Shown piece after piece: positions 1-64,000 of a DNA stretch of 64,000 bases. How positions within the stretch are numbered: position 1 is the stretch's first letter; the number at the start of each line of letters is the position of its first letter. Both the position numbers and the translations under genes were made by a program. The DNA is taken from positions 1,488,001 through 1,552,000 of the forward strand of contig NZ_OY735139.1 of assembly GCF_963457605.1 (NCBI RefSeq), given 5' to 3'. Source of the stretch: an uncultured Gellertiella sp. (GTDB lineage Bacteria; Pseudomonadota; Alphaproteobacteria; Rhizobiales; Rhizobiaceae). The notes beneath the pieces were generated by a model, which worked only from the letters and a program-made list of their open reading frames with translations, made no database searches and had not been told where the DNA came from.

Positions 1-146
1 TCCCGGTTGGTCGCCTCGATGGCGGCAAGCGCACCGGCATAGCCCTGGCCCGCCGGTCCGGCATAGGAGCCCGAGCGGGAAAAGAGCACGCCAACCGGTA
101 CCTTGATCTTTTCTGCCAAAACTGCCCCCAAACGCCAAAAGCCCAC
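1..146 (-). CDS. ABC-type amide/urea substrate-binding protein family, N-terminal fragment
   Basis: Partial gene running off the left edge; only about 48 N-terminal residues are present. The translation reads AEKIKVPVGVLFSRSG followed by SYAGPAGQGYAGALAAIEA, which matches the first beta strand and ligand loop of the periplasmic binding-protein fold used by urea/amide receptors (AmiC/FmdD-like; the IPVGVLFS.SG..A pattern is family knowledge). No signal peptide is visible. The frame is open back to about position 189, so the start is uncertain: GTG at 146 is used here, and TTG at 131 or 119 are alternatives. If no secretion signal exists, an AmiC-like cytoplasmic sensor is as likely as a transporter component. 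Confidence 0.55.
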   Translation of the reverse strand, partial: MGFWRLGAVLAEKIKVPVGVLFSRSGSYAGPAGQGYAGALAAIEATNR

Positions 147-321
147 AGAAGCGCGGAAGCTTCCGTGAGGCGTAACTGCCCAGACATTTCAAGATGTATG
201 CAGGAGAATAGAATTGGCCGGCGGCAGGAGTCAAGCGTCTTTGCGGGCTTCGGATCACCGGCACCAACAGATGCTTTCCGGCCTTGTCCGCTCCGATTGA
301 CTCGCTGTTCATTTTGTGATC

Positions 322-347
322 AATGACGAAATATGAAATTCGTCATT
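322..347. promoter_or_regulatory. Perfect inverted repeat, probable TetR operator
   Basis: Arms AATGACGAA and TTCGTCATT (9 bp, no mismatch) flank an 8-bp spacer, 37 bp upstream of the tetR start. TetR-family repressors usually bind such palindromes over their own promoter, so autoregulation and control of the downstream efflux genes is inferred. Confidence 0.7.
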
Positions 348-383
348 ATTAATCCATCAATATTCAGAAACTGAGCACCAGCA

Positions 384-998
384 ATGACCGACAGCACCCA
401 TGACGACAATGTGAACAGAATTCTGGAGAGCGCCGAGCGGCTGTTCCGGGTCTATGGTTATTCGAAGACCAATGTCGCCGACATCGCCCGGGATCTCGGC
501 ATGTCGCCCGCCAATATCTACCGGTTCTTCCGCTCCAAATCCGACATTCACGAGGCGCTTGCCCGCAAGATCCTGGCGGGCAAGGACCAGCTGTCGCATG
601 CCATTGCCGCCCTTGACCTTCCCGCCGGGGAGCGGCTGCGCCGCTACGTTCTCGAAATGCACCGGGTGACGGTCGAGACCCTCATGGATGCCGAAAAGGT
701 CCACGAGATGGTGGTCATCGCCATGGAGCAGCAGTGGGGCGTGATCGAAGCCCATATCGAGGGCCAGTGCCAGATCGTCGAGGCCATCATCCGCGACGGC
801 CTCGACCGCAGCGAATTCCCGCCGCAGGACGCGCATCTGGCCGCCAAATGCTTCACCTCCGCCATGACGGCGCTGGTGCATCCGCAATGCGTGTCCCAGT
901 GCCCGCCCCGCAACAACCGCGCAACGCCGGAAGAGATTGCCGAATTTCTCCTGCGCGCGCTGAAATATGTACAGCCCTGTACGACCCCGACCGCGTGA
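384..998 (+). CDS. TetR/AcrR-family transcriptional regulator
   Basis: A 204-residue protein of normal TetR length. The N-terminal HTH domain (about residues 10-56) contains AERLFRVYGYSKTNVADIA and MSPANIYRFFRSKSDI, the classic TetR recognition-helix pattern. The remaining helical part would be the ligand-binding and dimer domain; its ligand is unknown. It is followed 19 bp later by the adaptor and pump genes of an RND system, so it most likely represses the tetR-adaptor-pump operon through the palindrome at 322-347. No strong Shine-Dalgarno precedes the ATG. Confidence 0.9.
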   Translation: MTDSTHDDNVNRILESAERLFRVYGYSKTNVADIARDLGMSPANIYRFFRSKSDIHEALARKILAGKDQLSHAIAALDLPAGERLRRYVLEMHRVTVETLMDAEKVHEMVVIAMEQQWGVIEAHIEGQCQIVEAIIRDGLDRSEFPPQDAHLAAKCFTSAMTALVHPQCVSQCPPRNNRATPEEIAEFLLRALKYVQPCTTPTA

Positions 999-1017
999 AC
1001 CCGAAGGACCAGAAGCC

Positions 1018-2166
1018 ATGAAGCAGCCCCACACCTTTGGCCGCTCGATCAGGACACTATGTGCCACCGCAGGCGCCATCGGCCTTGCAGGCCTGCTGTC
1101 TGCCTGTTCGCCTGAAAAGCCTGAGACCGTTGAAGAAATCCGCCCGGTCAAGGTCGTCCGCCTCGCGCCGACCTCCGAAACGGTGACCCTTGCCTATTCC
1201 GGCTCGGTCAAGCCGCGAACCGAGATGAACATGGGTTTCCGCATCAACGGCAAGATTGTCGAGCGCAATGTCGATATCGGTGCCCGGGTCCACAAGGGCG
1301 ATGTCCTGATGCGGCTGGATGGCGTCGACCTCCAGCTCGCCGTCAGCCGCGCCCGGGCCAGCCTCGATGCCGCCCGCCAGCAATTCGACACCGCCAATGC
1401 CGCCTACCGGCGCGCCGACCAGCTCTATGCCCGGCACACCATCCCGATGGCCGTGCTGGAACAGCGCAAGCTCGCCTATGACCAGGCACTGGCCGGGCAA
1501 ACCTCCGCGAAGTCTTCGCTGGACGAAGTTCGGAACCAGCTCTCCTATGCCGATCTGAAAGCGGACCGCGACGGGGTCGTCACGACGATCAATGCGGATC
1601 GCGGCCAGGTGATCGGTGCCGGCAATGTCGCCATCGTCATTGCGGCTGACGACGAGAAGGAAGTCCAGATTGCCGTTCCGGAAACGGAAATCACCCAGTT
1701 TTCGACCGGGCAGAAGGTCAGGGTCAGGTTCTGGGCCGATGCCGCCCTTGATCTCGACGGCAAGGTGCGGGAGATCGCGGCCAGCGCCGATCCGCTGTCG
1801 CGCACCTTTGCAATCCGGATCAGCCTCAACCCGGATCCGCGCGTGCTGCTTGGCATGACCGCGACCATCGAAGCCGCCCGCAATGGCGCCACGCCAGACA
1901 TGGTGGTGCCGCTGTCGGCGCTCTCCCGGCAGGATGGCAGGACAGTGGCCTGGGTGGTCGATCCGGAAACGGAAAAGGTAACGGCCCATCCGGTGACGAC
2001 CGGCAATTTTGCCGCCGATGGCGTCAAGATCGCCTCGGGTCTTGCCGAAGGTGACCTGGTGGTGATTGCGGGCACCCAGTTCATGACGGACCAGCGCAAG
2101 GTACGCCTGCCCGACGGCCTCAAGGACACGCTTGCCGCTGCCGGCACGCAAAAGCCGTCAAGCTGA
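1018..2166 (+). CDS. RND efflux periplasmic adaptor (membrane fusion lipoprotein)
   Basis: A 382-residue HlyD/AcrA-type adaptor linking an inner-membrane RND pump to an outer-membrane channel. The start at 1018 was chosen because it gives a lipoprotein signal peptide with lipobox LLSAC (Cys30); an upstream in-frame ATG at 967 lies inside tetR. Biotinyl-lipoyl half-motifs flank a coiled-coil hairpin (about residues 95-165, rich in A/R/Q), followed by the beta-barrel and membrane-proximal domains ending near the C-terminus. The pump gene follows after about 104 bp. Substrate is not evident. Confidence 0.9.
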   Translation: MKQPHTFGRSIRTLCATAGAIGLAGLLSACSPEKPETVEEIRPVKVVRLAPTSETVTLAYSGSVKPRTEMNMGFRINGKIVERNVDIGARVHKGDVLMRLDGVDLQLAVSRARASLDAARQQFDTANAAYRRADQLYARHTIPMAVLEQRKLAYDQALAGQTSAKSSLDEVRNQLSYADLKADRDGVVTTINADRGQVIGAGNVAIVIAADDEKEVQIAVPETEITQFSTGQKVRVRFWADAALDLDGKVREIAASADPLSRTFAIRISLNPDPRVLLGMTATIEAARNGATPDMVVPLSALSRQDGRTVAWVVDPETEKVTAHPVTTGNFAADGVKIASGLAEGDLVVIAGTQFMTDQRKVRLPDGLKDTLAAAGTQKPSS

Positions 2167-2270
2167 ACGCCCGCGTCCCTGTCGCAGCCAGCTTTTTCCG
2201 CCTGATGTCCAGGGTCGCCCACTCCGGGTGACCCGGGCCGCCCGCGCTCCAGTGTCTTGAAGGTCCCGCC

Positions 2271-5200
2271 ATGTCGACCCCAGCCTCCGCCCCTGCCACC
2301 GGTTTCAACCTCTCCCGCTGGGCAATCCAGCATCCGGGCATTGCCCGTTTCCTGTTCGGGCTGATCATCATCACCGGGGTGCTCGGACTTGTCAGGATGG
2401 GGCAGAAGGAAGACCCGGATTTCACCTTCCGCGCCATGATCATCCAGGTTGCCTGGCCCGGCTCCTCCATCGAGGAGATGCAGGATCAGGTGGTCAACAA
2501 GATCGAGCGCAAGCTGCAGGAAACCCCGCATCTCGACTATATCCGCTCCTTCAGCCGGGCGGGCAGCGCCATCATCACCATCAACATCAAGGGCGACACC
2601 AAGGGCGATCAGGTCAAGGATGCCTTCTACCAGGTGCGCAAGAAGGTCGGCGACATCAGGAATGAACTGCCCTCCGGCATCTATGGCCCGTTCTTCAACG
2701 ACGAGTTCGGCGATACCTTCATCACGCTGCATGCGCTTTATGGCGATGGCTTCAGCTTTCCCGAGCTGAAACGCTATGCAATCCAGGCCCGCGACATGCT
2801 TCTCGCCACCCCAGGCGTCGAAAAGGCCGTGATCCTCGGCGACCAGCCGCAGAAGATCTTCATCGATGTCTCGACCAAGGCATTGGCCGAGCGCGGGCTC
2901 ACCGTCACCGATATCTCGAAGGGCCTTGCCGGACAGAATGACATGGACCCCGCAGGCACCGTGACCACCGCCGACCGGTCGGTGCGCATCGCGGTCGATG
3001 GCGGCATCACCTCGGTCAGGGATGTCAGCGAGGTCAGGCTTACCTCCGGCCATCAGGTCTTCCGGCTCGGCGATATCGCCCATGTCTATGAGGGGCTTGA
3101 AGATCCCGCCGCGCGCAAGTTCCGTTTCAACGGCAAGGACACGGTGGAACTCGGCGTGGTGATGGCCAAGGGGTTCAAGGTCACCGATGTCGGTACCGCC
3201 GTCGAGGCGACCTATGAGCGGTTCCGCAAGACCCTGCCGGTCGGCGTCAGCGTCGGCCAGATCTCCAACCAGCCGGACGTGGTGCGCGAGGCCATGTCGG
3301 AATTCGGCCATGCGCTGATGGAAGCGCTTGCCATCGTGCTGGTCGTGTCGCTGCTGTCGATCGGCTGGCGCTCGGGCATGGTGATCGCCATCACCATTCC
3401 CCTGGTGCTGGCCGCCACCTTCGCGGTGATGGACCAGTTCGGCATCGAATTGCAGCGCATCTCGCTCGGCGCGCTGATCATCGCGCTCGGCCTTCTGGTA
3501 GATGACGCGATGATCGTCGTCGAACTGATGGAGCGCAAGCTGGAGGAAGGCCTGCCGAAGCTCGAAGCGGCCAGCTTTGCCTATACGTCGACTGCCTTCC
3601 CGATGCTGACGGGCACGCTGATCACCACGGCCGGCTTCATCCCGGTCGGCTTTGCCGCCTCGACAGCGGGCGAATATGTGAGCTCGCTGTTCTACGTGGT
3701 CGGCATTGCGCTGATCTGCTCGTGGATCGTCGCGGTCTATTTCACCCCCTGGCTCGGCTACATGATCCTGCGCCAGCGCCCGCATGCGCCGGGAGAAGGC
3801 CATGACGTGTTCGATACCGGCTTTTACCGGCGGCTGCGCAGCACCGTCACCTGGGCGGTACGCCACCGGGCAATCGTGCTGATGCTGACGCTTGCAGCCT
3901 TTGCCACCAGCATTTACGGCTTCCGCTTCATCCCGCAGAATTTCTTCCCGCAATCCTCCCGCCCGGAAATCCTCGTCGACATGTGGCTGCCGGAAGGAAC
4001 CGCCATCGGTGAGGTCGAGCGGCAGGCCAAGGCGCTGGAAGCCCGGATCATCGACGATCAGGACAAGAATTTCGTCGCCACCTTTATCGGCGAAGGCGCG
4101 CCGCGCTTCTTCCTGCCGCTCGACCAGCAGCTGCGCAATCCGAATTTCGCGCAGTTGCTGGTGATGGCGAGGGATGTTCCGTCACGCGAACGGCTGATCC
4201 TGAAGCTGCGAGGCATTCTCGCACAGGATTTCCCGACGGTGCGCTCCAAGGTCGACCGCCTGTTCCTCGGCCCCCCCGTCGGCTGGCCGGTGCAGATGCG
4301 GGTTTCCGGACCTGACCGCAGCGAGGTTCGCAAGATCGCCGACCAGGTGCGTGCGGTCTACATGAAGAACCCGTTGCTCTCGGCCATTCACGACGACTGG
4401 CTGGAGCCCGTCCCGGCGATGAAGCTGGTGATCGACCAGGATCGTGCCCGCGCCCTCGGCGTCTCCTCGCAGCGCGTGCGGCAGATGCTGCAGGTGGCGA
4501 TGTCAGGCGCGCCGCTGTCGGAATTCCGCTCCGGCGAGGAAACCATTTCCATCGTGGTGCGTGAGCCTGAACAGAGCCGCTCGCTGCTGACGGCGGTCAA
4601 TTCCGTCTATGTCCCGACCGACCTTGGCCGCTTCGTGCCGGTCTCGCAGGTGGCGCATGTGGTGCCGGTGCTGGACAACGGCATCGAATGGCGGCGCGAC
4701 CGGATGCCGACCATCACGGTTCGCGGCGTGACGCCGGATCAGGTGCAGTCGAACGAGGTGGCCAATACGGTCTTTGCCGATCTGAAGCCGCTGCGCGACA
4801 GCCTGCCCGAGGGCTACAAGATCGAAATCCAGGGTGGGGTCGAGGAATCCGCCAACAGCCAGGCCTCGATTGCCGCCAAGGCGCCGGTCATGCTGATCGT
4901 CATGCTTCTGCTGCTGATGGCGCAGCTCCAGCATTTCGGCAAGGCGATGCTGGTGCTGGCCACCGGCCCGCTCGGCATCATCGGCGCTGCCGCTGCGCTG
5001 TTGATCAGCGGCTCGCCCTTCGGCTTTGTCGCCATTCTCGGCGTCATCGCGCTGCTCGGCATCATCATCCGCAATTCGATCATCCTGATCGACCAGATCG
5101 ACCAGGACATTGCGGCGGGCATCGAGCGCAGCGAGGCGATCATCGGTTCGACCGTGCGCCGGTTCCGGCCGATCGTGCTGACCGCGCTCACCGCCGTGCT

Positions 5201-5411
5201 GGCGCTGATCCCGATCTCGCGCGGTGCCTTCTGGGGGCCTCTCGCCTATGCGATGATGGGCGGCATCCTGATTGCCACGGTGCTGACCATTCTGGTGCTG
5301 CCCGCAGCCTATGCGCTGTTTTTCGGACGCGCACCGCGTGGCCATGAACCGGCTCCGGTACCGCTGCAGGAGGACGATCAGCCGAAAGCCTCCGTCAGCG
5401 CCGGCATCTGA
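2271..5411 (+). CDS. RND-family efflux pump, inner-membrane transporter (AcrB/HAE-like)
   Basis: 1046 residues, the normal size for an RND pump with 12 transmembrane segments and two large periplasmic loops. TM1 sits near residues 20-40 (HPGIARFLFGLIIITGVLGL). TM4 carries the proton-relay pair in LGLLVDDAMIVVELMERKLE (Asp-Asp around residues 408-409). The repeat half has the matching IALLGIIIRNSIILIDQI segment. The set regulator-adaptor-pump without an outer-membrane factor is common in alphaproteobacteria; a TolC protein encoded elsewhere would complete it. Drug or solvent export is inferred; metal specificity is not supported. Confidence 0.93.
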   Translation: MSTPASAPATGFNLSRWAIQHPGIARFLFGLIIITGVLGLVRMGQKEDPDFTFRAMIIQVAWPGSSIEEMQDQVVNKIERKLQETPHLDYIRSFSRAGSAIITINIKGDTKGDQVKDAFYQVRKKVGDIRNELPSGIYGPFFNDEFGDTFITLHALYGDGFSFPELKRYAIQARDMLLATPGVEKAVILGDQPQKIFIDVSTKALAERGLTVTDISKGLAGQNDMDPAGTVTTADRSVRIAVDGGITSVRDVSEVRLTSGHQVFRLGDIAHVYEGLEDPAARKFRFNGKDTVELGVVMAKGFKVTDVGTAVEATYERFRKTLPVGVSVGQISNQPDVVREAMSEFGHALMEALAIVLVVSLLSIGWRSGMVIAITIPLVLAATFAVMDQFGIELQRISLGALIIALGLLVDDAMIVVELMERKLEEGLPKLEAASFAYTSTAFPMLTGTLITTAGFIPVGFAASTAGEYVSSLFYVVGIALICSWIVAVYFTPWLGYMILRQRPHAPGEGHDVFDTGFYRRLRSTVTWAVRHRAIVLMLTLAAFATSIYGFRFIPQNFFPQSSRPEILVDMWLPEGTAIGEVERQAKALEARIIDDQDKNFVATFIGEGAPRFFLPLDQQLRNPNFAQLLVMARDVPSRERLILKLRGILAQDFPTVRSKVDRLFLGPPVGWPVQMRVSGPDRSEVRKIADQVRAVYMKNPLLSAIHDDWLEPVPAMKLVIDQDRARALGVSSQRVRQMLQVAMSGAPLSEFRSGEETISIVVREPEQSRSLLTAVNSVYVPTDLGRFVPVSQVAHVVPVLDNGIEWRRDRMPTITVRGVTPDQVQSNEVANTVFADLKPLRDSLPEGYKIEIQGGVEESANSQASIAAKAPVMLIVMLLLLMAQLQHFGKAMLVLATGPLGIIGAAAALLISGSPFGFVAILGVIALLGIIIRNSIILIDQIDQDIAAGIERSEAIIGSTVRRFRPIVLTALTAVLALIPISRGAFWGPLAYAMMGGILIATVLTILVLPAAYALFFGRAPRGHEPAPVPLQEDDQPKASVSAGI

Positions 5412-5426
5412 GCGACGGTCGGGAGA

Positions 5427-5864
5427 TCAGATCACCAGATCGATGATCGCCCGCACTGCCTGGGCTGCCTCGGCACCCTTCTTGAGGAAATGGGCGTGGT
5501 AGAACGCGCCGTGTTCCTTCGTCGGCTGGAAATGGTGCGGGGTGAGCGAGACGGAGAAGGTCGGCACGCCGGTCGCCATCTGGGCGTCCATCAGGCCTGA
5601 GACCACCGCCTGCGCGACAAAATCGTGGCGGTAGATCCCGCCATCCACGACAAGGGCGGCACAGACGATGGCGTCGAATTTGCCGGTCGTGGCAAGCTTC
5701 TTTGCCAGCAACGGCATTTCAAAAGCACCGGGCACATCATAGACGGCGATGTCGGCGGCCCTCGCGTTCTGTTCCATATCGGCACGAAAGCCGACAAGCG
5801 TCTGATCGACGATATCGGCATGCCACCGCGCCTTGACGAAGGCAACTCTGATCGGTTTTGTCAT
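5427..5864 (-). CDS. ribH2: 6,7-dimethyl-8-ribityllumazine synthase, RibH2 type
   Basis: 145 residues. It condenses 5-amino-6-ribitylaminouracil with dihydroxybutanone phosphate in riboflavin synthesis. The sequence carries ARWHADIVDQ near the N-terminus, DVPGAFEMPLLAKKLA, DGGIYRHDFVAQAV with the catalytic His, and SLTPHHFQPTKEHGAFYHAH. This pattern is that of the Brucella/rhizobial type II (decameric) lumazine synthase rather than the icosahedral RibH1. The start at 5864 (MTKPIRVAFVKARW) matches the family length; the frame is open 38 codons further upstream. It converges with the RND gene and is divergent from pepT. No FMN riboswitch was found upstream. Confidence 0.92.
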   Translation of the reverse strand: MTKPIRVAFVKARWHADIVDQTLVGFRADMEQNARAADIAVYDVPGAFEMPLLAKKLATTGKFDAIVCAALVVDGGIYRHDFVAQAVVSGLMDAQMATGVPTFSVSLTPHHFQPTKEHGAFYHAHFLKKGAEAAQAVRAIIDLVI

Positions 5865-6126
5865 GAATTCAATGGTCCTGGGTTCGGTAGATCCGGAATG
5901 GGCGTGTCCGACTGTGCCTTCGCAAACCTGCCCCTCACCTGTCAAGCGGCGACGAAGCGGGGCAAAAGCCCGACACATCGGGCCAAAACAGCCATTTTCC
6001 GGAAGCGGATGGCCATACCCTTGCGAAAATCTTCGGCAACCGTCTGGATTGGCGATATCGAATGCGGCACTTTGCTTTCCATGCCAAGTGCCACACCCGC
6101 CCCGCCAAAGCCGGAGAACCGCCGAG

Positions 6127-7359
6127 ATGACCGAGCCTGTTGTTGACCGCTTCCTGCGTTACGTCGTCATCGATACCCAGTCCGATCCGAACTCGGACAC
6201 CCAGCCTTCCACCGAAAAACAGAAGGATCTCGGCGATTTGTTGGTCCGTGAACTGCACCGGATCGGCGTCGCCGATGCCGTGCTCGACGAACATGGCTAT
6301 GTCTATGCGACCATTCCGGCCAATACGGCCAAGCATGTGCCGGTCATCTGCTTCTGCTCGCACATGGATACGGCCCCCGATTTCACCGGCACCGGCGTGA
6401 AGCCGACGGTCATCGAGAATTACCGGGGCGGCGACATCACGCTTTCCGGCGATCCCAGCCAGGTGATCCGGGTGGCGGATCATCCCGAGCTTGTGAACCA
6501 GATCGGCAATGACATCATCACCACCGATGGCACCACCCTGCTCGGTGCCGACGACAAGGCCGGGATTGCCGAAATCATGACGGCGGCGGAAATCCTCGTC
6601 AGCCGCAAGGATCTGAAGCACGGCAAGATCCGCATTCTCTTCACCCCGGACGAGGAAATCGGGCGCGGCGTCGACAAGGTCGACATAAAGCGGCTCGGTG
6701 CCGATTTCGCCTATACGATGGATGGCGAGACGGCGGGCCATATCGAGGACGAAACCTTTTCCGCCGATGGCGTCGACATCACCATCGAAGGCGTGGCGAT
6801 CCATCCGGGTTTTGCCAGGGACAGGATGGAAAACGCAATCCGCATCGCCGCTGCGATCATTGACCGGCTGCCCGCGGATCTGAGGCCGGAGACCACCGAC
6901 GGGCGTCAGGGTTTCATCCATCCGACCCAGGTGACCAGCGCGATGGACAGCGCCAGACTGAGCTTCATCATCCGCGATTTCACCGAGGAAGGGCTTGCCG
7001 AAAAGGAAAAGCTGCTGGAAGACATCCTGAAGCAGGTGATGGCCGGTTACCCGCGCTCGCGCCCCACCTTCACTGTCCGCCAGCAATATCGCAACATGAA
7101 GATGGTGGTCGACCGCCATCCCGAAATCATCGACAATGCGCTCGAGGCGATCCGGCGGGCGGGAATGGAGCCGGTGCAGGGCAGCATTCGCGGCGGCACC
7201 GATGGCTCGCGCCTGTCCTTCATGGGCCTGCCCTGCCCCAATCTCTTTGCCGGTGGCCACGCCTTCCATTCGCCGCTGGAATGGATCAGCCGTCAGGACA
7301 AGGAAAGAGCGGTGCAGACGATTGTCGAACTCGCGCAGGTCTGGGAAGAGCGGGCCTGA
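6127..7359 (+). CDS. pepT: Peptidase T (tripeptide aminopeptidase, M20B)
   Basis: 410 residues, the usual length for PepT, a cytosolic di-zinc enzyme releasing the N-terminal residue of tripeptides. Zinc ligands and catalytic residues are visible in CFCSHMDTAPDFTG (His79, Asp81), LLGADDKAGIAEI (bridging Asp), TPDEEIGRG (general base Glu-Glu) and TMDGE, with the last ligand region near FAGGHAFHSPLEW. The start at 6127 follows a GGAGAACCGCCGAG leader; the open frame extends about 100 codons further upstream but that part overlaps ribH2 on the other strand and lacks family similarity. Confidence 0.94.
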   Translation: MTEPVVDRFLRYVVIDTQSDPNSDTQPSTEKQKDLGDLLVRELHRIGVADAVLDEHGYVYATIPANTAKHVPVICFCSHMDTAPDFTGTGVKPTVIENYRGGDITLSGDPSQVIRVADHPELVNQIGNDIITTDGTTLLGADDKAGIAEIMTAAEILVSRKDLKHGKIRILFTPDEEIGRGVDKVDIKRLGADFAYTMDGETAGHIEDETFSADGVDITIEGVAIHPGFARDRMENAIRIAAAIIDRLPADLRPETTDGRQGFIHPTQVTSAMDSARLSFIIRDFTEEGLAEKEKLLEDILKQVMAGYPRSRPTFTVRQQYRNMKMVVDRHPEIIDNALEAIRRAGMEPVQGSIRGGTDGSRLSFMGLPCPNLFAGGHAFHSPLEWISRQDKERAVQTIVELAQVWEERA

Positions 7360-7388
7360 GGCAATCTGGTCCGCCCGTGGCCCCCGTG

Positions 7389-9405
7389 TCAGGGGCAGGC
7401 ATAGAGGATCGGCATCAGCCCGGCAATCGCCCGGAACCTTTCCCAGGACTTTGCCTCCGGCCTCGTCCAGGCGCTTTCGGCAAGGGCTGAGAGGCGGGGG
7501 AAAACCAGCCGGTCGAAGACCGCGCGATCGGACATCGGCTCCGACCAGATGCAGGCCTGAATGCCGAGCAGGAGCTGCTTCTGGCTTTCCGTCCAGCCTT
7601 CGACCGGATCGAAACCATAGAGCTTTTCCGGCTCCGACCAGCCGGCCCAGCTTGCGCCCGGTTCGTCCCAATCCGGGCTGTTGGCCATGTCGAGATAATA
7701 GACCTGGCCAGGGCAGACCACCATCCGGTAGCCTTCACCGGCAAGGGCTGCCGAGACCTCCACATTCCGCCAGCCGCAGAGATAGGTTTTCGCCTTGTCG
7801 ATGACATCGCCGTGCGCCGCCTCCTCCCAGCCGCCGGTGATGCAGCCCCGGGAGGCAAGGAAAGTCTGGATGCGCGCAAGGAATCGCGCCTGCAGTACCG
7901 CGGCCCCGGAGCCCTGGATATCGTCGGCCCCATGGGTGTTGGTAAAGACATTGAGGCGCTTTGCATGGGCCTGCGCCACGGCGGGTCCTGCAAGGCTTTC
8001 CAGCATCTCGAGCGCTTCCGGCGATCCCGACCAGGCCCCGAGCGGCACCTCGTCGGCCCCGACATGGATGGTGCGGAACGGGAACAGCGCAATCAGCTCG
8101 TCAAGGATCGTCTCCAGCACCGCATAGGTCTTGTCGCGGGCGGGGTTGACGCAATTGTCGGGAAACCCCTGCACCGAATGATAGTGGCCGGTCTCGGCCG
8201 GGGTCGCGCAGTTCCGGCAGGGCCTGAAGCAGGGCAAAGCAATGGCCGGGAAGGTCTATTTCCGGCACCACCTCGATGCCGAGCGAGCCCGCGAAGGCGA
8301 CGATTTCGCGCACCGCTTGCCTGCTGTAATAGCCGCCTGTCGGTTCGGGTCCGGAACCGAGCAGCGGCGGGATCGGCAGACCGTGGCCGCGCCAGGCACC
8401 GATTTCCGTCAGCGACGGATAGGCCTCGATCTCCACCCGCCATGCCTCGTCGTCAGACAGGTGCCAGTGGAAGCGGTTGAGCTTGTTCCAGGCCATGATG
8501 GCGAGCAGCTTGCGGATTTCCGCCGTGCCGTAGAACTGCCGCGCCACATCGAGGTGCAAGCCCCGCCAGCCCATCGACGGCTGGTCACGGATCTCGCCCG
8601 AAACCGGAAAGGTGAAGGAATCGGGATGGCTGCGCGCGCCGCGCCAGATCTGGCCGAGCGTTACCAGCCCGTAGACAAGGCCCGTCCTGTCCCCGGCGCT
8701 GATCGTCACGCGACCATCACCGAAGCCAATCCTGTAAGCCTCGGCCGCAAATCCCCCGGCAAGGTCGAGCAGAACCGGCATGCCGCCTTCCGCCAGGGGA
8801 CGGACGATGCCTTCGACGCCAAACAGTGTCGCGGTGAGCGTTTCGAACGCCTGTGCGGCTTGCGTGGCGACGGGATCCCCTGCCTGAAGCGCCAGGCCCT
8901 CAGGACAGGTGCGCGAACCCGCGACCGCAACATGGTCCGGCCAGGGGATGATCGACACCGCCACCGGCGGATTGCGCGGCACCGGATAGATCTCCGCCCC
9001 CCGCTTCAAGGGCGCATTGTTGCCTCTGCAAACGGTTTGGCCGACGGACACGGCGACCGTCGAGCCATCGGCAAGCGCCAGATAGGCATTGCGGGCGCCA
9101 TCGGTCCAGTGCTGCAAATTGTAGCTGAGCTGCCGCACCGTCAGCGTCCAGGTCGCGCCGGGCTCAAGCACGAACCCTTCCGGCGGATCGAATTCGCTGA
9201 AATTCGACAGCCACTTGCGCAGGCTGCCGCCCTCGACTTCGGCCTGCGGGTCGAGCCGTCCGGGCCCGCCGACGACCAGCCGGAAACCGGAGAGCGGTTC
9301 CCGGCCGCCATTTTGAAGGGTCAGGACATAGGCAGGCTGGTCCCCCTCCGCAGCGGGTACCCAGGTGGTTTCAAGCGTGATCTTCGGCTGACGGGAAAAG
9401 GACAT
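7389..9405 (-). pseudogene. Beta-N-acetylhexosaminidase (GH20), interrupted by a single-base frameshift
   Basis: Two adjoining frames together encode one GH20 enzyme of about 671 residues. The 5' part (9405 to about 8200) has the GH20b domain and the start of the catalytic barrel (GWRGLHLDVARQF, FHWHLSDDEAWRVEI, VVPEIDLPGHC). The 3' part (about 8210 to 7389) carries the catalytic Asp-Glu in TIHVGADEVPLGAW. The frames separate at a run of four C on the coding strand (8200-8203), where LPELRDP should continue as AETGHYHSVQGF; the total span of 2017 nt is one base over a multiple of three, consistent with one inserted base. As written, the enzyme would lack its catalytic residues. It could equally be a sequencing error. 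It sits 21 bp behind the GNAT gene, so the two form an operon likely acting on GlcNAc-containing oligosaccharides. Confidence 0.85.
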
Positions 9406-9426
9406 GGCGCACCTTCATGGCGGGTG

Positions 9427-9897
9427 TCAGAACTGGAGCATTCCGGCATAGATGCCGGGTGCGGAATCGGGGATCATCACCGCCCCAACGGTCTTCTCGT
9501 AAAAGCTGGACGGGCCGACCGCGCCGATGATCGCATAGGCATAGCCCATGGATTTCAGATCCATCAGGCTTGCCAGAAGCAGGGCATGGCCGATCCCGAG
9601 ACCCCGCGCCTCTTCCTCGACGCCCGTGGGGCCGAAGAAGCCCCTCGCTGTCGTTTCGTGGCAGGCAAAGCCGAGCAGCCGGTTGTCGCGGGTGGCGACA
9701 AAAGAGGTCGGCGGCTGGCGCGTCATGGCAATGGCGGTCTCGCTGGCCCAGCGCGGGTTGAATTTTTCCCGCACCCAGTCCGTGACAAAATGCGCTTCCG
9801 GTGCCAGCGCCCGGCGGATGCTGACACCGGCCGTTTCCATGCGCGCCGTCACCGACGCGTCCGCCCCGATTGGAGAAAGATTGACGAGATAATCCAA
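9427..9897 (-). CDS. GNAT-family N-acetyltransferase
   Basis: 156 residues, one GNAT domain. The acetyl-CoA pyrophosphate-binding loop is seen as VEEEARGLGIGHALLLASL (about residues 95-113), preceded by strand FVATRDNRLLGFAC. The acceptor cannot be predicted. It is the first gene of a two-gene operon with the GH20 hexosaminidase (21 bp apart), which hints at amino-sugar metabolism. A palindrome lies 106 bp upstream at 10003-10017. Confidence 0.85.
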   Translation of the reverse strand: MDYLVNLSPIGADASVTARMETAGVSIRRALAPEAHFVTDWVREKFNPRWASETAIAMTRQPPTSFVATRDNRLLGFACHETTARGFFGPTGVEEEARGLGIGHALLLASLMDLKSMGYAYAIIGAVGPSSFYEKTVGAVMIPDSAPGIYAGMLQF

Positions 9898-10002
9898 GCT
9901 TCACAGGCTCCCTTGTTTCACGGCCAATGACAGTGCGAACCGGCTGCTTCCGCCCCTCACCGCCGCGTTTCGGACGGCTGCCCCGAATCGTAGTCAACCA
10001 AA

Positions 10003-10017
10003 TTGATTTAATCAATC
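10003..10017. promoter_or_regulatory. Short perfect palindrome between GNAT operon and ftsK paralogue
   Basis: ATTGAT and ATCAAT arms with a 3-bp spacer TTA, in a locally AT-rich stretch of the 281-bp divergent intergenic region (9898-10178). Looks like a repressor operator. The spacer is one base too short for an FNR/FixK box. Confidence 0.35.
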
Positions 10018-10178
10018 CGCGGATTGTTGCCCGTGCTTTTCCCGCGACGCGAAAAGCTCTCTCCCGCGACCAAAAATCCAGCTTGTCCGGAGCCCGTTCG
10101 CAAGGCGGTGTTAACGTTTATTTTCTATTGATGGAGTGTCTGGGAAAAGTGCTGTTTCGGTAAAGCGGTCGGGTTGCC

Positions 10179-12872
10179 ATGCGTCTTCCACGTACAAATT
10201 TCTTGAGTTCTGGCAATGGTTTAGGAGTAATGGACATCGAAAAGCGGGCGAATGACCTTGCCTGGCGGAAAGAGCCACGGCTGAAAGATGGCGAGCATGT
10301 CCAGGCGACAGGCGCGGGTGCGCGCAGTGCCGACGAAATTGCAGCGAGTGAAATCGAGGGGCGGGATGCGCTTCCGGTCTGGCAAAACGCCTTTACGCTG
10401 AGCCCGAATGTGCGGTTCAGCCGGACGCCGGAGGCGGCGCTGACCCGCAAATCCGCAGCCGAAGCACCGGAAATTGCCGCACAGGCCGTGCCTCTGCCGC
10501 CGGAACCGGTGGCAGGGAGCGAACCGGAAAATCCACCATCCGCGCAGGTGCAGTCCATCGATCCGGCGCTGCCATTGCAGGCAAATTCCATCGGCCCGGA
10601 AACGCTGGAACATCACGCCGCAGGCATCAGGGCGATCACCTATCGGCTGCGGCAGGAATTTTCCGCCGCATCGCCCCGCCAGCCTCTCGCTGCCGCACCC
10701 ATGGCGGCCTCCCCGGTTCCAACCACCCCGGTGGTTTCTGCCACCCCGATGCGCCCTCACGAGATCGAGGCGGCCCTTGCATCGCTGGCACGGTCGACAT
10801 TTGCCGCCGCACCTGCAATGCCGCAACGCACCCCGCAACCGGCCGCGCCCTATGCCGCCTATCTCTCCGATCACGTGTTCTGGGAGGCGATGGGGGCTGG
10901 CGAAGGCGAGGATGATGGCGGCTTGGCCACTGCCGCACCCGTTTCCACCCGCCCGGCAGGTCCGGCGGCAATGGCTGCCATCCAGGCCATTGCCCCTTCG
11001 CCCGAGCCGCCCGCAGCGCCGAGCCCGATGACCCTGCCGGGCTTCGTGGCGAGGCCGCCTGCCGTGCAAATTCCGCCGACCGCACAGCCGGATGGCTGGA
11101 GCGTCACCGCGCTCTACCGGTCCGTCGACGTGCGCCCGGCACCCGCACCCGCACCCGCACCGATGATGATCGAGCCTGTCGAGGAAACGGCCATCGCAGC
11201 GGTGCCTGATCCGGCCACCCGGTCCCCGGAGACCGAACCTGCGATGCCGCAGCCCGCAAGCCGCCCGGCACGACCCGCGCCCATGCTGGTTGTCGACGGC
11301 GAATACGAGCTGCCGCCGGTCGATCTCCTCCAGGTGCCGCAGATCCAGGAGGCCGCCGCCATCACGCCGGAGGCGCTTGAGCAGAACGCCGGGCTGCTGG
11401 AAAGCGTGCTGGAGGATTTCGGCATCAAGGGAGAGATCATCGATGTGCGCCCCGGCCCCGTCGTCACGCTCTACGAATTCGAGCCCGCGCCGGGCGTCAA
11501 GTCGTCGCGGGTGATCGGGCTTTCCGACGATATCGCCCGCTCGATGTCGGCGCTGTCTGCCCGCGTCGCGGTCATTCCGGGCCGCAACGTCATCGGCATC
11601 GAACTGCCCAATCCGATCCGCGAAACCGTCTATTTCCGCGAACTGATCGAATCCGAGCCCTATACCCAGAGCCGCTTCCACCTGCCGGTCTGCCTCGGCA
11701 AGACCATCGGCGGCGAGCCGGTGATTGCCGAACTGTCGAAAATGCCGCATCTGCTGGTGGCAGGCACCACCGGTTCCGGCAAGTCGGTGGCGATCAACAC
11801 CATGATCCTGTCGCTGCTCTACCGGCTGAAGCCGGAGGAATGCCGGCTGATCATGGTCGATCCGAAGATGCTCGAACTCTCCGTCTATGACGGCATCCCG
11901 CATCTTTTGACCCCCGTCGTTACCGATCCCAAGAAGGCGGTGATGGCGCTGAAATGGGCGGTGCGCGAGATGGAAGACCGCTATCGCAAGATGTCGCGTC
12001 TCGGGGTGCGCAATATCGACGGCTACAATGCCCGGGCCGCCACCGCCCGCGCCAAGGGCGAGACGATCCTTTGCAGCGTCCAGACCGGCTTTGACCGCTC
12101 GACCGGCGAAATCGTCTATGAGCAGGAGGAAATGGACCTGACGGCCATGCCCTATATCGTCGTGATCGTCGACGAGATGGCCGACCTGATGATGGTGGCG
12201 GGCAAGGAGATCGAAGGTGCCATCCAGCGGCTTGCCCAGATGGCGCGGGCGGCAGGCATTCACCTGATCATGGCGACGCAGCGCCCCTCCGTCGATGTCA
12301 TCACCGGCACGATCAAGGCAAATTTCCCGACCCGGATCTCTTTCCAGGTCACCTCGAAGATCGACAGCCGCACCATCCTCGGCGAACCCGGTGCAGAACA
12401 CCTGCTCGGCCAGGGCGACATGCTGCATATGGTCGGCGGTGGTCGCATCGCGCGTGTCCACGGGCCTTTCGTTTCGGATTACGAGGTGGAAAAGGTCGTC
12501 GCGCATCTGAAGACGCAAGGCCGTCCGGAATATCTCGGCACGGTCACCGAGGATGCCGACGAGATCGAGGAGGTCCCGGAAGACGACGGTGCCGTCTTCG
12601 ACAAATCCGCCATGGCCGAGGAAGACAGCAACGACCTCTATGACAAGGCCGTCAAGCTGGTGATGCGCGACAAGAAATGCTCGACCTCCTATATCCAGCG
12701 CCGCCTTGCCATCGGCTACAACAAGGCCGCCTCACTGGTCGAGCGGATGGAAAAGGAAGGTCTGGTCGGCCCCGCCAACCATGTCGGCAAACGCACCATC
12801 ATCGCCGGTGGCCGTGACATCACGCCGCCGCGCGACATGCCTGAAGTGCCCGGTGCCGACAGCGACGACTGA
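10179..12872 (+). CDS. ftsK: FtsK/SpoIIIE-family DNA translocase, paralogue lacking the membrane domain
   Basis: 897 residues. A proline/alanine-rich linker fills roughly residues 60-370 (including a PAPAPAPAP run), followed by alpha/beta motor domains: Walker [13 protein letters not shown] near residue 530, Walker [13 protein letters not shown] near 658, and the sequence [15 protein letters not shown]. The C-terminal gamma winged helix (about 815-885; [40 protein letters not shown]) would read KOPS-like polar sequences. No transmembrane segments occur at the N-terminus ([14 protein letters not shown]), unlike canonical FtsK. The sequence [19 protein letters not shown] near residue 70 matches what I know of the second rhizobial FtsK. 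Role in chromosome segregation is inferred. Confidence 0.9.
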
Positions 12873-12887
12873 TTGTCGCGATGATCA

Positions 12888-12907
12888 CCCGGCCCATCAG
12901 GGCCGGG
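12888..12907 (+). terminator. GC-rich hairpin after ftsK paralogue
   Basis: CCCGGCCC (12888-12895), loop ATCA, GGGCCGGG (12900-12907): an 8-bp perfect stem 15 bp after the ftsK stop codon. There is no U-tract, so termination efficiency is uncertain. The 3' arm is repeated in the following tandem repeat, offering alternative pairings. Confidence 0.4.
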
Positions 12908-12960
12908 GGACCATCAGGGCCGGGGGACCATCAGGGCCGGGGGACCATCAGGGCCGGGGG
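12893..12960. repeat. Tandem repeat, four copies of a 17-bp unit
   Basis: Units at 12893-12909, 12910-12926, 12927-12943 and 12944-12960, consensus ACCATCAGGGCCGGGGG; the first copy differs at one base (C for A). The last copy contains the stop codon (12948-12950) of the minus-strand YvcK/CofD-like gene. Confidence 0.95.
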
Positions 12961-14114
12961 ACCGCCCGTTCGGACAGGATTGCAAACAGCTGGCTGGCAA
13001 TTGCCTCGCCATCATGGGTGCCCCGGTTCCAGGCATCCTCGTTTTCCCGCACCACCGGCTTGCAGCCAATCGCAGCTGAGGCCTCGTCAAGCCCCTCATT
13101 GCCGAGATAGGCAAAGGCCCCGACGGTCTTTTCGAACGGAAACAGCTCCCGGTTGGCAATCACATGGGTAAGCGAGGCCTGTTCCCGCCCGCCCTCGGCG
13201 CGCCACACCGCATCGAAGCGCCGGATGATGTCGGCAAGGCCGAGCCCCACCGTTTCCCGGCATTGCAGGATATTGCCGATGAAGACGCGGGACGCCCGGT
13301 GGTTGGCGTCGACAGCGGCGACCAGTCCCTGCACCGAGAGATGCGGCAGAATGCTCGAATAGAAACTGCCCGGCCCGAAGATGATGCAATCGGCCTCGCT
13401 GATCGCTTCGAGCACCGCCTCGTTTGCCGGTGCCTTTCCGCCCTCGGCAGATTTCAGGGTGACACGGGCAATGCCGCTCGCCGCATCCTCGGGGGCAAGC
13501 ATGGTGACGAGGTGCTGTCTTTCGATGCGCTTGCCGGAATTCAGCACCGCCACCAGATCCGAACCGTTTGCTGTCGAGGACGGCCAGACGCTGCCCTCGA
13601 TGCCGCAGAGTTTTCGGAACACGAAGATCGCGGTGTTGATGTCGCGGTTATGGGCGAGATAGGCACCCGTCAGGATGAAATTGCCGATGCTGCCGTTTCG
13701 GAAATTGAAATCGGCGGGAATATGGGCCCTGAAGGTCTGGAGATAGTTCAGCACCGCGCCGCGCAGGCCCGGCTCCATCCGGCCAAGCAGCGGGTGGCGG
13801 CCACCGGCATAATAATCGAATTCGTGTGCCGCCTCCTCGAGACCCAGATTTTCCGAAATCCGGGAATTGCAGATCTTCACCACTTCGCCGGACGAGCCCT
13901 CGCCATGCGCCATGGTCATCAGCGCCTGCCGGATATCGCCAATCGACAGGAAATTGCTGAAGGCGTCGCGCAGCACTTTCGAACTGCCGCCACTGTCCCA
14001 GCTCGGCACCACCCGGGTGATGGCGACCGGATGCCCGGCAAGGGCGATATTGATCGACCGGCAGGCGCTGCCGCCGGAAAACATCACGATCCTGGGCTTG
14101 GAGGCAGCGGACAT
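12948..14114 (-). CDS. YvcK/CofD-like family protein (2-phospho-L-lactate transferase fold)
   Basis: 388 residues. The N-terminal MFSGGSACRSINIAL nucleotide-binding loop, TRVVPSWDSGGSSKVLRDAF and GDIRQALMTMAHGE are hallmarks of the CofD/YvcK fold, and IIFGPGSFYSSILPHL is the second conserved loop. YvcK proteins bind UDP-sugars and act in carbon-flux or cell-wall control; CofD makes coenzyme F420. No other F420 genes are present here, so a YvcK-like role is the better guess, but the exact subgroup is not resolved. The C-terminus (residues after about 380) is encoded by a 17-bp tandem repeat. It converges with the ftsK paralogue and is divergent from the Ogt gene. Confidence 0.8.
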   Translation of the reverse strand: MSAASKPRIVMFSGGSACRSINIALAGHPVAITRVVPSWDSGGSSKVLRDAFSNFLSIGDIRQALMTMAHGEGSSGEVVKICNSRISENLGLEEAAHEFDYYAGGRHPLLGRMEPGLRGAVLNYLQTFRAHIPADFNFRNGSIGNFILTGAYLAHNRDINTAIFVFRKLCGIEGSVWPSSTANGSDLVAVLNSGKRIERQHLVTMLAPEDAASGIARVTLKSAEGGKAPANEAVLEAISEADCIIFGPGSFYSSILPHLSVQGLVAAVDANHRASRVFIGNILQCRETVGLGLADIIRRFDAVWRAEGGREQASLTHVIANRELFPFEKTVGAFAYLGNEGLDEASAAIGCKPVVRENEDAWNRGTHDGEAIASQLFAILSERAVPRP

Positions 14115-14295
14115 TCAATGGCTTTCTCTGGATTTCCTGACTGTCGATTGTGCGGCAAGATGGCCGCCAATGCCATGCACTTTGACCGGAAACCCACAGG
14201 CTGGACGGCGGCAGGCGCTCCATCCGGCGAAAACCCGTCGCGCGGACATGAATTTTCCGGCAAGATGGCCGGGTGAGACAAGAGAAGTGCAAGGC

Positions 14296-14904
14296 ATGAG
14301 CGCTCCCGCGACACCACCCCATTACGCCCTGTTTGCAACCCCCCTCGGGCAATGCGGCATCGCGTGGCGTGACGGGGTGATCATCGCCTCGCAACTGCCC
14401 GAAGAGAATGACGAGATCACGGCTGCCCGCCTCTCCCGCCGCGCGGGCGGCGCACGTCCGGGGATGCCGCCGCCCCATGTCGCAACCGTGATTGCCGCGA
14501 TCCAGCGCCTGCTTTCCGGCGAGCGGGATCAGGACGGCAAGCTGCCCGATCTTTGCGATATCAAGCTCGACATGGGCGGGCTCGAACCGCTGGCGGCCCG
14601 CATTCTGGAGGAGACCCGAAAGGTTCTGCCCGGCCAGACGCGCCGCTACGGCGAGATTGCGGTGGATCTCGGCAACCGGCAACTGGCGCAGGCCGTCGGC
14701 CAGGCGCTCGGCCACAATCCGTTTCCGGTCCTCGTTCCCTGTCACCGGGTGGTGGGGGCAAATGGCCGGCTTACCGGTTTTTCGGCAGGCGGCGGCATCG
14801 GGACCAAGATGCGGATGCTCGAGATCGAAGGCGCGCGGCTGGCCGAGCCCCCGACCCTGTTCGACACGCTGCCGCTTTCGGTCAAGCCGCCCCGCCGCTC
14901 CTGA
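14296..14904 (+). CDS. Methylated-DNA--[protein]-cysteine S-methyltransferase (Ogt/MGMT family)
   Basis: 202 residues. Direct-reversal DNA repair: the alkyl group of O6-alkylguanine is moved to the active-site Cys. The acceptor site is seen as PFPVLVPCHRVVGANG (Cys near residue 152), preceded by TRRYGEIAVDLGNRQLAQAVG, where the Arg finger and helix-turn-helix lie. The N-terminal domain is less conserved. Start at 14296 (MSAPATPPHYALF) fits the family; the frame stays open far upstream over the other-strand gene. The stop is 10 bp from the convergent MFS gene. Confidence 0.88.
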   Translation: MSAPATPPHYALFATPLGQCGIAWRDGVIIASQLPEENDEITAARLSRRAGGARPGMPPPHVATVIAAIQRLLSGERDQDGKLPDLCDIKLDMGGLEPLAARILEETRKVLPGQTRRYGEIAVDLGNRQLAQAVGQALGHNPFPVLVPCHRVVGANGRLTGFSAGGGIGTKMRMLEIEGARLAEPPTLFDTLPLSVKPPRRS

Positions 14905-14914
14905 ACCGCACCTG

Positions 14915-16117
14915 TCAGGCGTGGCGGCCGGGAAGCTTCGGCAGCAGCACGGTTAAAAGCCCGAGCAGCGGCATGTAGGAACAGATCCGGTAGACGAACT
15001 GGATGCCCTCACGGTCAGCAAAAAGCCCGAGCACCGCTGCTCCAATGCCGCCGAACCCGAAGGCAAAGCCGAAGAACATGCCAGCGATCAGCCCCACCCG
15101 TCCCGGCACCAGTTCCTGGGCGAAGACGACGATGGCCGAAAAGGCGGAGGAAAACACGAAGCCGATCACGATCACCAGCACCGCCGTCCATTGAAGATTG
15201 GCATAGGGCAACAGCAGCGCGAAGGGGATGACGCCGAGGATCGAGAACCAGATGACGAAACGCGCCCCGAACCGGTCGCCAATCGGCCCGCCGAGGAGCA
15301 CGCCCGCCGCCGAGGCACCGAGAAACAGGAACAGCATCAGCTGCGCATCACGGATGCCGATGCCGAACTTGTCGATGGCAAAGAAGGTGAAATAGCTGGA
15401 AATGCTGGCGAGATAGGCATTCTTGGTCGCCGTCAGCACCACCAGAATGAGAAGTGTCCAGATCACCTGGCTGCGCGGTAGGGGCAGCGCCCGGCTCTCA
15501 GTCTTGCGCCCCGCCGACGCCCGGCGATGGCGGGCATACCAGACGCTGACAAAGGACAGGATGACGAAGCCGGTGAGCGCAATCGCCGAAAACCAGCCGA
15601 GACTGCCCTGGCCATGCGGTATGACGATGAAGGCCGCCAGCAGCGGCCCGATGGCCGTGCCGGTATTGCCGCCGACCTGAAACAGCGACTGGGCAAGGCC
15701 ATGCCGTCCGCCCGACGCCAGCCGCGCAATGCGGGAGGCTTCCGGATGGAAGATCGCCGACCCTACGCCGATCAGGCAGGCACCGGCGACAAGCGCATGA
15801 AAATGTCCGGCATGGGCGAGCGTGAGCAGCCCGGCGCAGGTCGACAGCATCGCCACCGGCAGTGAAAACGGCATTGGCCAGCGATCGGTGATGACGCCCA
15901 CAGCCGGTTGCAGCAGCGATGCGGTGACCTGGAAGGCAAAGGTCAAAAGGCCGATCTCGACGAAATCCAGCGCATAATTGGCCTTCAGCATCGGATAGAT
16001 CGAGGTCAGCAGCGATTGCATGATGTCGTTCAGCATGTGGCAGAAACCGGCCGCCACGATGATCGGAATTGCCGCCCGTTGCGGGCTGATGGCAGTATTG
16101 GCGGCGGTGATGGTCAT
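14915..16117 (-). CDS. MFS transporter, fosmidomycin-resistance (Fsr) type
   Basis: 400 residues with about 12 hydrophobic segments. AAGFCHMLNDIMQSLLTSIYPMLK near the N-terminus is the characteristic Fsr-family opening, followed by GLLTFAFQVTASLLQPAVGV and DRWPMPF (motif A region). Fsr proteins export small drugs by proton antiport; the natural substrate is unknown. Start at 16117 (MTITAANTAIS) is preceded by GGAGCGAG; the frame is open 26 codons upstream. An AraC-type regulator is encoded divergently 152 bp away and probably controls it. Confidence 0.88.
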   Translation of the reverse strand: MTITAANTAISPQRAAIPIIVAAGFCHMLNDIMQSLLTSIYPMLKANYALDFVEIGLLTFAFQVTASLLQPAVGVITDRWPMPFSLPVAMLSTCAGLLTLAHAGHFHALVAGACLIGVGSAIFHPEASRIARLASGGRHGLAQSLFQVGGNTGTAIGPLLAAFIVIPHGQGSLGWFSAIALTGFVILSFVSVWYARHRRASAGRKTESRALPLPRSQVIWTLLILVVLTATKNAYLASISSYFTFFAIDKFGIGIRDAQLMLFLFLGASAAGVLLGGPIGDRFGARFVIWFSILGVIPFALLLPYANLQWTAVLVIVIGFVFSSAFSAIVVFAQELVPGRVGLIAGMFFGFAFGFGGIGAAVLGLFADREGIQFVYRICSYMPLLGLLTVLLPKLPGRHA

Positions 16118-16269
16118 GGGTCTCGCTCCGGGAGAGGGTCTGTCCGCACGCATCAGCCAGCGGTCAGGAGGCGATGGCGACTTGCGGTTTGTCATGCACC
16201 TTCAGCACTACCGGAGTTGCGACTGGCCTGCTTTTGTGCTCTGGTCTAGTTCTTTCGAGATTGGGCCAA

Positions 16270-17085
16270 ATGCGGACTATCGACCTCACCGCGCCGGGCA
16301 GTGACGGCGACCTCAAGCACGAACAGAGCCTGTCCTGGATCGACGGGGCGAATGAACCGCTGCTGGCCCTTGGCCGGATCTACCCTGCGGGCTTCACGGT
16401 GCCCGCCCATTCCCACAACAAGGTGCAGCTCTGGTATGCCCGCCGCGGCGTGGTGCTGGTGATGACGGCAGAGGGACGCTGGATGATCCCGCCCGGCCAT
16501 GGCCTGGTCATTCCGGCGGGGCTCGACCATTCGACCGAAATGATCAGCGAGGTCGACATGCATTCCATCTATGTCGGCCCGGGCCAGGCCGGTCCCGACA
16601 GGCCCCGGGTGGTGGAGGTGACGGCGCTTGCCAGCAGCCTGATTGCCGAACTTGTCCGCATCGAGGAAAAGCCGATGTCACCGCGCCGCGCCCGGCTGGT
16701 CACCGACCTGCTGCTGGAGGAAGTGGCCGTCCTGCCCGAACGACCGCTCGGCCTGCCTTTCCCGAGGGACGCGCGCCTTGCCCGGCTCTGCAGGCGGTTC
16801 CTGAAGGCCCCCTCCGCCACCATCGGCATCGACGACTGGGCGGCAACACTCGGTATGAGCCGACGCTCCTTTACGCGGTTCTTCAGGGCCGAAACCGGCG
16901 TAAGCTTCGTCACCTGGCGGCAGCAGGCCTGCATCTTCGCCTCGCTGCCAAGGCTTGCCGACGGCGAACCGGTGACCAATGTCGCGCTCGATGCAGGCTA
17001 TGAAAACGTCGCCGCCTTCACCACCATGTTCCGCCGCATGCTCGGCAGCGCGCCAAGTACCTATCTGAAGACCCGGGCGATGTGA
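16270..17085 (+). CDS. AraC-family transcriptional regulator with cupin sensor domain
   Basis: 271 residues. The N-terminal cupin part contains PAHSHNKVQLWYARRGVVLV and PPGHGLVIPAGLDHS, typical of the AraC ligand pocket. The C-terminal double HTH is at about residues 170-270: WAATLGMSRRSFTRFFRAET and VALDAGYENVAAFTTMFRRM, then LGSAPSTYLK. Start ATG 16270 gives the expected length. It is divergent from the Fsr-like exporter, the usual layout for a regulator and its target. Confidence 0.92.
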   Translation: MRTIDLTAPGSDGDLKHEQSLSWIDGANEPLLALGRIYPAGFTVPAHSHNKVQLWYARRGVVLVMTAEGRWMIPPGHGLVIPAGLDHSTEMISEVDMHSIYVGPGQAGPDRPRVVEVTALASSLIAELVRIEEKPMSPRRARLVTDLLLEEVAVLPERPLGLPFPRDARLARLCRRFLKAPSATIGIDDWAATLGMSRRSFTRFFRAETGVSFVTWRQQACIFASLPRLADGEPVTNVALDAGYENVAAFTTMFRRMLGSAPSTYLKTRAM

Positions 17086-17129
17086 GAGGGTGAAACTGCC
17101 ACATCCATGCTTTCCGACCGGCCCTGTGG

Positions 17130-17438
17130 TCACGCGTCGGCTGAGGCGTGGGAGGGATCGACGCCCCGTTGCAGCTTGTCGAGAAACAAGGGCGCACTGG
17201 CGCCCGGATAGCACGCGGACAATTCACTGGCAGCATTCATCATCACCGGTTTGGATCCGGCAACAACGGCAAACATGAGCGGGAAAATCAGGAAGGGCAG
17301 TCGTTTGAAACGGGGCGGCAATGCGCCGCCGAGATCTGTGCATTCCCGAAGGGCTGAAGCGAGTTCGATGGACAGGTTGCCGAAAATGCCGAACCAGAAA
17401 TTGGTGGGGAGGCTGGTGAGCACGATCCAGACACTCAA
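17130..17438 (-). CDS. Small putative membrane protein, function unknown
   Basis: 102 residues with one clear hydrophobic stretch (FLIFPLMFAVVAGS, about residues 49-62) and a weaker N-terminal one. It would start with TTG at 17438, overlapping the stop of the upstream small gene (TTGA), an arrangement seen repeatedly in this window, which supports translation coupling. I do not recognise the family. It could be non-coding. Confidence 0.4.
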   Translation of the reverse strand: MSVWIVLTSLPTNFWFGIFGNLSIELASALRECTDLGGALPPRFKRLPFLIFPLMFAVVAGSKPVMMNAASELSACYPGASAPLFLDKLQRGVDPSHASADA

Positions 17439-17650
17439 GTGCGGTCTCTCATGGCACGACGGACATGACCATCACCCAGCCGCAGGAACCACAATTGCTG
17501 CCCGAGGCGGCGGATATTGACCGCCAGCCGTCCGGTCTCCCGATGATGCATCCGCAGCACCATCAACAGGATATTTGCTGCCAGCAGACAGAACATAAGC
17601 GTAAGGTAGCCAGCAAACATCAAGGCGAAAACGGGATTTTCATGCATCAT
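17435..17650 (-). CDS. Small single-span membrane protein, function unknown
   Basis: 71 residues: MMHENPVFALMFAGYLTLMF then CLLAANILLMVLR (one membrane span, about residues 8-33) and a basic C-terminal tail rich in Arg/His (HHRETGRLAVNIRRLGQQLW). ATG at 17650 is preceded by GGGAG at 5-bp spacing. It overlaps the next small gene by four bases. Family not recognised; the charge pattern supports inner-membrane insertion with the tail in the cytoplasm. Confidence 0.5.
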   Translation of the reverse strand: MMHENPVFALMFAGYLTLMFCLLAANILLMVLRMHHRETGRLAVNIRRLGQQLWFLRLGDGHVRRAMRDRT

Positions 17651-17778
17651 CGGTCTCCCGAGAGACGAGCAGATCCTGTCTCCCTGCCGGTTAGCTCTCG
17701 TAAGAGACACTGGTCGGATACCCGTTTATGCCCATTCGATATGGACTTGATACCACCGGAATAAACTGCATGAAAACT

Positions 17779-17811
17779 AATGTTCTACCCAATGCAACCA
17801 TTGGGAACATT
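17779..17811. terminator. Hairpin downstream of lysR gene
   Basis: AATGTTC-TAC-CCAATG pairs with CATTGGGAACATT around a CAAC loop; a 3-base bulge interrupts an otherwise perfect stem. It lies just after the LysR stop (17819, minus strand) and upstream of the small membrane-protein genes, so it could be a terminator or a protein-binding site. Confidence 0.4.
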
Positions 17812-17818
17812 GGTAGCC

Positions 17819-18730
17819 CTATTTCGCCACCGTCAGACTGGAGAGGGTCTCCCGGATGCGCGGGGTGGCAAAATCGAGGAAAAGGCGGACCTTGGCGGCG
17901 AGCAGGCGGCTGTGGGGATAGACGAGATGCACCGGCGCCGGTGGCAGGCAGAAGGGTTCGAGGACCAGTTCCAGCTTTTTCTCGCGGATCAGGTCGGCGA
18001 CCATGTAGGAAAGGGCAATGGTAATGCCCTCGCCATTGACGGCGGCGCGGATTGCGGTTGGCCCGTCGTTGATTTCCAGTTGCGGCGACAGCAGCACGCG
18101 GCCCGGCACCTCGCCATCCCGGAAGCGCCATTCGCGGTTGGGCATCAGGGCGGTAAAGGCGATGAAGGCGTGGTTCTTGAGATCGGCGGGTTTTTCCGGG
18201 CGACCGCATTCGTCCAAATAGGCGGGGCTGGCAACCAGAATGCGGCGTACCTCGCCCGACCGCCGCGCGACATAGCTGGAATCCGGCAGGTCACCGACCC
18301 GGACGGCAAGGTCGATGCCTTCTTCGACCAGATTGACCACCCGGTCGAGCAGCAGCACGCTGACCTTCATCCTCGGATAGGCTTTGAGGAAATCCCGGAC
18401 CACATCGGCAAGCACGGTGCGGCCCATGGTAACGGACGCCGTCACGGTCAGATGCCCCTGCGGCACCGCCACTTCCCCCGCCGCTTCCCGCTCGGCCATT
18501 TCCATTTCGCCGAGCAGCCGCCGCGCGCTTTCCAGAAACCGCATGCCGGATTCCGTCAGGCTGAGGCTGCGGGTGGTGCGGTTCAAAAGCCGGGTTCCGA
18601 GCCGGTCCTCCAGCGCCGCCACGGCGCGGGTGACGGCGGGGGGCGAAATGTTGAGCCGGTCGGCAGCGCGGGCAAAACTCCCGGCATCGGCCACCACGAC
18701 AAACACTTCCATCTGGTGCAGCCGGTCCAT
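17819..18730 (-). CDS. LysR-family transcriptional regulator
   Basis: 303 residues. The N-terminal winged HTH is MDRLHQMEVFVVVADAGSFA then RAADRLNISPPAVTRAVAAL and ALEDRLGTRLLNRTTRSLSL. The C-terminal periplasmic-binding-like effector domain includes VRVGDLPDSSYVARRSGEVR. ATG at 18730 is preferred because GAGGTGGGG lies 5-6 bp upstream; a GTG at 18742 is also in frame. Divergent from a 65-codon reading frame at 18831. Target genes unknown. Confidence 0.9.
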   Translation of the reverse strand: MDRLHQMEVFVVVADAGSFARAADRLNISPPAVTRAVAALEDRLGTRLLNRTTRSLSLTESGMRFLESARRLLGEMEMAEREAAGEVAVPQGHLTVTASVTMGRTVLADVVRDFLKAYPRMKVSVLLLDRVVNLVEEGIDLAVRVGDLPDSSYVARRSGEVRRILVASPAYLDECGRPEKPADLKNHAFIAFTALMPNREWRFRDGEVPGRVLLSPQLEINDGPTAIRAAVNGEGITIALSYMVADLIREKKLELVLEPFCLPPAPVHLVYPHSRLLAAKVRLFLDFATPRIRETLSSLTVAK

Positions 18731-18830
18731 TTTATTCCCCACCTCGCAACAATGACTTCCGCATTATGCGCATTCCGCCAGAAGATGGAACAGCCTATCG
18801 TCAGGGCATCAACCAGCAAAGGATAAAATC

Positions 18831-19028
18831 ATGCAGGATCTTGCAACGGAATTCCGCGCCTCGCGGCGCAATGCCTATCGCGATTGCGTCGAGAGGGCGA
18901 TGGCCGGACTTTATGACGGCCCGTGCGGCAGCGCGGCCTCTGCGGGAGGAAAAGGTGCAGGCAGCGGGCGCCATTCCTCCCTGCTGCGATCCCTGGTCTC
19001 GTTTCTGGGTTTTGCCGCGCCCCGATAG
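18831..19028 (+). CDS. Small hypothetical protein divergent from LysR gene
   Basis: 65 residues, start ATG 18831 with AAAGGA 8 bp upstream. The N-terminal half is charged (MQDLATEFRASRRNAYRDCV), the middle is Gly/Ser/Ala-rich, and the end is hydrophobic (LLRSLVSFLGF). No family recognised. Its good ribosome site and position divergent from a LysR regulator are the only support. Confidence 0.4.
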   Translation: MQDLATEFRASRRNAYRDCVERAMAGLYDGPCGSAASAGGKGAGSGRHSSLLRSLVSFLGFAAPR

Positions 19029-19143
19029 GCCTGCCCTGCCCTCACGCGAGGTCATAATGTCGTGAGTGCGCCTGCTCGGCCATTGCCGCATGCGCGACAA
19101 ACGCGCAATTGTAGACATAACTGACTTTCGAAGGAGACTGCCG

Positions 19144-19545
19144 ATGAAATTGTCCAGCACGGTCCGCCACATGGCTGCCATCGCCCTTGCCACTGTCGTG
19201 ATGAGCGGCTTTGCGCTGGCTGCCGAGTTCAAGCCCTTCATCACCGCCGATTTTGAAGCCGCGCAGAAGGCGGGCAAACCTGTTATCGTCGACGTTGCCG
19301 CCAGCTGGTGCCCGACCTGCAAGGCGCAGAAACCGGTCATCGACGCGCTTGGCAAGGATCCTTCAACGAAGGACATGACGATCTTCCGGATGGATTTCGA
19401 CACGCAGAAATCCGAGCTCGCAAGCCTCGGCGGCCAGATGCAATCCACCCTCATTGCCTTCAGGGGCACCACGGAGACCGGACGGTCCGTTGGTGACACC
19501 GACCCGCAGTCGATTGCGGCCCTTTTCGCCACGACGGCCAAGTAG
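19144..19545 (+). CDS. Periplasmic thioredoxin-family protein
   Basis: 133 residues. N-terminal signal peptide (MKLSSTVRHMAAIALATVVM, cleavage after FALA). The thioredoxin fold follows with VIVDVAASWCPTCKAQKPVI, CPTC being the redox active site, and a cis-Pro region replaced by STLIAFRG. Start ATG 19144 is preceded by AAGGAG at 8 bp. The stop is 2 bp from the CcdA-like gene, so the two are translated together. Likely a dithiol carrier fed by the membrane partner. Confidence 0.88.
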   Translation: MKLSSTVRHMAAIALATVVMSGFALAAEFKPFITADFEAAQKAGKPVIVDVAASWCPTCKAQKPVIDALGKDPSTKDMTIFRMDFDTQKSELASLGGQMQSTLIAFRGTTETGRSVGDTDPQSIAALFATTAK

Positions 19546-19547
19546 GG

Positions 19548-20267
19548 ATGCTGACCTCCGGTTTTCTGGCACTGGTCGCAGGCCTGCTGTCGACGCTGTC
19601 GCCCTGCGTGGTGCCGCTGCTGCCGGTGGTGCTGGGCGCGGCCCTTTCCGAACATCGCTATGGCGTGGTGGCGCTTGCCGGCGGGCTGGCCTTGTCCTTC
19701 ACCGCGATTGGCCTGTTTGTCGCCGTCATCGGCTTTTCCATCGGCCTCGACCTGACGCTGTTCCACACCGTGGCAGGCGTGTTGATGGTCGGCATCGGCC
19801 TTGTGCTGGTGCTGCCGCTTCTCCAGGAACGGGTGGCAACGGCGGCAAGCCCTGTCGGTGCCTGGGTCGACACCCGCTTCGGCGGTTTCAGGGGATCAGG
19901 CCTGTCGGGACAATTCGGCGTCGGGTTGCTGCTTGGCGCGGTCTGGAGCCCCTGCGTCGGGCCGACACTGGGTGCGGCCTCGATCATGGCCGCGCGCGGC
20001 CAGAACCTGGGGTCTGTCGCCCTCACCATGGCAAGCTTCGGCGTCGGTGCGGCCATTCCGCTTCTGGGGCTCGGTCTCCTCTCGCGCGACGTGATGCTGC
20101 GCTGGCGGGGGCGGATGATGAAGGCCGGAAAGGGCGGCAAAATGCTGCTCGGCGCGCTGCTGCTGGTCATCGGCCTGATGATCCTGACAGGCATCGACAA
20201 GACGCTCGAGGCCGTGCTGGTCGATGCCTCCCCGGCCTGGCTCACCCATCTGACCACCCGGTTCTGA
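19548..20267 (+). CDS. CcdA/DsbD-type membrane thiol transporter (cytochrome c biogenesis family)
   Basis: 239 residues with about six transmembrane segments. The paired conserved cysteines sit in LSTLSPCVVPLLPVVLGAAL (near residue 19) and LLGAVWSPCVGPTLGAAS (near 136), the signature of CcdA/DsbD proteins that move electrons from cytoplasmic thioredoxin to the periplasm. Coupled to the upstream periplasmic thioredoxin-like protein, its probable acceptor. Cytochrome c maturation or peroxide defence are both possible. Confidence 0.88.
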   Translation: MLTSGFLALVAGLLSTLSPCVVPLLPVVLGAALSEHRYGVVALAGGLALSFTAIGLFVAVIGFSIGLDLTLFHTVAGVLMVGIGLVLVLPLLQERVATAASPVGAWVDTRFGGFRGSGLSGQFGVGLLLGAVWSPCVGPTLGAASIMAARGQNLGSVALTMASFGVGAAIPLLGLGLLSRDVMLRWRGRMMKAGKGGKMLLGALLLVIGLMILTGIDKTLEAVLVDASPAWLTHLTTRF

Positions 20268-20295
20268 TCTTTTCCCGGCATTGCACTCTTCAGCC

Positions 20296-20331
20296 CCGCC
20301 CGCAACCAACGTCGCGGGCGGTCTTGTTTTT
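20296..20331 (+). terminator. Rho-independent terminator after thioredoxin-ccdA operon
   Basis: Stem CCGCCCGC / GCGGGCGG (8 bp, perfect) with a 10-base loop, followed by TCTTGTTTTT, starting 28 bp after the ccdA-like stop. Confidence 0.85.
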
Positions 20332-20360
20332 GCGCAGCTTCCTATAATTTCATTTGTCGT

Positions 20361-20418
20361 AATAATCAATTTCAAATTCGAAGGATAATCACCGTGGAAG
20401 AAATGATGTAGGGTCTTC
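20361..20418 (+). promoter_or_regulatory. Promoter module shared with the YHS gene (copy 1)
   Basis: AATAATCAATTTCAAATT at 20361 and, 34 bp later, TGGAAGAAA followed by GTCTTC, ending about 40 bp before the AhpD-like start. The same elements with the same 34-bp offset occur upstream of the YHS gene (21610-21665). Surrounding sequence differs, so this looks like a conserved promoter or operator rather than a recent duplication. Confidence 0.5.
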
Positions 20419-20460
20419 TTACCGGTCCAGATGGCCGCAAACACCCAAAGGAGTTTCCCG

Positions 20461-21012
20461 ATGTCCCGCATTCATATCCCCGCCACCGTTGCCGACGCCC
20501 CCGAAGCTGCACGGCCGTTGCTGGAAGCGGTCAACAAGCAGATCGGCTCGGTGCCGAACCTGTTCCGCATGGTGTCCAACAGCCCGGCAGCGCTTGAAGG
20601 CTATCTCTCGCTGTCTGGCGCACTCGGCAAGGGCGCACTGCCCGCCCAGACCCGCGAACGGATCGCGCTTGCCGTCGCCGAGATCAACCGCTGCGGCTAT
20701 TGCCTGTCGGCCCATACATTCATGGCCGCCAATCTCGCCAAGCTCGGTGCCTCCGAGATCGCCGCCAACCGTCGCGGTCATTCGGAAGATGCCAAGGCTG
20801 ATGCCGCCGTGCAGTTTGCTGCCGAGGTGACACGTGAGCGCGGCCATGTCAGCGGCGAAGCGCTGGATGCGGTCAAGCGGGCCGGTTACACCGAGGCGCA
20901 GATCATCGAGATCGTGCAGCATGTGGCGCTGAACACCTGGACCAATTACATCAATTCGGTCGCTGAAACCGAGATCGACTTCCCGGTCGTTGCTCCCTAT
21001 TCTGCCGCCTGA
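20461..21012 (+). CDS. Carboxymuconolactone decarboxylase/AhpD-like family protein
   Basis: 183 residues. The peroxidase-type active site is in [20 protein letters not shown], a CxxC motif followed by His three residues later, as in AhpD-like alkylhydroperoxidases. The N-terminal [18 protein letters not shown] is also typical. Start ATG 20461 has AAAGGAG 7 bp upstream. It is 31 bp from a DUF1348 gene, forming an operon ended by the terminator at 21541. Antioxidant role is inferred. Confidence 0.9.
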
Positions 21013-21043
21013 TCGAACACCCGACCCTAAGCCGAGGTATACC

Positions 21044-21511
21044 ATGAACGCCCGCCCACCCCTTCCTCCCTTTACCGCCGAAACAGCCGCACAGAAGGCG
21101 CGTGCTGCCGAAGACGGCTGGAATGGCCGCGACCCCGCCCGCGTCGCGCTCGCCTATACGCCGGACAGCCGCTGGCGCAACCGCGACCTGATCTTTTCCG
21201 GCAGAGAGGCCATCGAGGCCTTCCTGAAGGCGAAGTGGGAAAAGGAACAGGAATACCGGCTGATCAAGGAGGTCTGGGCCTGGTCCGGCAATCGCATCGC
21301 GGTGCGCTTTGCCTATGAATGGCTGGATGCAAGCGGCCAATGGTATCGCAGCTATGGCAACGAGAACTGGGAATTCGACGAAAACGGCCTGATGCAGGAA
21401 CGCCACGCCAGCATCAACGACCTGAAGATCACCGAAGCCGAGCGGAAATTCCGCTGGCCCCAGGGCCGCCGCCCCGACGATCATCCCGGTCTTTCCGACC
21501 TCGGCCTCTGA
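21044..21511 (+). CDS. DUF1348 (NTF2-like fold) protein
   Basis: 155 residues, almost entirely a DUF1348 domain: [74 protein letters not shown] and the C-terminal [15 protein letters not shown]. The fold is a cone-shaped NTF2-like pocket; the biochemical role is unknown. Second gene of the AhpD-like operon. Start at 21044 matches homologues I know; the frame opens 18 codons earlier. Confidence 0.9.
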
Positions 21512-21540
21512 TTTCAATCACAGCTGCTGTTCTGCCCCGA

Positions 21541-21577
21541 ACTCCCCCGTGCTCCGGCTCGGGGGAGTTTTTGTTGT
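21541..21577 (+). terminator. Rho-independent terminator after DUF1348 gene
   Basis: ACTCCCCC / GGGGGAGT perfect 8-bp stem with a 12-base loop that can itself pair (GCTCCGGCTC), followed by TTTTTGTTGTT. Confidence 0.93.
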
Positions 21578-21609
21578 TCGGGTTTTGCATGTTTAATTCC
21601 ACGAATTGC

Positions 21610-21665
21610 AATAATTAATTTCGAATTATGAGAATTCAGGCATTGGATGAAACAGTACATAGTCT
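21610..21665 (+). promoter_or_regulatory. Promoter module shared with the AhpD-like gene (copy 2)
   Basis: AATAATTAATTTCGAATT at 21610, then TGGATGAAA and GTCTTC at the same spacing as copy 1 (20361). It ends about 60 bp before the YHS-protein start. Confidence 0.5.
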
Positions 21666-21723
21666 TCCCACGCCACACGGAATGGCGATTGAACACCCGG
21701 TTCCACACAGAAGGATTTTTCCC

Positions 21724-22212
21724 ATGACGCTTTCCCTCTCCCGCCGTCTCGTCGGCTTCGCCCTTGCAGGTGCCGTCCTTTCCGGCGCGCTTGGCCTCAC
21801 CGTTGCCCCCGCCTCCGCCCAGTCACGCACCGGCGGCATCGTCAACCAGATGATCGCCGGCATGGGCCTCAAGGGCTATGATCCGGTCAACTATTTCACC
21901 GATGGCAAGCCTGCCAAGGGTGCCGACAAGATCACCTATGACTGGCATGGCGCCACTTGGCATTTCGTGTCGGAGGAGCACCGCGCGGCCTTCATCAAGA
22001 ACCCGAAGCATTTTGCCCCGCAATATGGCGGTTTCTGCGCCTGGGGCGTGGCCCATGGCAAGCTGTTCGACGTCGATCCGGAACATGGCTGGGCGCTCGC
22101 CAATGACAAGCTCTATGTCAACCTCAACGCCGATATCCTGACCGCCTGGACGAAGGAACAGAAGAAGTTCATCGCCGATGGCAACCGCAACTGGCCGAAG
22201 CTGAACCGCTGA
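21724..22212 (+). CDS. Secreted YHS-domain protein
   Basis: 162 residues. Signal peptide at residues 1-33 ([20 protein letters not shown], cleavage near ASAQ). The YHS domain follows: [39 protein letters not shown] and [17 protein letters not shown]. The domain is found in metal-binding or copper-chaperone-like proteins; a metal role is inferred only. Start at 21724 gives the signal peptide at the very N-terminus. It shares a promoter module with the AhpD-like operon and precedes a glutathione-transferase gene. Confidence 0.88.
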
Positions 22213-22304
22213 TCCCTGCTGGCGCGGGTCCACCACCCCATGGATCCGCGCCTCCCCCGGCATCTCAATCCGTCCCCCGCAGAACTCGACAGAAAAGCCC
22301 GGTC

Positions 22305-22943
22305 ATGAAGCTCTATTACCATCCACTGTCAGGCCACGCCCATCGCGCCCACCTGTTCCTGTCCCTGCTCGGCATCGAGTTCGAACTGGTCACCGTCGAC
22401 CTGAAGGCGGGCGCGCAGAAGACGCCCGACTTCCTGAAGCTCAACCCTTTCGGCCAGGTTCCTGTCCTCGATGACCGGGGAACCGTGATTGCCGATTCCA
22501 ATGCCATTCTGGTCTATCTCGCCAAGAAGCATGGTGATCTCAACTGGCTGCCGGAAACGCCCGCCTGCGCGGCTGCCGTCCAGCGCTGGCTGTCGGTTGC
22601 GGCCGGCGAGATCGCCTCTGGCCCCGCCCGCGCCCGGCTGATCACGCTGTTCAACGCGCCCCATGATGCCGGACAGACGATTGCCAGCGCCCACCGGGTG
22701 CTTGCCATCATAGAGAAGGAACTGGCGAGCCGGGAATGGATCGCGGCCCTCCACCCGACGATTGCCGACATCGCCCTCTACAGCTATGTGTCGAAGGCGC
22801 CGGAAGGCAATGTCGATCTCGCGGCCTATGGCAATATCGACAAATGGCTCCGGCGGATCGAGGCCTTGAAGGGCTTCGTGCCCTTCGTCCAGTCGCCGGT
22901 CGGGCTTGCCGCCGTGAAACAGGAAATGGCCCGGTGGCGGTGA
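22305..22943 (+). CDS. Glutathione S-transferase family protein
   Basis: 212 residues. N-terminal thioredoxin-like domain (1-80) with [40 protein letters not shown] (cis-Pro and glutathione-binding Asp-Ser) and an all-helical C-terminal domain. The usual Ser/Cys at the catalytic position appears to be Ser9-Gly-His. Role in conjugation or thiol transfer of electrophiles is inferred. Located between a YHS gene and a convergent alcohol dehydrogenase gene in a redox-oriented block. Confidence 0.9.
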
Positions 22944-22970
22944 ACCCGCAGCCACCGGAGACACCCGGTT

Positions 22971-24017
22971 TCAGAGCGTGGCGTTGTCGATGACGAAGCG
23001 ATATTTGACGTCGCTCTTCACCATCCGGTCATAGGCCGTGTCGATATCCTGGATGGCGATCATCTCGATATCGGAGACGATGCCCTTTTCGGCACAGAAA
23101 TCCAGCATTTCCTGGGTTTCGGCAATGCCGCCGATCAGCGAACCGGCAATCGAGCGGCGCTTGAAGATCAGCGGAAACACGTTTGGCGAGGGATGCGGGT
23201 GCTCGGGCACCCCGACCAGCGTCAGCGTGCCGTCGCGCTTCAGCAGCGTGGTGAAGGCATCCAGATTGTGGCTGGCCGCAACCGTATTCAGGATGAAGTC
23301 GAAACTGTCACGATGCGCCTTCATTTCCTCCGGATTCTTCGACACGACGACCTCGTCGGCACCAAGCGCCAGCGCATCGGCCCGCTTGCCTTCCGACGTG
23401 GTGAAGGCGACCACATGCGCCCCCATGGCATGGGCGATCTTGATGCCCATATGGCCAAGCCCGCCGATGCCGACGATCCCGACCTTCTTGCCCGGCCCCG
23501 CACCCCAGTGGCGCAGCGGCGAATAGGTGGTGATCCCGGCACAAAGCAGCGGGGCGACAGCGGCCAGTTGCATCTCGGGATGGCGGATCTTCAGCACGAA
23601 CCTGTCCTTGACGACAATATCGCCGGAATAGCCGCCCAGCGTATGGCCGGGCGCGTCTGCGGTCGCGCCATTATAGGTGCCGGTAAAGCCGTGATCGCAA
23701 TATTGCTCCAGCCCGTCGTCGCAGGCAAAGCAGCTCTGGCAGCTGTCGACCATGCAGCCGACACCGACGGTTTCGCCGACCCTGAATTTGGTAACCGCAG
23801 AACCGACAGCCGTGACATGGCCGACGATCTCATGGCCGGGCACGCAGGGGTAAAGCGTGCCTGCCCATTCCGAGCGCGCCGTGTGCACGTCGGAATGGCA
23901 GACGCCGCAATAGGCAATCTTGATCTGGACATCGTCGGCGCCGGGCGCGCGACGGGAAATGCTGATCGGCTCGAACGGCTTGCTGGCCGCATAGGTGCCA
24001 AAGGATTTGGTCTGCAT
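22971..24017 (-). CDS. Zinc-dependent alcohol/aldehyde dehydrogenase (MDR, YahK/Adh type)
   Basis: 348 residues. Catalytic zinc ligands in CGVCHSDVHTARSEW and GHEIVGHV; structural zinc cysteines in DSCQSCFACDDGLEQYCDHG. The nucleotide-binding GIGGLGHMGIKIAHAMGAHV follows. The spacing is that of NADP-dependent cinnamyl-alcohol/aldehyde reductases such as YahK. Start ATG 24017 (MQTKSFGTY) is preceded by GGAG; the frame opens 15 codons earlier. Confidence 0.92.
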   Translation of the reverse strand: MQTKSFGTYAASKPFEPISISRRAPGADDVQIKIAYCGVCHSDVHTARSEWAGTLYPCVPGHEIVGHVTAVGSAVTKFRVGETVGVGCMVDSCQSCFACDDGLEQYCDHGFTGTYNGATADAPGHTLGGYSGDIVVKDRFVLKIRHPEMQLAAVAPLLCAGITTYSPLRHWGAGPGKKVGIVGIGGLGHMGIKIAHAMGAHVVAFTTSEGKRADALALGADEVVVSKNPEEMKAHRDSFDFILNTVAASHNLDAFTTLLKRDGTLTLVGVPEHPHPSPNVFPLIFKRRSIAGSLIGGIAETQEMLDFCAEKGIVSDIEMIAIQDIDTAYDRMVKSDVKYRFVIDNATL

Positions 24018-24229
24018 GGTAATCTCCATTCTGGAAAATGAGGGAGTTCGAAAAAGGAACAACAGGGCTTGCCGGCTTCCTGCTGGAATCTGGGGGCAGA
24101 GCGGACATTTTCAAGCACCCTGTCACAAACCGGCTGCCGGAATCGGCAGGCTGCGCGAAGCCCCCGGCGGCAGGTTTTCAGGGATCGGTACTGTTGGCCA
24201 GATTACCCCGGCTGTAAAGGCGCGCGGTC

Positions 24230-24263
24230 AAACGAAAGGCGGCGTCCCGCACGAGACGCCGCC
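24230..24263 (-). terminator. Rho-independent terminator for katG
   Basis: On the minus strand, GGCGGCGTC / GACGCCGCC (9-bp perfect stem, 8-base loop) is followed by TTTCGTTT, about 75 bp after the katG stop. The remaining 24018-24229 is the promoter side of the alcohol dehydrogenase gene; nothing else was recognised there. Confidence 0.85.
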
Positions 24264-24335
24264 TTCATGTTTCATCCCCGGACAAATTCCGGCCGCTCGG
24301 GCAGCCGGTCGTCAATCCCGGACGTCGACGACCGT

Positions 24336-26916
<2,581 letters not shown>

Positions 26917-27723
26917 TCAGTGTGTGCCGACGACGGTCCAGCTGTATCCATGACGGTGATGGGTTTTGATATCTCTGAAACCGGCTCGAACCAGCAGGTC
27001 TGTGGCTTCGCGCTCTGTATAATACTTGGCCCAGCGAGGGTTCAGCTGATCGATGATCACCAGCCGGATTTCCCTGGCCCCGATGGGGCGCAACACTTCG
27101 CGCATGTACTTGCGCATCGGCAGGGGCAACAACCCGCAAAGTTCGATATAGGCGGCCAGTGGCGGATATAACAACCAGGACAGGGCCGAATTGGCCCAGA
27201 GTGGCAAACGTCGCGTCACCCAGCGCAGCGGCTCGGCAAAGCTGAGGTAGAGCCTGTTGCCTTCCCGACCGTAAAGCCAGATGACGGCCTTGCCGCCGGG
27301 TTTCAGGGATGCGTGCATGTTCCTGACTGTCGGGTCCGGGTCAGGAATGTGATGCAGCACACCGATGGACAGAATATAGTCGAGATCGCGGGCCTCGAAC
27401 TGGTCGCCAGGCCTGGCAAGCACGGTCACCCTGTCGGAGAATTCCGCCAGATTGGCGGACAAAACGCCATTTGCCTTCGACGGTTCAACAGCCGTGACGT
27501 GGCGGGCACCTGCCCGCAGCAGCATCAGGCTGATCCGGCCCGTCCCCGCTCCGACCTCGCCGCAGGTCTTGTCCTTGAAATTACCGGGCTCAACCAGCGG
27601 GCTGACAATGTCGCGCAGCATCTCCTGACTGCCGTAATAGCCATCATTCGACGTATATGTGGTCCATTGCTGGCCGAAATCGGAAATCGTCTGGTTTGTG
27701 GCGCGCTCAAGATCGCTGTTCAT
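26917..27723 (-). CDS. Class I SAM-dependent methyltransferase
   Basis: 268 residues. SAM-binding motif I is TCGEVGAGTGRISLMLLRAG, followed by VTAVEPSK (motif post-I) and YILSIGVLHHIPDPDPTV (motif II), typical of the UbiE/Coq5-like fold. ATG 27723 (MNSDLERATNQ) gives a sensible start; the frame begins 7 codons earlier. It is transcribed away from the plus-strand glycan operon and marks the left edge of the polysaccharide locus, so methylation of a sugar or lipid-linked intermediate is a reasonable guess. Confidence 0.82.
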   Translation of the reverse strand: MNSDLERATNQTISDFGQQWTTYTSNDGYYGSQEMLRDIVSPLVEPGNFKDKTCGEVGAGTGRISLMLLRAGARHVTAVEPSKANGVLSANLAEFSDRVTVLARPGDQFEARDLDYILSIGVLHHIPDPDPTVRNMHASLKPGGKAVIWLYGREGNRLYLSFAEPLRWVTRRLPLWANSALSWLLYPPLAAYIELCGLLPLPMRKYMREVLRPIGAREIRLVIIDQLNPRWAKYYTEREATDLLVRAGFRDIKTHHRHGYSWTVVGTH

Positions 27724-27951
27724 CCATGCTCTCCCCCGGGACACGGCCAGCCATGCCCGTGAGGTGCTGGTCGCAGGAAGGACATGGGTTAAGGGATTGG
27801 CATCCAGTTGTCCATGAAAACGGTGCAGACAGGCTCGCTTTCAGCAACATCCGAAGCCCCGGTGCCAAATCGACGGTTGACGCCCTCCCCTATTTTTGCG
27901 CATGAACTTAAAGGTAGTCATACATGCTCGAAACAGCAGGCAACGGAAACA

Positions 27952-29622
27952 ATGCGATCTTTGCGACTTCGCGACTTTTCAGTTTTCGCCGTGTTTGGCG
28001 TTGTCGCTCTCCTCTGGCAACTGGCCGTTGTCGGTCCTGTACCCTTTGTGGTTCCATCGGGTGATGGTGGCAATGTCGGGTCGATGATCGCGGCAGGGCA
28101 TCAACCTGACCGGTTCCTGCTGGACCCGGTATTTTCCGATCCGCAAAACTACGCCTTCTATGTGACGATCAGTCGCCCCTGGGTCGCTTTCAATTTCCTC
28201 CTGACCGGCGATATCGGCCAGGCCTATATGCTGATGCAATTTCCGATCCTGTTTCTTCAGACGGCCGGATTTTACCTGCTTGGACGGAGACTTTTCGGCG
28301 GGTGCTTCTGGCCAATGGTGCTGGCACTCCTCAGTATTCCGCCCGTCTTCATCTTTAATGGCGAATTATGGGGAAATCTGCCCGCGCCGCTGACACGAAG
28401 CATCTTCGGTGCCCTCTATCCCTTTCTGCTCCTGTCCGCCCTGCCACCCTTTCGCGGCTGGCGCGCCTTCCTGACGATGGGCCTGTGTGGCTTGAGCGTC
28501 TATATTCACCCGGTCAGCGCCCCCAGTGTGGCGCTGACCCTCTGGCTCGCCATGGCCATATCGCCGCAGCAGGCATCGGGATGGAGCAAGAAGCTGGGGA
28601 TCCTGGTCGGTGCCGGGCTTTTTTTCCTGGCCATCGCCGCTCCCTTTGCACTGATGTTTCTGTCAGCGCTTTCTCACGCCACCTCGCCGATGGTCACGCA
28701 GTTGCAAGAGTCGAGCCGCGGCCTGGTCGGCGAACAATATTACGACGCCATGCTGGCCCTTTCCATCGCGGCACAGGGCGGCGGCAATAATCCCCTGCCC
28801 GACTGGGGCTGGCTCCACGGCCTTTGGGCAGCTGCCTTTCTGTTTCTTCTTGCGGGCCTCTCGCCGCGCAGATGGCAAGATACGCATGGCTTTCTGCTGC
28901 TCATTCTGCTGGGAACGCTGCTGTCGAGTTTCGGCGTTGCCTGGCTGGACCAGACCATCGCCCGGCATCTGGGCCGCAACCCGGCCGAGATCGACATCAT
29001 TCGCAATCTGCGCTTCGTCATTCCTGTCGCCCTGATTGGTCTCGTCTGGCTGCTCAAATGGCTTGAGATGCGGTTTTATGGTGCACTGCTCGCTCGCTAT
29101 GCCCTGCCGGTCATGGGACTGCTTCTGCTTGGCTTCTGGTGGCACCATTTCCCAAATCCGCTATATGCGGCAATCGAAGACCGCCGGCAGCCGGACCACG
29201 CCAGGCAGCAAGCATCGGCAACTGAAGAGTTTCGCACTGTCATCGAGCGTCTGAGGCAGGAGCCTCCCGGCTCCCTGGTGCTGCCCTTGCCGGTCGGCGC
29301 TTTCGAAACAAACGCACTTGCCGTACGCTACGGTGCCTTCCAGCCGGTTCTGTTCCTGCAGAAGGACATGAATTTCCTGCTTTATAGCAGCAGCCAGCAC
29401 CTGGAACATTGGGCAGGCATGCGAGACCGCCTGAGCAGTCTGGACACCAGCGATGCACCCGGCATCAGATCAACCCTCAACGGCCTCAAACAGACCGACA
29501 ACCTGCGTCTTGTCCTTGTCGATACCCAGGCTGCAACGCCACGTCTCGCCACTTCTGTGGCTCAATCGTCCGATCTTCTGCTGAGCGCCGGGCGCTGGCA
29601 GTTGTTCAGGCTGAAAAATTAG
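27952..29622 (+). CDS. Multi-pass membrane protein, GT-C-like, possible GtrC-type glycosyltransferase
   Basis: 556 residues with about ten hydrophobic segments (first TM near residues 8-26, VFAVFGVVALLWQLAVVG). The first extracytoplasmic loop carries acidic residues (PSGDGGNVGSMIAAG, DPVFSDPQN), as in GT-C enzymes that use polyprenyl-phosphate sugars. After the last TM (about residue 400) a soluble tail of roughly 150 residues follows. I do not recognise the family. Start ATG 27952 was chosen because the upstream open frame looks non-coding. It heads an operon with a GtrB-like GT2 and a GtrA flippase, the usual partners of a GtrC enzyme. Confidence 0.6.
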   Translation: MRSLRLRDFSVFAVFGVVALLWQLAVVGPVPFVVPSGDGGNVGSMIAAGHQPDRFLLDPVFSDPQNYAFYVTISRPWVAFNFLLTGDIGQAYMLMQFPILFLQTAGFYLLGRRLFGGCFWPMVLALLSIPPVFIFNGELWGNLPAPLTRSIFGALYPFLLLSALPPFRGWRAFLTMGLCGLSVYIHPVSAPSVALTLWLAMAISPQQASGWSKKLGILVGAGLFFLAIAAPFALMFLSALSHATSPMVTQLQESSRGLVGEQYYDAMLALSIAAQGGGNNPLPDWGWLHGLWAAAFLFLLAGLSPRRWQDTHGFLLLILLGTLLSSFGVAWLDQTIARHLGRNPAEIDIIRNLRFVIPVALIGLVWLLKWLEMRFYGALLARYALPVMGLLLLGFWWHHFPNPLYAAIEDRRQPDHARQQASATEEFRTVIERLRQEPPGSLVLPLPVGAFETNALAVRYGAFQPVLFLQKDMNFLLYSSSQHLEHWAGMRDRLSSLDTSDAPGIRSTLNGLKQTDNLRLVLVDTQAATPRLATSVAQSSDLLLSAGRWQLFRLKN

Positions 29623-29637
29623 CGGAACCGGTGCAAC

Positions 29638-31518
29638 ATGTGCGGCATTGTCGGCGTCTATTACTTTGACCAGCGAGCCGTCGACCGAGACCTGGTCGAC
29701 GACATGGCGCGCCGCATAGCGCGGCGGGGCCCGGATGGCGGCGGCAGCTGGACGGAAGGACCTGTCGGCCTCGGCCATCGTCGCCTCGCGGTCCGCGACA
29801 TTTCCGCCGCCGGTGCCCAGCCCTTTCATTCCGAATGCGGACAGATCGTCGTCACCTATAATGGCGAGCTTTACAATGATCGGACGATTGCGGGCCTGCT
29901 GGGGAAAAGCCGGGGATTCGTACCGAAAACCGGCTGCGATACCGAAGTCATCCCGGAAAGCTATCTCGAATGGGGCGACACCTTTGCCGAACGGCTCGAG
30001 GGCATCTTTGCCCTCGCGCTCCATGACCGGCGCAACGGTCGCCTGCTTCTGGCGCGTGATGCGAACGGAACCAAGCCTCTCTATGTTCGCGAGTTCCCGG
30101 GCGGCATTCATTTTTCCAGCGAAATCAAAGCCTTCTTTGCCGATCCAGAATTTCGGTCAACCCTGTCGCCGCCATCGCTGGCCGCGTTTCTGGCAACCGG
30201 ATATGTGGCCCCTGATTCCAGCCTGTTTGCGGGCATACTGCAGGTTCCGCCCGGAACTGTCATGATCTGGGACCGGGACCGGAAGACGGAGCGCTGCTTC
30301 TGGCGCCCCACGCGAAAGCCGGCGGAGCCCGTCAGCCTTGACCAGTCGTCCGACCGTGTCCTTGACACCCTGCGATCCGTCGTTGCCGACCAGGTGGTCT
30401 CCGATGTCCCGATTGCCGTTTTGCAGAGCGGCGGCATCGATTCAACCCTGATTTCCGCTTGCCTGCCCGACCATTGCGATGTCAGGCTCTACTCGGTTCG
30501 CTTCCAGGACCGGGCCCATGATGAATCCGGCCTCGCCGGTCTGGTGGCGGCACGCTTGAAGCGACCGCTGGACTTCATTGATCTCGCACGATCGGATGTG
30601 GTGGCGGATTTCAGGGCAATGGTCGACGCGGTCGATGGCTCGCTTGCCGATTCCAGCGCGCTTGCGACCTTCCAGCTTGCGCGAGCCGTCAAGGCGCATG
30701 CCACTGTCGCTCTGTCAGGAGATGGTGCGGATGAGTATTTCGGCGGATATCCGACCTACAGGGCCACCGCTCTGGCCCGTCGGGCGGGAGCCCTCATCCC
30801 CAACCCCGTGCTCGATGGCCTGAGCCGCCTGTTCCAGACCCTTGGCGGACAATCCGATCAGCGCATCGGACGCAGCGAATTGATGGTACGGCTGCTCGAC
30901 GGAATGGCAAGCTCTTCGCCCCACGCCAACTGGCGTCGATACCTGCGCGCCGCTGACCGCAGGGCTCTCTACGGACCAGATCTCCAGACACTGTCGGCAG
31001 CAGATCCATTGGTGCGCTATGCCGCAGCCGGAGAGGATGGAAAGGACAGCTGGGAGCAGGGACTTCTCGCCGACCAGCGCTACTACCTGCCGGGCGACAT
31101 GCTGATGAAAACCGACCGGACGAGCATGTATCATGGACTTGAGGTCCGCGTTCCGTTCCTGGATCGCCGGATGTGCGATCTGGCGGCGTCTCTGGATCGG
31201 TCCCAACTCATGGACATCAAGGGGCGCACGAAGATTGTGCTGCGCCGTGCCGTCGAGAAGCTTGGCTTGCCGGCAGAGATTTTTGCGGCGCGGAAGATGG
31301 GCTTCAACGTGCCGATGAACGCCTTGTTGCGCCATGAACTGCGGCCGCTCGGGGACCACCTGCTTGATCGCAATGCAGATATTTTAGCTCCCTTCCTGTC
31401 GGCCGACGGCGTTCGCCGCCTTTGGCGCGATCATCGCCGACAGGCAAGGGATTACCGTTTTGTCGTCTGGACCCTGCTGGTGCTGGCGACCTGGATAGAG
31501 GATCATTCCCACCCATGA
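29638..31518 (+). CDS. asnB: Glutamine-dependent asparagine-synthase-family amidotransferase (copy 1)
   Basis: 626 residues. The N-terminal glutaminase domain starts with catalytic Cys2 (MCGIVGVYYF), with IARRGPDGGGSW, LGHRRLAVRD and TYNGELYND. The C-terminal ATP pyrophosphatase has the PP-loop VLQSGGIDSTLISA (near residue 262) and ALSGDGADEYFGGYPTYRA. Members in polysaccharide loci, such as WbpS of Pseudomonas, amidate uronic acids rather than Asp; that is the more likely role here. It overlaps the next gene by ATGA and starts 15 bp after the upstream membrane-protein gene. Confidence 0.88.
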   Translation: MCGIVGVYYFDQRAVDRDLVDDMARRIARRGPDGGGSWTEGPVGLGHRRLAVRDISAAGAQPFHSECGQIVVTYNGELYNDRTIAGLLGKSRGFVPKTGCDTEVIPESYLEWGDTFAERLEGIFALALHDRRNGRLLLARDANGTKPLYVREFPGGIHFSSEIKAFFADPEFRSTLSPPSLAAFLATGYVAPDSSLFAGILQVPPGTVMIWDRDRKTERCFWRPTRKPAEPVSLDQSSDRVLDTLRSVVADQVVSDVPIAVLQSGGIDSTLISACLPDHCDVRLYSVRFQDRAHDESGLAGLVAARLKRPLDFIDLARSDVVADFRAMVDAVDGSLADSSALATFQLARAVKAHATVALSGDGADEYFGGYPTYRATALARRAGALIPNPVLDGLSRLFQTLGGQSDQRIGRSELMVRLLDGMASSSPHANWRRYLRAADRRALYGPDLQTLSAADPLVRYAAAGEDGKDSWEQGLLADQRYYLPGDMLMKTDRTSMYHGLEVRVPFLDRRMCDLAASLDRSQLMDIKGRTKIVLRRAVEKLGLPAEIFAARKMGFNVPMNALLRHELRPLGDHLLDRNADILAPFLSADGVRRLWRDHRRQARDYRFVVWTLLVLATWIEDHSHP

Positions 31519-32429
31519 CAGCCCCCCTTTTTGACGCCTCCGATCTCAGCATTGTCATTCCTGCCTATAACGAGGAAATGGGCATCGGCGTGACACTGGA
31601 TCAATTGCTGGCGACCTTCAGCAATGCGGAGATCATCGTCGTGGATGACCGCTCAAGGGATGCAACCTTCGCCACCGCCGCTTCACGGCCATCCGTGCGG
31701 GTGCTGCAGCATGCTTTCAACCGTGGGCAGGGTGCTTCATTGAAAACAGGCATGCGCGCGGCAACCCGCCCCTATGTGGCGTGGTTTGACGCCGACAATG
31801 AACACCGGCCCGAGGATCTGGCCCGCTGCCTCACCACCATCAGGCGGGAGGAGCTTGTCGCGGTGATCGGCCAGCGTGACAATGGTGCCAGCAGTCACGT
31901 CCGCGGGCTGGGCAAGGCGCTGATCCGTCTTGTCGGGCGCGGGCTGAAGATCAATGCCGGACACGACCTGAACTGCGGCTTGCGGATCTTCCGCCGCGAA
32001 GTCATCCTGCCTTACTGCTCGCTCATTCCGAACCGTTTCAGCTCGAGCCTGGTGACGACTCTCGTCATGATCGAACGGCGCTATCCCGTCACCTTCGAAC
32101 AGATACGCACCACCCCGCGCATCGGACAGTCGACTGTGCGCATGAAGGACGGTTTCGAGGCCATGCTGGCTCTTTTCCGCGCCGTCCTGCTCTTTGCACC
32201 GATGCGCTTCTTTCTGCCCATCGGGCTCGGGCTCACCGGTGTCGGCATCGTCTACAGCGTGCTTGTGGCCCTTCTGGCCGGACGCGGCATCCCGCTCGGC
32301 GGAACGCTGGTGATGGCGGCGGGCCTGATGAGCATCGCCATGGGCCTGGTGACCGATCAGATCAGCCAGTTACGGCTCAACATGCTTCCCGATACGACAC
32401 CGCTTTCAAAGGATACGCAGGCGGAGTAG
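31515..32429 (+). CDS. GT2 glycosyltransferase, bactoprenol-phosphate sugar synthase type (GtrB-like)
   Basis: 304 residues. The catalytic GT-A domain has LSIVIPAYNEEMGIGVTLDQ, IIVVDDRSRDAT and the metal-binding DxD in VAWFDADNEHRPEDL. Two C-terminal membrane spans (FFLPIGLGLTGVGIVYSVLV and LVMAAGLMSIAMGLV) match the GtrB/DPM1 architecture. Such enzymes move a sugar from UDP/GDP to undecaprenyl phosphate on the cytoplasmic face. It overlaps asnB by four bases and is in an operon with GtrA (34030). Confidence 0.85.
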   Translation: MTAPLFDASDLSIVIPAYNEEMGIGVTLDQLLATFSNAEIIVVDDRSRDATFATAASRPSVRVLQHAFNRGQGASLKTGMRAATRPYVAWFDADNEHRPEDLARCLTTIRREELVAVIGQRDNGASSHVRGLGKALIRLVGRGLKINAGHDLNCGLRIFRREVILPYCSLIPNRFSSSLVTTLVMIERRYPVTFEQIRTTPRIGQSTVRMKDGFEAMLALFRAVLLFAPMRFFLPIGLGLTGVGIVYSVLVALLAGRGIPLGGTLVMAAGLMSIAMGLVTDQISQLRLNMLPDTTPLSKDTQAE

Positions 32430-32574
32430 ACGTGGCCATCTGCCGGATCGGGCATCAGCCGGGGCCGGTTTGAACATTGATGTAACTTCCTTCGCCTGAT
32501 AAGGGACGGGGCCTGTCTCGGCACAGCCGAAGCCATTTCCTTTGACCATCAAGCCGTTTCAAGGACCAAGTGAC

Positions 32575-33258
32575 GTGACCGAAATCAACATGTTCAGCGG
32601 ACGCCCGCCTGCCTGGTCCCTAAAACGGCCAAAGCCGCCGTTGCAGCAGGTCTATGATTTTTTCGGCGCACCGTTGCGGATGATCGCCTTGCCGGATCAT
32701 GTCAACGAGCGCATGCATCTGACCTCGTTGCGGGCCGAGCGGCTTTCGATGGTCCTGCCCCAGTTGACGGGTCGCGTCCTCGATATCGGTGCCGGCGACA
32801 ATATGCTGGTCAATCTCTACCGGGAACAAAGTACTGGCACCACGAATGCCGGCGGGGCAGGCGCCAGCGTCGGTCTCGACGTGGTCGACTGGGGTGGCCA
32901 GTGCACGATTGTCGAAAATTGCCGGCATCTCCCCTTTGAAGACAACAGCTTCGACACTGTCTGTTTCGTCGCCTGCCTAAATCACATTCCGGAACGCCGG
33001 GAAGCTCTGGCGGAAAGCCTGCGCATTCTGAAGCCCGGTGGTCGTCTCGTGGTCACCATGATCGGCAAGCTTATCGGTGATATCGGCCACGCCATCTGGT
33101 GGTACAGCGAGGACAAGCACCGGGATGTCGCTGAAGGTGAAGTCATGGGCATGGACCCGAAAAATGTCATGGACATGATCCGTGAGGCAGGATTTCCCGC
33201 CGTCCGGAGGTCAAGCTTCGTCTATGGACTCAACCATCTTTTCATCGCGACGAAGTAA
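32575..33258 (+). CDS. SAM-dependent methyltransferase
   Basis: 227 residues from GTG 32575, which has AAGGA 9 bp upstream; TTG 32542 and ATG 32590 are alternatives in frame. SAM motif I is LTGRVLDIGAGDNMLVNLY, motif II region ICFVACLNHIPERREALAES appears as VCFVACLNHIPERREAL, followed by RILKPGGRLVVTMIGKL, all typical of the UbiE-like class I fold. Likely modifies a sugar of the surface glycan. It starts about 145 bp after the GT2 gene and is followed by a second methyltransferase. Confidence 0.82.
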   Translation: MTEINMFSGRPPAWSLKRPKPPLQQVYDFFGAPLRMIALPDHVNERMHLTSLRAERLSMVLPQLTGRVLDIGAGDNMLVNLYREQSTGTTNAGGAGASVGLDVVDWGGQCTIVENCRHLPFEDNSFDTVCFVACLNHIPERREALAESLRILKPGGRLVVTMIGKLIGDIGHAIWWYSEDKHRDVAEGEVMGMDPKNVMDMIREAGFPAVRRSSFVYGLNHLFIATK

Positions 33259-33284
33259 GAACAGCGAAACCGGAGATCAGGATC

Positions 33285-34028
33285 ATGGGTCAGGCCGAAC
33301 ATTACGATGCAATTCTGGATGACTATGAGCGTCATTACTTTGACGAATCCTCCATGGAATACCGTCGTGCCTTCATTTACCCGGCACTGTTCAATAACCT
33401 GGACCTCAATGGCAAGGATGTTGTGGATCTGGCCTGCGCCAGTGGCCTGAACTCGACGGAATGCGCCAAGATCTATCCGCGTGTCCGCCTCCAGGGTGTC
33501 GATATTTCTGACGAATGCTGCGCCTCCTATCGCCGGCACACCGCTTTTCCAGCCCATATCGTCGATTTGTCGTCACCGGCAGCAAGCCTGTCCGAACCCT
33601 GCGATACAGCTTTTGTGGTTGGCGGCCTGCACCACTGCGTCAACGACCTTCCCGCGACGCTGCAAAACATGGCCCGCTTCATCAAGCCGGGCGGTCACCT
33701 GTTGATGGTTGAACCCAATGCGGGTTTCATCCTCAATGCGGTTCGCAATCTTTGGTACAAGAAGGACCGCTGGTTTCGCGCCGAGGAGGAGCATCCGTTG
33801 TTCCATGACAAAATTCTGGAAATGGCATCCGGCAATTTCGAACTGATCAAGGTGACCTATCTCGGCGGTCCTGCCTATTTCCTGATCCTGAACAGCCTGA
33901 TTACCCGTGTTCCGCACCGTTTCAAACCATTGCTGGCCAAACCCCTGATGGCCATCGAGAGGCTCTATAACCTCCTGCCGGGATCTGCCCCCTTCCCCAT
34001 GTTCATTGCCCAGTGGCGTCGCCGCTGA
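33285..34028 (+). CDS. SAM-dependent methyltransferase
   Basis: 247 residues. Motif I is NGKDVVDLACASGLNSTECA, with the acidic end QGVDISDE, FVVGGLHHCVNDLPATL and MARFIKPGGHLLMVEPNAG. Its Gly-rich loop is altered (ACASG instead of GxGxG), but the fold is still class I. The C-terminal part contains a hydrophobic stretch (AYFLILNSLITRV) that may associate with the membrane. Next gene (GtrA) starts 1 bp after its stop, so the operon continues. Confidence 0.8.
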   Translation: MGQAEHYDAILDDYERHYFDESSMEYRRAFIYPALFNNLDLNGKDVVDLACASGLNSTECAKIYPRVRLQGVDISDECCASYRRHTAFPAHIVDLSSPAASLSEPCDTAFVVGGLHHCVNDLPATLQNMARFIKPGGHLLMVEPNAGFILNAVRNLWYKKDRWFRAEEEHPLFHDKILEMASGNFELIKVTYLGGPAYFLILNSLITRVPHRFKPLLAKPLMAIERLYNLLPGSAPFPMFIAQWRRR

Positions 34029-34029
34029 C

Positions 34030-34434
34030 ATGGACGAAAACGAAGTCGACCCCGGTCACTGGAGCGCGACGTTCTGGCAATTGCTGCGATATGGTTGCAC
34101 CGGCGGTGCAACATTCCTGATCTTTCTGGCGCTGGCGAGTCTGCCGCTCGTCGTCCCGAGCATCCGTCAGGGTGTGGCCTCCGGGGCTGCAATCTTCGTG
34201 TCGGGCATCTTTAATTTTGCCGTGCAATATGCCTTCACGTTTCAGAGCAAGCGCCCGGTAAAAGCAGCCATCTTGCGCTATCTACTGCTGGTGTCCTTCA
34301 ATTCCCTCTGGGGCGGTGCCCTGGCAAATGTCATGGTCCAGTATTTTGGTATCTATCCTGTAGTCGCAAATATTACCTGCGCTTTGGCACTTACCGCCTT
34401 CACCTATCCCGCAATGCGGTTTTTTGTAATGTAA
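34030..34434 (+). CDS. gtrA: GtrA-family membrane protein (polyprenyl-linked sugar flippase)
   Basis: 134 residues with four membrane spans (about 15-35, 43-65, 78-98, 108-130). LRYGCTGGATFLIFLALASL and FNFAVQYAFTFQSKRP are the conserved GtrA blocks. GtrA proteins are proposed to flip undecaprenyl-phosphate-glucose so the sugar can be added to O-antigen in the periplasm. The ATG at 34030 lies 1 bp after the preceding stop. Together with the GT2 gene at 31515 and the GT-C-like gene at 27952 it suggests a GtrABC-like branch-addition module. Confidence 0.85.
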   Translation: MDENEVDPGHWSATFWQLLRYGCTGGATFLIFLALASLPLVVPSIRQGVASGAAIFVSGIFNFAVQYAFTFQSKRPVKAAILRYLLLVSFNSLWGGALANVMVQYFGIYPVVANITCALALTAFTYPAMRFFVM

Positions 34435-34487
34435 TACCCTTGGTGTCTGCTGCCATTTCAGGGTCGCCCCTCGAAGGAGAGAATGTC

Positions 34488-36227
34488 TTGTCCAGCCTTG
34501 CCCATGGAATCGAGACCACGGAAAACGGTGCCAAGGCGATTGGCTCCCGGTTGACGGCAATCATGCTTCTGGCCTTCATGTCCGGGCTGGTGGCGTTCTT
34601 CGCCAGTACGGTCAACAGCCTTGGTGCGGTCTGGCGTGTGCTCTTTTATGGGTTCTGGCTGGTGTCTGTTGTGACGGTGCCCGTGCTGCTGCTGAAAATG
34701 CCGCGTGATTTCAAGGGACGAGTTGCAGGCCTCGCCGCAATGACAGCCCTGCTGCTCGCTGTCTGCCTCATGCATCCTCTGGACGGCATGACCCGGAACT
34801 ACATTTCGCTCATCGTCCTGATCTCTGTCTTCGCCGTGATAAGCGCCGCCCATGCAGGCAACAGCGTCCGTGGCCTTGCCGCATGGATTGTCGTTCTCAA
34901 CGCACTCATCCTGTTTGCCGATATTCTCTTTCCCGTCGGGCTGTCGAATACACTCGGTCGGGCCGCCGGTTTCATGGTCAACCCGAATATTGCCGCCCTG
35001 AGCCTGCTCATCGGTGCATCCGCGTCCATCTCGGGCGTACCGACCCGCTGGAAATATGCCTTCTGTACCCTGGTGGCGGCGGCGATTTTTTTCACACTTT
35101 CGCGCTCGACCCTGATCCTCGGGTCTGCTGTCCTCGTGGTGAGCCTGCTGCTGAACGGCAGCCTTCGCGGATCAGGGCGCACTATCGATCTGCGATTTCT
35201 TGTGCCCGACCGGCGGGCCATTGGTGTGGCCGTGTTTTTTCTGCTGTGGCTGGTCTTGACCCTTCTGGTGAATGACCGTTTCTCAACCGCGGCCAGTTCT
35301 TCCTACACCACCTTGCGGCTGGCCCTGGACCTGCTGGGACTGGAAGGGTATGGCAATGGCAGCTATGCCGACCTGATCGGCCAGCTTGGCGACAGCAATT
35401 CGGTTCTCGCCCGCAAGGTCCTGTTCCTGCGCTCCCTCTACGCCTTCCTGCACGGACCTTTCTTCGGCCAGGGTCTGGCTTATGCCTATGCACTTGAGCC
35501 GCACAATACGTACCTGCTTTTCGCCGTGGCCTTTGGCTATCCGGGTCTCTTCATCGTATTCCTCGCACTGGGCCTCCTCACTTATGTCTGCGGACGCCGT
35601 GAGATCCACCTCGCCTTGAGCCTGGCCGCCGGGATGCTGGTGTCCCATGATTTGCTGATGCCGGTTTTTGCGGCACCTCTGGCCGTTGGCCTCGGCTGGC
35701 AAATGGCAAACCGCTTGCCACCTCCTCCGGCCATAATCAGAACAAGGTTCGCCCCCTATGTCTGGGGCGCGGCCATGCTGGTCAGCGTTACGGTCGCCTT
35801 TGTCTTGCTGCATGACCGTAGTGCTGTTTCCGTGCCGCTCGAAGCCGGAGCCATGCGCCATGACAAGGGGGACGACTATATCGCCCTGGTGCCCAATCCT
35901 GCCTATTCCGGAATAGTGCGCGTGGCTGCCAGCGATGATCCGAGCCTGGGTCTTCTGGAAAATGGGCAAGCGCTTGCAAGCGTGCCATCCGCGCAGGCGC
36001 GAACCGGTGCGAGAGGCCAGTTCCTGCTCAAAGATGGTTATGTGGTAAAATTTTCCAGCACTGACGGAAGCGATCCAACGACAAACAGCCGCGCCTACAG
36101 CCTGCACTACATGCCGCGCCCACATCCCCTCGCGGCAATCGTCCTTTGTGTTTTTTTGCTCTGGGCTGCCGGGTATAATCTTCTGTCACGACGCATCGGC
36201 ACGGTGGAAAGATCCTCCGCCCGCTAA
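34488..36227 (+). CDS. O-antigen ligase/polymerase family (Wzy_C) membrane protein, paralogue 1
   Basis: 579 residues from TTG 34488, chosen because AAGGAG lies 8 bp upstream; the frame opens 16 codons earlier at another TTG. About 11-12 membrane spans. The Wzy_C region has RSLYAFLHGPFFGQGLAYAY, LEPHNTYLLFAVAFGYPGLF and LVSHDLLMP. After the last long membrane block, a C-terminal extracytoplasmic portion of about 115 residues (LVPNPAYSGIVR, LLENGQALASVPS) is followed by a final span. The same layout occurs in the convergent gene at 36307, to which it is clearly homologous. It could ligate glycan to lipid A-core or polymerise repeat units; sequence alone does not decide. Confidence 0.78.
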   Translation: MSSLAHGIETTENGAKAIGSRLTAIMLLAFMSGLVAFFASTVNSLGAVWRVLFYGFWLVSVVTVPVLLLKMPRDFKGRVAGLAAMTALLLAVCLMHPLDGMTRNYISLIVLISVFAVISAAHAGNSVRGLAAWIVVLNALILFADILFPVGLSNTLGRAAGFMVNPNIAALSLLIGASASISGVPTRWKYAFCTLVAAAIFFTLSRSTLILGSAVLVVSLLLNGSLRGSGRTIDLRFLVPDRRAIGVAVFFLLWLVLTLLVNDRFSTAASSSYTTLRLALDLLGLEGYGNGSYADLIGQLGDSNSVLARKVLFLRSLYAFLHGPFFGQGLAYAYALEPHNTYLLFAVAFGYPGLFIVFLALGLLTYVCGRREIHLALSLAAGMLVSHDLLMPVFAAPLAVGLGWQMANRLPPPPAIIRTRFAPYVWGAAMLVSVTVAFVLLHDRSAVSVPLEAGAMRHDKGDDYIALVPNPAYSGIVRVAASDDPSLGLLENGQALASVPSAQARTGARGQFLLKDGYVVKFSSTDGSDPTTNSRAYSLHYMPRPHPLAAIVLCVFLLWAAGYNLLSRRIGTVERSSAR

Positions 36228-36278
36228 GCGCAAGAGAGTTTGCCTGGTTCACATTGAACCTGGCAGACTCTCTTGCGC
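36228..36278. repeat. Palindromic element, copy A (solo hairpin) between convergent operons
   Basis: A 51-nt near-perfect palindrome immediately after the TAA of paralogue 1. Outer arms GCGCAAGAGAG / CTCTCTTGCGC and inner arms CTGGTTC / GAACCTGG match the core hairpin of the element family at 38498, 51759, 52294, 59763 and 60222. It could act as a bidirectional terminator for the two operons. Confidence 0.85.
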
Positions 36279-36306
36279 CGTTCAACCTTGGCACTGTTTG
36301 ACAGCG

Positions 36307-38115
36307 TCAAAGCCTGAATACAGCTTCATCTCCTCCCGCACGCCGCTGCATTCTGACAGTGGTGCGATGGGCAGCGGAATAGGCGATACCCCATGCCATG
36401 AGCAGGAGGCACATTATCCATCCGAGCGGATGCACCTCAGGCCGATATTCCAAAAAGTAGGATCGACCATTTCGTGTCGGATTGCTTTGGTCGAATGGAG
36501 AGAAGTCAAGCGCATAGCGCTCCACCAGGGCAAATTTCCCGGCATAACCGCTGCCTGTCGCTGTGGATGGCATGGGCGTCAAAGGATTTCCGTTTTCCAA
36601 TAGCCGGACATTCTCATAGGCCGTGGCTGGCGGGCGTAGGATGCCTGAAAACGCCTGGGTCGGAACCAGAATCACAAAATTCGCATCCGTGTTGGAGCGG
36701 ACGGCGCTCGCATCAAGCGTATACCTCAAATTTTGACCTCGAAAATGAACCCCGACAAACACCGTTGCGAAGATGACCGCAGCAGCCGTTAACCAGACAT
36801 ACGTCACAAATCCATTTTGACACGAATGCGCTTCGGCTTCCTCTGCTTGCAACGCATAGCCAAGGCCCAGGGCAATCGGCGCGGCCAAGGCAGGCATGAG
36901 CAGATCGTGCGAAACCAGCATGGCTGCAATAACGCTCAGCGGAACGGCCACACTGCGACGCCCGCAGGCACCAAAGAGAAAAACAACCAGGAGGATGTCG
37001 AGGGCGACGCCGGGATAGCCGAACGCCACAGCAAAAAGGAGAAACATGTTATGGGGTGCAAGGCTGTATGCCGCTTCCAGCCCCTCTCCCATGAAAGGCG
37101 CGGTCTCAAAGGCGTAGAGTGATCGCATCAGCAAGGATTTGCGCGACATCACCGAATTGGTGCTGCCAGGTTCAGCAGTTGGTTTGGTTAAGTCCGCCTT
37201 TCCCAACGCCACTTGATCCTTGTTGGCCACAGACGTTGCAGTATCACCAGAGATTTGATGCCCTGTTTTGAGAACGGTCTCCAATGTCGCTTCAAGGGTG
37301 CCTAAGGATCCCTTCAAAGCGACCGGAAACCGATCATTCGACCAGACAACGCCAAGCAACCAAAGGCCCGAGAAACCAAGGAGTACAAACAGCCTGACGT
37401 CGGGCCAAATCAGCCGCATGATGTTTTTTGCCGATGCACGGTCGAAGGCAAAATGCAGGGAAAGGCTCAGAACCATAATGCTGAGGCTCAGGAGTAGGGT
37501 GGAGCGCGAAATGGTGAAGAAAATTGCGCTGCCGACCAATGCAAAAAAGGTGTACCGCCACCGCAGGGGAACTGCGGAACAGGTCGCGGCGCATCCCAGC
37601 ATCAGGCTGAGAGCAGCATCGTTCGGGTTCACGAGAAAGCCACCCGCCCGGCCAAGAGTGTTAGAGAATCCTACCGGGAATATAATGTCAACAAATATGA
37701 CACACGCATTAAAGACGACAACCCAAGCCCCCAGCCGCAGAGCAGACCTGTTGCGGGTAGCCGCGGATAGCACGGTAAACGCGAATATGAAGATCGTGAT
37801 GGCAATAAAGTTTTTCGAAATGCGAGTGACTGGATGGGCAAAAGTGAGGCCAAGCATGACAACGGTAGTCAGAGACAAATACACCAATCTCCGCCTCAGT
37901 CCGACATCCTGCATCAAAACGAGATGCAAGCCTGCAGCACCGAGTGCACACATCCAGAAACCAAAATAGACGATTCGCCACACAAAACCGGCATTCTCGA
38001 GAAGCGGGCTGAAGAACGGCAAAAAACCGGTCATAAAGGCCAGAACCATTACCGCAAGCATTCCGGCGGACGCCGCTTGAAACATCCGCACCGCAGTCAA
38101 TTTGTCAAATTTCAT
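36307..38115 (-). CDS. O-antigen ligase/polymerase family (Wzy_C) membrane protein, paralogue 2
   Basis: 602 residues, colinear with the gene at 34488 over its whole length: RSLYAFETAPFMGEGLEAAY, LAPHNMFLLFAVAFGYPG, LVSHDLLMPALAAP, then the C-terminal extracytoplasmic domain (LVPTQAFSGILR, LLENGNPLTPMPS) and a last span. It has an extra hydrophilic insert of about 30 residues before the Wzy_C motif (around residues 290-325). Base composition is visibly less GC-rich than its paralogue, suggesting a different origin. Upstream lies an AT-rich region with a palindrome. It is the last gene of the minus-strand glycan cluster but is separated from it by a 520-bp gap, so it may have its own promoter. 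Confidence 0.78.
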   Translation of the reverse strand: MKFDKLTAVRMFQAASAGMLAVMVLAFMTGFLPFFSPLLENAGFVWRIVYFGFWMCALGAAGLHLVLMQDVGLRRRLVYLSLTTVVMLGLTFAHPVTRISKNFIAITIFIFAFTVLSAATRNRSALRLGAWVVVFNACVIFVDIIFPVGFSNTLGRAGGFLVNPNDAALSLMLGCAATCSAVPLRWRYTFFALVGSAIFFTISRSTLLLSLSIMVLSLSLHFAFDRASAKNIMRLIWPDVRLFVLLGFSGLWLLGVVWSNDRFPVALKGSLGTLEATLETVLKTGHQISGDTATSVANKDQVALGKADLTKPTAEPGSTNSVMSRKSLLMRSLYAFETAPFMGEGLEAAYSLAPHNMFLLFAVAFGYPGVALDILLVVFLFGACGRRSVAVPLSVIAAMLVSHDLLMPALAAPIALGLGYALQAEEAEAHSCQNGFVTYVWLTAAAVIFATVFVGVHFRGQNLRYTLDASAVRSNTDANFVILVPTQAFSGILRPPATAYENVRLLENGNPLTPMPSTATGSGYAGKFALVERYALDFSPFDQSNPTRNGRSYFLEYRPEVHPLGWIMCLLLMAWGIAYSAAHRTTVRMQRRAGGDEAVFRL

Positions 38116-38497
38116 AGATGCATTTACTCCGTAAATGTAATTGTTTTATACAATTATTTCCTGCCTAGTGCATCTTCCGATAAATTGCAAAAAAATATTT
38201 TCTATCTTAAGTGTAGCTAATACGAATAATTCCGTCCGATTATTCGAATATAATTCCATTTTAATATGTTTTTATTGGCAGGCGCTGGAAAAGTATAGTT
38301 GCGACAATCCAGCGGAGAGTTCGCTGTCCCAGGCGTGCTTTGGACGATTACATGGAGATATCCAGACGTTCACAACAGCCAGCCGGCAAGCAGCGCCCGC
38401 CTGTCAGGCAAAGCCGCAGAGCGGCCTTCCCATTTAATCCTGCATGACGACGTCATATGCGGGGACCGAACATCAAGGTTCGCTCGCGGGTCTACAA
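38116..38497. other. AT-rich upstream region of ligase paralogue 2
   Basis: Strikingly AT-rich compared with the rest of the window, particularly 38116-38290. It holds a perfect palindrome at 38223-38246 and no convincing gene. Likely the promoter region of the gene ending at 36307. Confidence 0.6.
38223..38246. promoter_or_regulatory. Perfect inverted repeat upstream of ligase paralogue 2
   Basis: Arms CGAATAAT and ATTATTCG (8 bp) around an 8-bp spacer TCCGTCCG, 108 bp upstream of the start codon at 38115. Candidate operator. Confidence 0.4.
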
Positions 38498-38640
38498 GCA
38501 TCAGAGTCTGCCAGGTTCATACTGAACCAGACAGACTCTGATGCTCCTTGTTTCCGTTTGTATTTTCACTCCTGTGAGTCTGAGCGCTCAAGCATGTTTG
38601 AGCGGGAGAACCGGCTTCTACCTCTCCCTGACAAACTCTA
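38498..38640 (+). repeat. Palindromic element, copy B (long form)
   Basis: Core hairpin at 38498-38544 (GCATCAGAGTCTG / CAGACTCTGATGC), then a body with GTTTCCGTTTGT, TTTGAGCGGGAGAACCGG and the terminal repeat CCCTGACAAACTCTA ending at 38640. The final CTA is the reverse complement of the TAG stop of the minus-strand glycosyltransferase gene, so the element abuts that gene exactly. Confidence 0.85.
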
Positions 38641-39786
38641 GCCGTTTCCGGCAAGCACATCCTCGTACAGTTCCAGATGCCGTTCCGCGATGGCGGAGGC
38701 CTGAAAGCATTCCACGGCCAGCTTGCGGCCAGCTTCACCCATGCGGGACCTCAGGGGGGCATCGGCAAGCAGGGACTTGATGCCCCTTGCCAGGGAAACC
38801 GGATCCCGCACGGCGACAAGCACCCCCGATACGCCGGGAAGAATGACATCGCGACAGCCAGCCACATCGGTTGTCACCACCGGCTTTGCACAGGCGGCCG
38901 CCTCCTGGAGCACCTTGGGCATGCCTTCGCGATAGGAGGGAAGGACGACGATATCGGCCTGTCGCAAGGTCGCGGCCATGTCGGTACGCGGTCCCCATAT
39001 TTCGCAGATGCCCTGTCTTTGCCAGTCTGCCAGCTGGTCTGCCGAGACGGAGCTGGTATTATCAGGATCCACCGGACCAACAAGGACAAAGCGAGTGCCG
39101 GGGGAAAGGGATTCGTCAAGCTTGAGCAGCTGTGCCGCCTCGGCAAACTCGACGACCCCCTTGTCCTTCAGCAACCGCCCGGCCAGCATCACAATGGCAT
39201 TGTCCCGGGTGCCAACTGTCGGCTGCGGGCAAAACTGGTCGATATCGACGCCGGAGCCATGAATTAGGGTGAATTTTTCCGCAGGGAGGCCAGTCATCTC
39301 CTCCAGGAGGGCCTGGTCATCCCTGTTTTGCACCACCAGCCGAAGATTACGGTGTCCAAGTGCCGCCTTGTAAAGCCGTTCGACAAGCCACCGGCGAAGC
39401 CGGGCCCTATGGCCCTCCGCGACAAACACCGTTCCCAGCCCCGAAACCGCTGCAACCACACCCCGTGTTCTGGTCAGTCGGGCAACGATGCCCCCGATCA
39501 GCACGGGTTTGATCGTCACAAGATGGGCAATATCAGGCTTGAGCTGCGCTACAAGTTTGTACAGCGCCCGGAACTCCGTAAAAAGGGTGACCATTCCAGC
39601 CGCCCCACGCTTGATTGGCAGATCGTGGATGTGAAAGCCCATCCCCTGCAGGGCCGCTGCCTGATCGGTCATGCGGGCAGCGATATGCACCTCGTAACCA
39701 GCCTTTTGCGCGGCCACCGCAATGGGCAGCCGGTGCGAGACAAAGAACCAGTCAACATTGACGACAAAGAGTAACCTGCCTTTCAA
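38638..39786 (-). CDS. GT4-family glycosyltransferase
   Basis: 382 residues, two Rossmann-like domains (GT-B). The N-terminal acceptor domain contains NVDWFFVSHRLPIAVAAQ and PDIAHLVTIKPVLIGGI; the C-terminal nucleotide-sugar domain has VMLAGRLLKDKGVVEFAEAA, FVLVGPVD and the E-x7-E pattern in YREGMPKVLQEAAACAKPVV. It resembles PglA-type enzymes that extend undecaprenyl-pyrophosphate-linked acetamido sugars. Translation starts at TTG 39786, overlapping the asnB stop (TTGA). Its TAG stop is provided by the end of repeat copy B, so the C-terminus may have been trimmed by that insertion. Confidence 0.88.
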   Translation of the reverse strand: MKGRLLFVVNVDWFFVSHRLPIAVAAQKAGYEVHIAARMTDQAAALQGMGFHIHDLPIKRGAAGMVTLFTEFRALYKLVAQLKPDIAHLVTIKPVLIGGIVARLTRTRGVVAAVSGLGTVFVAEGHRARLRRWLVERLYKAALGHRNLRLVVQNRDDQALLEEMTGLPAEKFTLIHGSGVDIDQFCPQPTVGTRDNAIVMLAGRLLKDKGVVEFAEAAQLLKLDESLSPGTRFVLVGPVDPDNTSSVSADQLADWQRQGICEIWGPRTDMAATLRQADIVVLPSYREGMPKVLQEAAACAKPVVTTDVAGCRDVILPGVSGVLVAVRDPVSLARGIKSLLADAPLRSRMGEAGRKLAVECFQASAIAERHLELYEDVLAGNG

Positions 39787-41735
39787 GACTGTTCACTTTC
39801 GAGCCAGGCCTGGAAGCAAAGCACATCCCAGAGATGATATTGCCAGTTGCGCTTGCCGGACAGGTGTTCTGCCCATTTCTGCCGGATCGGTTCCGGCCGG
39901 AAAAACCCGTCACGGCGCAAGCGCCCTTCGTCCAGCAGGTTCTCGGCCCAGTCCCTGAGCGGGCCGCGCAGCCAGCTGTCGATGGGAACTCCAAATCCCA
40001 TTTTCGGACGCTCGATCATTTTGGCGGGAACGTAGCGGTACAAGACCTGACGAAGCGGCCATTTTGTCATGCCATCCTTGCGCAGGATTGACGTGGGCAG
40101 GGACCAGGCAAATTCCACCAGCCGGTGGTCGAGCATGGGAACCCGTCCCTCAAGCGCCACCGCCATCGCAGCCCTGTCCACCTTGACCAGAATGTCATCC
40201 GGCAGATAGGCCACCGCATCGAGATACATCATCTCGTGCAGGAACTCCTTGATGGCAGGGATCTTCGTCAGCCCGGTCATCTGGGTTGCAGGCTCGCGGC
40301 CGCCAATGACGATATCTTCGGGTCTGTCCCAGTGGGAGACCAGTTGCCGGTAGATGTCAGTGGGAGACGACGATCCGATCACCGAGGCGATCTTGTGCAA
40401 CCGGTCCCCCGGTCGACCATGCCGAAACCGGCTTGGCCCCACGGACAGAAGTGGCCCCAGGACAGCATTCCAGCCAGAAACCGGAATACTCTTCAAGAGT
40501 GCGGCAACTGCCTGGCGCACCGGCTTGGGAACGCGCGACAGCTTCTCCCAGGAATTCTCCGTCAGATGGTAGCGCGAATAGCCGGAGAAAAGCTCATCCC
40601 CGGCATCCCCGGACAGGCAGACGGTTACATCGCGGCGGGCCATCTGCGACACGAGGAAGGTCGGGATCTGCGAAGAATCGGAAAAAGGCTCGGAATAGAT
40701 CGAGGGCAGGCTCGGGATGACATTCAACGCATCCTGTCCGGTGACGTAAAGCTCGGTATGCGCGGTGCCGAGATGCTGGGCGACCGCCTTTGCATGTTCG
40801 GCCTCATTGTAGCCTGGCACGTCGAAACCAATCGAAAATGTGCGGACAGGAGTGGAACTCATCGACTGCATCAGGGCCGCAATGGTCGAGGAATCGATAC
40901 CGCCCGACAGGAATGCCCCAAGCGGCACATCCGCCATCATCTGGCCTTGCAGGGAATTTCGCAGATGCTGCTCGACTTGGTCGACCGCTTCGGCTGCCGT
41001 GCCCGTGAAAGGATGGGCCCGGCCACGGGTCGCATGTTCCGCAGCATTCCAGTAGCACGCCACGCGGGGATCGCGCTCGCCGGCATGCAGGGTCAGAACG
41101 TGGCCGGGCAGCACTTTCATGATGTCACGATAGATCGAGTAGGGTGCCGGGATGTAATTGTGGCGCATCATCAGCGACAGCGAATTGCGGTCAACCACGC
41201 CAACAAAGGCGGGGTGCGCCTTGAGCGCGGCAAGTTCAGAACCGAACAGCAGGATGCCGTTCTGCCAGCCGTAATAAAGCGGCTTCTCTCCCATCCGGTC
41301 CCGGGCGAGCGTCAGGCTGCGTTCCGCCCTGTCCCAGACCGCGATGGCAAACATGCCCACCGAGCGCTTCAGCGTTTCCTCCGCGCCGTGCCGCACCCAG
41401 GTTTCCAGAAAAACCTCCGAATCCGAATGGCCCCGCCAGCTGACGGGATCCGGACTGTCGTCAATGTCCTTGCGCAACTCGCGATGATTGTAGATTTCAC
41501 CATTCAAAACAAGGATGTAGCGACCACAATGCGAGATCATCGGCTGGTGGCCGGCAGGCGACAGGTCGACGATCGCCAGACGCCGCTGTCCGAGCGCTAC
41601 ACCACTCCCGCCATCGGTCCAGGCCCCTTCATCATCCGGACCACGATGGGCGATCGCGTCCGTCATCCGCCTCAGGTCTGCCGACGCATCGCTGGAAAAG
41701 CCGTTCCAATTCAAGAAACCTGCGATGCCACACAT
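39783..41735 (-). CDS. asnB: Glutamine-dependent asparagine-synthase-family amidotransferase (copy 2)
   Basis: 650 residues. Catalytic Cys2 (MCGIAGFLNWNG), IAHRGPDDEGAW, LGQRRLAIVDLSPAGHQPM and NGEIYNHREL form the glutaminase domain. The synthetase domain has the PP-loop FLSGGIDSSTIAALM and LSGDAGDELFSGYSRYH. It is closer to the exosortase/WbpS-type asnB genes of polysaccharide loci than to biosynthetic AsnB, and is only distantly similar to the copy at 29638. Its neighbours (TviB-like dehydrogenase, GT4 enzymes) point to amidation of a uronic-acid sugar. Confidence 0.88.
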   Translation of the reverse strand: MCGIAGFLNWNGFSSDASADLRRMTDAIAHRGPDDEGAWTDGGSGVALGQRRLAIVDLSPAGHQPMISHCGRYILVLNGEIYNHRELRKDIDDSPDPVSWRGHSDSEVFLETWVRHGAEETLKRSVGMFAIAVWDRAERSLTLARDRMGEKPLYYGWQNGILLFGSELAALKAHPAFVGVVDRNSLSLMMRHNYIPAPYSIYRDIMKVLPGHVLTLHAGERDPRVACYWNAAEHATRGRAHPFTGTAAEAVDQVEQHLRNSLQGQMMADVPLGAFLSGGIDSSTIAALMQSMSSTPVRTFSIGFDVPGYNEAEHAKAVAQHLGTAHTELYVTGQDALNVIPSLPSIYSEPFSDSSQIPTFLVSQMARRDVTVCLSGDAGDELFSGYSRYHLTENSWEKLSRVPKPVRQAVAALLKSIPVSGWNAVLGPLLSVGPSRFRHGRPGDRLHKIASVIGSSSPTDIYRQLVSHWDRPEDIVIGGREPATQMTGLTKIPAIKEFLHEMMYLDAVAYLPDDILVKVDRAAMAVALEGRVPMLDHRLVEFAWSLPTSILRKDGMTKWPLRQVLYRYVPAKMIERPKMGFGVPIDSWLRGPLRDWAENLLDEGRLRRDGFFRPEPIRQKWAEHLSGKRNWQYHLWDVLCFQAWLESEQS

Positions 41736-41903
41736 TCTTCAAACACTACTTCCCATTGTTTAATGCATATACAGAAGTGCATTCGGCGATGCCATTTGGC
41801 GGCACAGGCCAGGGCCAGTTGCTCATGCGAGTCGGGGGCACCCCTAACATGCAGAGAAGGGAAGCGTCAATGCAACGCCGCGAAACGCGTTTGCCCGCCT
41901 CAT

Positions 41904-43067
41904 TCATCTGTCGGAACAGATCGACATCTGCCCGGCATAGAGGGCCAAATAGTGATCGCGCATGGTTTGCGGCGCATATTTTTGCCGGATGGCGTCGACC
42001 TGCTCCAGACGTTCCTCTGGTGTACGCGTCAGACCAAAGGCGCGTGAAAGCGCTGCGGCGATGTCATCCGGGGAATTGGGGGCAATCAACTGGCATCCGG
42101 CGATCCCTTCGACCGCTTCCACATTGCCGCCCACGCGCGTTGCGATGACAGGCAGGCCGGCATGCAGCATTTCCAGCAATGCATTCGAAAAGCCCTCCTC
42201 ATGCGAGGCCATCAATCCGATATCCATGCCGGCCAGAAGTTGCGGCACATCGCGACGCTGTCCCATCAGGAAAACCCTGTCCTGCAAATGTAGCTCGGCA
42301 ATCCTGGCGTTCAGGCTGTCGCCGATACCCCTGTCCTCCCCGATCAGGAACAACCGCAGACCCGGCAGGTCACCGGCAGTCAGGGCCATGGCCTCGATCA
42401 TTTCCGCATGGCCCTTGTAGGGGATGAGGTTTGCGACCGAGACGACGGCTTTGTCCTCCGGGGCAAGTCCCAATTCACGGCGCACCTTGTCCCGGACGTC
42501 CACTTCGAGGGGCGGGAGATCGATGCCATTGTAAATGACGACTATTTTCGCCGGATCCGCTGCGTCGCGAAGGATTGCGTCGCGGGCAACGGCCCGGGAA
42601 TTCGCCGTGATGTCATCGCTCATCCAGTTGGCAAGCCGGTCCATCGGGGCCCAGAAGCGATGCCTGTCCTGGTGTGTGCCGAGAGCGCGTCTTGAGGTAA
42701 CGATTCGGGGCACGCGGTTCAGCGCCCCCGCCAGCGCTATCATGAAATTGGTCAGGGGCAGAAAACCGTGCACCACGTCCGGACGCAAGTGCCGGGCCAG
42801 CGCGACAAGCCGCAGTTGTGCCCTCACAAGTCTGAGCAGCCGCTTTGCCCTGGAACCGCCGCCATGAAATCCGCCGGGGTGGACGATGATGCCCGCCTGC
42901 TCGAAACGGCTCTTCAATGGTCCCCGCCCATCCACGACGAAGAGATGCACCTCATGGCCAAGCTTGCGCATTTCGCAAGCCAGCATCAGCAACTGCCCTT
43001 CCGCACCGCCGATCTGCAGACCGCCAATACTGTAAAGAATAACCATTTTTCTTTGAATCGAGCTCAT
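41904..43067 (-). CDS. GT4-family glycosyltransferase
   Basis: 387 residues. VILYSIGGLQIGGAEGQLLM is the GT4 N-terminal loop, RRALGTHQDRHRFW and NSRAVARDAILRD lie in the linker region, and the donor domain has SVANLIPYKGHAEMIEAM, RLFLIGEDRG, and SHEEGFSNALLEMLHAGLPV (E-x7-E). ATG 43067 overlaps the preceding gene's stop (ATGA), so it is coupled to it. Acts on a lipid-linked acceptor at the cytoplasmic face; donor and linkage unknown. Confidence 0.88.
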   Translation of the reverse strand: MSSIQRKMVILYSIGGLQIGGAEGQLLMLACEMRKLGHEVHLFVVDGRGPLKSRFEQAGIIVHPGGFHGGGSRAKRLLRLVRAQLRLVALARHLRPDVVHGFLPLTNFMIALAGALNRVPRIVTSRRALGTHQDRHRFWAPMDRLANWMSDDITANSRAVARDAILRDAADPAKIVVIYNGIDLPPLEVDVRDKVRRELGLAPEDKAVVSVANLIPYKGHAEMIEAMALTAGDLPGLRLFLIGEDRGIGDSLNARIAELHLQDRVFLMGQRRDVPQLLAGMDIGLMASHEEGFSNALLEMLHAGLPVIATRVGGNVEAVEGIAGCQLIAPNSPDDIAAALSRAFGLTRTPEERLEQVDAIRQKYAPQTMRDHYLALYAGQMSICSDR

Positions 43068-44185
43068 GATTGTCTTGCAATAGCGCCAAGCAGGGTCGCA
43101 CGCCAGAGCGCTGTGACGGCTTGAGGTTCGAAGCGCTGGCACGAGGCGAATGCCGCGCGGGCCAGAGACATTCTCAGATCACCGTCGCAGGCGAGACGTA
43201 TCATGGCACGAGCCAGAAAATCCGGATCGTTGACAGGTATCAGCAACCCATCCTTGCCGTCCGTGATCAATTCGCGCGGCCCGCTCTCGCAATCGGTGGA
43301 AATGCAGGCGAGACCCGCTTGCATCGCTTCCAGCAGGGCATTCGGGAAGCCCTCGTATTCCGAGGTCATGACGAAAATATCCGCAGCGTCCAGTGTCGCA
43401 GCCACATCCGCGACATGACCGGGCAAGGACACGTTCGCCGCACATCCGAGTTCCGCCAGCAGGGCTTCAAGCCGGGCCCGTTCGGGCCCCTCACCAAGAA
43501 TAACCAGGGTCCAGCCTGCAGATGCAAGCCCGGTGGACACAAAGGCCCGGATCAGCAGATCGAATCGCTTTGATGCCACAAGCCGCCCGACCGAGATGAG
43601 CCCACGGGCTGCGGGGTTGGCTTTCGGCAGCTTGTTGCCAACGGGTTGCGCGATGCGCAATGCGTTGGGGATCACGGTAACGGGGCGGCCACCGAGTTCT
43701 CCGCGCATCCAGTCTGCCACCCGCCCGGTCTGCACCACCACGCCTCCGGCGGTGCGGTAGAGATATCGGCGCAACAGGGTCCATGTCCTGCCGATCTGGT
43801 GGTGCCGGGGATCGGTCCGCTCGGAGACCACCACCGGGATCCGGGTAAAAAGAAGCGACGCCAGCACGCGAATATTCGTCGTGTCAATGAAACTCAGCAC
43901 CACATCCGGTTGCATGTCGAGGATCGCGTGCCGCAGAAGGTACCAGCGACGCAGCATGCTTGCCAGCCTGTCGCGGAGGGATGAGGAAGGCCACAGCAAC
44001 TGTATCCGCCGGCGCTCGATGGTGGGGTCGAGGGGATAGGCATCCCGCGCACCCTTCCCTTCCAGGGTCAGCACTGCGACGTCAAAGCCACTGTCCGCAA
44101 GGCTACTTGCCAGCTCCGTCAGCACGCGTGCCGCGCCGCCACCATCAAGGCTGGAGATGATCAGCAGGGCCTTGTGCCGGTTCAC
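43064..44185 (-). CDS. GT4-family glycosyltransferase
   Basis: 373 residues from GTG 44185, which overlaps the stop of the upstream membrane-protein gene (GTGA). LLIISSLDGGGAARVLTELA is the GT4 opening; VVSERTDPRHHQIGRTW and VIPNALRIAQPV follow; the donor domain has SVGRLVASKRFDLLIRAF, LVILGEGPERARLEALL and TSEYEGFPNALLEAMQAGLA (E-x7-E). Resembles GalNAc-alpha-GalNAc-type transferases (PglJ/PglH-like). An earlier ATG in frame (44512) lies inside the upstream gene and is not used. Confidence 0.88.
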   Translation of the reverse strand: MNRHKALLIISSLDGGGAARVLTELASSLADSGFDVAVLTLEGKGARDAYPLDPTIERRRIQLLWPSSSLRDRLASMLRRWYLLRHAILDMQPDVVLSFIDTTNIRVLASLLFTRIPVVVSERTDPRHHQIGRTWTLLRRYLYRTAGGVVVQTGRVADWMRGELGGRPVTVIPNALRIAQPVGNKLPKANPAARGLISVGRLVASKRFDLLIRAFVSTGLASAGWTLVILGEGPERARLEALLAELGCAANVSLPGHVADVAATLDAADIFVMTSEYEGFPNALLEAMQAGLACISTDCESGPRELITDGKDGLLIPVNDPDFLARAMIRLACDGDLRMSLARAAFASCQRFEPQAVTALWRATLLGAIARQS

Positions 44186-44799
44186 GCTGCCACCTCGTCT
44201 TCCATGCCGCGCAGCAATCCCGTCCCCCATGCCAAGCCGGCAATGACGGCCGGAAACAGCAGGCCGTGCAGGATCGTGTCCAGGATGGAACGGACGTCCA
44301 ACCCCCCGCGCCGAAAGGAAAGTTCCGCAGCCACCGGCACCGCGCACAGCAGCAGCACGATGACAGGAAATGCTGCCAATCCCGGCAGTCTGACGGGCTT
44401 TTCGGACTGACCTCGGAACGTGAAGGAAAAATCGGCAAGAACGAACATCTGCGTCACACCAAGCGCTCCGGCCACCACCGAAGATCTCCTGGCATGGATG
44501 CCGATCTGGCACAGGATGGCGGCCAGGCAGAACGAGATAAACGAGGACATGCCCGGCTCGCCCGGTTGCCGCATGGCCTGGAACAATTTGGCGAAAAAGG
44601 TTGAAACGGCAAAGACAGCAGTGGACAGGGTCAGCACCAGCCAGATGGAATTGACCACTGCGCGAAGGAACCTCCCCCGCCCGAACGGCCTCAGGATCAT
44701 ACCGGTTCCAGACAGACAGGCCATGGCCGCCGTTCGGGCGAAGGCAAAGATCTGCCCGGGAAAGCCGATGACGACCACCGTCCGCGCATTGCTCAGCAA
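44182..44799 (-). CDS. Integral membrane protein of the polysaccharide operon, function unknown
   Basis: 205 residues from TTG 44799, chosen because GAAGGAG lies 7 bp upstream; the frame is open 33 codons further. About five hydrophobic segments (VVNSIWLVLTLSTAVFAVST, SFISFCLAAILCQIGIH, FPVIVLLLCAVPVAA and the C-terminal LLFPAVIAGLAWGTGLL). No family recognised. It could be a small O-antigen-type transporter accessory or a remnant of a larger polymerase. It sits between the dehydrogenase gene and three GT4 genes and overlaps the first of them. Confidence 0.55.
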   Translation of the reverse strand: MLSNARTVVVIGFPGQIFAFARTAAMACLSGTGMILRPFGRGRFLRAVVNSIWLVLTLSTAVFAVSTFFAKLFQAMRQPGEPGMSSFISFCLAAILCQIGIHARRSSVVAGALGVTQMFVLADFSFTFRGQSEKPVRLPGLAAFPVIVLLLCAVPVAAELSFRRGGLDVRSILDTILHGLLFPAVIAGLAWGTGLLRGMEDEVAA

Positions 44800-45008
44800 G
44801 TGGCCACTCCTTCGGCAGATCGCATTCCGACAGTTCGGCAGCCTATAGCAAGGCCGCCGAAAGGATGCAAACAGGTCGGTCGGTTGACAGGTTCGCAAAG
44901 CAACACGCCGCCACAGGCCCGAATACGCGTTGCGCCGAATTCCGAACGCAAAAGCCGTTAAACCGGACCTGTCAACCTTGAGCCAACAGATCGCAAAACC
45001 ACCAGGCC

Positions 45009-46286
45009 CTAAAGGCGCCAGTCGGTCAACTCTTTGGCAAACAGCGACTTCACGTCCAGCAGCGCAGCCCCCGGCACTGCGAGCTTGCGAATGCCATCCA
45101 CACCCATCTCCCGAAACTGCCGATGCCCGACAGCGATGATAACGGCACTGTAGTTTGCGGCCTTCGGCAATGCTTCCAGGCAGTCAAGCCCATACTCGCT
45201 CCTGGCTTCGGCCAGATCGATCCAGGGATCGTAGACATCCACGGCAATATTGTAATCCGTGAGGGCGCTGACGATATCGACCACCTTGGTATTGCGCACA
45301 TCGGGGCAATCTTCCTTGAAGGTCAGGCCAAGCACCAGGACGCGACCGTCCTGCACCGGCAGCTTGCGCTGCAGCATCAGCTTGACGGTTTTTTCGGCCA
45401 CGAAGGCACCGATGCTGTCATTGATGCGCCGGCCCGCCAGGATGACTTCCGGATGATAGCCGACTTCCTGTGCCTTGTGGGTGAGATAATAGGGGTCGAC
45501 GCCAATGCAGTGGCCACCGACCAGCCCCGGACGGAACGGCAGGAAGTTCCACTTGGTGCCGGACGCTTCGAGGACCTCCAGCGTATCAATGCCAAGCCGC
45601 TGGAAAATCAGGCTGAGTTCGTTCATCAGGGCGATATTGACGTCGCGCTGGGTATTCTCGATCACCTTTGCCGCTTCGGCAACGCGAATGGAGCTGGCCT
45701 TGTGTGTGCCTGCGGTGACGATCTGCCGGTACAGCGCATCCACCTCTTCGGCGGCTTCCGGCGTGCTGCCGCTGGTCACCTTCACGATGGTCTGCAGCCG
45801 ATGCACCTTGTCGCCCGGGTTGATCCGCTCGGGGCTATAGCCGCAGCAGAAATCCGTGTTGAATACCAGGCCCGAAACACGCTCAAGGATCGGAACGCAG
45901 ATTTCTTCGGTGGCACCGGGATAGACGGTGGATTCGTAGATGACGAGATCGCCCTTTTTCAAAGCCTTGCCGACCGTTTCGCTTGCCTTGACCAGCGGCG
46001 TCATGTCAGGCCGGTTGGCCTTGTCGACCGGGGTCGGCACCGTAACAATGAAGATTTTCGCCTCGCGCAGCAGGTCCCGATCGGCCGTGAACGCGATATG
46101 AGCTATTTCCTTCAGATCCTCCTCGCTGACCTCCAGCGTATGGTCATGTCCGGATTTCAGCTCCTCGATGCGCGCTGCATTGATATCGAAGCCTATGGTC
46201 TTGCGAACCTTGCCGAACGCGGCGGCCAAAGGCAAACCGACATAGCCAAGGCCAATGACAGCCACGGTCTTTTCATTCACGTTCAT
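45009..46286 (-). CDS. Nucleotide-sugar dehydrogenase (TviB/WbpO type)
   Basis: 425 residues. NAD-binding motif VAVIGLGYVGLPLAAAFGKV at the N-terminus; YESTVYPGATEEICVPILE and CCGYSPERINPGDKVHRL in the middle; catalytic Cys in RPGLVGGHCIGVDPYYLTH; C-terminal domain with VLGLTFKEDCPDVRNTKV. The combination (GYSPERINPGD plus GVDPYYLT) marks the UDP-HexNAc 6-dehydrogenase group that makes UDP-N-acetylgalactosaminuronic or -glucosaminuronic acid. First gene of the minus-strand glycan operon, supplying a uronic acid that the amidotransferases could convert to a uronamide. Confidence 0.92.
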   Translation of the reverse strand: MNVNEKTVAVIGLGYVGLPLAAAFGKVRKTIGFDINAARIEELKSGHDHTLEVSEEDLKEIAHIAFTADRDLLREAKIFIVTVPTPVDKANRPDMTPLVKASETVGKALKKGDLVIYESTVYPGATEEICVPILERVSGLVFNTDFCCGYSPERINPGDKVHRLQTIVKVTSGSTPEAAEEVDALYRQIVTAGTHKASSIRVAEAAKVIENTQRDVNIALMNELSLIFQRLGIDTLEVLEASGTKWNFLPFRPGLVGGHCIGVDPYYLTHKAQEVGYHPEVILAGRRINDSIGAFVAEKTVKLMLQRKLPVQDGRVLVLGLTFKEDCPDVRNTKVVDIVSALTDYNIAVDVYDPWIDLAEARSEYGLDCLEALPKAANYSAVIIAVGHRQFREMGVDGIRKLAVPGAALLDVKSLFAKELTDWRL

Positions 46287-46654
46287 TCCAGGTCCTTTCG
46301 AACAGATTGCCGCGCGATCCGATCACGCAATGTGCGAATGGCAAGGCGCATAGCAAATTCGATCCGACTTTGCGACTCGGCGACAGGGAAAATATGGCCC
46401 CACAGGAGAAATTCTCTCTCTGGTTGTCCCCGCGGATGCAGTCGCCTCCTCACTGGAAACGAACGGCAAGCCGACAGGCACGCTCCCTCATCGCCGGGTA
46501 AGCTCACGGGATCGACGCCCGCTTTCCGCCCCCTTGAGTAGTTTCCGAAGCTGCTGGTCGCCCAGGGCTCCAGATAGGGTGTACTCTTCCGGCTCCAGAC
46601 AGCTGTCGCTCTTACCGGCGAGATGCCGGATGGCAGAGAAAGCCGGGCCTCCCG
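46287..46654. other. Divergent intergenic region (368 bp)
   Basis: Upstream region of both the TviB-like gene (minus) and the adaptor gene (plus). Promoters for both must lie here, but no operator or strong consensus was recognised. Short reading frames present look non-coding. Confidence 0.6.
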
Positions 46655-47878
46655 ATGAAAATTCCACCTCGTTCCGTGATCTGGCTGTCTCTCGGCCTCG
46701 CCTGTACCGGAGCGGGCCTGTATTTTCTGTTGCCGGCCCTGCTGGGCACCTCGGTCACACCGCTTGCGGTCACGAGGGGCGAAATCGTTCAGACGATTGT
46801 GGCCAGTGGTCGGGCCGAAACCCCGTTTGGCCTCGAGATCGGCAGTCAGGTGATCGGCAATGTCACACGGGTTCTCGTCGAAGAAGGGGCAACCATCCGC
46901 AAGGGGGACGTGCTCATCACGCTGGATGACAGCCAGAAACAGGCATCTGTTGATCAGGCGAGGGCCACCGTGCTTCAGGCCCGCACCAGCCTTGCCCAGC
47001 TGACCGAGCTGACCCTGCCGGTGGCGGAGCAAACGCTGATCGAGACAAGGGCGACAGCGCTGAACGCCCGGACCCATCTGGCCCGCACCCTGCAGCTGGC
47101 CGAACGGGCTGTTGCCACCGGCCAGACGGTCGAGAACATGCAGCGCGCATATGATGTCGCGGCGACCTCTGTCCGTTCGGCCGAACTGGCGGTCAGGAGC
47201 GCCTCACCGGGGGGAAGTGCGCATCAGGCCGCCCTTGCCGGCCTCGCCCAGTCGCAGGCAGCCCTGCGCGTCGCCGAGGCGCAACTGCGTCTTGCCACCA
47301 TCACCGCACCGATTTCAGGCGTGGTGATCGCCCGCCATGTCGAGGCGGGGGCGGTGGTTCAGGCAGGCGCACCGCTGCTGGTACTGGCCCCCCAATTGAC
47401 AAAGGAACTTGTCGTCCAGATCGACGAGCGAAATCTCGGTCTGATCGTGGTTGGCCAGCCGGCACTTGCCTCCGCCGATGCCTATCCGGATGCAACCTTT
47501 GACGCCGTGCAGTCGGCGATCAATCCGGCCATCGATGCGGACCGGGGCTCGGTCGAGGTCAAGCTGGCGGTCCCCGTACCGCCAGCCTATCTCAAGGAAA
47601 ACATGACCGTTTCGGTCAATATCGAGGTGGTCCGCCACAAGGACGCCCTGGTGGTTCCGAATGAGGCCGTGCGCAATGCCGCAAGCCTGACACCCCTGGT
47701 GCTGATTGCCAGCGACGGGGTGGCGGTCGAGCGCCCCGTCATCCTTGGCGCACACGGTATCGACAAGGTGGAGGTCCTCAAGGGGCTAGCCGCCGGGGAT
47801 CTGGTCATTGCGGCCAGCGGCAACAGCATCAAGGCCGGACAAAGAGTGAGGGTCGTCAGGCCGGAGGGCGTGAGATGA
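46655..47878 (+). CDS. HlyD/MacA-type membrane fusion protein of an ABC exporter
   Basis: 407 residues. Single N-terminal membrane anchor (SVIWLSLGLACTGAGLYFLL). The first lipoyl half-motif is GNVTRVLVEEGATIRKGDVL; a helical hairpin of about residues 95-195 rich in Ala/Gln follows; the second half-motif is TITAPISGVVIARHVEAGAV. The C-terminal barrel ends near VVRPEGVR. It overlaps the permease gene by ATGA, and with the following two genes forms an adaptor-permease-ATPase set like DevBCA/MacAB. Substrate unknown; the location beside the glycan locus may be chance. Confidence 0.88.
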   Translation: MKIPPRSVIWLSLGLACTGAGLYFLLPALLGTSVTPLAVTRGEIVQTIVASGRAETPFGLEIGSQVIGNVTRVLVEEGATIRKGDVLITLDDSQKQASVDQARATVLQARTSLAQLTELTLPVAEQTLIETRATALNARTHLARTLQLAERAVATGQTVENMQRAYDVAATSVRSAELAVRSASPGGSAHQAALAGLAQSQAALRVAEAQLRLATITAPISGVVIARHVEAGAVVQAGAPLLVLAPQLTKELVVQIDERNLGLIVVGQPALASADAYPDATFDAVQSAINPAIDADRGSVEVKLAVPVPPAYLKENMTVSVNIEVVRHKDALVVPNEAVRNAASLTPLVLIASDGVAVERPVILGAHGIDKVEVLKGLAAGDLVIAASGNSIKAGQRVRVVRPEGVR

Positions 47879-49116
47879 AAGGCTTTCTGCCCTTCGAACT
47901 GATCGCCGCCTTCCGTTTTCTGCTGGAAGGCCGGATGCAGACCCTGCTGACCATCATCGGAGCCGCTGTCGGGGTTTCCGTCATCGTCTTCATGTCGTCA
48001 TTGCTGGCAGGCGTCCAGGCCAATATTTTCAATCGTGTCCTCTCCACCCAGGCGCATATCGTGATATCGCCGCCGGAGGATGTGGCCCGGGTGTTGCCGC
48101 GCACAACTGCCGGAAACGAGCTTGCCGTCGTCCAGAAGCCGACGCAGCGGTTGCGCTCCATTGACCAGTGGCAGGCGATTGCCGCCCGGCTGGCCGCGCG
48201 GAGCGATGTCGTGGCGGTGTCGCCCGCCGCTGCCGGTGCGGCCTTTGCCGTGCAGGGCGATGCCGCCAATGCGATTTCCCTGACCGGCATGCTGCCCGCA
48301 CAATTCTACCGGATCGTCAACCTGCCCGGGAAGATGGTGACCGGTTCGGCGGTTCTCGCCCCTGACGGCGTGCTGATCGGCATTCAGCTGGCCGAAGACC
48401 TCGGGATCTCCACCGGTGAGAAATTGCGGATCCGCACGGGCAGCGGTTCGGCTGCCGGCATGCCCGACCGCACCTTCATCATCGGTGGCACCTTTGATCT
48501 CGGCAGCAAGGACGCCAATCGCCGCAGCGTCTATGTCACGCTGCGCTCGGCGCAATCGCTGCTGGGGCTGACCGGTGGCGTCACCGCCATCAGCGTCAAT
48601 CTGGTCGATCCCTATCAGGCCGAAGCGGTGGCCGAGACCCTGCGCACCGCCCTGGGTGTCAATGCGGAGAGCTGGATCAAGACCTTCGAGCAGCTGTTCA
48701 CCGCTCTCAACACCCAGTCGATTGCCAATTATGTCATCCAGTTCTTCGTCGCCGTGGCAGTGGCGCTTGGCATTTCCAGCGTGCTGGTGGTCTCCGTGGT
48801 ACAGCGTTCGCGCGAGATAGGCATCCTGCGCGCCATGGGGGCCTCGCAACGCCAGGTGTTGCGGATCTTCCTGGCGCAGGGGGCAGTGATCGGTCTCCTG
48901 GGCTCGGTGGCGGGTTCCGCACTCGGAGCGGGCTTCGTGCTCGTCTGGCGCACATTTGCCCGAAATGCCGATGGCACCGAATTCTTCCCCATTGCCCTGC
49001 ATCTCTCCCTGTTTCTCACCACCGGGCTGGTGGCGACCCTGACCGGGCTGGTGACGGCCGTGCTTCCGGCGCTGGGTGCGGCCCGGCTCAACCCGGTGGA
49101 TGCGATCCGTGGATAG
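47875..49116 (+). CDS. ABC exporter permease, MacB/FtsX family
   Basis: 413 residues. One N-terminal span ([20 protein letters not shown] and following), a periplasmic MacB-type domain of about 230 residues, then three C-terminal spans with the FtsX signature [20 protein letters not shown] near residues 305-324. Type VII ABC permeases do mechanotransmission rather than moving substrate through the membrane. It starts within the adaptor gene (4-bp overlap) and overlaps the ATPase start by 8 bp. Confidence 0.88.
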
Positions 49117-49828
49117 CGCAAGAGATACGACACCTGCCGTGCTGCAACTCAAGGGCGTAACAAAATCCTTCGGAATCGGCACCGATATCGAAACCGAAGT
49201 CCTGCACGGCATTGATCTGGTGCTGAAAAGGGGGGAATTCTGTGCGCTGATCGGCCCATCCGGATCGGGAAAGAGCACATTGCTGAACATCATCGGCCTG
49301 CTCGACCGCCCGACCAAAGGCACGATGCAGATTGAAGGTCAGGATACCGCTGGTCTCACAGATCAGCAGCAGACCCGGATGCGCGGCCACAGCATCGGCT
49401 TCGTCTTCCAGTATCACCACCTGATCTCGGCCTTTACCGCGCTCGAGAACGTGATGATGCCGATGCTGCTCGCCAAGGGCTGGCCGAATGAGGCGATGCG
49501 CAAGCGGGCAGGCGACCTGCTCGACAAGGTCGGGCTGGAGCGCTGGAAAGACAGCCTCGCCAACCGGATGTCCGGCGGCCAGCAGCAGCGGGTTGCCATC
49601 GCCCGGGCGCTGGCGATGAACCCGGCCCTGGTTCTGGCCGACGAGCCGACCGGCAATCTCGACACCAAATCCGCCGATGACGTGTTTGCCATGATGCGCG
49701 ACGTCAACACTGCGGAGGGAACGACTTTCCTGATCGTCACCCACAATCTCGACCTTGCCAGGCGCACCGACCGGACGATCGAGATCGTCGATGGCAGGAT
49801 CGTCGAAGCGGCAGCGGTCCAGACGTAG
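49109..49828 (+). CDS. ABC exporter ATP-binding protein (MacB/LolD type)
   Basis: 239 residues from GTG 49109, preceded by GGTGGA and overlapping the permease stop. Walker A is [21 protein letters not shown]-loop [12 protein letters not shown], signature [18 protein letters not shown], Walker [13 protein letters not shown] and switch His in IVTHNLDLA. It forms the energy unit of the preceding permease and adaptor. Its stop is 9 bp from the convergent P-type ATPase gene. Confidence 0.92.
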
Positions 49829-49837
49829 CAACAGGCT

Positions 49838-51682
49838 CTATTTCAGCGCCCTGAGCGCGTTGAGGATCACCGCGACATCGATCACTTCCTGGGTCAGCGC
49901 CCCTTCCACCGGCGGCAGATAGCCGAAACTTGCCAGTGCCATCGCCGCCAGCGACAGGCCAAGACCCGCAACAACGCTCTGCCAGGCAATCGCCCGGCTG
50001 CGTCGTGCAATCGCCATCGCCTTGACCAGAGGTGCCAGTTCATCGACCAGCAGGACCACGCCTGCGGCCTCCGACGACGAGGCAGTGCCATGGGCCCCCA
50101 TGGCAACACCGACATCGGCAGCCGCCAGCGCCGGGGCATCATTGACCCCGTCGCCCACCATCATCACCGGACCATTCGCACGTTCGTTCTTGACGGCGCT
50201 TACCTTGGCATCCGGCGTGAGATCGCCGAGCACCAGGTCGAATCCAAGCTCCCTGCCGACAGCACCGGCAATATCGCTCCGGTCCCCTGATGCCATCACC
50301 AGACGGCTGACGCCCGCCTGCCTGAAATCAACCAGCATCTGTCTGGCATCACCGCGAATCTGGTCGGCAAGCAGGATGATCCCCGCCATCCTGCCATCGA
50401 TGCCGACCGCCACACTGATCGCTCCGGGATCATTTTGCCGGAGCGGGTCACCGGAGCCGGCGGCACCGGTCTCGGCGATGACGAAAGCAATGCTGCCGAC
50501 CACGACCCGGTGACCATCCACGGCTCCGGAAATCCCGGTTCCCGGCTGTTCCACCACGGCGGTGGGGGCCGACAGGGTCAGCCCCCGCGCCTCAGCCGCC
50601 CGAATAAGGGCTGTCGCCACCACATGGCCGGAGGCCTGATCGAGACTGGCTGCCGCCTGCAGAACCCGGGCTTCGGCAAATCCGTTCTCTGTCCGGATGG
50701 CGGTCAACGCCGCCTGCCCGTGGGTGATGGTACCGGTCTTGTCGAGGATGACGGTGCGCACCCGCGACATCGTCTCCAGCACGCCGCCACCCTTGACCAG
50801 TACACCCATCCGCGCCGTGCGCGACATGCCCGAGATCAGCGCCACGGGGACGGCGAGAATCAGCGGACAGGGCGTCGCAACGACAAGCACCGAGAGCATG
50901 CGGATCGGATCCTGCGTCACCACCCATGTGGCCGCGGCAATCGCCACCGTCAGCCCCAGAAAGCCGATGGCATAGCGATCCGCCATGCGCACCATCGGGG
51001 CCTTGCTGGATTGCGCCGCCTCGACCAGACGAACGATACCGGCATAGGTACTTTCGCAAGCAGGCCGGCTGGCAACCATTTCGAAGGCGGCACCGGCGGA
51101 GGCCGAGCCGCTGAGGATCTCCCCGCCCTTGCCGATGGTGCGGGGCAAGGCCTCGCCTGTGAGCGCCGACAGATCGAGCACGGCAACATCGCTCGCCACA
51201 TGGCCATCGACCGGCAGCACATCCCCCTGGCGAATGAGCAGCCGGTCACCCGGACTGATCGCCGCAATCGGCACGGATTTCAGCCCGTCGCCCTCAAACC
51301 GCATGGCAGTCTGTGCAACGCGCCCCATCAGCGCCGTCATTTCCTTCCTGGCCCGGCCCTGGGCGAAATCCTCCAGCAACTGGCCGCCCGCATACATCAT
51401 CGCCACGACATTGGCGGCCAGCGGCTGGCCGAAGGCAAGGGCTGCCGTCATCGACAACGCCGCCACGATGTCGAGCCCGATATCCCCCTTGCGCAGGGAG
51501 ACGGCGATCTGCACGAAAAGACCCAGCAACACCGGCGCCGGCGCCACCGACCATACCAGGCCTGCCTCGGCGGGCTGGTCAAGCCAGGCCAGCATTGCCC
51601 CGAGCCCAAGGCCCAGAGCCGCAAAACCGATCAGAATTCTGGATTGATGAACGCGCAAGAATGCGCCGATGCTTTGCGGCAT
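49838..51682 (-). CDS. P1B-type heavy-metal ATPase, CPL variant without N-terminal metal-binding domain
   Basis: 614 residues. Phosphorylation site VILDKTGTITHG, actuator SALTGEALP, and hinge MMVGDGVNDAPALAAADVG are all intact. The metal-site helix reads VVATPCPLILAVPVALISGM, so the usual CPC/CPH/SPC motif is CPL. There is no HMA or His-rich N-terminal domain before TM1 (about residue 15). Ion selectivity cannot be assigned. ATG 51682 was chosen over an upstream frame start at 51736. Copy C of the palindromic element lies 77 bp upstream. It neighbours BON and YflT stress genes. Confidence 0.88.
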   Translation of the reverse strand: MPQSIGAFLRVHQSRILIGFAALGLGLGAMLAWLDQPAEAGLVWSVAPAPVLLGLFVQIAVSLRKGDIGLDIVAALSMTAALAFGQPLAANVVAMMYAGGQLLEDFAQGRARKEMTALMGRVAQTAMRFEGDGLKSVPIAAISPGDRLLIRQGDVLPVDGHVASDVAVLDLSALTGEALPRTIGKGGEILSGSASAGAAFEMVASRPACESTYAGIVRLVEAAQSSKAPMVRMADRYAIGFLGLTVAIAAATWVVTQDPIRMLSVLVVATPCPLILAVPVALISGMSRTARMGVLVKGGGVLETMSRVRTVILDKTGTITHGQAALTAIRTENGFAEARVLQAAASLDQASGHVVATALIRAAEARGLTLSAPTAVVEQPGTGISGAVDGHRVVVGSIAFVIAETGAAGSGDPLRQNDPGAISVAVGIDGRMAGIILLADQIRGDARQMLVDFRQAGVSRLVMASGDRSDIAGAVGRELGFDLVLGDLTPDAKVSAVKNERANGPVMMVGDGVNDAPALAAADVGVAMGAHGTASSSEAAGVVLLVDELAPLVKAMAIARRSRAIAWQSVVAGLGLSLAAMALASFGYLPPVEGALTQEVIDVAVILNALRALK

Positions 51683-51758
51683 TGTTGTTTCCCCCTGTCC
51701 TGTCGGACGAGACCCGGCCTGTGCCGGGCGAACCACGCCTCTGGTGTCCCGCAGACCT

Positions 51759-51878
51759 GGAGTCTGTCAGGTTCAGATAGAACCTGACAGACTCCAAGCA
51801 AATTTGTTTTCGTTTGTCTTTTCGGGAAAACGAGTTTGAGCGGGAAAACCGGATTCCACTTTTCCCTGACAAACTCTA
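51759..51878 (+). repeat. Palindromic element, copy C (long form, 120 bp)
   Basis: Core hairpin 51759-51797 (TGGAGTCTGTCAGGTTC / GAACCTGACAGACTCCA), then GTTTTCGTTTGTC, GGGAAAACCGGATTCC and terminal TTTCCCTGACAAACTCTA. It has about 17 extra bases (CGAGTTTGAGCGGGAAA) compared with copies D and F. It is intergenic, between the BON fragment and the P-type ATPase gene. Confidence 0.88.
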
Positions 51879-52004
51879 TTGTGGCAAAGCCAGCCGCATC
51901 AAGCCACCAGCCGGGCCGATGGCATATCGCCACAGCCCTGCGGGGGGGCGTAGGGCAAAACCGGCCCCGATGACCGGGCAGGATCATCGGGGCCGGCTGT
52001 CGGT

Positions 52005-52403
52005 TCAGAGAACCGTAATATCGTTCTGGACGCCGGTCGCACCGGGGGCCGCCCAGGCGGTGGCGCTTGCCAGCTGCCGGTCAGACCAGGAATGAGCCGT
52101 ACCGGTCAGATGGACATGTCCGCCCCTTGCCGTGACGCTGATGGTTGCCGGATCGAACCTTGAGCGATGCAAGGCCTGCCTGATGCTGTCGGCAATGTCT
52201 CCGGCATTGGCCCTCGGTTTCAGGCTGATCTGGTTGGAAACCCCGACAACGCCGTGAAGCGCCCTGATATCGCGCTCCGCCGCATCCTTCTGATAGAGTT
52301 TGTCAGGGAAAGGTGGAATCCGGTTTTCCCGAAAAGACAAACGAAAACAAAGAGAATTAGAGTTTGTCTGGTTCAGTCTGAACCTGACAAACTCTAGTGC
52401 CAT
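52005..52403 (-). pseudogene. 3' part of disrupted BON-domain gene (third BON domain), reading out of the inserted element
   Basis: 132 codons. The first 37 residues are encoded by the inserted element D (ending FPDKLY); from YQKDAAERDIRALHGVVGVS onward it is the authentic third BON domain (ISLKPRANAGDIADSIRQAL, ARGGHVHLTGTAHSWSDRQL). An ATG at 52403 overlaps the TAG that ends the 5' part by 10 bases, so re-initiation could in principle yield a separate polypeptide. Removing the 101-bp insertion joins it in frame to the 5' part. Confidence 0.75.
52294..52396 (-). mobile_element. Palindromic element, copy D, inserted at TA inside a BON-domain gene
   Basis: 103 bp counting both TA ends. Perfect 14-bp terminal inverted repeats: TAGAGTTTGTCAGG on the left and CCTGACAAACTCTA on the right. 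The core hairpin occupies the right 40 bp (GTCTGGTTC / GAACCTGAC). The target TA is duplicated: the flanking coding sequence joins as CAC TAT CAG (His-Tyr-Gln). Deleting 101 bp leaves 648 nt, an exact 216-codon frame including the stop. Confidence 0.92.
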
Positions 52404-52753
52404 TCCACCTCGCCGGTCAGCGTGACCCAGCCGTTTTCCACCTTGATCCGAACGACGTCATCGGGGACTTCAACGTCCCAGTCCAGACGGTTGAGCGCAG
52501 CGGCCGCTATGTCCTCATCCGTCCGCCTGACATCGAAGGCGAGCTTTACCTCAAGTTCCTCGGCGACGGCCTTGACGCCCCTGACACGCCGGGCGGCCTT
52601 TTCGGCAATGGATTTTTCCCTGTAGGTATCGACATGACCGGTGAGCGTCACCACGCCATCATTGGCAGCAACGCCGATATGCGCCGCCTTGATGCTGGGT
52701 TCCCAGTTGAGCTCCGCAATTACGGCTGTTTGCAGTTGATCGTCATTGGACAT
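52394..52753 (-). pseudogene. 5' part of BON-domain (OsmY-like) stress protein, truncated by element insertion
   Basis: 119 residues containing two BON domains: AVIAELNWEPSIKAAHIGVA, VVTLTGHVDTYREKSIAEKA for the first and AALNRLDWDVEVPDDVVRIK, NGWVTLTGEVEWH for the second. BON proteins bind phospholipid or peptidoglycan surfaces and are commonly stress-induced periplasmic or cytoplasmic proteins; no signal peptide is visible here. The TAG stop is created by the inserted element D. The intact ancestor would have had 215 residues with three BON domains. Start ATG 52753 is preceded by GAGGAA. The truncated protein may still be made. Confidence 0.85.
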
Positions 52754-52839
52754 CACATGTTCCTCGGTTTGGCGACCGGATGACAGACAGCACCTCATGT
52801 GCCATCGACATCACCGGTCGCAGCGCAGAAGTCCGTCGG

Positions 52840-53394
52840 TCAGACCGTCGCCAGCGCCCTGGCGGCCCCGGTTCCCGCGGGGCCAGCGTGAACATCGAGT
52901 GTGGACGGGCCGGTGGCATGCAGAATGGCTCTCGCCCGTTCAATGTCTTCGGTCGTGCCATGCGCCATGACCAGGAAACCATCGGTCCTGATCGCGGTCT
53001 CATAGGCAATGACGCTGTCCTTCGGGACGCCGAGACTGTAGAGCGCTGCCGCCAGACCGCTGAGACCCCCGACGATGACGGCACCTTCCAGCGCGGAGAC
53101 GACCATTGCCGCCAGGGTTCCAAGCACGATGACCTGACCGACAAGCGGAATGGTCAGCATGGCACCCCCGAAAAACAGGCCCCAGAATCCGCCCCAGAAC
53201 GCCCCCCTGCTGCCCCAGAAGGCGACATGGTCGCCGACAGTATAGAAACCGACCACCTTTTCCTCGGTATGATAGCCTTTGCCGACCAGGCTGAGCTGCT
53301 TCATGCCGAATCCGGCATTGGTCAGGTTCTTGATGGCTGTTTCGGCGGAATCGTGGTCGGGAAAGACCGCGATGACGGAATCGGTGATGCTCAT
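52840..53394 (-). CDS. General-stress (YflT/GSP17M-like) domain protein with hydrophobic core
   Basis: 184 residues. N-terminal YflT-type ferredoxin-like domain (SVIAVFPDHDSAETAIKNLT, NAGFGMKQLSLVGKGYHTEE) followed by a Gly-rich hydrophobic centre (WGGFWGLFFGGAMLTIPLVG, VIVLGTLAAMVVSALEGAVI) and a second ferredoxin-like half (TDGFLVMAHGTTEDIERARA). Similar proteins are induced by stress; molecular role unknown. Start ATG 53394 was preferred over a frame start 26 codons upstream. It lies 86 bp upstream of the BON gene on the same strand, so the two may be co-transcribed. Confidence 0.75.
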   Translation of the reverse strand: MSITDSVIAVFPDHDSAETAIKNLTNAGFGMKQLSLVGKGYHTEEKVVGFYTVGDHVAFWGSRGAFWGGFWGLFFGGAMLTIPLVGQVIVLGTLAAMVVSALEGAVIVGGLSGLAAALYSLGVPKDSVIAYETAIRTDGFLVMAHGTTEDIERARAILHATGPSTLDVHAGPAGTGAARALATV

Positions 53395-53789
53395 TTTTCG
53401 TATTCCCTGATGTGAATAGTGTTGTCGTCGCCTGCAATCCGCAACGCGGAAAACGCCGCAATCCTTCCGCAAGGCGTCGCAGTACAGGATTTATAGGCCC
53501 GCGCTCCTCCCGACCGTCAGGATCGGAAACTACTCAGCGTGAGGATGGGAGCCTGAAGTCTGCGGGCCCCTGCCCGATCAACACCGCAACGCACAGCTCT
53601 GCGTAGATTCCGAGGCTTCCGGCACAATCAATGAAGACTAAGCTTGGCTCTGACGCAATTGCACCTCCATGGTTGTCTTGCCGCAGTGGCAGCACTCCCT
53701 GGTGCAGACGGGAATATCTTCATGGACACGTTCACCGGCACCACGTCCCGCAGCCCCGCCAATCGCCATCCGGCGGGCGGGGTCAGGAC
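53395..53789. other. Divergent intergenic region upstream of the arc operon (395 bp)
   Basis: Contains the promoters of the stress gene (minus) and the arc operon (plus). I looked for FNR/Anr-type TTGAT-N4-ATCAA sites and found none. No gene is recognised. Confidence 0.5.
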
Positions 53790-55279
53790 ATGACCACCCT
53801 CAGCGACCCGATGCCGCCGCCTCCCGGCTCGCCCACCGCCGCGATCCCGGTGCGGGGGACCGCGTCCCGCAAGCTCGGCCTCGGTGCCCTGACTGCCATC
53901 GTCATCGGATCGATGATCGGCTCTGGCGTGTTCAGCCTGCCGCAGAACATGGCACAGGGTGCAGGGCCGCTGGCCATCCTGATCGGCTGGGGCATAACCG
54001 GCATTGGCATTCTGGCGCTGGCACTGGTTTACCGCAATCTGTCGATGCGCATTCCCGCGCTCAATGCCGGACCCTATGCCTATGCGAAAGCCGGATTTGG
54101 TCCGTTCATCGGCTTCAACAGCGCCTGGGGCTACTGGATCTCTGCCTGGCTCGGCAATGTCTCCTATGCCGTGGTGATGTTCAGTGCCCTGTCCTGGTTC
54201 CTGCCGGTGTTTGGTGAAGGCAACAGCTGGCAGGCCATAGCGGGGGCCTCGGTGGTGCTCTGGTCGATCCATGCCCTCACCCTGCTTGGCGTGCGGCAGG
54301 CGGCCTTTGTCAATCTGGTCACCACGATTGCCAAGGTGGCCCCCATCGTCCTGTTCATCGGTATCGTCGTGGTCGCGTTCAGGATCGACATCTTTTCGCC
54401 TGGCTGGAAGGGCACGCAGGACATTGCCCTCGGTCCGATCCTCACCCAGGTGAAAAGCACGATGCTGGTGACCCTCTGGGTGTTCATCGGCATTGAAGGT
54501 GCCAGCGTGATTTCAGCCGATGCGGCACGGCGCAAGGATATCGGCACCGCCACCATCCTTGGTTTCCTCGCCTGCCTCGGCATCTATGCACTGGTTTCGC
54601 TGCTGTCGCTGGGCATTCTCTCCCGGCCCGAACTTGCCGCCCTGAAAAACCCGTCGATGGCGGGCGTGCTTGAACATCTGGTGGGTCGCTGGGGTGCCAT
54701 CGTCATCAATGTCGCCGTGGTGATCTCGGTGCTCGGGGCCTTCCTCAGCTGGACAATGCTGGCCGCAGAAATTCCCCATGCCGCAGCCCGCGACGGAACG
54801 ATGCCGGGCTTCCTCGGTCGGGAAAACCGCAATGGCGCGCCTGTCGTCTCGCTGTGGATCACCAATCTGCTGGTCCAGCTCTTCCTGCTGGTCACCTATT
54901 ATGCCAGCAGTACCTATCAGGCGCTGTTTTCCATCGCCTCCGTCGCCATTCTGGTGCCCTATGTGTTTTCCGGGGCCTATGCGCTGAAGCTCAGCCTGTC
55001 CGGGGAAACCTACCGGGCGGGCGAGAGCCGGACGGCAGATCTCGTGACCAGCGGCATCGCCACCCTCTACGGTATCTGGCTGGTCTATGCAGCGGGTCCA
55101 ACCTATCTGCTGATGGCCGCACTGCTCTATGCCCCGGCATCATGATCTACATCTGGGCACGCCGCGAGGCAGGCAAGCAGAGCTTCACCGCGCTTGAAGC
55201 GGTGCTCGCCATCTGCCTTGTCCTCTCCGGCATGCTTGCCGCCTGTCTGATCTGGAACGGCACGATCAGCCCCTTCTGA
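53790..55279 (+). pseudogene. arcD: Arginine:ornithine antiporter ArcD (APC family), frameshifted near the C-terminus
   Basis: The uninterrupted frame gives 451 residues (stop at 55145), with TMs typical of APC exchangers: LTAIVIGSMIGSGVFSLPQN (TM1 binding loop GSG), FIGFNSAWGYWISAWLGNVS, WVFIGIEGASVISADAARRK. The last membrane span continues in another frame as PGIMIYIWARREAGKQSFTA then [20 protein letters not shown], ending at 55279. The two join at GCCCCGGCATC (55131-55141), where one G appears to be missing. The truncated form lacks the last span; a sequencing error is possible. It is the first gene of the arginine deiminase operon and would import arginine while exporting ornithine. Confidence 0.88.
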
Positions 55280-55293
55280 ACAAGGACGAATTC

Positions 55294-56517
55294 ATGACAA
55301 ACCTGGGCGCTTACTCAGAGGTCGGCCGCCTGCGCGAAGTGCTGGTGCATCGCCCCGATCTCAGCCTGCAACGGCTGACACCCGGCAATTGCAAGGACCT
55401 GCTGTTTGACGATGTGCTGTGGGTGAAGAAGGCGCGGCAGGAGCACGACATCTTTGCCGATACATTGCGCGAGCGCGGCGTCATCGTCCATGATTTCGGC
55501 ACCATGCTGGCCGAAACCCTGGCATTGCCGGAGGCCCGGACATGGTTGCTCGACCGCCGGATCCAGTCCGCGACGGTTGGTGAGGATCTGGTCGACGAGA
55601 TGGGATCCTGGCTGATGGGCATGCCCGCCATCGATCTCGCACGCGTGCTGATCGGCGGCATTGCCCACGCGGAACTCCCCTTTCGCCCCACGGGCCTGAT
55701 CGGCCAGACCATGGAGGCGAGAGACTTCGTTCTGCCGCCCCTGCCCAATCAGCTGTTCACCCGCGACAGCTCCTGCTGGATCTATGGCGGGGTCACGATC
55801 AATCCGATGTACTGGCCGGCACGACGCCCGGAGGCGATCAATCTCGCCGCAGTCTATCGCTTCCATCCACGCTTTGCAGATGCGGCCTTCGAGACCTGGT
55901 GGGGGGATGTCGATGCGCCGCCCGCAATAGCAACGCTTGAAGGCGGCGATGTCATGCCGCTGGCCGATGGCATCGTGCTGATCGGCATGGGAGAGCGCAC
56001 CACCCCGCAGGCCGTGGCGAGCCTTGCCGCGCGCCTGTTTGCCGGCGGACAGGCGACAAGGGTGATCGCCGCCCTGATGCCGCGCGACCGTTCCTTCATG
56101 CATCTCGACACGATCTTCACCTTCTGCGACCGGGATCTGGTCACGGTCTATCCCGAGATCGTCGACCGGATCAGGACCTTTTCGCTGCGCCCCGGCAAGG
56201 GCCCGTCTGGCGTCGGGATCACGGCCGAAACCACCTCCTTCCTCACCGTCGTGCAACAGGCCCTCGGCCTTGAAAAGCTGCGCGTCATCGCAACCGGTGG
56301 CGATGGTTATGAGGCGGAGCGCGAGCAGTGGGATGACGGCAACAATCTTCTCGCCATCGAGCCGGGCGTGGTGATCGGCTACGACCGGAATGTCTACACC
56401 AACACCGTTTTGCGCAAGGCCGGCATCGAGGTCATCACGGTCTCCGGCTCCGAGCTTGGCCGGGGCCGGGGTGGCAGCCACTGCATGTCCTGCCCCATTG
56501 CCCGCGACCCGACCTGA
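55294..56517 (+). CDS. arcA: Arginine deiminase
   Basis: 407 residues, full length. Converts arginine to citrulline and ammonia. Catalytic Cys in [14 protein letters not shown], catalytic His and Asp in [13 protein letters not shown], substrate Asp/Glu region in [11 protein letters not shown], and N-terminal [14 protein letters not shown]. Position 14 bp after the arcD frame and 21 bp before arcB. In the deiminase pathway the citrulline is passed to ArcB, and ATP is finally made by ArcC, giving energy under anoxia and raising pH. Confidence 0.97.
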
Positions 56518-56538
56518 CAGAAACCGGAAGGACCACCC

Positions 56539-57540
56539 ATGCCCATCAATCTCAGGGGTCGAAGCATTCTGACGCTGGATGATCTCGCCCCGACCGAAAT
56601 CCGCTACCTCCTCAAGCTCGCCGCCGACCTGAAGGCGGCCAAACAGGCAGGGACAGAACAGCCGCAACTGACGCGCCGCAACATCGCGCTGATCTTCGAA
56701 AAGGACTCGACCCGCACCCGCACCGGGTTCGAGGTTGCGGCCTATGACCAGGGGGCACATGTCACCTGGCTCGGCCCCTCCGGCAGCCACATCGGCCACA
56801 AGGAATCCATGCGCGATACCGCCCGGGTTCTGGGGCGGATGTATGACGCCATCGAATATCGCGGCTTCGGACAGAGGAATGTCGAGATACTGGCCGCCAA
56901 TGCCGGAGTGCCGGTCTATAACGGACTGACGGATGAGACCCATCCAACCCAGACGCTGGCCGATTTCATGACCATGCGCGAATTCACCCACAAGCATCTC
57001 TGCGATATCAAACTCGCCTTTCTCGGCGATGGCCGTGACAATGTCGGGCTGTCGCTGGCCATCGGAGCCGCCAAGGTCGGCATCAGCCTGACCATCGCCT
57101 CGCCACGCGCGTTCTGGCCGGACCAGGCCTTTGTCGACCATGTCGGTCAGGTGGCCCGCACCACGGGCGGCACATTCGCCCTCACCGAGAATGTCGGGGA
57201 GGCCGTGAAGGGCGCCGATTTCATCTATACCGATGTCTGGCTTTCGATGGGCGAGAGCGAGAGTGAATGGCCGGACCGGATCGGCAAGCTTGTCCCCTAT
57301 CGCGTCACATCCGACGTGATGGCCCTGACGGGAAACCCTTTTGCCAAATTCATGCATTGCCTGCCGGCCTTTCACAATGCCGAAACGGAAGTGGGGGCCG
57401 CCCTGAAACGCGATCTCGGCATCGACTGCATGGAAGTGACCGACGAGGTGTTCGAGTCCCCTGCATCCATCGTCTTTGACCAGGCGGAAAACCGGATGCA
57501 CACGATCAAGGCCATCCTTGTCGCGACGATTGCGGGTTGA
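56539..57540 (+). CDS. arcB: Ornithine carbamoyltransferase, catabolic
   Basis: 333 residues. Carbamoyl-phosphate site [20 protein letters not shown], then [20 protein letters not shown] and [16 protein letters not shown]; ornithine-binding [16 protein letters not shown]. It splits citrulline to ornithine and carbamoyl phosphate in this context. Genome position directly after arcA and overlapping or abutting arcC supports the catabolic role rather than arginine biosynthesis. Confidence 0.96.
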
Positions 57541-57545
57541 CGGCG

Positions 57546-58484
57546 ATGCGGATCGTGGTCGCGCTAGGCGGAAACGCGCTGCTGAAGCGCGGAGAACCGA
57601 TGACGGAAAATCAGCAGCGCCTGAATATCGCCACAGCGGCCCGCTCGCTCGCCGACCTGATCCTGGCGGGACATTCGCTGGTGATCACCCATGGCAATGG
57701 CCCGCAGATCGGCCTTCTGGCGCTGCAGGCGGCATCCGGCCCCGGGGAGGCTGCCTATCCGCTCGACATTCTCGGCGCAGAGACCGACGGGATGATCGGT
57801 TACATGATCGAACAACAGTTGCGCAACGCCCTGCCAGCAGGCAGGCAACTCGCGACAGTGCTGACCCAGATCCGGGTCGATGCGGCGGATCCGGCCTTTG
57901 CCAAGCCGACAAAGCCCATCGGTCCTGGCTATGACAAGGCCGGTGCCAGCCGGCTTCAGGACGAAAGGGGCTGGCAATTTGCCGGAGACGGCGACCGTAT
58001 GCGCCGCGTGGTGCCCTCGCCCCTGCCGGTCGAAATCATCGATCTCCCGGTGATCCGGCTTCTGGTCGACAACAATATCGTTGTCATCTGTGCCGGCGGC
58101 GGAGGCATTCCGGTGGTCCGGCAGGCCGAAGGGCAGATCAAGGGGATCGAGGCCGTCATCGACAAGGATCGCGCCAGTGCCCTTCTGGCCGTAGGGCTCC
58201 ATGCCGACAGGTTGCTGCTGCTGACCGATGTCGATGCCGTCTATCTCGATTATGGTACCCCCACAGCGCGCGCCGTGACACGGGCCGGTGCCGAATCCGT
58301 CGCGGCGGGCACGTTTGCCGCCGGGTCCATGGGTCCGAAAGTGGAGGCGGCAGCCCAGTTTGCCTCCGCCACCGGACACCCCGCCGCCATCGGCCGTCTG
58401 GAAGACGCCCTTGCCCTGCTGAATGGCAAAGCCGGCACCAGGATTGAAGCCGGCAGCGCCGCCTGGGAATTTGCCGCCGGTTGA
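57546..58484 (+). CDS. arcC: Carbamate kinase
   Basis: 312 residues. Transfers phosphate from carbamoyl phosphate to ADP, releasing CO2 and ammonia. N-terminal MRIVVALGGNALLKRGEPMT, VITHGNGPQIGLLALQ, TDGMIGYMIEQQL, VICAGGGGIPVV and AGSMGPKVEAAAQFA are all carbamate-kinase signatures. ATG 57546 is used; a TTG at 57537 overlaps the arcB stop and is also in frame. Last gene of arcDABC. Confidence 0.95.
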   Translation: MRIVVALGGNALLKRGEPMTENQQRLNIATAARSLADLILAGHSLVITHGNGPQIGLLALQAASGPGEAAYPLDILGAETDGMIGYMIEQQLRNALPAGRQLATVLTQIRVDAADPAFAKPTKPIGPGYDKAGASRLQDERGWQFAGDGDRMRRVVPSPLPVEIIDLPVIRLLVDNNIVVICAGGGGIPVVRQAEGQIKGIEAVIDKDRASALLAVGLHADRLLLLTDVDAVYLDYGTPTARAVTRAGAESVAAGTFAAGSMGPKVEAAAQFASATGHPAAIGRLEDALALLNGKAGTRIEAGSAAWEFAAG

Positions 58485-58678
58485 GACGGCAAGGCCTCCT
58501 TCGGACGTCCGACAGGACGGGCGGCACTGTCGCAGCGCAAGAAAAGCGGTTGACAGTCCAGCACCTTCTCCACAAAAAGCGGTGACGAAATCGCGGTATC
58601 GAGGCGATGTCAACGCAACGCCGTGACGGGGCGGACCTGGCTATTCCAGTTGTTCCGCACACGAAGGAGCCTTACACA

Positions 58679-59692
58679 GTGAAAATTCTTCTGACAGGTG
58701 CTGCAGGTTTCATCGGCATGCACACGAGCATCCGCCTGCTGGAACGCGGCGACACCGTGATCGGTGTCGACAACCTCAATGACTACTACGATGTATCCCT
58801 CAAGGAGGCCCGGCTGGCGCGGCTGAAGGCCTATCCGAATTTCACCTTCGTCAAGATGTCGGTGGAAGACAAGGACGGCATGGCGGCGCTGTTTGCGGGC
58901 GAGAAACCGCAACGGGTCATTCATCTCGCAGCCCAGGCCGGTGTCCGCTACTCGCTGCAGAACCCGCATGCCTATATCGATGCCAATATCCAGGGCTTCC
59001 TCAACATTCTGGAAGGCTGCCGCCACAATGGTGTGGAATCGCTTGCCTATGCGAGCTCCTCCTCGGTCTATGGCGGCAATACCGCCCTGCCCTTCAGCGA
59101 GCATCACAATATCGATCACCCCGTCAGCCTCTACGCCGCCACCAAGAAGGCAAACGAGCTGATGGCCCATACCTACAGCCACCTGTTCCGGCTGCCGACC
59201 ACGGGCCTGCGCTTCTTCACGGTCTACGGCCCCTGGGGCCGACCTGACATGGCCCTGTTCCTGTTTACCAAGGCCATCATCGAAGGCCGGGCGATCGATG
59301 TCTTCAACAATGGCCAGATGGTGCGCGATTTCACCTTTGTCGACGACATTGTCGAAGGCGTGATCCGGGTCAATGACCGGCCCGCCGAGCCCGATCCCGA
59401 TTTCGATCCCGCCAATCCGGACCCCGCCACCAGCAATGCGCCCTATCGGGTGTTCAACATCGGCAACAACCAGCCGACCCAACTGATGGATTACATTGCA
59501 GCGCTGGAAACCTCGCTTGGCCGCACGGCCGAGAAGAATTTCCTGCCGATGCAGCCCGGCGACGTCCCGGCCACCGCCGCCGATACGACGGAACTGGAGA
59601 AATGGGTGGATTTCAACCCCAATACGCCGGTCACCGTTGGCGTCCAGCGCTTTGTCGACTGGTACCGGATGTTCTACCGGATCAATTCCTGA
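58679..59692 (+). CDS. lpsL: UDP-glucuronate 4-epimerase (LpsL-like SDR)
   Basis: 337 residues. GTG start at 58679 with GAAGGAG 9 bp upstream. N-terminal Rossmann motif [20 protein letters not shown], then [20 protein letters not shown], catalytic Ser-Tyr-Lys with Tyr-Lys in [17 protein letters not shown], and [20 protein letters not shown]. The DNLNDYYDV and GRPDMALF motifs identify UDP-GlcA to UDP-GalA epimerases of the LpsL/Gla group, which make galacturonate for rhizobial lipopolysaccharide core. It stands alone but belongs functionally with the glycan locus. Confidence 0.92.
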
Positions 59693-59762
59693 GATCCGGG
59701 CCTGCCTGCGGGGAGCAGTTCGAGGCGTGGCGCAGCCGTCCTGAGTTGCGCCGCAACGCTCT

Positions 59763-59800
59763 GGAGCCTGTCTGCTTCACATTCAACCAGACAGGCTCTA
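59763..59800. repeat. Palindromic element, copy E (solo hairpin)
   Basis: GAGCCTGTCTG / CAGACAGGCTC arms around CTTCACATTCAAC, ending in TA at 59799-59800. It lies between convergent lpsL and lysE, and its CTA supplies the TAG stop of the lysE remnant. Also a plausible terminator for lpsL. Confidence 0.8.
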
Positions 59801-60491
59801 TCTCAAAAGCATCCAGATTCCGACGGCGAGAAACGAGAGCCCATAGACAAGATAGGCGGCGCGACCGTCCAGATAGCGGGTCAGTGCCTTGCCCGCAAAG
59901 GCCCAGGCATAAAAGGCCACCATTTTGTTGAGGGTAAAGATCACGGTGATGAACATGAGACGCGTCGCGGACGCGGCACTGCCCATAAAGCCTGAAAACA
60001 TCGCTGCAATGATGGCGTAAGCCTTCGGGCTGGACAGCATCAGGATTGCGCCCACCGTAAATGAAGGGTGGGCCGCACCCTTGCCCGCGCTTTCCGTTAC
60101 GGCCGAGAAGCGGTAAGCCGCAGCCAGGCAGACCCAGGCGATCCAGAGCATATAGCCTGCACTCAGCACCTTCAGTGCAAGGCTGACAGTCGGATCGGCA
60201 AGAAAACTCACCGACAGCCCATAGAGTTTGTCAGGGAAAAGTGGAATCCGGTTTTCCCGAAAAGACAAACGAAAACAAAGGGAATTAGAGTCTGTCTGGT
60301 TCAATATGAACCTGACAGACTCTAGCCGATGGCAAAGGTCACGATGAAGGTCGCGACATGATAGACGAGCAATGCCGGCCAGATGGCCGGCACACCATGC
60401 AGGGCACCGTTGACGGCGAAAAAGAGTTTCCGGGGCCCGGCGAGTAGGCGAGCGGCAGAAGAAAAATGAGGAGTGCGATGGCTTCGGTCAT
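59798..60491 (-). pseudogene. LysE/RhtB-family exporter, disrupted by element F and a frameshift
   Basis: The 5' part (60491 to 60325) reads MTEAIALLIFLLPLAYSPGP, the LysE opening, then loses frame by one base within 60418-60432 (CTCTTTTTCGCC), after which the other frame continues as AVNGALHGVPAIWPALLVYH. Element F interrupts it at a Gly-TAT-Gly site (60222-60324). The 3' part continues YGLSVSFLADPTVSLALKVL, LSSPKAYAIIAAMFSGFMGS to a final LAVGIWMLLR. Excising 101 bp leaves 593 nt, one short of 198 codons, consistent with the single-base loss. Two independent lesions make it a pseudogene with fair confidence; the natural substrate of the family is amino acids. Confidence 0.88.
60222..60324 (-). 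mobile_element. Palindromic element, copy F, inserted at TA inside lysE
   Basis: 103 bp including both TA ends, the same length as copy D and differing from it at only a few positions. Ends TAGAGTTTGTCAGG and CCTGACAGACTCTA (one mismatch). The core hairpin (CTGGTTC / GAACCTG) is at the right end. Flanking codons rejoin as GGC TAT GGG (Gly-Tyr-Gly). Confidence 0.92.
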
Positions 60492-60735
60492 GACTCAGGT
60501 CTTGCCTAACATTAGGACTGAGTCAATTACACACTTGTATAATTTTACACCCGCAAGATATGCTGTCACCGTCCTGCAATGCCTCCAGAACTATTCCACC
60601 GCCCAGGGGAGGGAGGGCGGTGCCGATGAATTTTGATGAAAGGCGGGTTGATTCAAGTCCACTCACACCTTGCCAGCCGGACGGTTTCTGCCAGAAATGG
60701 GCACAAGCACCGCACCGCATCAGGAAGACGCGACC

Positions 60736-61563
60736 ATGAAGACCGTTGCAATGCCCGATCTTGCCAATATCCATCTGGAAACGCAGCCGGATGGCGTGTG
60801 GATCGCCACCCTGAACCGGCCCGCCAAGCGCAATGCACTCGATGCCGCGTCCATCGAGGATCTGGTGACCCTGTTCTCCACGGCACCCCGGGCCGGTGCC
60901 CGGGCAATCGTGCTGACGGGAGCGGGCGACCATTTCTGTGCCGGGCTCGATCTCGTCGAACACCACCTTGAGAACCGCAGCCCTGCCGACTTCATGCATC
61001 TCTGCCTGCGCTGGCACGAGGCCTTCAACAAGATGGAATATGGCGGCGTGCCGGTGATTGCGGCGCTAAAGGGGGCGGTTGTCGGCGGCGGGCTGGAACT
61101 GGCGAGCGCCGCCCATCTCCGCATCGCCGATGCCACCACCTATTTCGCCTTGCCGGAGGGCCAGCGCGGCCTGTTTACCGGCGGCGGCGCGACCATCCGG
61201 GTGGCCGATCTGGTCGGCAAGGCCCGGATGATCGACATGATGCTGACGGGCAGGGTCTATCAGGGACAGGAGGCCGTCGATGTCGGCCTCGCCCAGTATC
61301 GCGTCGACGGATCAAGCCTCGACAAGGCGCTGGACCTTGCCCGCAAGGCCGCCGAAAACCTGCCGCTTTCCAATTTTGCCATCTGCTCCGGCGTCAGCCA
61401 CATGCAGAACATGTCCGGCCTAGACGCCGCCTATGCGGAAGCCGTCCTGGCCGGCATCGTCAATACCCAGCCCGAAGCCCGCGCAAGACTTGCCGCCTTT
61501 GCCAACAAGACGGCGGCACGGGTGCGGCCCAACGCAGAGGCTGCGACGGCAGACAAAGGCTGA
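60736..61563 (+). CDS. Enoyl-CoA hydratase/isomerase (crotonase) family protein
   Basis: 275 residues. Oxyanion-hole backbone regions are seen in [15 protein letters not shown] and [20 protein letters not shown]; the second acid residue is in the segment [20 protein letters not shown]. Substrates differ widely in this family; none is indicated by neighbours. The start at 60736 fits the family; 22 further codons are open upstream. It converges with a LysR gene 4 bp away. Confidence 0.88.
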
Positions 61564-61567
61564 CCGA

Positions 61568-62539
61568 TCAGGCTTTCGGCGGCAAGGGTTGCAGCCTCCG
61601 CTCCATCACCCTGATATCCAGCGCGGCAAGCACCTCCCGCATGGTGTCCTGATAGGCAGAGACCGTTGCCCTCAGCCATTGTTCGAAGCGGCGGGCGGCC
61701 TTGCTCCGGGTCGGTCCTTGCGGGGTAAAGAGCGCGTAGGTAAGGGCGCTGACAAGCCCGGCCCTGAACGGCACGATCAACTGGCCCTGCCGGATGAAGG
61801 GCATGGTGAGGAAGGTATCGCCGATGGCGATGCCGCCTCCGGCAGCGGCAGCCGACATGCACAGGGCGGATTCGCTGAACAGCGTGCGCTGCTGCGATGG
61901 ACCCGGGTCAAGCCCGGCATGGGCGCACCACTCCTCCCAGACGTCATAATTGGCATCGACCAGCTGCGGGGCCTGCGCAAGGTCCTGCCCGGGCTTGAGA
62001 TGCCGCATGGCAAAGTCCGGCGAGCAAACAGGCATGTCGATCCAGCGGAACAGCTCCCGGCGTACCAGCCCCGGCGGCGCGGTACCAGTGTCGGGACCAT
62101 AGAAGATCCGGAAATCGAAATCCTCCTCCATCCGGAAACGGGCATTTTTCTCGGCGGTGATCTCCACCGATATGCCGGGATTGCCGACAAGGAAGGTGCC
62201 CACCTGCTCGGCCAGCCAGTTCGACGCGAAGTCGCGGCAAACCAGTATCCGCACGCGCTCGCCCTTGGCGGCTCCCCGCATGACGCTGTCGGTGGTCGTC
62301 GAAATCAGGTCGAAGGCAGTCTGCAGGCCCGCCTGCAATTCGGCACCGGCAGGGGTCAGGTCGATCCGGTTGCCATCCCGGTGAAACAGCTGGCAGGCCA
62401 TGTCCCGTTCCAGAAGCGCAATCTGCTTGCTGATGGCCGGGCGGGTGACATGCAGTTCCTGGGCCGCAGCCGTGATGCTGCCCTGCCGCGCAACGGCCTC
62501 GAATGCCCTGAGGGCAGTCAGGGATTGCCACTTTCGCAT
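61568..62539 (-). CDS. LysR-family transcriptional regulator (GcvA-like)
   Basis: 323 residues. N-terminal HTH SLTALRAFEAVARQGSITAA then AQELHVTRPAISKQIALLER and LFHRDGNRIDLTPAG. The effector-binding domain follows, with a relaxed GcvA-like DFDFRIFYGP motif. It is divergent from a polyamine-type binding protein gene; a perfect inverted repeat with T-N11-A spacing between them is the likely operator. Confidence 0.9.
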   Translation of the reverse strand: MRKWQSLTALRAFEAVARQGSITAAAQELHVTRPAISKQIALLERDMACQLFHRDGNRIDLTPAGAELQAGLQTAFDLISTTTDSVMRGAAKGERVRILVCRDFASNWLAEQVGTFLVGNPGISVEITAEKNARFRMEEDFDFRIFYGPDTGTAPPGLVRRELFRWIDMPVCSPDFAMRHLKPGQDLAQAPQLVDANYDVWEEWCAHAGLDPGPSQQRTLFSESALCMSAAAAGGGIAIGDTFLTMPFIRQGQLIVPFRAGLVSALTYALFTPQGPTRSKAARRFEQWLRATVSAYQDTMREVLAALDIRVMERRLQPLPPKA

Positions 62540-62549
62540 CCGCCACCTT

Positions 62550-62568
62550 GCGTAACCTCAAGTTACGC
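62550..62568. promoter_or_regulatory. LysR-type operator
   Basis: GCGTAAC and GTTACGC arms (7 bp, perfect) around CTCAA, containing a T-N11-A core (T62553 to A62565), placed 11 bp upstream of the lysR start and about 100 bp upstream of the binding-protein start. This matches the standard LysR binding-site layout. Confidence 0.65.
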
Positions 62569-62667
62569 TACGGGAAAACTGATCACTTGTCAAAATGCGT
62601 CCGGGGCGGTGTGATGCCGGGCACGAGCGGGGGTCGGATATCCTGCCGCAAGACCAAGGATAAAGAC

Positions 62668-63768
62668 ATGAAGCTTTCCCGACGTGCGGCACTTGCCACC
62701 CTTGCAGGCGGCCTGGCCATGCCTTTCGTCCGCCCCTCCTATGCCGGCGCAGGCACGGTCAACATCGACAGCTGGGCCGATTACATCGGCGAGACAACAC
62801 TTGCCGATTTCGAGAAGGAAACCGGGATCACCCCGGTCTATGACACCTACTCGAGCTATGAAGAAGTCGAGGCCAAGCTTCTGGCCGGGGGAACCGGGTA
62901 TGACGTGGTGGATGTGGCAGGCCGCTCGATGCCGGCGCTTCTGAAAGCGGGCATCCTGGACCCCCTTGATCGCAGCAAGCTGCCGCTCTGGAAGAATCTT
63001 GATCCCGAGCTCCTGAAGATCCTTGAGCCATGGGACCCCGGTGCAGCCCATTCCGCGCCTTACATGTGGGGCTCGGTTGGCTTCACCTTCAATGCCGACA
63101 TGGTCAGGAAGCGGATTCCCAATGCCGATTTCGAGGACCTCGACCTGATCTTCAAGCCGGAAAACGCCAACCTTCTCGCCGATTGCGGCGTAACGGTGCA
63201 TGACAGTCCGCGCGACATCGTGCCGATCCTGCTGAAATATCTCGGCGAAGACCCCGACACGACCGATATCAGCAAATACCAGAAGGTGGTCGACCTGTTT
63301 GCCGGCGTGCGCAAGGACATCACCGCCTTCGACAACGAGAACTACCTGACCGCCCTGCCCAATCAGCAGGTATGCGTCGCCAACACGTGGTCGGGCGACT
63401 ATGCGGTGGCAAAAAAGCGGGCAAAGGACGCCGGGATCGACCTCAATCTCGTCTATGCCGTGCCGAAGACCGGCGCGCCCCTGTGGTTCGACGTGATGTG
63501 CATTCCGAAAGATGCGCCGAACAAGGATAATGCCCACGCCTTCCTCAACTACCTCATGAAGCCGGAAGTCATCGCGGCCTGCACCAATTTTATCGGCTAT
63601 GCCAATGCCAACAAGGCGGCACGGCCCTTTGTCAGTCCCGCCGTTCTCGCCGACCCCGCCATTTATCCAGATGCCGCGACCCTGAAGCGGCTCTGGGCAC
63701 CGAAGGCGCTGAACCCGGACCAGGACCGGGCCCTGACCCGGTTGTTTGAACAGATCAAATCCGGCTGA
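62668..63768 (+). CDS. ABC transporter substrate-binding protein, spermidine/putrescine (PotD/PotF) type
   Basis: 366 residues. A Tat-like signal (SRRAALATLAGGLAMPFVRP, cleavage near SYAGA) suggests a folded exported protein. The mature part starts VNIDSWADYIGETTLADFEK and has ETGITPVYDTYSSYEEVEAK, GYDVVDVAGRSMP, YMWGSVGFTFNADMVRKR and LTALPNQQVCVANTWSGDY, all PotD/PotF features. Start ATG 62668 after AAGGATAAAGAC. It is divergent from the LysR gene and followed 94 bp later by a gene of unknown function; transport partners are beyond the window. Confidence 0.9.
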   Translation: MKLSRRAALATLAGGLAMPFVRPSYAGAGTVNIDSWADYIGETTLADFEKETGITPVYDTYSSYEEVEAKLLAGGTGYDVVDVAGRSMPALLKAGILDPLDRSKLPLWKNLDPELLKILEPWDPGAAHSAPYMWGSVGFTFNADMVRKRIPNADFEDLDLIFKPENANLLADCGVTVHDSPRDIVPILLKYLGEDPDTTDISKYQKVVDLFAGVRKDITAFDNENYLTALPNQQVCVANTWSGDYAVAKKRAKDAGIDLNLVYAVPKTGAPLWFDVMCIPKDAPNKDNAHAFLNYLMKPEVIAACTNFIGYANANKAARPFVSPAVLADPAIYPDAATLKRLWAPKALNPDQDRALTRLFEQIKSG

Positions 63769-63862
63769 ACCCTGCGACCAGCTCACTGCTTCATCCCCTT
63801 CGCAATTCGGCCCGCTCCGGCGCGCCGAGCCCCTTGCCCTTTGCCAGAGAAAGCCAGATACC

Positions 63863-64000
63863 ATGCCCGATCCGATCACCTTTTCCGCCACCGGTCCCGA
63901 TGGCTTTATGTCCCCCGAAGCGGCCGTGGCGCTGCCGACTGCCAAACTGGTCGAAGGACAGCCCTTCGGCCTCGACCACGCCTATTTCGAGCGGCCCGAG
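63863..64000 (+). CDS. Unidentified gene, 5' end only, possible cupin family
   Basis: 46 codons run off the right edge (MPDPITFSATGPDGFMSPEA onward, ending GLDHAYFERPE). The terminal HAYFERPE resembles the opening of DUF861-type cupins, but this is a weak guess. It starts 94 bp after the binding-protein gene in the same direction, so the two are probably in one operon. Confidence 0.5.
   Translation, partial: MPDPITFSATGPDGFMSPEAAVALPTAKLVEGQPFGLDHAYFERPE

Follow-up and report, generated by a model that had tools for sequence, protein, structure and literature searches.

A family of about 100 tiny non-coding repeats in a Gellertiella genome, very probably mobilised by a resident IS630-type transposase and often sited in gene stop codons

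Six short palindromic repeats lie in a 64,000-nucleotide stretch of the genome of an uncultured Gellertiella sp. (the window), and they raise the question of what kind of DNA they are, how they spread and what they do to the genes around them. A sequence-only reading had listed six copies, here called A to F; all were found, with slightly refined limits. Element D (52294-52396, + strand) is a 103-bp unit with perfect terminal repeats, and the 14-bp terminal inverted repeat given in that reading, TAGAGTTTGTCAGG / CCTGACAAACTCTA, is correct for this copy. Element F (60222-60324, + strand) is also a 103-bp unit, element B (38502-38640, - strand) is a 139-bp unit with extra palindromic modules and a hairpin stem that extends into the flank, and element C (51758-51878, - strand) is a 121-bp unit whose hairpin ends in CTCCA/TGGAG, not CTCTA/TAGAG. 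A and E had been described as hairpins alone, which holds: A (36228-36278, unstranded) is a bare hairpin with a 16-bp core stem, seven pairs in unique flank and no TA ends, and E (59762-59800, unstranded) is a degenerate bare hairpin. Element A begins directly after the TAA of the gene at 34440-36227.

The six repeats are members of a family of about 100 tiny non-coding mobile DNAs. Across the 4.17-Mb genome, a hairpin pattern allowing at most three mismatches gave 131 forward and 132 reverse matches, which are the same palindromes on both strands, and a left-arm pattern gave 79 matches; the reversed control of the first pattern and the control of the second each gave 0. The standard unit runs from a left arm through a variable linker to a right hairpin; its outer ends are TAGAGTYTGTCAGG and CCTGACARACTCTA, and its 103 bp is the modal length (56 of 101 full copies). 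Bare hairpins are a minority: in the stretches fetched, 101 of 125 hairpins belong to arm-linker-hairpin units and 24 fall outside them, some of these 24 being weak chance matches to a permissive hairpin pattern. The counts exclude another 34 rows with a left arm only, among which are IS ends and inner arms. In being short, non-coding and numerous (about 131 hairpins and 79 left arms), and in ending in inverted repeats, the units agree with an IS630-mobilised MITE of the RUP kind. Rfam gave no match within the window at gathering scores. Literature searches covering the family itself, the sequences of its ends and core, IS630 MITEs in Rhizobium/Agrobacterium, RIME1, GANTC repeats and MITEs with stop codons returned no description of it among the matches listed (open-licence papers, judged by title and the opening of the abstract). 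Methylation control through GANTC in the ends was considered and dropped, the left end usually being GAGTTTG, without GANTC.

The sequence-only reading had suggested looking for an IS630-family transposase with ends starting TAGAG. We identified five such copies elsewhere in the genome, with ends TAGAGTCTGTCAG...CTGACAGACTCTA, each of about 1053 bp and with a pairwise identity of at least 99.6%. Their proteins contain HTH and DDE_3 domains (NF033545). At both ends of all five copies the same 13 bases, TAGAGTCTGTCAG, are identical to those of the MITE, and these approximately 13 end bases are all that the IS and the MITE have in common. Three of the five IS copies abut family members, with a TA in common. 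The transposase is spread over two overlapping frames whose meeting point is a run of eight A, found in all five copies, and thus requires frameshifting; two relatives annotated as single genes (943 and 946 bases) are consistent with frameshifting, though no proof of it. The same ends recur on IS630 relatives from a Rhizobium and from an A. vitis plasmid, and these carry AACCTGACAGACTCTA, as the hairpin arm does.

The target of the family is mostly YTAR, with the TA duplicated. The TA duplications that the sequence-only reading expected of a MITE are seen as TA at both ends of 79 of the 101 full copies, with TA absent from one or both ends in the other 22. In the 79 TA/TA copies, the base before the TA is C in 48, T in 24, A in 6 and G in 1, and the base after it is G in 49 and A in 30; nine of the 94 restored sites described below are not YTAR. 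Empty sites, a further expectation of that reading, were found as paralogous empties of one copy and as one empty allele of a related A. vitis copy. When the copy at C2:1367237 is removed, the resulting junction matches a repeat that is present empty three times (97-98% identity over 157-159 bp). The related copy, at an adenine deaminase site of Agrobacterium vitis, is present in two records and missing from two others; the empty A. vitis allele has a native TAG exactly at the insertion site, as does R. ruizarguesonis. Another A. vitis site is filled in all 10 of the A. vitis-group records found. Family matches were present in none of four same-genus genomes (0/4); these are 69-75% identical to the present genome in long matches, so no within-species empty alleles were seen and none for the window copies.

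REP/BIME-type repeats, which a RAYT-like (Y1/TnpA_REP) enzyme moves, are likewise palindromic, high in copy number and mostly intergenic, and such units were the alternative named by the sequence-only reading. This alternative fits less well with discrete units that have TA duplications, IS630-type ends, an IS630 partner and precise empty sites, and we consider it highly improbable. The reading of the repeats as Tc1/IS630-mobilised MITEs, by comparison, is supported by the IS630 ends, the TA duplications and the empty sites. Judged from sequence comparison, the family very probably consists of non-autonomous MITEs that are moved in trans by the IS630/Tc1-mariner-type transposase of the five resident IS copies and that accumulate in stop codons. 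The transposase would recognise the common end TAGAGTYTGTCAG, excise the unit and reinsert it, mostly at YTAR, with the TA duplicated. Each outer end, read inwards, spells TAG, so a unit inserted at the TA within a terminal TAA or TAG would give the gene a TAG stop in the original position. Copies are enriched in stop codons and, to a lesser degree, between converging genes; this enrichment at gene ends may come from selection, from targeting or from both. The resident IS630 is presumably the active mover, and transposition is presumably ongoing.

Family members often sit exactly in gene stop codons and restore the stop themselves, such that the gene can stay whole. By the gene calls made for this analysis, 37 of the 101 full copies provide an adjacent called gene with its stop codon, through the right end in 20 and the left in 17, without orientation bias; 7 of the 37 adjoin another family member or an IS, where the joined codon is uninformative. 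Because no gene that an element interrupts can be called intact, elements were removed and genes re-called before sites were classed, which took the 101 copies to 94 restored sites (five tandem neighbours merged, two units without either TA dropped). Thirty-three of these sites are gene stop codons and 10 lie inside called genes. In an unbiased 860-kb sample, YTAR sites at stop codons were occupied in 11 of 64 cases (Fisher for stop codons p 4e-6), while the remaining classes gave 3/35 (convergent), 7/298 (tandem), 1/141 (divergent) and 5/198 (intragenic). The 709 unoccupied YTAR sites of the sample include 53 stop-codon and 193 intragenic sites. Beyond this genus, stop-codon supply was found in 9 of 11 annotated records examined that have a TAGAGTYTGTCAG-type end.

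The window holds both kinds of outcome. The left-arm end of element B supplies the TAG stop of a glycosyltransferase gene (38638-39786, - strand), and the CTCTA end of element E supplies that of a LysE-type ORF (59798-60304, - strand). Element D interrupts a three-BON-domain gene (52005-52798, - strand) at a Tyr codon (TAT), splitting it with two BON domains before the element and one after, and its TAG truncates the gene. Element F lies in the LysE-type transporter gene, likewise at a Tyr codon (TAT), and introduces a premature stop; joining its flanks gives a continuous LysE-like frame. An uninterrupted BON protein was found in one genome of another family (43% identity, residues 4-214), whereas the four same-genus genomes gave no match. 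The stop supply by B and E and the gene cutting with premature stops by D and F are points that the sequence-only reading had not made.

A 3'-end bias and paired hairpins could also be explained if the repeats were retained for a function, as transcription terminators or as stabilisers of mRNA 3' ends. Their clustering at stop codons and in convergent gaps agrees with such a role, as do strong predicted folds (z -5.8 to -9.6) and an alignment of 68 distinct hairpins in which 88.7% of hairpin cells are paired and both-side changes occur at 9 of 16 pairs (35 cells). Slid controls of this alignment, however, also had both-side changes, at 5-8 pairs, though in 9-15 cells only. Either end of the element supplies the stop about equally, some copies break genes, the four same-genus genomes lack any match, and a scan of 51000-61000 gave no terminator-like site at C-F. 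Intrinsic termination as the main function was dropped on account of the missing orientation bias and the absence of such sites at C-F, and conservation for a 3'-end role in general seems to us improbable.

Another explanation keeps the same MITE and mover but has the transposase or a host factor target gene 3' ends, stop codons or pre-existing palindromes, with selection playing a minor part. The difference in filling between stop-codon and tandem YTAR sites (11/64 vs 7/298) would follow directly from such targeting, and intragenic sites (5/198) are not emptier than tandem ones, contrary to pure selection. In two bare hairpins, moreover, the palindrome continues into the flanks for 6 and 8 bp past the first pair, but 22 of the 24 have at most three further flank pairs, near the shuffled expectation. 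Against targeting, convergent sites outside stop codons are raised too, albeit on few cases (3/35). The 10 intragenic sites among the 94 restored genome-wide also compare poorly with the 193 among the 709 unoccupied YTAR of the sample, which makes some intragenic loss likely. Targeting as the main cause is possible, although we think it rather unlikely. For MITEs accumulating in stop codons after IS630-mediated transposition, ends that spell a stop codon would represent a simple low-harm strategy, one that lets a transposon sit in stop codons (11 of 64 suitable sites in 860 kb).

Units with other ends suggest a wider grouping. The end type TAGAGTYTGTCAG belongs to the window family and has a matching IS in the same genome. 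The end type TAGAGCRTTTTY was observed in Bradyrhizobium, Xanthobacter and Asticcacaulis; an IS630 with a TAGAGCATTTTCC end is present in genome G038 and in Polymorphobacter, the TAGAGCRTTTTY units being recorded from other genomes. The end type TAGAGCATGATCC was found in G038, with its left half in Mesorhizobium, and has only TAGAGCAT in common with the G038 IS. The prediction that an IS630 in G038 would end in TAGAGCATGATCC was not borne out as stated, the IS there having TAGAGCATTTTCC. There is perhaps an even chance that two-armed alphaproteobacterial repeats, probably including CIR (Caulobacter CcrM-associated intergenic repeats, reportedly of Chen and Shapiro 2003), form one MITE superfamily, which would have kept its core (AAGTGGANNCCGG arm, A-rich linker), would vary at its ends to match different IS630 subfamilies and would settle in stop codons because TAG ends rewrite the stop. 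The variable linker by the hairpin may be an imprint of former flanks, made through hairpin template switching. At least four further linker-flank pairs were found in 7 of the 101 full copies (shuffled mean 1.2, maximum 5); the pairing is weaker in other species (2/40 vs a null maximum of 2).

Several known systems invite comparison. RIME1 (Rhizobium-specific intergenic mosaic element; Osteras 1995) is said to be about 108 bp long with two palindromes. Papers that cite it describe a rhizobial intergenic mosaic repeat, and by that description it resembles the present family. ISY100 is inserted into TA by an IS630-family enzyme, with the TA duplicated, according to excerpts of PMC2170065; this is an autonomous element, in contrast to the gene-less units here, yet TA insertion and duplication are common to both. 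RUP (repeat unit of pneumococcus) is in excerpts of PMC3049150 and PMC2229807 a repeat of about 107 bp in about 110 copies, proposed to be mobilised by IS630-Spn1. It resembles our family in size, in copy number, in the likeness of its ends to a resident IS630-family element, in its TA target and in sometimes breaking genes on insertion (PMC3049150, PMC2229807). Compared by description, RUP differs in its host, and the two-arm structure, variable linker and added palindromic modules are features of the units here; so is stop-codon enrichment, which those excerpts do not report for RUP (PMC3049150, PMC2229807). CIR is described in excerpts of PMC2229807 as a repeat of about 110 bp, abundant in alphaproteobacteria, with two arms and a linker, GANTC at the terminal loop and TA at the termini (Table 1 there); it is said to be absent from genes, and its mobility is left unexplained. 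Element F likewise folds as two arms and a linker, with GAATC in the loop of the first arm, whereas the minimum-energy fold of element D pairs the two ends instead of forming two arms, and GGAAACC variants lack GANTC at the loop. An Asticcacaulis plasmid carries a unit of the same layout. In contrast to CIR as described, the present family has terminal inverted repeats, an IS630 partner and insertions in genes (D and F, and 10 of 94 restored sites). On these descriptions, the closest kin would be RUP by mechanism and CIR by anatomy. The family thereby offers, for a type of alphaproteobacterial repeat whose mobility the excerpted review left unsettled (PMC2229807), a concrete candidate mover (IS630, YTAR, TA duplication).

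All six family copies (A-F) that the sequence-only reading had placed in the window are present there. The window occupies C2:1488001-1552000 in a genome of two contigs and 4,165,720 bases. Across the whole genome, a hairpin pattern gave 131 forward and 132 reverse matches, identical palindromes being read on both strands, and a left-arm pattern gave 79, with zero matches to the control patterns for either. Units were extracted by script from about 1.2 Mb, comprising an unbiased part (860 kb including the window) and a part around listed matches; the part of it within C2:1290001-1950000 includes 10,000 masked bases (N). Full units numbered 101 and bare hairpins 24, a few of the weaker hairpins being chance matches. 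A further 34 matches showed the left arm only, and these include inner arms and IS ends. Full units measure 103 bp in 56 cases, 121 bp in 12, 139 bp in 5 and 160 bp in 5, and the longer ones carry extra palindromes, either CGCTCAAACTTGTTTGAG-type units or the arm loop ACACGCAAACGACGTTTTGCGTTTGG.

The full unit has the left end TAGAGTTTGTCAGG, a first arm of the form GTTTGTC.GGGAAAAGTGGAATCCGGTTTTCCC....GACAAAC, an A-rich linker whose final 5-8 bases differ among subfamilies, and a right hairpin (AGAGTCTGTCTGGTTC-loop-GAACCTGACAGACTCT); the unit's right end is the outer arm of this hairpin. The predicted fold of copy F (60222-60324) shows two arms and the linker, and in that of copy D (52294-52396) the two ends pair with each other. 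Among 68 distinct hairpins, stem positions pair in 88.7% of cells, compared with 33-45% after shifting the partner by 1 or 2 positions, and both-side changes affect 9 of 16 pairs (35 cells), versus 5-8 pairs (9-15 cells) in the slid controls; pair 11/27 is a T.T mismatch in most. GANTC (CcrM) sites occur as GAATC in the arm loop of D, F and many other full units, and as GAGTC/GACTC in many hairpin arms, IS ends included. Such sites could possibly tie transposition to replication.

A PF13358 search of the genome returned 11 IS630-type matches, none of them in the window. The sequence-only reading had suggested looking for an IS630 element with matching ends, and one was found: L033-L037, the proposed mover, are five copies of a single element (pairwise identity at least 99.6%; 1053 bp in L036, at L036:976-2028) with ends TAGAGTCTGTCAG and CTGACAGACTCTA. 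The transposase is spread over two overlapping frames, which correspond to the N- and C-terminal portions of the IS630 model NF033545 and join at a run of eight A that is kept in 5/5 copies. Relatives on plasmids of Rhizobium sp. N324 and A. vitis F2/5 have identical ends and are annotated with single IS630 transposase genes (943 and 946 bases), which suggests that the transposase is made by regular frameshift. In three of the five copies, the IS shares a TA with an adjoining family member. A second IS630-type group (L031, L032, L038-L040; C2:1558709, 1768429, 589810, 1163788 and 3381232) is >99% identical; its members begin with TAAAGYRYGTCG on the left, and the complete ones have GACATGCTTTA on the right.

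The main insertion target reads YTAR, with TA duplicated: among 79 full copies bounded by TA on either side, 72 have C or T as the preceding base, and all 79 have G or A as the following one. Removal of the copy at C2:1367237 produced a 157-159-bp match across the junction at three other loci (97-98% identity); other cross-junction matches were self or family sequences and were left out of the empty-site count. With D removed, the joined flanks encode an unbroken three-BON protein, reading ...EWHYQKDAAE... at the junction, of which one genome of another family has an uninterrupted homologue (43% identity). With F removed, they give an unbroken LysE-like frame. A coding frame crosses the joined flanks at 5 of 85 TA/TA elements versus 115 of 633 control YTAR sites, in a test that failed to detect F. 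Another family of palindromic repeats, whose ends resemble TAGTGGAATTTACGAATTTGACATTCG and which has 18 genomic matches at ≤3 mismatches (C2:416817, 1143562, 3917934 and others), offers a CTAG landing site to both the window family and the IS.

With genes called by a home-made codon-usage caller, an adjacent gene takes its TAG stop from the unit in 37 of the 101 full units. Joining the flanks of these gives the codon TAG in 22, TAA in 12 and TAT in 3 (D among them); this codon is less informative in the 7 of the 37 that adjoin another family member or the IS and in the six that have no TA at the far end. For a fair test, elements were removed in silico, keeping one TA and merging tandem neighbours, and genes were re-called. 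The 94 restored sites, 85 of them YTAR, fall at stop codons (33), in tandem (25), convergent (18) and divergent (7) intergenic positions, inside genes (10) and at an edge (1). Within the unbiased 860 kb, occupancy is 11/64 for stop codons, 3/35 for convergent, 7/298 for tandem, 1/141 for divergent and 5/198 for intragenic sites, with stop codons enriched by Fisher test (odds 8.5, p 4e-6). In the window, the stops provided by B and E are terminal for their genes, and those provided by D and F are premature. The TAG put back by the element end accounts for the ability of insertions at stop codons to persist. A live alternative to such selection is that gene ends are actively targeted; the sampled intragenic occupancy, not lower than the tandem one, speaks for it, whereas the overall under-representation of intragenic sites (10/94 restored versus 193/709 unoccupied YTAR sites) argues against targeting alone.

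Stop codons are supplied in other genomes as well. Among 11 annotated records with the window end type, a non-random choice with ten from a 30-record set and one from a separate search, a coding sequence ends at the element's TAG in nine (H1, H7, H8, H9, H13, H16, H20, H22 and H61) and not in H3 or H6. Of four annotated units with other end types, those in Mesorhizobium H69 and Xanthobacter H152 supply a stop and those in H58 and H155 do not; a further such record, H67, has no gene annotated at the unit. At the adenine deaminase copy of A. vitis F2/5, two equal-length records are filled, and CP056049 (strain CG78) and CP056044, again of equal length, lack the element and align there as one unbroken block (82.6%). 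The deaminase gene of CG78 and of Rhizobium ruizarguesonis has a TAG stop at the exact element site, and the DNA directly past the stop is weakly conserved.

Some stems, those of window copies A and B among others, run on for 4-8 pairs into unique flank or linker (further cases at C2:1897393, 847037 and 1938589 and C1:154320). Linker-flank pairing of at least 4 pairs beyond the TA pair occurs in 7 of 101 full units, where 2000 shuffles gave a mean of 1.2 and at most 5. Two of the 24 bare hairpins have 6 and 8 further flank pairs, a count reached by 69 of 2000 shuffles. In other species the linker-flank figure is 2/40, equal to the null maximum of 2. The extended pairing would be explained by hairpin template switching, and selection might also account for it; the proposed movement of the family as a MITE by IS630 does not require it.

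The unit was matched in 90 of 394 genomes of the host's taxonomic family (E≤1e-3; many over the core only) and the IS in 155 of 394, mostly partially; none of the four same-genus genomes searched matched the unit. Exact-pattern matches in named genomes come from Agrobacterium vitis, Allorhizobium, Rhizobium, Shinella and MAGs, including two stretches from one Caulobacterales MAG, and the named genomes with exact left-arm copies are nearly all Rhizobiaceae, the family in which the host is accordingly placed. The plasmids NZ_CP084753.1 and NZ_CP084754.1 have 19 and 18 family places; their source, Roseateles sp. XES5 (UNVERIFIED_ORG), is labelled a betaproteobacterium and is probably a mislabelled Rhizobiaceae. 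A related arm core and linker also occur in units with other ends: TAGAGCATGATCC in another family of the order and TAGAGCRTTTTY in Bradyrhizobium, Xanthobacter and Asticcacaulis, and Mesorhizobium has the left half of a unit with other ends. IS630 elements with a TAGAGCATTTTCC end occur in G038, a genome from another family of the order, and in Polymorphobacter. A pairing of unit end types with IS630 end types is only suggestive, because these IS630 elements and the TAGAGCRTTTTY-ended units were seen in different genomes.

Among known repeats, RUP as outlined in its source has a way of life of the same kind as that of the window family. CIR, the mobility of which is in need of explanation according to what the review PMC2229807 says of it, resembles the window family in layout, going by its description there only.
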